Origin: a virus
Reading direction: 5' to 3' (one strand)
Virus record (IMG/VR): IMGVR_UViG_3300010392_000705
Span: 1-22,282 of that record
DNA: 22,282 nucleotides
In this document: positions 1 to 22,282 of the stretch, piece by piece
Position numbering within the stretch: the first letter of the stretch is position 1
Layout of the letters: every line of letters begins with the position of its first letter
Program-made: the position numbers and the translations under genes
The notes under the pieces: model-generated
The model's input: the letters and a program-made list of their open reading frames with translations, nothing else
Databases searched by the model: none
What the model was told of the DNA's origin: nothing

Positions 1-723
1 CATCACCCCGGACAAGTCAAGCCGGTACAGGGGAACGCCAAGGGTTTTGGCAATGTACTTGGCCCCCATGGTTTTACCAGTGCCGGGGGGACCATCCAGC
101 AACAGGCCACGCGGGGTCAGCCGCTCGTCCTCATCCAAGGACTTGAAGAAGTGGGTGTTCACATCCAGCCATTTTCCGAGGTCTGGATTCACCCGGTAAT
201 AATCGAAATCGGCATACACCGGTTCCACCCCTTTCATGGGCGGGGAGAACTGACTGCGGGAGAGCGCCAAGCCCCGGGGGCTCAAGATGTCGTCCCTCGC
301 TAGAGTGAGCAATATAAGCTCTTTGAGGTCTTTTAAAGTCAACCCCCCGGTGTAGGGTAGGTAGTCAGCGTGATCGTCCGTGTATTCCTTCAGGAGGTCT
401 TTTATCAGGGCCTCAGGGGTGGGGAGTGAGCCCGCATCGTAGATCAGGGGGGACTCAATATCCGTGTTCACCAGAACCACACATTTCTTGGCCGTTTGGG
501 TTGCCCGGTACACGCTCTCAGGCGAGTCTTCCAAGGTGGCCCCCATCAGATACCACTTGTTGGACTGGGCCGGCGTAGTGCTTTTCAGTGCTGGTGGCAG
601 GCCAATGCTACCCTCCAACCCCAACAGGTGTTCCAGTACCAACTTCACATTGATGGTGTCAGTGGTGGTCACCGAAATCAGGGGTATCTTGGCCTTGAGA
701 GCCATGGTCAATTTATCAGCCAT
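1..723 (-). CDS. AAA+ ATPase, 3' end cut by window edge
   Basis: The visible 241 residues are the N-terminal part of an AAA+ ATPase; the gene continues beyond base 1. The Walker A motif GPPGTGKT is at residues 211-218, followed by a segment ending YRLDLSGVM, typical of the strand after Walker A in classical AAA proteins. Walker B and the arginine finger would lie outside the window. The first ~200 residues match no domain I recognise and may be an adaptor or substrate-recognition region. The ATG at 723 overlaps the end of the 69-residue gene by 8 bases, so the two are translationally linked and share the promoter at 962-990. AAA+ proteins of this type remodel or unfold protein or DNA complexes using ATP; the target here is unknown. 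The ATPase call is firm, the role is not. Confidence 0.85.
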   Translation of the reverse strand, partial: MADKLTMALKAKIPLISVTTTDTINVKLVLEHLLGLEGSIGLPPALKSTTPAQSNKWYLMGATLEDSPESVYRATQTAKKCVVLVNTDIESPLIYDAGSLPTPEALIKDLLKEYTDDHADYLPYTGGLTLKDLKELILLTLARDDILSPRGLALSRSQFSPPMKGVEPVYADFDYYRVNPDLGKWLDVNTHFFKSLDEDERLTPRGLLLDGPPGTGKTMGAKYIAKTLGVPLYRLDLSGVM

Positions 724-925
724 TGTCGTCCTCGATAGCTTTGCGGGTGAAGTGCAGGTCATCTTCCAGAAAGGCAAGGTCTTGGGTCAGCAGGTCAGCA
801 GTTGACTTGCAGCCTATGGCCTGTGCTTCCCGGATTTCTTTTTTGAGTGCGAAAATCTGGGCCTTCAGGTTCTCAACCCTGTTGGCCCGGAATTCGTTAA
901 GTGCGATAGCGGTCATTGAAGTCAT
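716..925 (-). CDS. small helical protein, unknown function
   Basis: This 69-residue protein begins MTSMTAIALNEF and is almost entirely charged helix, rich in Lys, Glu, Arg and Asp, so a short coiled coil is likely. I do not recognise a family. An in-frame start further upstream at 973 is excluded because that stretch contains the promoter -10 box and leader. The ATG at 925 sits behind AAGGAGGG (933-940) with proper spacing. It is the first gene after the promoter at 962-990 and overlaps the AAA+ ATPase start by 8 bases, so it could be a partner or regulator of the ATPase; that is inference from position only. Confidence 0.8.
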   Translation of the reverse strand: MTSMTAIALNEFRANRVENLKAQIFALKKEIREAQAIGCKSTADLLTQDLAFLEDDLHFTRKAIEDDNG

Positions 926-961
926 TTGGCAACCCTCCTTGAATTTGTTTGCCTTACGATC

Positions 962-990
962 AGTATCGCGCACCCGTATTAGTTTGTCAA
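962..990 (-). promoter_or_regulatory. sigma70-type promoter, cassette copy 1
   Basis: On the minus strand a perfect -35 TTGACA (985-990) is followed after 17 bp by -10 GATACT (962-967), then a short A-rich leader and AAGGAGGG before the small helical gene. Four other loci in the window have the same two hexamers and the same spacer length. A 14-bp palindrome lies 7 bp upstream of the -35 box. Confidence 0.85.
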
Positions 991-997
991 ATTATAT

Positions 998-1011
998 TGA
1001 CATTAATGTCA
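998..1011. repeat. dispersed palindrome copy 1 (TGACATTAATGTCA)
   Basis: Perfect 14-bp inverted repeat. On the minus strand its first three bases are the TGA stop codon of the minor head gene, and it ends 7 bp before the -35 box of the promoter at 962-990. It belongs to a set of five identical copies. Confidence 0.9.
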
Positions 1012-2292
1012 GAGCACCACCAAGTCCGCAAGGATCGTGTTGGCTCCTGAGAGCTTCGCCAGCATGGCTGCTTCTGTACCTGAGTACACGTAGCGGCTGC
1101 CTGCGAGTTCCACGATCAGGGGCTTGCTGCCGCCACCCTCGTAAGCTGTCTGCAGGTCTTCCAAACGAACCTGATCAGTGATCGCTTTCAACTGCCCAAC
1201 CACTACTTCTTGCTCCACGGCAGAATCGGTCAGGAACCCAAGCTCCTGCAGGTCGTCCAGTTCTTCCTTCACATCCGGACTGGCCACTTCCATGTTCACC
1301 TTCACGCGGCTGCCGGCTGTCGATGGCTTACCATCTACGGTCCTGCGCTCAAGGTCATTGGTCAGTTCAGTGAAGCTGTCTGGTGCAGTAGTGAGGGTCT
1401 GTACCGGTGTCTGTTCTTCAATCTCCACGACACTGCCTTCCTCGGCCAGCAGACCACGACACCCCGGGTGATACGGAGGGATGTTGTAGCCTGCCTGTTC
1501 AAGCTCGGACATGCTCATTTTCTTCATGTCCGCAATGGCCTGAGCGTTCTGCTTCGGGAACGGGGCCATGGTCTTCAGGTCGTCGGGGTTGTCCACTTCC
1601 AGCAACCGGGACAGGGTGCCATAGGCCCGCTCAACCTCGAACGTCTTACCGTGCATATACCGGCAGACAGGGCAGGTCCGGGAGTCCAGCATCTCGTCCA
1701 CTTGGAACCGCTCAATACCAGTGACCATGGCCTCCACGGTGAACCCGTAGTTCGACAGGCGAGAGGTATGCAGGGAGGCTGCCGCACTGATGGTGTCATC
1801 CCCGGCCTTTTCCACCTGATCCATGTACTCGTCCAAGGTCTTGATCTTGTCCGCTTTCTGAAACACCAACCGGTCGTCGGCATTGGCCTTCTGACGCTCG
1901 GCGGCAGACAGGGCGGCGTAGGCCACTTTCTTGATGGTCTTCCGGGCTTCCATCAGGAACATTTCGAGTTGCTTGGTCCCCTTCAGAGCCGCTTCCGGTG
2001 TCTGCTTTGGTCCAGTCATGAAACTGGTTTCTTCCAAGGGCCGGACCCGGCTGGCACCAAACAACAAGGCTGAAGTGCTGATGTAGACGAGGTACTGGTG
2101 CATCCCTTTGTAGAGGGCGTCCAGTTCGTCCAGCGATTCGATCACATCCTGAGCCGTGATGGGGTCATCATCAGCAATGGCTTTCTTCAACTTGGCTTTG
2201 ATGGGGGCAAACTGGCGCTTCCACCGAGGCACCAGCCTGTCCGTCACCGACTTTTCAAGGATCAGGAAATTCTCGGGCTTAGGAGTCGCCAC
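1009..2292 (-). CDS. minor head protein, SPP1 gp7/Mu gpF-like, with degenerate ParB-like tail
   Basis: About 427 residues. The central RTCPVCRYMHGKTF and PPYHPGCRG segments form the Cys/His pattern of SPP1 gp7/Mu gpF-like head morphogenesis proteins, which attach near the portal and act in capsid assembly or DNA ejection. The last ~38 residues (IVELAGSRYVYSGTEAAM onward, ending TILADLVVL) have the shape of a ParB/sulfiredoxin-like domain, but the usual G-x-H-R-x-x-A motif is replaced by GTEAAM, so activity is unlikely. The start is taken as GTG at 2292, five bases behind GGAGG (2298-2302), giving a 14-base overlap with the portal gene. A longer reading from GTG 2388 would overlap the portal by 110 bases and has no better ribosome site. 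The stop codon lies inside the palindrome at 998-1011. Confidence 0.85.
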   Translation of the reverse strand: MATPKPENFLILEKSVTDRLVPRWKRQFAPIKAKLKKAIADDDPITAQDVIESLDELDALYKGMHQYLVYISTSALLFGASRVRPLEETSFMTGPKQTPEAALKGTKQLEMFLMEARKTIKKVAYAALSAAERQKANADDRLVFQKADKIKTLDEYMDQVEKAGDDTISAAASLHTSRLSNYGFTVEAMVTGIERFQVDEMLDSRTCPVCRYMHGKTFEVERAYGTLSRLLEVDNPDDLKTMAPFPKQNAQAIADMKKMSMSELEQAGYNIPPYHPGCRGLLAEEGSVVEIEEQTPVQTLTTAPDSFTELTNDLERRTVDGKPSTAGSRVKVNMEVASPDVKEELDDLQELGFLTDSAVEQEVVVGQLKAITDQVRLEDLQTAYEGGGSKPLIVELAGSRYVYSGTEAAMLAKLSGANTILADLVVL

Positions 2293-4084
2293 CGATGCCT
2301 CCGCACAGTTCGGCTGCACAACCACACAGTTCTGCAGAGCCTTCAAAATCCAGTTCGGTATGGAACAGCGTCTTGCTGGCCAGCACACTGTTGAACAGTG
2401 CCCGCTCAGACTTGCTGAGTCCCACGATCTGGGCCGTTACGCGCTCTACCAAGGCCTTGTCTTTACCTTTCAGGGCCTCCACCCACTGATCCACCATGTG
2501 GACCACTTCGATAGGGCTCTCAGACTTCTGAACGTTCAAGTCTTCCCCTGTGCCGGCCCCGGAGTCATTACCGGCTTCACCGGGCTTGGCGTCCCCGGGC
2601 TGTCCGGGTGTCGGAATAACCGGGCGCTTGGCTTCCATTTCCTTCTCCTTACGGGCGTCATATTCCTTCTGGTCAAACTTCAGGCCAAGGCCAGTCGCCT
2701 CGTTCAAGGAGGTTACCCAGTCTTCTGCAGAGACAACATCCTTCGCCAGCTCAAGGCCTTTGATCTGATGCTCCACATCGGAAACAGTCATTGGCTTGGA
2801 CCGGTACCAGTAGGTGTCATCACCATCCTGCAGGGCTCTCATCAGAGTCACATTGATGATTTCATCGAACTCGTCCCGCTCCGGCTTGAACACTTGGTTC
2901 TCAGCGATCATGTAGGATACGAAAGCCGTGGCGTAGTTATGGCCATCAGTCTTACCAATGAACAAGGGGGGCAAACGGAAGCTGCTACGAATACGAGCTT
3001 CGTTTTTCTCGTTGTAGGCCTCGAACATTGAGTCATTCTTCTGCTCTGCCCCAAAACGCTCAACCTTGGCTTCCACCTTACCGGCAGAGTCGATGCTACC
3101 CGAGGTTGACTGAACTTCCACCACGGCGGCCCGGGACGTATTCTTACCAGACAGGACATTGGTTAATGTCTCAATAGACTGATCAGAGGCCGTTCCCCCG
3201 GACAGGAAGACAATCGCTGGGGGGATGCCCCCGTTATCGAAGTACTCCAAGTTGAATTCTTCTGCCTTCCGGGAGCCAACCACGCTCGGAAGCTGGTTGA
3301 TCCACCGGGGGATACCATAGGGCGTATCCGCGTCTTTCTGTACCTTCAGGTGGATGATCTGGCTGCCGCGCTTGGCATAAGGCAGGCGCTCCCCCGGCTT
3401 GGCCCACTCCCCGGTATCAACGTCAACATCCCGGCTGGCCCCGAATTCCCGGAAGTACACCACGCTGGAACCAATCTTCTGAACGAACACCCGCTCCCGA
3501 GTGTTGACGGACATTTCTACCTTTGTGCCATTACGCTGAATGGTCTTCTTAACTGGCACCGGATCACTCAGCTTGCAGATACGCATGAACTGAGCCTCAA
3601 GACACCGGATGAAGACAATCTCATCCTTGGCATTGGTCAGCACTTCCAGATAAGCGTCACCCACGGATTCCAGATCACGGCGGGCCTTCCTTCGGAGAGT
3701 GGTCATGGACATACCGGGCCAAGGCTCATCAAAGAAATCCTTGATACCCTGAACCCGGTTCTTGTCCTCATCGGTCATGGGTTCTTCGTCCCGGCGCTCA
3801 ATTTCATAGCCGGTCCCGTCCACGTTCACTTCCATGGCTGCAATACACTGGCCAAGGGTGTTGTTCTCCTGACGGAATCTCAGCAAGCGGGTACGGTCAT
3901 AGGGAGGACGGATAACCATGTTCTCTGATTTGTCGGGGGAGACATACATCCCCTGAAAGGCGTCTTCAGCTTCCAACGCCTGAGAACCGACCTCCGAGAC
4001 CTCCTTCTTCTCAACCTTGACCTCATGAACCACATACTTATTCGTTGACAGTTCGGACTCAGAGCCCTTCTTTTGGTCGCTCAC
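2279..4084 (-). CDS. phage portal protein (PBSX-like family)
   Basis: 601 residues. Portal proteins form the dodecameric ring at one capsid vertex through which DNA is packaged and ejected. The sequence follows the PBSX-type pattern: an early AAMEVNVDGTGYEIERR stretch, the RRKARRDLESVGDAYLEVL helix, the IIHLK...YGIPRW segment and the FNLEYFDNGGIPPAIVFLSG segment. The C-terminal part has a Pro/Gly-rich linker (TPGQPGDAKPGEAGNDSG) and a Cys-rich end, which I cannot assign. The start is GTG at 4084 behind TAGGAG. It lies 42 bases after the DNA polymerase stop, with no convincing promoter between them, and its end overlaps the minor head gene, the usual portal/gp7 order. No terminase is visible in this window. 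Confidence 0.9.
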   Translation of the reverse strand: MSDQKKGSESELSTNKYVVHEVKVEKKEVSEVGSQALEAEDAFQGMYVSPDKSENMVIRPPYDRTRLLRFRQENNTLGQCIAAMEVNVDGTGYEIERRDEEPMTDEDKNRVQGIKDFFDEPWPGMSMTTLRRKARRDLESVGDAYLEVLTNAKDEIVFIRCLEAQFMRICKLSDPVPVKKTIQRNGTKVEMSVNTRERVFVQKIGSSVVYFREFGASRDVDVDTGEWAKPGERLPYAKRGSQIIHLKVQKDADTPYGIPRWINQLPSVVGSRKAEEFNLEYFDNGGIPPAIVFLSGGTASDQSIETLTNVLSGKNTSRAAVVEVQSTSGSIDSAGKVEAKVERFGAEQKNDSMFEAYNEKNEARIRSSFRLPPLFIGKTDGHNYATAFVSYMIAENQVFKPERDEFDEIINVTLMRALQDGDDTYWYRSKPMTVSDVEHQIKGLELAKDVVSAEDWVTSLNEATGLGLKFDQKEYDARKEKEMEAKRPVIPTPGQPGDAKPGEAGNDSGAGTGEDLNVQKSESPIEVVHMVDQWVEALKGKDKALVERVTAQIVGLSKSERALFNSVLASKTLFHTELDFEGSAELCGCAAELCGGIGGDS

Positions 4085-4126
4085 AGCTATCTCCTAATCA
4101 TCCCGGGTTTTGTCAAGAATACAGCC

Positions 4127-7100
4127 TCAGGCCGCCTCTTGCATATCTCCCATGTTGGGTCCGTACTCGTAATCCACATCGAAGTGCAACTGGGGATTCC
4201 AGCCCACCTTCTCGAACGGCAGGTTCTCCATAATCTCCCGCACCAGAGGCACCCAATAGTCGAACTCGTCTTCCTTCACATAGGCAGTCAGGGCGTCATG
4301 GGTCATGGCAAAGAACCGACAACCATCGGGCTCTCCATAATTCTGGTGGAACTCAGCCAGTGCCCAGCAACTCATGTCTGAAAGGGTAGCCTGAATCGGT
4401 GAGTTTATCGACTGTCTTTCAGCCTTGGACCGAGTGGCATTATCCCGAGCATTGATCAGCGGCAGGTGACGTACCCTACCCAGTGGTGACCTGATGTGGC
4501 CATGGTGGTGAGCGAACTTCTTGAAGTTTACGTGCCAGTCCGGGAGGCCAGCATACAGGGCGAAGAAGGCGTCCCGCTGTTTCTCGGCTTCCTCCAAGGT
4601 CAGCACCACCCCATAGGTGGCAAAGGCGTAGGCTTGGTAGCCGGCTGCCGACATGCCATAGATCAGTCCGAAGTTACCGGCTTTCCCACCTTGCCGGATT
4701 TTCTTGATCAGCTTTTGCTGCTCCTCGTCATCTGACTTCTTCATGGCCAGCGCATCAGTAATATCAATGCCGTTCAACTGCGCTCCCGTTCTCAGGTGGA
4801 GGTCAATACCCTGTCGGTAGGAATCCAGCATGTTCGGCTCATTGGCCACGCAAGCCGTGATCCGTAGCTCACCTTGAGAGTAGTCCCAGTTCACGACTAT
4901 GTACCCGGGCGGGGCTATGTACCCTCGCCGTAATTCTTGGGCCCAGTTCGTGTGCTTTGGTACGGTCTGGAAGGCCGGGTCTTTAAACGCCAGCCGGCCA
5001 GTCAGGGTTCCAGAATCATCCGAGTCCCCATAGGCTCCCTTGTAGAGGATCGCCGTTGGGTGCAAGCGACCGTCTGCCCTCAGGTGACTCATGAAACCAG
5101 TGACATAGGTGCCCAGTGTTTTCTTGGCCTTACTGTAGTTGCTCAGAGCTTGGATGAAGGGGCCAGCATCTTGGTGGTCAATAAATTGCTTCAGGTGATC
5201 CATGGCCGTAGAGGCATGTTCATGGCCCGGATTATCCTTGGGTGCCTTGGCCGTGTATTCCAGTGGCTTCAGGTTCAGTCCCCTCGGGCTAAACAGGAAG
5301 TCTGTCAGTATGCGGGATCGGGTCAGACTCAGGTTGTCCTTGTACTTCAACTGCAAGCGCCGGGGTAGCATCTTCATCGCCCGGTCGTTGAGGAACTTCA
5401 GTTCTTTCTCCAACTCGGTCTGCAGCTTCATGTAGTGGTCAACGTCTACCAGCACCCCTTCCCGTTCCATGGCCTCAAAAGCTACCGAAGCTGGGTGCAG
5501 GATGGTCTGGTAAAACCGTTTCAACTTGGGGTCTTTGGCCAGTTCCTTTAGCTGAGCATTCGACACCCTCAAAGTGGCATCAGTGTCACCCCCGGCGTAC
5601 AGGAGCAGAGGTTCATCCGGCACCAAGTCCATGCGGCCTTTGTCATACTTCTTGTTGAATGAATTATGGGAGGCAATACCTTCCGCCACGAAAGTATGGC
5701 AATCCGTTTCAAGGCTCACTACCTCAATAGGTCCAATAGGGGTTACCGATTCCACGTAAACCTTCTCGGTGCCTGATGGTATGCACTTACCCTCGTACCC
5801 ATACTTACTCAATAGTCGCACAGGTCTTAGTAACTGCAGCATCTGTAATGTTGGCGCTCCGGAGTGCTTACTGGTGTGAACTCCATCACTGTTCTTCTGT
5901 CGAGAATAAAATCCTGAAAGGCCTATGTTCGCCATACCCTTGCAGTATTTTTTCCAGACAAGTCCGGGGGCTTGGCTCAAACCAGATACCAACCCCATAC
6001 CACCAGAAGACAAGTACCCCTCCCCGTCATACAGGCCTGATAAGTACCCTGCCTCCCATGTATGTAGGGGCTCCCGGGGATCAATCACGGACATAGCCCT
6101 AACACCGGGTTTCAGTTCATAAGCCCGTACCCACTGGAAAGGACCATTGTTCTTGTATCGGTGAGCCAAGAATCCGTGATCATCACTACAACGGATAGTG
6201 ACCCCGTTGGAGAACTCTACCTCTACCCCGGATTTCGTTAGGCGCTTGGTAGACACTGCTCTGGCTCGTCGCATACGGCGGCGTTCGCCCTGAGTAGTGA
6301 TTTCTTCATCAAACCCAAGAAGCCCATCCCCCGACTTAACATCCCCAATAGGGACCCATCGGAGGTCATCAGTGCAAACCAGTGTCTCAGGGGCTACACA
6401 GTCATCATACCCGCCCATGCTGGTATACACCTTGGCATGGGTGTTCAGGCTGTTGCTCCGGTTCTCATCCAACAGGGAGCCAACAAGGGTGGTGTCCATT
6501 TTGAAGGCTGTGCTTAGCAACCCCCACTTCTCACGAATCCACACGGCGTCATATTTGTAGTTCGCGCCCCGGAGCCGGATGTTCGGTGAGTTCAGGAGCC
6601 AGTTTATCTGGTCGTGCAAAAGGCTCCCTTTCTTCGGTTGGTCATCATGCCCTTGGAATCGGATAACATCAGCCATCCCTTCCCGGTAGGTCAGGCTAAT
6701 CGAGACAATGAAGGTTTCGGGGTTGTAGGGGTCGAGGGTCAGGGTTTCCAAGTCCACTGATATGACTGGTTTCTTGCCTTCCTCGTCAATCATCTTTTCC
6801 AGCAGGTATACGGCTTCGGTGTAGTCATCAACGTACCGGTAGTCACCAACATCAGGTTCTTCCTTACCGGTTACCGCCGTTCGGCAGGCCAAGGCCGTGT
6901 CCAGCTTCAGGTTCACCCACATACCATAGTCAATGTTCATGATGCCGGCGTCGAAGGTGACAAAGTACTTCACCCCCTTGTGTTCAATCCCGGTCCCACG
7001 GAGTGAGCTTATGGTTCGATTCTTGGGCACAACCTTGGCATCAGCCAGAGCCTTTATCGCTTTTGAGCCCATCGCCAACACAACATCCCCCGGACTTGCC

Positions 7101-7222
7101 GGGGGTAATGTGGTCTGACTGTCTACCACCACCTTGTGTGGGGGTGGCCCCCACCCGGATACGGTGGGGCCTATGGCTTTTTTGAGTTCTTGTCCACTGG
7201 TAGAAGTCCAGAGTATCAACAT
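4127..7222 (-). CDS. polA: family A DNA polymerase with UDG-like N-terminus, 3'-5' exonuclease and intein
   Basis: 1031 residues, or 785 after removal of the intein. Residues ~1-125 resemble a degenerate uracil-DNA glycosylase fold (GDVVLAMGSKAIKAL, then SSLRGTG), an arrangement known from the SPO1 polymerase. The DnaQ-like 3'-5' exonuclease shows Exo I (D157, E159), Exo II (NYKYD, D225) and Exo III (Y542, D546). The polymerase domain shows motif A (D780, DYSQGELR), motif B (R843, K847, F851, Y855) and motif C (H975, D976). Motif A has Gly where Ile is usual. F851 corresponds to E. coli Phe762, a state linked with virulent phages. There is no 5'-3' exonuclease domain. The intein is residues 275-520. 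The ATG at 7222 overlaps the previous stop (TGATG); a GTG at 7240 in frame is less likely. It replicates phage DNA. Confidence 0.95.
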   Translation of the reverse strand: MLILWTSTSGQELKKAIGPTVSGWGPPPHKVVVDSQTTLPPASPGDVVLAMGSKAIKALADAKVVPKNRTISSLRGTGIEHKGVKYFVTFDAGIMNIDYGMWVNLKLDTALACRTAVTGKEEPDVGDYRYVDDYTEAVYLLEKMIDEEGKKPVISVDLETLTLDPYNPETFIVSISLTYREGMADVIRFQGHDDQPKKGSLLHDQINWLLNSPNIRLRGANYKYDAVWIREKWGLLSTAFKMDTTLVGSLLDENRSNSLNTHAKVYTSMGGYDDCVAPETLVCTDDLRWVPIGDVKSGDGLLGFDEEITTQGERRRMRRARAVSTKRLTKSGVEVEFSNGVTIRCSDDHGFLAHRYKNNGPFQWVRAYELKPGVRAMSVIDPREPLHTWEAGYLSGLYDGEGYLSSGGMGLVSGLSQAPGLVWKKYCKGMANIGLSGFYSRQKNSDGVHTSKHSGAPTLQMLQLLRPVRLLSKYGYEGKCIPSGTEKVYVESVTPIGPIEVVSLETDCHTFVAEGIASHNSFNKKYDKGRMDLVPDEPLLLYAGGDTDATLRVSNAQLKELAKDPKLKRFYQTILHPASVAFEAMEREGVLVDVDHYMKLQTELEKELKFLNDRAMKMLPRRLQLKYKDNLSLTRSRILTDFLFSPRGLNLKPLEYTAKAPKDNPGHEHASTAMDHLKQFIDHQDAGPFIQALSNYSKAKKTLGTYVTGFMSHLRADGRLHPTAILYKGAYGDSDDSGTLTGRLAFKDPAFQTVPKHTNWAQELRRGYIAPPGYIVVNWDYSQGELRITACVANEPNMLDSYRQGIDLHLRTGAQLNGIDITDALAMKKSDDEEQQKLIKKIRQGGKAGNFGLIYGMSAAGYQAYAFATYGVVLTLEEAEKQRDAFFALYAGLPDWHVNFKKFAHHHGHIRSPLGRVRHLPLINARDNATRSKAERQSINSPIQATLSDMSCWALAEFHQNYGEPDGCRFFAMTHDALTAYVKEDEFDYWVPLVREIMENLPFEKVGWNPQLHFDVDYEYGPNMGDMQEAA
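5663..6400 (-). mobile_element. intein in the DNA polymerase, with one LAGLIDADG-like motif
   Basis: This in-frame insertion of 246 residues interrupts the polymerase between Exo II and Exo III. It begins with Cys (CVAPETLVCTDD, block A) and has a block B variant CSDDHGFL, where the usual T-x-x-H is S-x-x-H. A single LAGLIDADG-like motif, GYLSGLYDGEGYLS, sits in the middle. It ends with block F/G, HTFVAEGIASHN, followed by Ser as the first C-extein residue. These are the residues needed for class 1 splicing, so splicing is expected. Only one LAGLIDADG motif is visible, so the homing endonuclease is either reduced or works as a dimer. Confidence 0.93.
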
Positions 7223-7638
7223 CAGGCGGCTTCCTCCCACTCCTCGCCGTTCAGGGTAAAGCTGGCAACGACTGCAGGCTTGGTTACTTTGTAGAGTTCA
7301 TCAATGCTGCCAGCGTCTTCCCACTTGAAGTCCAGCCCCAGCTTAGACTTTGACATTAATGTCAGAGCCAGCCATGAGCCGGAGACTGGGTGGTGGGTGC
7401 TATCCACCATCATCACCAAATCAGAACTGGACTCGGAATCCTTTACGGCCAAGTCCAGAATCAAGGTGGTAGAGGCAGTCCCAAAATCCAGTGTCTTGGT
7501 CACTTTGAATCTGAACTCAATGTTAGACCATGGCAGGGTGAAAGTCTGCTCTCCTCGCACCTTGGATTCCTTCGTCAGGATCATGTGCATGTTCAGGGCG
7601 TCACAAATAGGGTAGACCCGGGTTCTCATCTGGCTCAT
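7222..7638 (-). CDS. hypothetical protein upstream of the DNA polymerase
   Basis: 138 residues, family not recognised. It looks like a mixed beta-rich globular protein, with alternating hydrophobic stretches (TLPWSNIEFRFKV, TLILDLAVK, PAVVASFTL) and an acidic end (GEEWEEAA). The start overlaps the previous stop (ATGA) behind GGAGG, and the stop overlaps the polymerase ATG (TGATG), so it belongs to a tightly coupled operon with the polymerase. A replication-accessory role would fit that position but nothing in the sequence proves it. The gene carries an in-frame copy of the dispersed palindrome, read as Leu-Thr-Leu-Met-Ser. Confidence 0.8.
   Translation of the reverse strand: MSQMRTRVYPICDALNMHMILTKESKVRGEQTFTLPWSNIEFRFKVTKTLDFGTASTTLILDLAVKDSESSSDLVMMVDSTHHPVSGSWLALTLMSKSKLGLDFKWEDAGSIDELYKVTKPAVVASFTLNGEEWEEAA
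7351..7364. repeat. dispersed palindrome copy 2, inside a coding region
   Basis: Exact TGACATTAATGTCA within the gene upstream of the polymerase. The flanks match copy 1 on one side, so 17 bases (TGACATTAATGTCAGAG on the plus strand) are shared. The reading phase differs from the copies at stop codons. Confidence 0.9.
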
Positions 7639-7874
7639 GCGACTGTACCTCCTTGGGTTATGAGTTTGCCACCAGACATGGCCAGCACGGTATCACCGAC
7701 CTTGGTGTTGAAGTAGTGCACGGCTACCTGCACCAGCTTGTTGTTGCCTTCCTCGTCCTTCCGGATTTCGGTCACCTGCAACACTGTGCGTTCCTTCGAT
7801 AGGCCGGGGAACAGGGGGTCAGCCTCAATGGTATTCCCCACCTGCAGGCCCATGAATTGCTCTTTCTTCAGCAT
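7635..7874 (-). CDS. small hypothetical protein
   Basis: 79 residues, not recognised. It is predicted beta-rich, with alternating strands such as RTVLQVTEIRKDEEG and KLVQVAVHYFNTKVGDTVL and glycine turns, like a small SH3 or OB barrel. The ATG at 7874 has AAGGAG upstream, which overlaps the end of the preceding gene two bases away. Its stop overlaps the next ATG (ATGA). Third cistron counting back from the polymerase in the operon served by the promoter at 8689-8717. Confidence 0.78.
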   Translation of the reverse strand: MLKKEQFMGLQVGNTIEADPLFPGLSKERTVLQVTEIRKDEEGNNKLVQVAVHYFNTKVGDTVLAMSGGKLITQGGTVA

Positions 7875-7876
7875 GG

Positions 7877-8653
7877 TTATGCTCCTTGGTTCCAGAGGAA
7901 GTCCACCTTGGGTGCCGGGGTCTCCCAGTTCATGTTAAGCCCGAAAAGCACCGAGCCAATGGTGCGTCTGGCCATGTCCTGATTGCCTACTTCCAAGTGC
8001 ATGGAGGCATGGGCATCTGAGGCCATGGAGATTCCCAAAGTGGCCAGCTCGTCTTTGTAGTTCTGAACGTCACCTTCAATCCGGATGGAGAGCTTGCCGT
8101 TCTTGACCCGGGCCGCCACCTTCAGGTCATGGCTCCGGGCAATCAGGAAGTACTTGCTCTCACTGTTGGTACCACTGATCGGCTGGTACATGTGTTCCGC
8201 TTCAGTCAGAGGCAACTTACTGCTGCTCATCATTTTCTTTATTTCAGTGTCCGATATGGAATTGGCTGCCGGGGCCGGCGCATGTTTCTTCTGGCTGCTT
8301 TTGATCAGCGGCTCTTTGAAGACATTGGCTATCTCATCATCACCACTGCCGGGGCCGGGGACTTCAGGGGCCCCCATCTTCTCCTCCACCTTTTTAAAGG
8401 TGGTCTGCACCATGTGCTGAAGGTGCTCAAGACTGTTCTTCTTGAGTGCCCCCTTTTTGGCCAGAGTCAGGATACCCGGCTGAAACACCGCCTTCTCATA
8501 CAGGCCGTTGTTATGGCTGAAAGCAATGCTGGTAGAGGTTATCGTGCAGTCAACACCAGAATCCAACACATGCTTGGCCGCATGTTCGGGTATGCCGAGT
8601 GATGCCAGCGTTTTCAGCGTTTCTGAATTTCCCATCTTGATTTTGACTCCCAT
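7877..8653 (-). CDS. hypothetical 258-residue protein, first gene after promoter
   Basis: Not recognised. Residues ~1-90 form a helical region starting MGVKIKMGNSETLK. A Pro/Gly/Ala/Ser-rich linker follows at ~95-135 (GAPEVPGPGSGDDE, KKHAPAPAANS). A C-terminal mixed domain ends DFLWNQGA. The layout of two folded parts joined by a flexible linker suggests a scaffold or adaptor, but no catalytic motif is visible. The ATG follows GGAGGG in the common promoter leader. It is the promoter-proximal gene of the operon running through two small genes to the DNA polymerase, so a replication-linked role is possible by context only. Confidence 0.8.
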   Translation of the reverse strand: MGVKIKMGNSETLKTLASLGIPEHAAKHVLDSGVDCTITSTSIAFSHNNGLYEKAVFQPGILTLAKKGALKKNSLEHLQHMVQTTFKKVEEKMGAPEVPGPGSGDDEIANVFKEPLIKSSQKKHAPAPAANSISDTEIKKMMSSSKLPLTEAEHMYQPISGTNSESKYFLIARSHDLKVAARVKNGKLSIRIEGDVQNYKDELATLGISMASDAHASMHLEVGNQDMARRTIGSVLFGLNMNWETPAPKVDFLWNQGA

Positions 8654-8688
8654 TTAGTCACCCTCCGTGAATTGTTTGGGATACCATC

Positions 8689-8717
8689 AGTATCTAACAG
8701 TTCAGGGCGTTTGTCAA
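8689..8717 (-). promoter_or_regulatory. sigma70-type promoter, cassette copy 2
   Basis: Minus-strand TTGACA (8712-8717), a 17-bp spacer and GATACT (8689-8694), followed by an AATTCACGGAGGG leader. It drives the operon that leads to the DNA polymerase. The stop codon of the upstream phosphatase gene lies inside the -35 hexamer. There is no palindrome at this copy. Confidence 0.87.
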
Positions 8718-9394
8718 AGGTTTTTGGCTTTGTGAACCTTGTTGCCGACCCCAGCTTTGCGGTCCCCATGGATGCAGTGACTCACTCTCATGGGGCTCAG
8801 GCGTTCATCCCCTTGTGGAGACTTACTGTAGTTTGCAGGCGGCATGGACGGGTGCTTCGCCGCTTTCTTTGCTACCTTGGTGCCTTGGGCCTTCACGATA
8901 CCGAAATTCTTGTGCAGCCAGTCCACCTGTACCGCAGACTCTACCGCTTTCTGACAGTAGTTCTCCCGAACCCAGTTGATCGAGTCCTTCTCCCCGGACA
9001 GGTGAGTCACCAGAGCTGCAAGGAAGGTACCGGTTCGTCCATGGCCCCCGATGCACCCGGCATGGACTTTCTTGCCGGCGTACATTTGCTCTGCAGTCCA
9101 CTCGATCAATTTTCGGAACTGGGTCACCGATTTCGGGGCCTGCATATCGGTGATGGGGAAGAACACAAATTCTCCCGGTAGCCATGGCATAGACTGGGGC
9201 ACCAACACGTAACCACGGTCAAAGGCAATCAGTACATCCATGCCTTCCGGTGGGGTGTTGGTGCAGGAGCCGCCATGGATAAACAACTCTTTGCCTTCTT
9301 TGTCGATGATCTTGAGAACCGGGTGGCTCTCGTAGCAACGCTTCGGCTGAGTCCAGCCATTGGATGCTTGGTTACTGTAATACGATGCGCCCAT
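8714..9394 (-). CDS. protein tyrosine/dual-specificity phosphatase-like protein 1
   Basis: 226 residues. The signature H-A-G-C-I-G-G-H-G-R-T-G gives a Cys-X5-Arg P-loop with nucleophile C114 and phosphate-binding R120. ITDMQAP around D83 is a candidate general-acid loop at the right distance. This is the hallmark of the Cys-based PTP/DSP superfamily, which hydrolyses phospho-Tyr, phospho-Ser/Thr or, in some branches, other phosphoesters. Residues after ~165 form a basic tail. There is no signal peptide, so it should act in the host cytoplasm. The ATG follows GGGGA and lies 12 bases after the 338-residue gene, so the two are co-transcribed. The TGA stop lies within the -35 box of the next promoter. 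A second phosphatase is encoded 1.1 kb upstream. The substrate is unknown. Confidence 0.85.
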   Translation of the reverse strand: MGASYYSNQASNGWTQPKRCYESHPVLKIIDKEGKELFIHGGSCTNTPPEGMDVLIAFDRGYVLVPQSMPWLPGEFVFFPITDMQAPKSVTQFRKLIEWTAEQMYAGKKVHAGCIGGHGRTGTFLAALVTHLSGEKDSINWVRENYCQKAVESAVQVDWLHKNFGIVKAQGTKVAKKAAKHPSMPPANYSKSPQGDERLSPMRVSHCIHGDRKAGVGNKVHKAKNL

Positions 9395-9405
9395 GTCATT
9401 TCCCC

Positions 9406-10422
9406 TTATGCAGCGATCAGGTCTTTCCGTTTGAGTTTCTTCACCTTCACATGTGGAGTCACATAGAAGAATTCTTCTTTCTCTTTCTTGGCTTTCTTCT
9501 CCGCGACTTCCGGAGTGTTGTTCATCTTAATGGCCCAAGCATGGTAGTTACCATGGGAGCCAAGTTTCATCACCTTCTCCCAGTCGATATGGGTTTCCCA
9601 ATCGGCTGACAGCTTGGCGTCCCGCAACCACTCATAAGTCTTCAGGGCCGGGATCGAAATCTTGTTAAAGAACTTCATGCCTGCATTGTGGCTATAGAGC
9701 AGTTGAGGAATCTGGCCAGACCGCTGAACATCAAGCATCTGCACCAGTTCTTGGGAGTACATGTTGTAGAGCATCCCCTTGTTGAAGATGGGCCCGTTGT
9801 TGTGGCATAGCGTCCAACCGGTGTCCACCATCATTTCCGGGGTGTAAGCCGCACTTACGTACCGGTTCAGGGTCCGAGCTACTTCACCCCATGCAGGGCC
9901 ACCATAGCCCCCCGAGAACTTGCCCTTGAAGAACACGTACTCCATGAAATCCGTGTAAACCCCGAGGTTCACGTTCGGAGCACTGGACTTCAGCTTGCTC
10001 ACCGCACCACCTGAACCACTGCCTTGGATACTGTTCAGGAAATTCCAGCACTCAATGGGGTAGTTAGCCACTTGTATCGCCCCCGGGTTTTGGCAGTGCC
10101 GGGTCTCCCGAGTGCAGATCATCAGCAGGTAGTAGAACAACCGCTCCATGATCTGAGAGCATTGCTGGGTGTAACCCAAGGCCACGTCCAGATGCTCTTG
10201 TGGCAACGGCTGGTCTTTGTGGTACATCAAGTTCAGTTCCGCCCATGCGTGGTTCATCATGTAGAACCTGAGGGCTTCTTCTTCCGGTTCAGCACTAGAA
10301 CCCAGTGCGTTCACCCGTTGTTTCATGGTGGCCACACAGTCTTTAAGACTGGCATTCGTGGCATAGGTATTGGGGATCAGGAATGGCTTTTTGCTTATTT
10401 CAGCTAGGGTATTGGCTACCAC
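9406..10422 (-). CDS. conserved-looking phage protein of unknown function
   Basis: 338 residues from the preferred GTG start at 10422, seven bases behind GGAGGG (10430-10435). An ATG at 10437 would place that ribosome site inside the gene, so I reject it. No known domain is recognised. The protein is mostly helical in the first half. The centre holds a motif-like stretch (GYGGPAWGEVARTLNR, then TGWTLCHNNGPIFNKGM), which has the look of a conserved core with Cys, His and Asn. The C-terminus is very basic (VAEKKAKKEKEEFF, KVKKLKRKD), possibly for nucleic-acid contact. It is the first gene after the promoter at 10457-10485 and is followed by phosphatase 1 after 12 bases, so the two may act together. 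Confidence 0.82.
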   Translation of the reverse strand: MVANTLAEISKKPFLIPNTYATNASLKDCVATMKQRVNALGSSAEPEEEALRFYMMNHAWAELNLMYHKDQPLPQEHLDVALGYTQQCSQIMERLFYYLLMICTRETRHCQNPGAIQVANYPIECWNFLNSIQGSGSGGAVSKLKSSAPNVNLGVYTDFMEYVFFKGKFSGGYGGPAWGEVARTLNRYVSAAYTPEMMVDTGWTLCHNNGPIFNKGMLYNMYSQELVQMLDVQRSGQIPQLLYSHNAGMKFFNKISIPALKTYEWLRDAKLSADWETHIDWEKVMKLGSHGNYHAWAIKMNNTPEVAEKKAKKEKEEFFYVTPHVKVKKLKRKDLIAA

Positions 10423-10429
10423 TTGCTTT

Positions 10430-10435
10430 CCCTCC
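10430..10435 (-). promoter_or_regulatory. ribosome site that decides the GTG start at 10422
   Basis: GGAGGG followed by AAAGCAA and GTG. In the other cassette leaders GGAGGG lies 4-9 bases before the start codon, which supports GTG 10422 over the ATG at 10437 that would overlap this site. Confidence 0.75.
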
Positions 10436-10456
10436 ATGAGTTTTTATTACCCTGTT

Positions 10457-10485
10457 AGTATCGCCCACCCGGCTACGTTTGTCAA
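10457..10485 (-). promoter_or_regulatory. sigma70-type promoter, cassette copy 3
   Basis: Minus-strand TTGACA (10480-10485), a 17-bp spacer and GATACT (10457-10462), then an A-rich leader and GGAGGG. It drives the 338-residue gene and phosphatase 1. The palindrome at 10504-10517 ends 18 bp upstream of the -35 box. Confidence 0.87.
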
Positions 10486-10503
10486 ATAATAACCGGGGGC
10501 TTT

Positions 10504-10517
10504 TGACATTAATGTCA
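10504..10517. repeat. dispersed palindrome copy 3
   Basis: Exact TGACATTAATGTCA. On the minus strand its first three bases are the stop codon of phosphatase 2. It lies between that gene and the promoter at 10457-10485, the same arrangement as copies 1 and 4. Confidence 0.9.
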
Positions 10518-11027
10518 CTTGATAAAGGGCAACACCCGGGACAAGCGGATCAGGAAGGCCATCTTCTTGAGCGGCAATTCCTTCAGGAAGTCTTCTTGCT
10601 GCTTGGTCTCGATAGCGTGTCCCTTGTAGTTGTCCCGAACATACTTGATAGCCTCAACCGCCAGCGCGGCTTGGTTGGGCATCCAGTACTGAGACATGAA
10701 GCTCAGGAGGGTCATAGCCCCCATGAACAGACCGGTGCGGCCAATACCGCCCATGCAGCCCACGTACAGGCTACCGTCTTTCTTCAGGTAATAACGAGCT
10801 TTCTCCAAGCCCTTCATCATGTCTTCCGGCTCCGGCACCGAGAAGTCCCGGGTCGGAATGGCAACATCGTGGGGGAGGTCCATCAGTTCTTCGGCCATGC
10901 AGAAGCCCGGTAGGTCTTTGGGTCGATTACGGTACGGGCCGCCGTAGATCATGCCCCGGACCTTACCGTCCGTGTACCGGATTCCCTTTAGGTCGCTTGT
11001 GCCGGGTGTTGCATCGAATCTTGCCAT
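10515..11027 (-). CDS. protein tyrosine/dual-specificity phosphatase-like protein 2
   Basis: 170 residues. The P-loop reads V-G-C-M-G-G-I-G-R-T-G with nucleophile C91 and R97, and TRDFSVP around D61 is a good general-acid loop. The Cys-X5-Arg layout and following helix match phosphatase 1 (both C-x-G-G-x-G-R-T-G), so the two are probably diverged paralogues, but this one lacks the long basic tail. It should act in the cytoplasm as no signal peptide is seen. The ATG at 11027 has AAGGA upstream, and the preceding zinc-protein gene overlaps its first 65 bases, implying coupled translation. Its stop codon lies inside palindrome copy 3. The substrate is not evident. Confidence 0.85.
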   Translation of the reverse strand: MARFDATPGTSDLKGIRYTDGKVRGMIYGGPYRNRPKDLPGFCMAEELMDLPHDVAIPTRDFSVPEPEDMMKGLEKARYYLKKDGSLYVGCMGGIGRTGLFMGAMTLLSFMSQYWMPNQAALAVEAIKYVRDNYKGHAIETKQQEDFLKELPLKKMAFLIRLSRVLPFIK

Positions 11028-11343
11028 GGGTTTCTTTCCTTCTGTGGTTAGTTTTGCATTTTGGTTCAGGGCAGGTTACTTCGCTGTAAGCCGCTGTGCC
11101 CTTGCAGTGGCTACACCCATTGCCATCGCAATAAGCGCAGATATTGGGTACACGAATCTTTCCAGTACCAAAGCAGGCCTTGCACGTATTGTGCGTCTGT
11201 CTCCCCAGTAGCTCTGCTTCAAATACTCCCACTTGGATGAGGGTTCCGTTCTTCACCAGAAACACCAAGTCCAAGTGTCTTTTGTTCCCCAGCTTATGGG
11301 TCACAGGGGCGGACTTCTCCACCCTCTGGGTGATTTCCTCCAT
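10963..11343 (-). CDS. DnaJ-type zinc-finger protein, start uncertain
   Basis: From ATG 11343 the protein has 126 residues. Cysteines occur in CKACFGTG (54-61), CAYCDGNG (69-76), CSHCKG (77-82) and CPEPKC (91-96). The C-x-x-C-x-G-x-G rhythm is that of the DnaJ central zinc domain, used for protein or nucleic-acid contact; no J domain is present. The C-terminus is basic. The start is unclear: the frame stays protein-like upstream (LTLAPGAEQDLLELFGVI), and a CTG at 11400 lies 12 bases behind GGAG, while ATG 11343 has only a weak GGGGTG. The frame is open to 11517 but that would overlap the CsrA-like gene. The 3' end overlaps phosphatase 2 by 65 bases. Confidence 0.7.
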   Translation of the reverse strand: MEEITQRVEKSAPVTHKLGNKRHLDLVFLVKNGTLIQVGVFEAELLGRQTHNTCKACFGTGKIRVPNICAYCDGNGCSHCKGTAAYSEVTCPEPKCKTNHRRKETHGKIRCNTRHKRPKGNPVHGR

Positions 11344-11416
11344 GTCTATCACCCCAAACAGTTCCAGTAGGTCTTGCTCTGCTCCCGGGGCCAGTGTCAG
11401 CCCGGGGCCTTGCTCC

Positions 11417-11725
11417 TTACTTGGCTGCCGCTTTACTTTTCGTATAGAGATCGCCACGCAGTACCTCAATTTCTTTCGGGGCGTCCACAACCACCCGGGC
11501 CAGTGTGTCAGAGCCACGAAGGCCGGCGCTGATTCTCACGTCTTTGTTCCAGTCAAACTTATCCAACAGCGTGGCTTCACCATCAGTTATGACATACTTG
11601 TAGTCCATGGCCGGGGTCAGGACTGTGATTTCAAATTTGGTCGGATTGACCACCTTGGTCACTCTGATCTTGGTGTCATTGATGTAAAAATCCCGACCTT
11701 CGGGTACGCCTATTACGAGAGCCAT
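11417..11725 (-). CDS. CsrA/RsmN-like RNA-binding protein with internal insertion
   Basis: 102 residues. The C-terminal segment VVVDAPKEIEVLRGDLYTK (residues 78-96) closely follows the CsrA pattern of APKE...V.R..IY, with R90 at the place of the key RNA-binding Arg44. The N-terminus MALVIGVPEGRDFYINDTKI fits CsrA strands 1-2 (L-x-x-x-x-x-G-x-x-x-x-I-x-D). About 40 extra residues (~28-68) separate the halves. RsmN of Pseudomonas is also a CsrA relative with an insertion, though placed differently. CsrA proteins bind GGA motifs in mRNA leaders and repress or stabilise them, so this could retarget host or phage mRNA. The ATG follows GGAGG; the gene lies one base after the Zn-ribbon gene stop. 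The family call is by eye and moderate. Confidence 0.65.
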   Translation of the reverse strand: MALVIGVPEGRDFYINDTKIRVTKVVNPTKFEITVLTPAMDYKYVITDGEATLLDKFDWNKDVRISAGLRGSDTLARVVVDAPKEIEVLRGDLYTKSKAAAK

Positions 11726-11726
11726 G

Positions 11727-12131
11727 TTACGCCTCCAACTTCATGAGTTTTACGGCTTGCACAGTGGCCTTCCAAGTGCTGCCTCCTGCTACGCCTTTCT
11801 GATTGTTCAATCTCATTGCAAGCCCTTTCGCCTGCAGTACCGTTAGCTGGGATGCCGTGGTACTTGGGTCTTGGTCCAACACCGAAGCCATTACCTCCGT
11901 GGTGATTTCGGTGTACGCCACCAACCTGCCAAGACAACTTCGGAGTTTGGTGCCCGCCCGGGGCAAGCTCCCTTCCGTGGCGGTCTCCTGTCTGTAGATC
12001 ATGTACCCATCCGGAGTCTTCCGGGCGAAGTACTTTCTGAATCCACAGTGTGGGCAGTGCTGCACCAGATCGCTCCCCTCGAAATTGAGGAACGACATGT
12101 AGGTGCACTTGGGGCATTCTATCTTTGCCAA
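11727..12131 (-). CDS. zinc-ribbon plus helix-turn-helix protein
   Basis: 134 residues. The N-terminus has a zinc ribbon, CPKC (6-9) and CPHC (26-29). The C-terminal half (TTEVMASVLDQDPSTTASQL, then TVLQAKGLAMRL) has the helix-turn-helix and wing-like layout of a small winged-helix DNA-binding domain. A transcriptional regulator or DNA-end binder is likely. The start is TTG at 12131, eight bases behind AAGGA; no ATG fits without losing the zinc ribbon. It follows the dikinase gene by 62 bases with no promoter seen between, and the CsrA-like gene starts at once after its stop, so these probably form one operon. Confidence 0.7.
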   Translation of the reverse strand: MAKIECPKCTYMSFLNFEGSDLVQHCPHCGFRKYFARKTPDGYMIYRQETATEGSLPRAGTKLRSCLGRLVAYTEITTEVMASVLDQDPSTTASQLTVLQAKGLAMRLNNQKGVAGGSTWKATVQAVKLMKLEA

Positions 12132-12193
12132 GGCCGTAATCCTTCTGGTCTGGTTTCACACATCCTAGCGCAACCACAGGATTACTCCAACTT

Positions 12194-14314
12194 TTAGGAG
12201 AAGATTTGAAAAGCAAGTTTCTCCTCCTTGACTGGGTTCACCGGCTCAGCAATGGTCTTCCCATGGGCCTTCATCACGGCCTTCAGGGTATTGTACGTCT
12301 TGGTGTCACCCACCACGTTCTTGATGAATTCTTCATCCGGTATGCCGTTTCCTGAGAGCAGGTCTTTCAGTGTGCCTGCGGCCTTTAGGAGCTTCACGTT
12401 CTCCGGGACTTTAAGGGTACTGACTTGCACCGTACCCGGGAGCAGGGCCACCACTTCTCTGCCGGCTTCTCCCAGCAAGGTCATGTGGTGGTTGATCCAG
12501 TCCCGTTCCTCTTTGGTCGGGTTCTTACCCAACATCTGAATCATCAACCTGTCTTCGGCATCCAGATTTGAAAAGGGGCCATCAAACTCGACATACAGGG
12601 TGCCAGTCACCTTCTCACCGAGGGCCCGCAACTCCTTCACAGGGTCTTCATTGAAGGTTCCTGTGCCAAGCCTCAGGCAGTAGTCCTTGGTCACCAGCAG
12701 TAGCCCTTCAGGTGGGTGGGCGTCCCCGCAGAGCAGTGACCCTGAGCCTTCTGTCAGAAGGTGAGCAGCATGGTAATTAACTTCTCCGGGTATCACTTCC
12801 TTGGCCCCAATCCAGACATTACCGGTGGAGCCATCAATGGTGATCAGGTCACCTGACTGCACCTGTGTTCCGTCCCCCATGATCAGGGTTCCGTTGACAA
12901 TGGCCAGTTCAGTGCACCCAACAACACACACCTTGTCCATGCCCCGGGCAACAACTGCCGCATGGCTGGTCAGGCCCCCGGTCTGGGTCAATATACCAAC
13001 AGAGAGGTTCATAGCAACAATGTCATCAGGGGTGGTTTCTTTCCCAACCAGAATAGCCGGGTGACCCTCCTCCGAATTGATCTGCTTCACCTGATATTCC
13101 GTGAAGGCCACTCTGCCGGTAACAACCCCACCACCAGCGGCAATACCGGTAGCCTGTGGCTTTCCTGCAGAGTCCTTGTTGATCGCGGGGGTCTTCAAAG
13201 CCAAGTACTGGGCCACAGTCACCCGGGTCAGAGCTTCCTCGGTGGTCAATACTCCCTCGCTCACCATGTCAGAGGCAATCCGGAAGGCCGCCTTGGCAGA
13301 CCGTTTCCCGTTCCGACATTGGAGGATGTAGAGCTTGCCGGCTTGCACCGTGAACTCCACGTCTTGCATGTCCTTGTAGTACTCCTCCAACCGCATGGTG
13401 TGATCACAAAGTTCTTGGTAGGCCTCGGGGTTCCACTTGTTCATCTGGTCGAGCGGGTCCGGGGTCCGGATGCCGGCCACTACGTCCTCACCCTGAGCGT
13501 TCACAAGGAACTCCCCTGTTATTACAGGGTCACCATTGCTTGGGTTCCGGGAGAACAACACGCCAGTACAGGACTTGTCATTGAGGTTGCCGAATACCAT
13601 GGACTGGATGTTGACCGCAGTGCCCCACTCATCGGGGTAGCCGTGCATTTCCCGGTAGGCTTTGGCCCGGTCACAGTTCCATGACTCGAACACCGCCGTG
13701 ATCGCCCATTCCAACTGCTCAATAAAGGTGTCCGGGAATTCCGTGCTATGGGTCTGATAGACGATCTTGTAGCGCCCTATCAGGGTGTCTAGCTGGGCCA
13801 CGGAAAGCTCATGATCATGGGTGACCTCGGCTGTTTTCTTCACTTCCCCCAAGGCACCTTCAAATTCTTCTTTAGGGATACCAAACACCACGTCACCCAT
13901 CATTTGCATGAGGCGGCGATAGGAATCCAGTGCGGCCCGTTTACCAATGCGTTCCGCCCACTCAGGCAGTGACTCCGAAGTCAAGCCCACGTTCAATATG
14001 GTGTCCATCATACCCGGCATGGATACCCGGGCACCCGAGCGAACACTAACCAGTGGGAAGTAGCCAAAGTGCTCCTTCAGGTCATTCAAGTGAATGTAGA
14101 CTTCGTTCTTCAGCAGGTCTGTGACAACATCGTCACCCTTACCAGAGTGCAGGTATTCATTGCAGACTTCCGTGGTGATCGTAAAGCCCGGGGGGATCGG
14201 TAGGTTCAGGTTGGCCATCTCTGCAAGGTTGGCACCTTTGCCACCCAGCAGTTCACGCATTTCTGCGTTGCCTTCTGTTCCGAGCCCGGGGCCAAATGTG
14301 TAGGTTTTCTTCAT
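12194..14314 (-). CDS. PPDK-like dikinase lacking the PEP/pyruvate-binding domain
   Basis: 706 residues against ~875 for pyruvate phosphate dikinase. The ATP-grasp part is strongly PPDK-like: LGGKGANLAEM, VRSGARVSMPGMMDTILNVG (~91-110), GVLFSRNPSNG, GEFLVNAQGEDVVAG and LQCRNGKRS. The phosphohistidine domain is intact: GGLTSHAAVVARGMDKVCV with H451 as catalytic His and T449 at the site that PPDK regulatory proteins phosphorylate. From ~510 on, the TIM-barrel landmarks (RTEHMFF, GHRGCRL, CGEHGG) are missing, replaced by ~195 unrecognised residues. It should take phosphate from ATP onto His but is unlikely to make PEP; rifampicin phosphotransferase and glucan water dikinase show such domains can serve other acceptors. 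ATG 14314 is behind GGAGGG in the promoter leader, and the gene is promoter-proximal. Confidence 0.9.
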   Translation of the reverse strand: MKKTYTFGPGLGTEGNAEMRELLGGKGANLAEMANLNLPIPPGFTITTEVCNEYLHSGKGDDVVTDLLKNEVYIHLNDLKEHFGYFPLVSVRSGARVSMPGMMDTILNVGLTSESLPEWAERIGKRAALDSYRRLMQMMGDVVFGIPKEEFEGALGEVKKTAEVTHDHELSVAQLDTLIGRYKIVYQTHSTEFPDTFIEQLEWAITAVFESWNCDRAKAYREMHGYPDEWGTAVNIQSMVFGNLNDKSCTGVLFSRNPSNGDPVITGEFLVNAQGEDVVAGIRTPDPLDQMNKWNPEAYQELCDHTMRLEEYYKDMQDVEFTVQAGKLYILQCRNGKRSAKAAFRIASDMVSEGVLTTEEALTRVTVAQYLALKTPAINKDSAGKPQATGIAAGGGVVTGRVAFTEYQVKQINSEEGHPAILVGKETTPDDIVAMNLSVGILTQTGGLTSHAAVVARGMDKVCVVGCTELAIVNGTLIMGDGTQVQSGDLITIDGSTGNVWIGAKEVIPGEVNYHAAHLLTEGSGSLLCGDAHPPEGLLLVTKDYCLRLGTGTFNEDPVKELRALGEKVTGTLYVEFDGPFSNLDAEDRLMIQMLGKNPTKEERDWINHHMTLLGEAGREVVALLPGTVQVSTLKVPENVKLLKAAGTLKDLLSGNGIPDEEFIKNVVGDTKTYNTLKAVMKAHGKTIAEPVNPVKEEKLAFQIFS

Positions 14315-14345
14315 CTTACCCTCCGTGAATTTTTGGTGCAGTTCT

Positions 14346-14374
14346 AGTATCTCGCACCCCGGTACGTTTGTCAA
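14346..14374 (-). promoter_or_regulatory. sigma70-type promoter, cassette copy 4
   Basis: Minus-strand TTGACA (14369-14374), a 17-bp spacer and GATACT (14346-14351), followed by AATTCACGGAGGG. It drives the dikinase gene. The stop codon of the BRCT gene lies inside the -35 hexamer, as at copy 2. Confidence 0.87.
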
Positions 14375-14616
14375 ACAGTTTCTTTCAGCTTGGCAAGGAA
14401 TTCCTCAGGGGTTATGAGAACAACACCATTGGCCTCAGCCTTTCTGATCTTACTGGTGTTGCCGTGGCGGCCAGTGTCCCCAACCACCAAAATCTGGGTT
14501 CGTTCGGTGATTGACTTCTCTACGGTGTGGCCATGGTCTTGGGCAACAGCTTCAAGGACAGCCCGGGTAACGTGCTCCCCATCCAATCTGAAAGTGCCAG
14601 TGAATGCAATGTTCAT
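14371..14616 (-). CDS. stand-alone BRCT-domain protein
   Basis: 81 residues making one BRCT domain: MNIAFTGTFRLDG at the start, TERTQILVVGDTGRHGN in the middle, KIRKAEANGVVLITPEEFL near the end. This is the pattern of the BRCT repeat at the C-terminus of NAD-dependent DNA ligase, which binds DNA ends or phosphopeptides. No ligase domain is attached. The ATG at 14616 sits behind GGAGG; an in-frame reading from 14679 would extend into the 55-residue gene. The start codon overlaps the preceding stop (ATGA). Possible roles are binding a host ligase or a phospho-protein; neither is shown by the sequence. The stop overlaps the -35 box of the next promoter. Confidence 0.8.
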   Translation of the reverse strand: MNIAFTGTFRLDGEHVTRAVLEAVAQDHGHTVEKSITERTQILVVGDTGRHGNTSKIRKAEANGVVLITPEEFLAKLKETV

Positions 14617-14780
14617 TGGGCGTTCCTCCGTGAGATTTCTTCCACCAGCAAGCTCTTGTTGGTGAAGGCAGAAGGGCACACGTTTCTACGCATGTGCTTG
14701 GGGGTCTTCTCAATCAGGCGACCTAACCGAGCGTACTCGGCTACCAGTTCTTCTCTTGTCCAATTCTTTAGGTTTTTCAT
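14613..14780 (-). CDS. 55-residue hypothetical protein
   Basis: A short gene starting MKNLKNWTREELVAEYARLG and ending SRRNAQ. It is basic and helical with a single Cys, and I do not recognise it. It is supported by a strong AAGGAGG site before the ATG at 14780 and by an ATGA overlap of its stop with the BRCT start. It lies 23 bases after the 66-residue gene in the operon of promoter 15261-15289. Confidence 0.72.
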   Translation of the reverse strand: MKNLKNWTREELVAEYARLGRLIEKTPKHMRRNVCPSAFTNKSLLVEEISRRNAQ

Positions 14781-14803
14781 GTCTTTCCCTCCTTGTTCTT
14801 GGT

Positions 14804-15004
14804 TTAGCGGTTGACTACGCCAACCCAGTCAATACCATCGTTACCCAATTTCATGACCCGAACCTTCTTACCCTCGTAATTCACGAAGGCATAATGTTCA
14901 CCTTCCTCCCGGTAAACCGAGCGGGTGATGGTACGAATTCGGCTACCGATTTGGCGACCTTTAATGGTGATTTCTACTGCTTGCTTGGAAGCTACGGTGA
15001 TCAT
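14804..15004 (-). CDS. 66-residue hypothetical protein, beta-rich
   Basis: Small basic protein, not recognised. Alternating strands (AVEITIKGRQIGSRIRTI, then HYAFVNYEGKKVRVMKL) suggest a compact beta fold such as an SH3-like barrel. The ATG at 15004 is preceded by AAGGAGGGATTAAC. It is the second gene after the promoter at 15261-15289, between two other small genes. Small basic proteins behind strong early promoters often target host functions, but nothing specific can be said here. Confidence 0.75.
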   Translation of the reverse strand: MITVASKQAVEITIKGRQIGSRIRTITRSVYREEGEHYAFVNYEGKKVRVMKLGNDGIDWVGVVNR

Positions 15005-15026
15005 GTTAATCCCTCCTTGGGGGGGC

Positions 15027-15221
15027 TTACGCCCCGACCTCTTGTTTGAGGGTAGCCACCTGTTCTTCAGTGGCCTCTTTGATGGTGATGGTAACGATGG
15101 TGAAGTGAGCCTTCACCTTGGGCTTGAGGCCCATGCTTTCCGCTTTGAAGCGGAGGCGGGCGATGAACTTCATGTTTGAGGGATGTTGGTTGAAAGACTT
15201 GGTGAAAGTTTTGGTGTTCAT
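15027..15221 (-). CDS. 64-residue hypothetical protein, first gene after promoter
   Basis: Small basic protein starting MNTKTFTKSFNQHPSN, with a strand-rich centre (VKAHFTIVTITIKEA) and a helical end. Not recognised. The ATG at 15221 is preceded by AAGGAGGGATACCCG, the common leader form. The open frame continues upstream to 15344, but that part holds the promoter and terminator, so it is not coding. It is the first gene of the operon that runs on to the BRCT protein. Confidence 0.77.
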   Translation of the reverse strand: MNTKTFTKSFNQHPSNMKFIARLRFKAESMGLKPKVKAHFTIVTITIKEATEEQVATLKQEVGA

Positions 15222-15260
15222 CGGGTATCCCTCCTTGGGATGTATATTTGCTGTACTTTC

Positions 15261-15289
15261 AGTATCAACTACCCCCGGCAATTTGTCAA
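15261..15289 (-). promoter_or_regulatory. sigma70-type promoter, cassette copy 5
   Basis: Minus-strand TTGACA (15284-15289), a 17-bp spacer and GATACT (15261-15266), then an A-rich leader and AAGGAGGG. It sits just after a terminator, so it starts a new transcription unit of four small genes. The palindrome at 15330-15343 is 40 bp upstream of the -35 box. Confidence 0.88.
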
Positions 15290-15299
15290 ATAAAAGAAC

Positions 15300-15327
15300 A
15301 AAAAAAAGCCGCCCCCGCTGAGCGGCT
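15300..15327 (-). terminator. rho-independent terminator after the lysis-like operon
   Basis: On the minus strand AGCCGC (15322-15327) pairs with GCGGCT (15307-15312) around a 9-base loop, followed by a run of eight T (15300-15307). It ends the operon of the NlpC/P60-like gene just before the promoter at 15261-15289. Confidence 0.88.
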
Positions 15328-15329
15328 AG

Positions 15330-15343
15330 TGACATTAATGTCA
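15330..15343. repeat. dispersed palindrome copy 4
   Basis: Exact TGACATTAATGTCA. The stop codon of the NlpC/P60-like gene forms its first three minus-strand bases. Next downstream come the terminator and then the promoter. Confidence 0.9.
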
Positions 15344-15856
15344 CTCAATGGATTGCACCCGAGAAACAAACCGGCACATACGAAGGAACTCCCCCGGTGC
15401 CGGGGTCTGGGAGAACTTAACACCGCAGGCCTCCCAGATACGCGCAACAAATGTTGAGCACACTATACCTCTAGTGCGTCTACGCTTACCTGTCAACTGA
15501 TGCCACCACACACGGAACAGAGACAGGTAGCCATACTTGCTCTCTCGGTAGTGGAAGGCCAGCTCTCGGGCCACGTCTGGCTGTTGGTAGACCTTCTCTG
15601 GGGCGTACCCGATATACAGGTTGCCAGACTTGCTACGCAGGTAATCATCTATCCATAGGGAGGCAGGCCGCAGGCGGTAGCCCACAAACTCCTTCATCTC
15701 TGCCACCCATAGGGTTTCATTGATCCAGATGAACACTGCCACATGGCTGATCTGCTGGGCCGTGAGCATCTTGATCAGTGTGCTCACGAACCCTTTGCCT
15801 TCACACAGAAGCAGGTCACCTGACTGGATATGTGGTCGCTCATCCAAGTACTTCAT
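15341..15856 (-). CDS. permuted NlpC/P60 (YiiX/YaeF-like) hydrolase
   Basis: 171 residues. The order SGDLLLCEG, then SHVAVFI with H38, then RGIVCSTFVARIWEACG with C133 is that of circularly permuted papain-like enzymes of the YiiX/YaeF type, in which His precedes Cys. Family members act as cysteine amidases or peptidases on cell-wall peptides or lipids. There is no clear signal peptide. The start overlaps the lipoprotein stop (TGATG), and the gene ends the four-gene operon before the terminator. A role in cell-wall cleavage or entry/exit is reasonable; lipid or peptide deacylation is also possible. The stop codon is embedded in palindrome copy 4. Confidence 0.75.
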   Translation of the reverse strand: MKYLDERPHIQSGDLLLCEGKGFVSTLIKMLTAQQISHVAVFIWINETLWVAEMKEFVGYRLRPASLWIDDYLRSKSGNLYIGYAPEKVYQQPDVARELAFHYRESKYGYLSLFRVWWHQLTGKRRRTRGIVCSTFVARIWEACGVKFSQTPAPGEFLRMCRFVSRVQSIE

Positions 15857-16302
15857 CAGCCACTACCCTCCACTACGAGCTTGGCGGCGTCTTCGATCCA
15901 GAACAATACCTGAGACAGCTTTACCTTGTCTTCGGCATCGAGAACAGTATCGGTGTACCTCCGTTCGAGGTCTTCCCTCACTACGGTTATCACCTTGTCA
16001 ATGAGACGCTGGTCGGCCAAGGCCATGGAGTCCCAATTGATCCGCATTCGGATTTCTTTTTCCACGGCCCTCAGGGTCACCGATTGATCCGAGTCAATTC
16101 CTTGTCGGACTTCCTTTACGATTTCCTGAGTTTTCTTGGCCCGGTCAACATCACCGTCCAGAACTCGCATAGTGGCCTGCTCAACCACAATCCACGCAGA
16201 CAGAGGGTGCTCCTCCACCGCGTTCAGGACACTGCAACCGCTCATTAGCAGAGCCATGGTAATAGCCGTGAAGGCTACCCAGTACTTCTCCACACGTTTC
16301 AT
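15856..16302 (-). CDS. predicted lipoprotein, lysis-like operon
   Basis: 148 residues. The basic N-terminus MKRVEKY is followed by a hydrophobic stretch and the lipobox MSGC, with C23 as the lipidated Cys, so it is probably anchored in the host inner or outer membrane facing the periplasm. The mature part is a charged helical protein with no recognised domain (DRAKKTQEIVKEVRQGI and similar), which may form coiled coils. An outer-membrane spanin or another lysis/superinfection lipoprotein is possible, but it is longer than a typical o-spanin and I see no partner i-spanin. The ATG follows AGGAGAG. Its stop overlaps the next start. Confidence 0.78.
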   Translation of the reverse strand: MKRVEKYWVAFTAITMALLMSGCSVLNAVEEHPLSAWIVVEQATMRVLDGDVDRAKKTQEIVKEVRQGIDSDQSVTLRAVEKEIRMRINWDSMALADQRLIDKVITVVREDLERRYTDTVLDAEDKVKLSQVLFWIEDAAKLVVEGSG

Positions 16303-16312
16303 GCTTCTCTCC

Positions 16313-16771
16313 TTACACCCAGTCCCGGGTGTTGTCGATTATCCGGAAATCAAATTCATCCCGGTCTGCCACCTCCTCAAGGAACCGGTAGTAGCCCCGC
16401 CCCTTGTGAGTCTTGCTACCCAATACTGCAGTCATCCCTTCCAGCACCCCGAAGTAGCTCCCAACAACTATACACCCCTCGGTGTTCGTGTGGGCATTAC
16501 CACCATGGAATAGGATATGGCTTCGATCTTTCACATCCATGACTTGGAAGGTGTCTCCGAAAGTCGGGCTTTCTTGGAAATTATAATCTGGGCTCTTTCG
16601 GCACCGAAGCGCCTTGTAGTCCCCAGCAGGAATGCAGGAGACGTAGGGCTTGTTGTCCCGCCAACGATCCTCCACAGTCAGGGCTATAGGGGTCTGTCGA
16701 AAAATCAGAACCCCAAAGGTGCCATGTACGTTATCGAGTATTCTACGAAGAATCATGTCCGGGAAATTCAT
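16313..16771 (-). CDS. DUF5675-like phage protein
   Basis: 152 residues. The stretches CIPAGDYKALRCRKSP, FGDTFQVMDVKDRSHILFHG and NTEGCIVVGS match the pattern of DUF5675 proteins as I remember it, often found beside phage lysis genes. Conserved His, Asn and Cys in LFHGGNAHTNTEGC suggest an active or metal site resembling L,D-transpeptidase-type folds, but the function is not established. The ATG at 16771 follows GAGGA, which overlaps the end of the GAF-like gene. Second gene of the operon bounded by the two terminators. Confidence 0.7.
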   Translation of the reverse strand: MNFPDMILRRILDNVHGTFGVLIFRQTPIALTVEDRWRDNKPYVSCIPAGDYKALRCRKSPDYNFQESPTFGDTFQVMDVKDRSHILFHGGNAHTNTEGCIVVGSYFGVLEGMTAVLGSKTHKGRGYYRFLEEVADRDEFDFRIIDNTRDWV

Positions 16772-16773
16772 GG

Positions 16774-17418
16774 CTATATCCTCAGCGTGTGACCAATTCG
16801 TTGGGCAATCTTGACCAGATCGGTCTGGCTGTTATCGACTTCCCCGTTCTCATCTATATGGGCGAACAGGTCATCATGCGGTGCCAGAAAATCCAGTCCC
16901 ATCCACCCTTCAAGTTGGCTACGTGAATTCAGGATGGGTATAGCCCGGAAGATCACTGTCCCCCGGTCTTTCAGCATTTGCTTCCAATGGTAATCGTGCA
17001 GGTCGTCCGTCCGCATCACCATGGAATCCCCCTGCACCAGCTTATGGAACAGGTGGGGTAGTTGGGTAACCAGAATCTCGGCCTTCTGTGGTCCGATGGT
17101 GGTCACACCTTCCCGCACCACTTCATGGGTGCAGGTCATGTTCAGTTGTGACACGTCATTGCTGTAATACGTGCCATTGGAGAATTGGTAGACGTAGGCC
17201 CGGTCTGCACCAGTTGCCAGCTTGGCTTCCGTCAACAAGGTATTCACATTCAGCGCCGTGCTTATCTGCTCAGGCAAAGCGTTGTACTTCAGCCAGCGTC
17301 GAATCCGTTTGCTTACCTTGATGCTGATTTGGATGATAGCCGCTGCTATGAAAGATGACACAGCAATCACAAACTCGTTCCAGAAGTTTGAAACGGCGGA
17401 GGTCACAGAATCCCACAT
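16774..17418 (-). CDS. membrane-anchored protein with GAF-like domain
   Basis: 214 residues from ATG 17418, which has GAGGA five bases upstream; the ATG at 17433 lies against the terminator T-run with no ribosome site. One hydrophobic segment (FVIAVSSFIAAAIIQISIKV, ~16-35) is followed by a basic stop-transfer KRIRRW. The cytoplasmic part holds a GAF-like domain (TEAKLATGADRAYVYQFSNG at ~63-82, later RAIPILN and LEGWMGLDFLAP). Single-span membrane proteins before lysis genes are often holin-like; here the attached GAF-like domain could sense a ligand or host state. First gene of the terminator-bounded operon. Membrane anchoring is well supported, the holin role is speculation. Confidence 0.72.
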   Translation of the reverse strand: MWDSVTSAVSNFWNEFVIAVSSFIAAAIIQISIKVSKRIRRWLKYNALPEQISTALNVNTLLTEAKLATGADRAYVYQFSNGTYYSNDVSQLNMTCTHEVVREGVTTIGPQKAEILVTQLPHLFHKLVQGDSMVMRTDDLHDYHWKQMLKDRGTVIFRAIPILNSRSQLEGWMGLDFLAPHDDLFAHIDENGEVDNSQTDLVKIAQRIGHTLRI

Positions 17419-17433
17419 AACTTTCCTCGTCAT

Positions 17434-17458
17434 AAAAATACCCGGGCTTTCACCCGGG
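17434..17458 (-). terminator. rho-independent terminator after structural genes
   Basis: On the minus strand CCCGGG (17453-17458), loop TGAAAG and CCCGGG (17441-17446), followed by TATTTTTA. It separates the structural genes from the lysis-like operon. Confidence 0.8.
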
Positions 17459-17466
17459 CCTACATC

Positions 17467-17835
17467 TTATGGCTTGTCCCGCCAATCCACCGGAATGAAC
17501 CGGAAGGTTGGCAGGTTTGGGGATTCAGTACTCCCCGGCCAAGCAACTCCATTTGGACGGTCAGTATAGAAAACCGATAATTGACCGGTGATAGGCTCAC
17601 CAGCCGTTAGTTCATCAAGGGCTACGCCCAACCAAAGGCTGATAGTAGACGAGTCTACAATTTCAATCTCTGGGTCAGTGGTGGAGTCAAACTCCGTACC
17701 GTCCGCAAGTTCAAGGACTACCTTGGTAGCGCCCTGAAGGGGAGGATCGGTAGCCTCCTCCCCGGTGGTCAGCTCGGAGTGCAATTTTACAGGGACGCGG
17801 TTGTCACGCCCCATGTAGATATACACGTCCCTCAT
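17467..17835 (-). CDS. small beta-rich structural protein, probable tail/fibre-associated
   Basis: 122 residues. Strand-rich with repeated acidic turns (KVVLELADGTEFDSTTDPEI, SSTISLWLGVALDELTAGEP, ITGQLSVFYTDRPNGVAWPG). The layout is like small Ig-like or BppU-N-like domains of baseplate proteins, but I cannot fix the family. It starts with MRDVYIYMGRDN behind AAGGGG, 10 bases after the 136-residue gene, and is followed by the terminator. Its place after the fibre genes supports a virion or fibre-accessory role. Confidence 0.75.
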   Translation of the reverse strand: MRDVYIYMGRDNRVPVKLHSELTTGEEATDPPLQGATKVVLELADGTEFDSTTDPEIEIVDSSTISLWLGVALDELTAGEPITGQLSVFYTDRPNGVAWPGSTESPNLPTFRFIPVDWRDKP

Positions 17836-17845
17836 GATCTACCCC

Positions 17846-18256
17846 TTACGGTTCAATCACCGGCTGTACGAAGGTGACTCGGGTTTCTGGAATGGTGATC
17901 GGGTTGCCGGCAGTCAGGGTTTGGTCCGTGACTTCATCGGTTACCATCAACAGACGGGTTCCATCGTATACCGCCACCCAGAGGTCCGGGCTTGCGGAAA
18001 CAGACTCAGCAACAGTGCCCGTCTGTGGGTCAATGGTTACCCGGCGCTGCTGTGCCGTAGCGCCATTACCCAAAGCAACGTCAGCGCCAGCAACAGTGAT
18101 TTCATTGCTCACCCGGTTACCCGCGCCACTCAAGAGACCGGAGGCCTCTGCTCGGGTGGTGGGTGCTCCTTGGCAAACAGACATGGTAAGACTGGCCGCA
18201 TCAGAAAGCGTGCTCAGACCGTTATCGAGAATATCGGGGTGCAGATAAAGAGACAT
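17846..18256 (-). CDS. hypothetical structural protein
   Basis: 136 residues, not recognised. It is Thr/Val/Ala/Gly-rich and beta-rich (VTIDPQTGTVAESVSASPDL, VYDGTRLLMVTDEVTDQTL), like small phage decoration or fibre proteins. The ATG at 18256 has GAGG eight bases upstream and lies 10 bases after the repeat-fibre gene. The 122-residue gene follows closely. A virion role is inferred from neighbours and composition only. Confidence 0.75.
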   Translation of the reverse strand: MSLYLHPDILDNGLSTLSDAASLTMSVCQGAPTTRAEASGLLSGAGNRVSNEITVAGADVALGNGATAQQRRVTIDPQTGTVAESVSASPDLWVAVYDGTRLLMVTDEVTDQTLTAGNPITIPETRVTFVQPVIEP

Positions 18257-18266
18257 GGTTCATTCC

Positions 18267-19826
18267 TCATAAGTCAACATAGAGCTTGTTGGTCGTAACT
18301 ACCACACTACGACCTTCGGTTAAAACTTCCAAACTTTTTACCGGCCCGAGTACTGCCGGCTCCCCCGGGAATAGAGCAATCGCCATGTAATAGGTTGGCT
18401 CCATTACCAAAGACTGTAGCGCAAGCTGAGCATTTTGCGAGAGCGCCAGACGAGAAAGTTCTGGTGCAAGGTCGATCACCCCCGTACTCAGTTTGTGCGT
18501 TACTCCCATGGAAACCCGGGACACCTTGGGCTCCACGACTACCGACTCACAGGACAAAGAGTGCTCCTGCACTACTGCAGCCGATGAGACATTTACCGAT
18601 ACAACCAGATTTTCAGTTTCAAGAATCTGCTGAGCACCCTGCCCCAAAGTCAGATCATTGACGGTCGGTGTGACATTAATGTCACTGGCGTCAAGTTCAT
18701 GGGTCTGAGTCAGTGTTAGCCCAACAAACTGCGGTTCTACCTGAAGGCTCCCGGCCTCCAACAGGTGGTCTACCTGCAGGGTCACCACCGACAGGTCCGG
18801 CTCCATGACCAAGCCTTCCGCTGTGACTTGATGCTCCTGCACCATCACCGCGCCAGAAGTGGTCGGGACCATCCGTATGGAGGCTGGCACTATGGTATCC
18901 GTGACTATCTCCACGAGAGTCGGAGTGCTTACCATGGGTTGCATCTGCAGACTGGCAACAGCGCCCTCGTGGGTCTGTCCAAGGGCAAGGTCGGTCACTG
19001 TCGGGGTTACCTGCAGTGACTCGCTTTCCAGTGCCGAGGTGTGAACCACGGATGCGGTGGATACCTCGGGCTCCATAGCCATGGATCGGGTATCAAGTAC
19101 CTGTGTCTGGCTAAGGGTCAAACCCGAGACTTCCGGGACCACCTCAAGCGGTGCCGGCTGCATACTTCCCTGCTGCTCCACCTCGACACCAGACAGGGTG
19201 CCTTCCATGGCCAGAGAGTCTGTTGCCAGCCCATGGGTCTGCACTGCCAAAGCGGTGGATACGGTAGGGGTAACCTGAAGGCTGCTGGCATCAAGAGCCT
19301 GAGTTTGGTTCAAGGTAAGGCCAGATACCTTGGCTTCCTGTACCAGTGATTCCGACACCATGCTGTGGTTCTGGGTAACCGCCACCCCAGATACCGTTGG
19401 GGTCATCTGCAGGGATTCTGACTCCACCTCGTGCGTGTTGGTCGCACTAATACCGGTGAGTGTCGGGGTCAGCTGAACCGACTGGGTATCAAGGCTATGA
19501 GCCTGTGACGCAGCCGCCTCAGACAGGGTTGGAGTAACCTGAATACTATCGGTTTCCAAAGCATGGGTCTGGCTCAGGCTCACACCGCTCACGGTGCCTT
19601 CCATCACCAAGCTATTGGTATTCAGGTTGGCCGTAGCCGAGATAGTGGTGAATGACTCCCACGCAGACCAAGCTGAGACGTTGGTTCCGTCATCCTCCTG
19701 AACCCGGAATTCATAGTCAGTCAGTTGGGTCAGCCCGGACAGGTTGTAAAACTCGTCCGTAATGTTCTCTACAAGAACCTCGTTCCCAACGTCACCAAGC
19801 TCCCGCCACTCAAGATTATAGGCCAT
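18267..19826 (-). CDS. repeat-rich tail fibre-like protein beginning with half an FN3 domain
   Basis: 519 residues. The first ~62 residues (YNLEWRELGDV, LTQLTDYEFRV, SAWSAWESFTT) are the C-terminal two thirds of a fibronectin type III domain whose first strands lie at the end of the preceding gene. Then come 18 tandem units of mostly 22 residues (two are 24) of the type S-L-x-M-x-P-T-V-S-G-x-x-L-x-Q-T-H-x-L, plus a partial unit. A short C-terminal domain ends TTNKLYVDL. Such regular beta repeats suit an elongated trimeric fibre or beta-solenoid. The ATG at 19826 overlaps the preceding stop (TAATG). An in-frame extension to 19841 has no value as a start. It may belong with the LamG gene as one product. 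An in-frame copy of the palindrome lies in unit 14/15. Confidence 0.82.
   Translation of the reverse strand: MAYNLEWRELGDVGNEVLVENITDEFYNLSGLTQLTDYEFRVQEDDGTNVSAWSAWESFTTISATANLNTNSLVMEGTVSGVSLSQTHALETDSIQVTPTLSEAAASQAHSLDTQSVQLTPTLTGISATNTHEVESESLQMTPTVSGVAVTQNHSMVSESLVQEAKVSGLTLNQTQALDASSLQVTPTVSTALAVQTHGLATDSLAMEGTLSGVEVEQQGSMQPAPLEVVPEVSGLTLSQTQVLDTRSMAMEPEVSTASVVHTSALESESLQVTPTVTDLALGQTHEGAVASLQMQPMVSTPTLVEIVTDTIVPASIRMVPTTSGAVMVQEHQVTAEGLVMEPDLSVVTLQVDHLLEAGSLQVEPQFVGLTLTQTHELDASDINVTPTVNDLTLGQGAQQILETENLVVSVNVSSAAVVQEHSLSCESVVVEPKVSRVSMGVTHKLSTGVIDLAPELSRLALSQNAQLALQSLVMEPTYYMAIALFPGEPAVLGPVKSLEVLTEGRSVVVTTNKLYVDL
18414..19613 (-). repeat. tandem 22-residue (66-bp) coding repeats, 18 units
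   Basis: Units begin near SLVMEGTVSG and continue to residue ~471 of the fibre. Period 22 residues in 16 units and 24 in two (units 11 and 15). Key pattern: aliphatic-x-aliphatic at 2-4, Pro at 6, Val/Leu-Ser at 8-9, Gln-Thr-His near 15-17, acidic at the end. DNA copies are well diverged, so this is an old expansion rather than fresh slippage. Confidence 0.88.
18671..18684. repeat. dispersed palindrome copy 5, inside the repeat fibre gene
   Basis: Exact TGACATTAATGTCA, read as Ser-Asp-Ile-Asn-Val-Thr. It replaces the usual residues at the start of a repeat unit (DINVTPTV in place of SLQVTPTV), and uses a third codon phase. Confidence 0.9.
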
Positions 19827-21304
19827 TATCCTTGCTCCCAAGTCAGAGTCACAGAAGTCGGTTGCAGGTTCTCAAACCCGAGATTTACGGGGGTATTCAC
19901 GCCAACCGGGATAAGCCAACCAGTGTCATTGTTTGCAATCAAATCTAGGTGGATGGATTCAAGTTGTTCTTCAGTCAGAACACCCTTACCCATCTCGGCA
20001 TAGTAAATCTGACCCTGCACGTTCCGGTTGAGGCTTCCCCGGTTACCAAGTGACAAAATACGGTTGGTGTTGTTAATCCGACCCAAAACATCTGACGAAC
20101 CATAGTTTGAACCAGCAATCGACCGGTATTGCCCGTCAGTCATGACACGGATGCGCGACTCAGAGCCAAGTTCATCCATGTCAATCTGGATAACAAGGGT
20201 GTGCGGATCAGTGTCTCCGGGGTTGTAGTAAAAAGAGGCCGTGTGCCCCGTACCCCCAGATTCGTTATCAAAACGAACAACCCACAGGTCGTTTTCTTCC
20301 TTAACAATCGAAATGTCCGTATTGCCGCTGGAAGTACCAATGGCGAATAGGCGCATACCATTTGGATGCCCGACTATGTTAGCCAGCACCATAGCGAACC
20401 AGAAGGTTTTTTCCCCATCGAGTTCCGCACCAAGGTTACCGTTTGCAACGATATTATCGAGTCTGGCTATACCGCTATTGGAAACACTCGGACTATTAGT
20501 GAAATCAAGCCCTTTGCCGGAGGCAATAGAAGTCCACTCCAACGCATTGTTATAGTCCAACGTCAGATCATTACCATTACCGGTATCATCGGCAGTGGTG
20601 GTTGGGGCAGTGCCGCTCGATGCCTCACTTAGCAGGAACCGACAAAGGCTTGTAGCGTTACTTGCGTTTACCGAGCGAGCCCTTCCAGCCCCGACGCCAG
20701 TCGTGAGGCTGAATACAGCGACTTCAACCTGAGAGTTACGACCAGTCTGCAAGAAGAATCCGATTGCTCCGGGGTCACTTATAGAAAATTCACCCCAACT
20801 ATTAGAACCATTAGGTTCTTCTGACCCTTCAGGCCACGCCTTGAAATATAAGGTGGTGCTGTCGGTTTCAACCCCACCTGCGCCACGAAGTCTTACCCAA
20901 AACCATCCAGTGCCTTGGTATTGCCCTACATTCACTGCGCGTGACGTTTCCGCACCGGCTTGAAATATTCGGCCTTGCTCTTTATCTGGGTCCGGGCTCA
21001 TACCATAGACAAGCCCTGTTACATCACTCTCCATTCGAGCGGCCACATTAGCGTAACCGTCGAGATCACGAACCAAGGCGAGAAGTTCAAAATCTGCCCT
21101 GCCTGCATCCGCATCAACAGGGTCATACTTGACCATACCGTAATTGGCAGGGTTACCAGTTCCGTTGATCCGTAGGCATTTCCCATGCCCGTTGGCGGTA
21201 TTGTCTACTATGGTGATAGACCTCCCGGTACCAAACAAAACAGACCAATCTGCAGGGGACTGCCCCACAGTTTCATCAGAAAAATCGGTGAAATACCCCG
21301 CCAT
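19826..21304 (-). CDS. two-LamG lectin-like tail/adhesion protein
   Basis: 492 residues. Two concanavalin/LamG-type jelly-roll regions are apparent. The first (~1-210) starts FTDFSDETVGQSPADWSVLF. The second (~215-455) runs from CRFLLSE through GKGLDFTNSPSVS, EKTFWFAMVLANI and GQIYYAEMGKGVLTEEQLES, the classical LamG ending. These domains bind sugars, so it is a candidate receptor-binding or fibre protein. The last ~25 residues (TPVNLGFENLQPTSVTLTW) are the first strands of a fibronectin type III domain that is completed in the next gene, one frame away. The ATG at 21304 follows GGAGATGGGTC. The stop TAA overlaps the next ATG. Confidence 0.82.
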   Translation of the reverse strand: MAGYFTDFSDETVGQSPADWSVLFGTGRSITIVDNTANGHGKCLRINGTGNPANYGMVKYDPVDADAGRADFELLALVRDLDGYANVAARMESDVTGLVYGMSPDPDKEQGRIFQAGAETSRAVNVGQYQGTGWFWVRLRGAGGVETDSTTLYFKAWPEGSEEPNGSNSWGEFSISDPGAIGFFLQTGRNSQVEVAVFSLTTGVGAGRARSVNASNATSLCRFLLSEASSGTAPTTTADDTGNGNDLTLDYNNALEWTSIASGKGLDFTNSPSVSNSGIARLDNIVANGNLGAELDGEKTFWFAMVLANIVGHPNGMRLFAIGTSSGNTDISIVKEENDLWVVRFDNESGGTGHTASFYYNPGDTDPHTLVIQIDMDELGSESRIRVMTDGQYRSIAGSNYGSSDVLGRINNTNRILSLGNRGSLNRNVQGQIYYAEMGKGVLTEEQLESIHLDLIANNDTGWLIPVGVNTPVNLGFENLQPTSVTLTWEQG

Positions 21305-21327
21305 GACCCATCTCCACTAATTCTAGG

Positions 21328-21420
21328 TTACTCCTGATACTGATAGACCCCTTCCGAGTCCACCATCTCAAAATACAAGTTGAGACGGTGGAGGCTTTCT
21401 CTTAATTCGGAGAAAGTTGG
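21328..21420 (-). other. protein-like -1 frame extension of the secreted FN3 gene
   Basis: After the FN3 protein stop at 21402-21404, the -1 frame is open (21331-21465) and reads FSELRESLHRLNLYFEM, then VDSEGVYQYQE and TAA at 21328. It has natural-looking composition but no usable start or ribosome site of its own. A -1 shift near CAACTTTCT (21411-21419) would add ~28 residues to the FN3 protein. It may be a frameshift, a recent mutation or a sequence error. Confidence 0.45.
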
Positions 21421-21761
21421 AGTACCGGGGCTTCCGGAGGGGCCACCTTCTTTCCCACTACAGGGTCAGACCAGACAGAGTAAACCCCATCAAGATCGGA
21501 GACTCGGATTCGGAAGGTGTATTCCTGATAGTCCGCCAGAATACTGTCAATGTTGTATTCGGTAGCACTTGCCGGGGCCGTGATTGGGCTCGGACATTCA
21601 TCGCCGTTGAGGTCGCCAACACAAATCTGGTACTGGCCGAGCTGAGTATCGGGGAGTGGGGTGCCATCAACCCGTGTGGTTGGGGCTTCCCAAGTCAGGG
21701 AGGTTGCCATAACAATGGCCGGCAACATGGCCGCTACAAACAAGGTAAGAAAGCGAAACAT
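21402..21761 (-). CDS. secreted FN3-domain protein
   Basis: 119 residues. A Sec signal peptide (MFRFLTLFVAAMLPAIVMA, cut near residue 19) is followed by one fibronectin type III domain (TSLTWEAPTTRVDG, YQICVGDLNGDECPSP, YQEYTFRIRVSDLDGVYSVW) and a Pro-rich end. Two Cys in the domain could form a disulphide outside the cytoplasm. FN3 domains bind surfaces and carbohydrates; a phage product with its own signal peptide is odd among virion genes and might act on the host envelope, for example in exclusion. The ATG follows AAAGGAG. The stop at 21402 may not be the natural end, because the -1 frame beyond it is protein-like. Confidence 0.78.
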   Translation of the reverse strand: MFRFLTLFVAAMLPAIVMATSLTWEAPTTRVDGTPLPDTQLGQYQICVGDLNGDECPSPITAPASATEYNIDSILADYQEYTFRIRVSDLDGVYSVWSDPVVGKKVAPPEAPVLQLSPN

Positions 21762-21832
21762 GGTTGAACTCCTTTCGAGGTTTTAGGTACTGCGACCCCC
21801 CAAGTCTGTTACCTCGATCCGGATATGTCCAG

Positions 21833-22060
21833 TCAAACTTTGAAGACAGGTATCTGATTGGCCCGCTTGGTCCGGCCCTTCAGCACCCCACCCTCAATGC
21901 GAACCTCGTCGCCCGGGTAGGCAGTCACACCACCGGAAGGTACGGTGATCAGGCCGGCTGAGGTCATCACTCGGAAGTTCTTTCCCTCGATTGACACGAC
22001 TTCACCACTTACAGGGGTTGTGCTTTTTAGAAGGTCACGAATCTTCTGATAGGGGTTCAT
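21833..22060 (-). CDS. small OB/SH3-like hypothetical protein
   Basis: 75 residues. A short helix (NPYQKIRDLLKS) is followed by beta strands (SGEVVSIEGKNFRVMTSAG, ITVPSGGVTAYPGDEVRIEG) typical of small OB-like barrels found in baseplate or tail proteins. The ATG overlaps the preceding stop (ATGA). The end is basic (KGRTKRANQ). Its function is not known; linkage to the partial gene before it, which has a similar strand pattern, suggests the two work together. Confidence 0.75.
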   Translation of the reverse strand: MNPYQKIRDLLKSTTPVSGEVVSIEGKNFRVMTSAGLITVPSGGVTAYPGDEVRIEGGVLKGRTKRANQIPVFKV

Positions 22061-22282
22061 TCAAGTCTCTCCACGGTCAACTCGGTAAGTACTTCAGGGC
22101 CACTGGTCTGGTGAGCGATTCCACCAACTTTCCCCACCCATGTTGTTCCCTGCAAGGCGTCCATAACCGCCACGGTTTGGCCCCGGCGAATGCCAGTCCG
22201 ATAATTTGATATTAATATCACTTCTTTCTGCCCGGACTTGGAATCTATCTCGTTTCGTCCTTTCTGCAGAGCTACCGGTACG
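22057..22282 (-). CDS. partial gene, 3' end of small beta-rich protein
   Basis: Only the last ~74 residues are in the window; the start is beyond 22282. The visible part has strands such as KEVILISNYRTGIRRGQTVAV and TWVGKVGGIAHQTSGP and ends LTVERLE. It looks like a small OB-like or barrel domain. Not recognised. The TGA stop overlaps the next ATG. It contains the variant palindrome, read as Val-Ile-Leu-Ile-Ser. Confidence 0.72.
   Translation of the reverse strand, partial: VPVALQKGRNEIDSKSGQKEVILISNYRTGIRRGQTVAVMDALQGTTWVGKVGGIAHQTSGPEVLTELTVERLE
22207..22220. repeat. variant dispersed palindrome (TGATATTAATATCA)
   Basis: Perfect 14-bp inverted repeat differing from the five identical copies by one symmetric base change in each arm. 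The symmetry of the change is what a two-fold-symmetric binding protein would tolerate. It is 3.5 kb from copy 5, in line with the spacing of the others. Confidence 0.7.

Follow-up and report, generated by a model that had tools for sequence, protein, structure and literature searches.

Evenly spaced palindromes in a group of related phages and a conserved protein of unknown function as their candidate binder

Background

Palindromes of 12-14 bp that occur in many dispersed copies, each type served by one dedicated dimeric protein, are known from the MatP/matS, Noc/NBS and SlmA/SBS systems. In mycobacteriophage L5, the stoperators are asymmetric sites, oriented with respect to transcription, that lie in short intergenic gaps and are bound by the immunity repressor. 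The conserved inverted repeats of ϕC31 and the C1 operators of phage P1 are dispersed repressor operators that are tied to promoters and immunity; to our knowledge, no even spacing across gene bodies has been described for either. KorB of RK2 represses transcription from an OB operator 4 bp upstream of the -35 box and also from a distance of 1.5 kb (PMC11790492).

Palindromic sites in the window

The window (the whole stretch of 22,282 nucleotides analyzed here, which is an entire IMG/VR record) had been reported in a preliminary description to carry five exact copies of a 14-bp palindrome and one symmetric variant, a number too high for chance. All six copies were recovered at the reported positions. 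The exact palindrome TGACATTAATGTCA occurs five times and TGATATTAATATCA once, with about zero copies expected by chance, and the pattern TGAYATTAATRTCA has six matches in the window as opposed to none in 100 dinucleotide shuffles. The genes examined in the window all lie on the minus strand and encode an AAA ATPase, a Mu-F-like protein, a portal protein, DNA polymerase A, two tyrosine-phosphatase-like proteins, PPDK, a BRCT protein and tail/lysis proteins.

Three copies supply stop codons and precede promoters, as the preliminary description had stated. The site at bp 998-1011 contains the TGA stop codon of the minus-strand gene at bp 1009-2388 and is followed 7 bp downstream by a sigma70-like promoter, TTGACA-N17-GATACT (bp 962-990, minus strand; scaffold position 21293). 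The exact copy at bp 10504-10517 forms the stop of the minus-strand gene at bp 10515-11027, with a sigma70-like promoter 18 bp downstream (bp 10457-10485, minus strand; scaffold position 11798). The exact copy at bp 15330-15343 provides the stop codon of the minus-strand gene at bp 15341-15856; it is followed by a terminator-like hairpin with a T run and, 40 bp on, by a third sigma70-like promoter (bp 15261-15289, minus strand; scaffold position 6994). All three promoters fit the form TTGACAAAY-N13-GATACT. The remaining copies are indeed located inside minus-strand genes: the exact sites at bp 7351-7364 and bp 18671-18684 lie within the genes at bp 7222-7638 and bp 18267-19841, respectively, and the symmetric variant TGATATTAATATCA at bp 22207-22220 lies within the gene at bp 22057-22281, which is open at the window end. 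The use of all three codon phases holds only if the stop-codon copies are included, as the three in-gene copies alone occupy two phases.

Remainder of the phage genome and related phages

All material from this phage consists of metagenomic contigs, and a near-identity search of phage records gave no match. As the window is an entire record, the remainder of the genome was sought in other viral contigs, and a scan of these for the 14-mer identified two more contigs from sample 3300010392, in which the further copies anticipated by the preliminary description were found. The first, IMGVR_UViG_3300010392_000345 (35 kb), extends the window, with whose end it shares 127 identical bases, and contributes six exact copies and three with one mismatch. 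The joined scaffold is 57,271 bases long and carries 15 sites (with up to two mismatches) separated by gaps of 0.7-6.4 kb. These gaps are more even than chance (coefficient of variation (CV) 0.38, versus 0.94 under random placement), and promoters of the TTGACAAAY type are found 4-40 bp downstream of nine of the 15 sites. The second contig, _000490 (13 kb), encodes capsid and tail proteins on the same strand and has two exact and two one-mismatch copies; none of these four sites is accompanied by a TTGACAAAY promoter. Although it shows no overlap with the other two, this contig is probably from the phage of the window.

Based on its terminase, capsid and ParB-like proteins, the phage groups with Stenotrophomonas phages DLP5, DLP3 and Summit, Vibrio phages PG28, KarBoss, VHS1 and SIO-2, Rhodobacter phage RcZahn and the Rhizobium RHph phages. 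Members of this clade are siphophages. DLP5 is temperate, its prophage is a phagemid and its DNA is heavily modified (PMC5834331). Each tested isolate that encodes S50 (the protein discussed below) has its own palindrome set, mostly of the form TGCAA-N4-TTGCA, with about 15-50 copies per genome, many of them intragenic. For example, DLP5 has approximately 35 copies of TGCAATYRATTGCA, PG28 has 35 copies of a TGCARTTAAYTGCA-like palindrome and KarBoss has 43 sites, including hybrids such as TGACATTAATTGCA. VHS1, PJ32 and RcZahn have 25, 24 and 21 sites, respectively, and the set of RHph_Y1_11 resembles TGCAATTTRTTGCA. In each of the seven relatives in which it was measured, spacing was more regular than random placement, strongly so in DLP5, PG28, KarBoss, VHS1 and PJ32 (CV 0.37-0.57) and marginally in RcZahn (CV 0.69, P = 0.045) and RHph_Y1_11 (CV 0.65, P = 0.06).

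Comparison of close pairs showed that the sites are conserved above their surroundings. Between DLP5 and DLP3, 33 of 34 sites are kept, and identity is 97.7% in the sites versus 82.1% in the flanks and 82.6% overall; between VHS1 and PJ32, identity is 85% in the sites and 73% in the flanks. This pattern supports the earlier proposal that selection acts on DNA rather than on protein, and the homologous sets that were to be looked for in relatives exist across the clade. The DLP5 sites are mostly intragenic, with a recognizable promoter after only one of 35, and sites that are not wholly within an ORF are commoner than coding density predicts. These results strongly support the conclusion that the site set is real, under selection and clade-wide. 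No earlier report of these sites was found in the open-access literature (subscription papers were outside the search).

Where a promoter is linked to a site, the geometry is constrained. In most such cases the distance from the site end to the -35 box is 7-9 bp, while in three it is 18 bp, and in all but one case among the genomes tested the arrangement has the orientation of the gene strand. Fewer than one such phased site-promoter pair is expected at random per genome. As KorB represses from both near and distant operators, a dual local and long-range role is plausible for the palindrome set.

S50 as the candidate binding protein

S50 is a 262 aa protein of the phrog_17202 family (E-value: 3e-79), the function of which is unknown. 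Its gene (L122:12364-13152) lies outside the window, on the contig that adjoins it. In DLP5 (MG189906), S50 is encoded at 47761-48564. S50 is kept in all eight relatives and was detected by HMM in the distant site-bearing phages FBPa45, RcKickapoo, L338C, HJ05 and SIO-2. Nearly all other proteins conserved as widely have a readily assigned role, and S50 does not. It was singled out because it is conserved in site-bearing phages, has no assigned role and has a predicted helix-turn-helix.

Site sets were present in eight of eight S50-positive genomes; SIO-2 is counted here as site-bearing, with three sites by the exact pattern and 16 by motif-free search. In four of four S50-negative genomes, a search for TGCAA-N4-TTGCA found no set (0, 0, 0 and 1 matches), and motif-free search confirmed the absence in three of them. 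The S50-negative, site-free phages are KellEzio, which carries a ParB-like gene, and PatrickStar, IME392 and NootNoot, which have a homologous terminase. FBPa45 and RcKickapoo, which were located via their terminase and ParB-like genes, contain both S50 and sites. An alignment search with S50 yielded 78 viral loci, in which palindromic 14-mers were clustered without a preset motif. Most of these loci have a palindrome set, including drifted motifs such as TCCAATYRATTGGA, GGCAATCAATTGCC, TGAAATTAATTTCA and TGCAAGCGCTTGCA, and about one third (each locus being at most 20 kb) have no clear set. TGCAA-N4-TTGCA is 26-fold denser in S50 loci (0.213/kb) than in control viral loci (0.008/kb). The phylogenetic profile by itself is not sufficient to single out S50, which is co-inherited with core genes that include those for the polymerase, RecA and helicases.

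Several other candidates were discarded. The product of a MerR-like gene (S43) was considered as the binder, but this gene is absent from RcZahn, RHph and RcKickapoo. Locus L228 was dropped as a second TGAC-type set, as its four sites resemble GC-rich coding repeats. Some further viral contigs contain one exact copy, but among loci L002-L121 S50 was found only in the contig of this phage itself; L029, which has two copies, comes from a microvirus with the 14-mer inside a coding stretch and was dismissed as coincidence.

An AF2 model of the DNA-binding half of S50 (pLDDT 92.5) places helices at residues 75-83 and 87-103 of the full-length protein, from which a helix-turn-helix is predicted. A fold search found no significant match in the PDB (best E-values: 0.23 and 0.97), and the likeness to the Noc DNA-binding domain is also non-significant (E-value: 2.8; TM-score to target: 0.48). 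Pfam searches of S50 gave nothing convincing and no MatP match, and no ParB_N domain was matched among members of the S50 family.

Of 86 S50 proteins, 85 have R88 and Y92, two residues separated by one turn of the putative recognition helix. S88 and H92 replace them only in the protein encoded on L184, a 94 kb contig with 13 copies of TCCAA-N4-TTGGA and none of TGCAA-N4-TTGCA; this is the only genome in which site position 2 is changed (G2 to C). This decisive R88S/Y92H covariation depends on a single deviating lineage. In three Rhizobium-like loci, a G114K change in S50 coincides with an altered site centre. Covariation of this kind, which is read from sequence comparison, is support and not proof, as each case may be one evolutionary event. 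For the half-site change of the window phage, TGCAAT to TGACAT, S50 offers no obvious counterpart among its residues. If residues 88 and 92 touch the site, S50 of the L184 type would be expected to prefer TCCAATTGATTGGA over TGCAATTGATTGCA.

The region upstream of the S50 gene itself provides a further connection. Of 77 loci, 44 have a site in the 260 bp that precede S50, where 8.7 are expected, and the arrangement is often that of a site, 7-9 bp and TTGACA. In the scaffold of the present phage, the site is at 34426, the promoter at 34448 and the S50 gene at 34519. The link between the sites and S50 is strongly supported; contact between them is inferred, without binding data, and we consider S50 to be the palindrome binder with a good degree of confidence on that basis.

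Proposed role and alternative explanations

It is very likely that a protein docks at the palindrome, which is repeated every 2-5 kb throughout the genomes of this phage family. We propose that S50, the phrog_17202 protein, is its site-specific binder and that it would bind as a symmetric dimer via the helix-turn-helix, with residues 87-103 (YRKAMYLI...) as the recognition helix. With copies every 2-5 kb in both coding and non-coding DNA, S50 could occupy the genome at regularly spaced points or bridge it there. At the subset of sites 7-9 bp (or 18 bp, one helical turn more) upstream of a -35 box, among them that of the S50 promoter, bound S50 may modulate both RNA polymerase and the synthesis of S50 itself; whether it would repress or activate is undetermined. 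That S50 binds the evenly spaced palindromes and serves as a phage-wide regulator and genome organizer is the reading we favor and think probable, with both binding and function inferred. The combined role is our best inference and is unproven. The even spacing is compatible with an organizer, a silencing roadblock or something else.

The sites might instead form a purely transcriptional set, whether of repressor operators and stoperators or of an activator regulon, acting on initiation or blocking elongation in the manner of the L5 stoperators or the ϕC31 inverted repeats. The nine of 15 scaffold sites that precede TTGACAAAY promoters by 4-40 bp, a spacing that is phase-locked across relatives and the excess of sites outside full ORF containment all agree with this, and the temperate phagemid lifestyle of DLP5 makes genome-wide silencing plausible (PMC5834331). 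However, operators are not expected to be evenly spaced, most DLP5 sites are intragenic with one of 35 before a recognizable promoter, and the four sites of contig _000490 lack these promoters altogether, such that a transcriptional role alone is possible but rather unlikely. The pure repressor-operator reading, one of those offered in the preliminary description, is too narrow for relatives in which the sites are mostly intragenic without a recognizable promoter. Partition of a plasmid-like prophage by the phage ParB-like protein (L123:5131-5970), with the palindromes serving as its parS sites, is improbable. This protein has a ParB_N domain at gathering score, its gene immediately follows the in-gene site at scaffold position 45208 and is syntenic with DLP5 ParBc, and DLP5 occurs as a phagemid (PMC5834331). 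Against this, the gene was not detected in the site-bearing phages VHS1, PJ32, SIO-2 and FBPa45, is present in the site-free KellEzio and has no conserved site upstream in DLP5 and KarBoss; on its phylogenetic profile, the ParB-like protein was rejected as the binder. In addition, parS sites are normally clustered.

The palindrome might also be a Chi-like or self-marking signal for the recombination and nuclease proteins of the phage (RecA, a Cas4-like nuclease and a helicase), all of which are conserved together with the sites; this co-conservation, the frequency of one site per 2-5 kb and the indifference to coding would fit. The Chi sites known to date, though, are asymmetric and show a strand bias, and the promoter phasing, the site upstream of S50 and the covariation with S50 would all be left unexplained; we regard this possibility as very improbable. 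An RNA hairpin involved in processing or termination is scarcely credible: while the inverted repeat is perfect and several copies are at gene 3' ends, five pairs with a four-base loop are weak, the variants TGACATTAACGTCA and TGACATTAATATCA lose a pair in the transcribed strand and relatives including DLP5 have most of their copies within genes. It was rejected, as pairing is broken by single-arm variants.

A stronger form of the reading we favor, in which S50 acts as regulator and organizer, would be an undescribed phage genome-organizing system, where phrog_17202 proteins at evenly spaced palindromes, inside and outside genes and across a broad group of siphophages, akin to a viral matS/MatP or Noc, compact, segregate or globally silence the genome while regulating their own promoter. 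We offer this only tentatively and would not assume it. With respect to the candidate roles listed in the preliminary description, the binder has been narrowed to one protein family, but regulator, organizer and segregation functions have not been separated. Genome-scale organization is known mainly from bacterial chromosomes and plasmids, and tens of evenly spaced intragenic sites kept despite sequence drift suggest that it occurs in phages as well. Under this proposal, a core protein of a widespread phage group, to which no role had been assigned, acquires a function that can be tested; the group includes Stenotrophomonas, Vibrio and Pseudomonas phages under study for therapy.

Comparison with known systems

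Like the L5 stoperators, the palindromes are numerous sites dispersed within one phage genome, but they are symmetric, often intragenic and also present in phages described as lytic. Dispersal through a phage genome is similarly shared with the ϕC31 repeats and the P1 C1 operators. As in MatP/matS, Noc/NBS and SlmA/SBS, the dispersed palindromes lie in both coding and non-coding DNA; those proteins, in contrast, are cellular and cover chromosome domains, and S50 lacks a Pfam match, while its fold likeness to the Noc DNA-binding domain is not significant. S50 also differs from KorB, a ParB-type CTPase clamp, in having neither a ParB_N domain nor a Pfam match, and the S50-linked sites are more numerous than OB and, in relatives, mostly intragenic. 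In other respects KorB/OB of RK2 offers a parallel (PMC11790492): short operators are scattered across an entire replicon of tens of kb, a copy may closely precede the -35 box (4 bp away in the KorB construct tested, 7-9 bp for the palindromes) and other copies are remote from promoters, as for a regulator with a possible replicon-wide role.

Promoters and related palindromes

Across the scaffold that joins the window to the adjoining sequence (L122/L123), 14 near-identical promoters of the form TTGACAAAY-N13-(C)GATACT were found on the gene strand. The palindrome precedes 9 of these, while the remaining 5 have no preceding palindrome. Within the window, the -35 ends are located at 990, 8717, 10485, 14374 and 15289 (gene strand). 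Another viral contig, L118, carries three copies of TGGCATTAATGCCA and one of TGACATTAATGTCA, the four lying at 5643, 7833, 9331 and 11374. These have a core identical to that of the window palindrome, but a different outer pair.

Gene content

The DNA polymerase A gene (4127-7240, minus strand) appears, from its translation alone, to be split by a putative intein (~5700-6390, minus strand; CVAPETLVCTDDLRW...HTFVAEGIASHN), with the exonuclease domain on one side and the polymerase domain on the other. Two tyrosine-phosphatase-like proteins are encoded on the minus strand at 8714-9394 and 10515-11027, flanking 9406-10437. PHROG names their family thymidylate synthase, probably an erroneous annotation carried over from elsewhere. 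A phage-encoded pyruvate phosphate dikinase-like gene (12194-14374, minus strand) is kept in the related DLP5, Vibrio, Rhodobacter and Rhizobium phages; a search of site-bearing phages further removed from this one did not find it.

The candidate binding protein S50

S50, a phrog_17202 protein and candidate palindrome binder (L122:12364-13152), was not detected on the 12-kb L118 contig. Its C-terminal part is possibly a ribbon-helix-helix. Residues 172-215 (approximately) give a strand-helix-helix-like reading, TFKLHEDQRETIRTALDKA...DAVALEYICMQYL. Some Vibrio S50 orthologs carry long lysine/alanine-rich tails, similar to histone H1.

Follow-up and report, generated by a model that had tools for sequence, protein, structure and literature searches.

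Pyruvate phosphate dikinase (PPDK; EC 2.7.9.1; structure 1KBL, family model TIGR01828) joins an ATP-grasp domain and a phosphohistidine domain, with the catalytic histidine in the motif GGxTSHAA, to a PEP/pyruvate barrel. VadK (Rv1127c) of Mycobacterium tuberculosis is a characterised PPDK without the barrel, which autophosphorylates its catalytic histidine using ATP (PMC13400623). In rifampin phosphotransferase (RPH), another dikinase, a different acceptor domain replaces the PEP barrel, the histidine domain is last in the chain, and there are no PTP partners. Phage genes called PPDK are present in vibriophages J26, LV6, and SIO-2, Stenotrophomonas phages DLP3 and DLP5, and Rhizobium and Rhodobacter phages; several papers use the name (PMC12038007, PMC7326821, PMC10141217), and some of them credit the gene with PEP metabolism (PMC12038007, PMC10141217).

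We analyzed a 22,282-nucleotide stretch of viral DNA (IMG/VR record IMGVR_UViG_3300010392_000705; the window) that codes for a member of this phage family, PHROG 18609, within the same gene module, consisting of the dikinase, two PTP-like phosphatases, and a protein that we call U. The dikinase has both PPDK catalytic domains and the histidine motif, with clear homology over residues 1 to 510, but it is without the PEP/pyruvate barrel and the PEP-site motifs and falls below the PPDK equivalog cut-off. Like VadK, it is PPDK-derived and has lost the barrel while keeping the catalytic histidine; however, VadK (~50 kDa) stops after the histidine domain, whereas the phage protein adds a tail of ~200 residues, scores below the cut-off of NF004531, and lies within the U/PTP module. 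Its similarity to RPH is weak, although the replacement of the PEP barrel by another acceptor domain is the logic that we propose for U.

A preliminary description of this DNA considered such a phage dikinase to be undescribed, a view at odds with the presence of the gene in at least 39 GenBank phage records, its PHROG family, the papers naming it PPDK, and the VadK precedent. The gene is thus public and named, and its architecture has a precedent in VadK; what is new here is the module context. We found no description of the module or of a U fusion in a search that covered the open literature, with most subscription journals outside its scope.

The dikinase core

The dikinase gene and its parts are as follows.

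12194 to 14314, minus strand: PPDK-like dikinase (dk), 706 aa, a clean ORF with its ATG at 14314; PHROG 18609
14319 to 14324, minus strand: ribosome-binding site of the dikinase gene, GGAGGG, shortly upstream of the ATG
13235 to 14314, minus strand: ATP-grasp (nucleotide-binding) domain, about residues 1 to 360, with conserved K26, R92, E320, Q332, and R334
12800 to 13162, minus strand: phosphohistidine (swivelling) domain, about residues 385 to 505, from Pfam, PDB matches, and Foldseek
12962 to 12964, minus strand: codon for H451, the predicted phosphohistidine
12968 to 12970, minus strand: codon for T449
12197 to 12799, minus strand: C-terminal tail, residues 506 to 706 (201 residues), variable and occupying the position of the PEP/pyruvate barrel

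The Pfam families PPDK_N (PF01326; E 2.3e-54) and PEP-utilizers (PF00391; E 5.9e-21) both match the dikinase, PEP-utilizers_C does not, and nothing in Pfam matches past about residue 500. The other models end in the same region: the NCBIfam PPDK equivalog TIGR01828 covers only residues 2 to 521 (604 bits versus a cut-off of 843), PPDKs in the PDB align only to residues 2 to 510, and the PHROG 18609 profile matches residues 2 to 512 (E 7.1e-168). NF004531 (compare PRK05878), taken as the nearest available model for short PPDKs, gives 439 bits, under its 456-bit cut-off. H451 and T449, together with R92, E320, Q332, and R334 of the ATP-grasp domain, are invariant in 51/51 relatives, and the phosphohistidine domain superposes on 2fm4 with a TMt of 0.84 and an rmsd of 1.9. 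Residues 1 to 507 are, as judged from their sequence, a complete PPDK ATP-grasp and phosphohistidine unit.

The Pfam matches and the invariant residues bear out the preliminary assignment of PPDK-like domains with H451 and T449. T449 had also been called a regulatory site, and here the invariance stands while the word regulatory adds nothing: the PDRP regulator (PF03618) is encoded in none of 26 phage records, which rules out regulation by a phage-encoded PDRP, and a PDRP could still come from the host. HPr (PF00381), the phosphorelay partner of PTS enzyme I-type proteins, is likewise over cut-off in 0/26 phage records; phage-encoded HPr is therefore ruled out as the phosphate acceptor, and host HPr is a possible one. 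Two small genes lie near the dikinase gene. Directly upstream is a small stand-alone BRCT-domain protein (14371 to 14679, minus strand) that resembles the C terminus of NAD-dependent DNA ligase, and between the dikinase and the first phosphatase is a 102-aa protein (11417 to 11725, minus strand) that weakly resembles CsrA (E 5e-4).

The missing barrel and the C-terminal tail

Relatives of the dikinase were taken from the best 80 IMG/VR loci and 56 GenBank phage records; the two locus scans gave the best 80 each, and distant relatives are undersampled. They split into two size classes. Those of about 850 to 970 aa are ordinary three-domain bacterial PPDKs, and those of about 570 to 770 aa are the phage family, with a 500-residue core and a tail of roughly 110 to 240 residues. 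The five PEP-site motifs of the barrel are found in 0/66 phage proteins versus 7 to 11 of the 11 bacterial three-domain PPDKs, and in a tree of the core (FastTree) the phage dikinases group together as a single clade (support 0.999). When 27 related phage records were searched whole, none encoded the barrel family PF02896, for which 14/14 control genomes were positive, ruling out a barrel encoded elsewhere in the phage. The sequences thus indicate that the barrel is missing in the window's protein and in every true phage relative carrying the module, in agreement with the earlier statement that the TIM-barrel landmarks are absent.

Four unverified 'phage' contigs in GenBank (OR846604, OR846859, MT835511, and MT839457) encode three-domain PPDKs of 885 to 900 aa with the barrel motifs, which suggests that they are bacterial sequence within the phage collection. 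Because these four checked 'phage' dikinase records that do not have U carry three-domain PPDKs, the barrel and U appear to replace each other. The one exception seen to the pairing of dikinase and U is Bacillus phage G, in which gp139, a PPDK-like protein of 366 codons, has no U or PTP neighbors and adjoins an FtsZ-like gene; this is a separate case of phage PPDK truncation.

In place of the barrel, the preliminary description noted ~195 unrecognised residues, and the tail does consist of 201 residues that match no family. It is fast-evolving, with a mean column entropy of 2.9 bits versus 1.6 to 1.8 for the catalytic domains and almost no conserved residues past the linker; PF02896 matches 0/55 tails at E<=1, and a known domain is ruled out since no Pfam or PDB sequence match is consistent. 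In a profile comparison of the tail with the bacterial barrel, only the first ~33 linker residues align. A full PEP/pyruvate barrel has eight strands. The AlphaFold2 model of the dikinase (51 sequences; mean pLDDT 88, most of the tail at 70 to 90, and a poor region around 527 to 554) gives no full barrel; it has four clear strands in the tail (545 to 549, 573 to 577, 621 to 624, and 640 to 645) that alternate with helices. Foldseek aligns this model to PPDK (1kbl) across 811 columns, and the dikinase sequence profile aligns weakly up to PPDK residue 728. The strands, the Foldseek alignment, the profile reach, and the continuous linker are consistent with an origin of the tail by decay from the first half of the barrel, but the sequence signal ends at the linker. 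The tail is not a recognisable new fusion, and it may derive by erosion from one half of the former barrel.

These structural features bear on whether the gene could encode a genuine PPDK of auxiliary metabolic function, in which the tail forms a minimal PEP/pyruvate site, as published for vibriophage J26. For J26 ORF98 there is an AlphaFold model with PEP docking, and that model too has four strands in the tail region, which were named a TIM barrel (PMC12038007); the Foldseek alignment of more than 800 columns and the four main strands seen here fit the same reading. Nonetheless, we consider it very improbable. The PEP-site motifs and PF02896 matches are missing and the tail has hardly any conserved residues past the linker, as described above, and the J26 evidence consists of docking, not of PPDK activity (PMC12038007). 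PEP is almost certainly not made by this family, and the auxiliary metabolic function claimed for a gene repeatedly published as a PEP-making carbon-metabolism gene, which our analysis contradicts, needs correction.

A four-gene module with protein U

What the phages have instead is a strictly conserved four-gene module with the new-fold protein U at its center, which was not part of the preliminary description and is the most informative part of the locus. Downstream of the dikinase, the window carries PTP1, U, and PTP2 in this order (8714 to 11027).

10515 to 11027, minus strand: PTP1, PTP/DSP-like phosphatase with the CX5R loop GCMGGIGRTG
9406 to 10437, minus strand: U, 343-aa all-alpha protein, PHROG 20946, with conserved E111/R113/H114, YGG..W, D205, and HNNGP.FNK
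8714 to 9394, minus strand: PTP2, PTP/DSP-like phosphatase with the CX5R loop HAGCIGGHGRTG; its family is often mislabelled thymidylate synthase

The same order of dikinase, PTP, U, and PTP occurs in Rhodobacter, Rhizobium, Stenotrophomonas, and Vibrio phages; the module carriers are siphoviruses of roughly 80 to 118 kb. We took a census of 170 loci, which form 122 clusters at 95% identity. Among the matches listed, the dikinase, PTP1, U, and PTP2 are all present in 84 clusters, the dikinase and U with one PTP found in 5, and a dikinase-U fusion in 2, so that the dikinase and U co-occur in 91/91 phage clusters where both could be seen. Also among the matches listed, no cluster with at least 5 kb known downstream has the dikinase without U, and no cluster with at least 4.5 kb known upstream has U without the dikinase. 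Across 50,697 GenBank phage records, the 39 that carry the dikinase are also the 39 that carry U, apart from one short fragment of phage VHS1 for each gene; the two are therefore inherited together. The CX5R loop is intact in nearly all PTPs of the module. Because these loops are present and the thymidylate synthase family PF00303 is absent from the genomes, the label 'thymidylate synthase' is wrong for PHROG 17568, DLP3_141, and SIO-2 VPEG_00063, which are PTP/DSP-like phosphatases.

U matches nothing consistently in Pfam, ruling out a known Pfam domain, and its all-alpha model (pLDDT 90) has no fold match in the PDB. A structure search of a viral library returned four strong matches, all unnamed proteins that look like members of U's own family. 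Among 84,980 cellular genomes, U was found on only seven contigs, mostly from metagenome assemblies, and U is nearly exclusive to phages. The invariant residues of the family are E111, R113, D205, H212, N213, K220, D236, and Q238; these polar positions look enzyme-like, as in an active site.

In two phages (loci L071 and L082), the dikinase itself continues from the phosphohistidine domain into a U domain, which occupies the place of the barrel (E 8.6e-24 and 2.3e-20). The fused U keeps Y103, E111, R113, H114, YGG, W183, D205, H212, N213, and K220 and is without parts of the stand-alone U at both ends; neither record has a second U. The two fused dikinases branch outside the other phage dikinases, with weak support (0.375; FastTree), and most module phages retain the separate tail domain. 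Together with the gene association, the two related fusions show a functional link between dikinase and U, and the fusions single out one testable partner for the phosphoryl group.

Proposed phosphotransfer and other readings of the module

Neither the protein nor any of the 27 related phage records contains a PEP-forming domain, so most likely a different acceptor receives the phosphoryl group, as had been proposed before. In our view the dikinase probably serves as the half of a phage phosphotransfer system that is charged from ATP, and not as a pyruvate phosphate dikinase. Its intact catalytic residues suggest that, just as PPDK and VadK do, it would bind ATP in the ATP-grasp domain and phosphorylate H451 on the swivelling domain; the phosphohistidine arm, in the absence of the barrel, would then swing to another acceptor site. 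That site would be provided by U or lie on it, with U acting in trans as a separate protein in most phages and in cis in the two fusions. U may receive the phosphate directly, or it may instead serve as a scaffold or a regulator or act as an enzyme further along the pathway. The phosphate could end up on U itself, at one of its residues, on a polymer, or on a small molecule with a hydroxyl group. The two PTPs, with their intact CX5R loops, would take the phosphate off again or process a phosphorylated intermediate. Since phosphoesters are the usual PTP substrates, the product of the dikinase is not necessarily one that they act on. The fuller proposal, a phage-exclusive phosphotransfer from a barrel-less dikinase to a new-fold enzyme U that replaces the PEP/pyruvate domain, balanced by two PTPs and using a substrate new for dikinases, is a tentative one, with the odds somewhat against it.

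None of the module's proteins (dikinase, U, PTPs) is on the protein list from DLP3 virion mass spectrometry, and so they probably act inside the infected cell. This location, and a pairing of kinase and phosphatase that is typical of reversible protein phosphorylation, would also suit a regulatory kinase similar to VadK, which is itself barrel-less, autophosphorylates, and binds metabolic enzymes (PMC13400623); host or phage proteins would be phosphorylated to reprogram the host, with U as the substrate adaptor and the PTPs reversing the reaction. We regard this as unlikely. The phage protein scores 604 bits with the PPDK model versus 439 with the VadK-type model, which gives no sign of descent from VadK; phosphoesters are the substrates of classical PTPs, and the conserved residues of U resemble an active site more than an adaptor.

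The module adjoins a DNA polymerase gene, and some module phages have sugar-modification genes and glycosyltransferases near it, raising the question as to whether it takes part in DNA hypermodification, the dikinase activating a base or sugar hydroxyl, U modifying it, and the PTPs clearing phosphate intermediates. DNA of the module phage DLP3 is resistant to 15/15 restriction enzymes (PMC7326821), but this is one phage and its resistance may have another cause. PF00303 is found in 0/26 records, which rules out modification of the dUMP hydroxymethylase (hydroxymethyl-dU) type, and only 7/26 have the aminotransferase family PF01041, so that its sugar pathway cannot be essential. Hypermodification is thus a distinctly unlikely role, and we favor the ATP-charging of a phosphotransfer system as the function of the dikinase. 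A search of an anti-phage defence library gave no match.

Two other proteins of the window are of note. DNA polymerase A (4127 to 7240, minus strand) has 1037 aa versus about 730 to 800 aa in related phages, with an insertion that starts CVAPETLVC, ends VAEGIASHNS, and contains LSGLYDGEGYLS; read by eye only, it looks like an intein. The protein encoded at 18267 to 19841 (minus strand) begins with a fibronectin-III-like part, followed by numerous short degenerate repeats (SLxMEPxVSGVxLxQTH...), and is likely structural.
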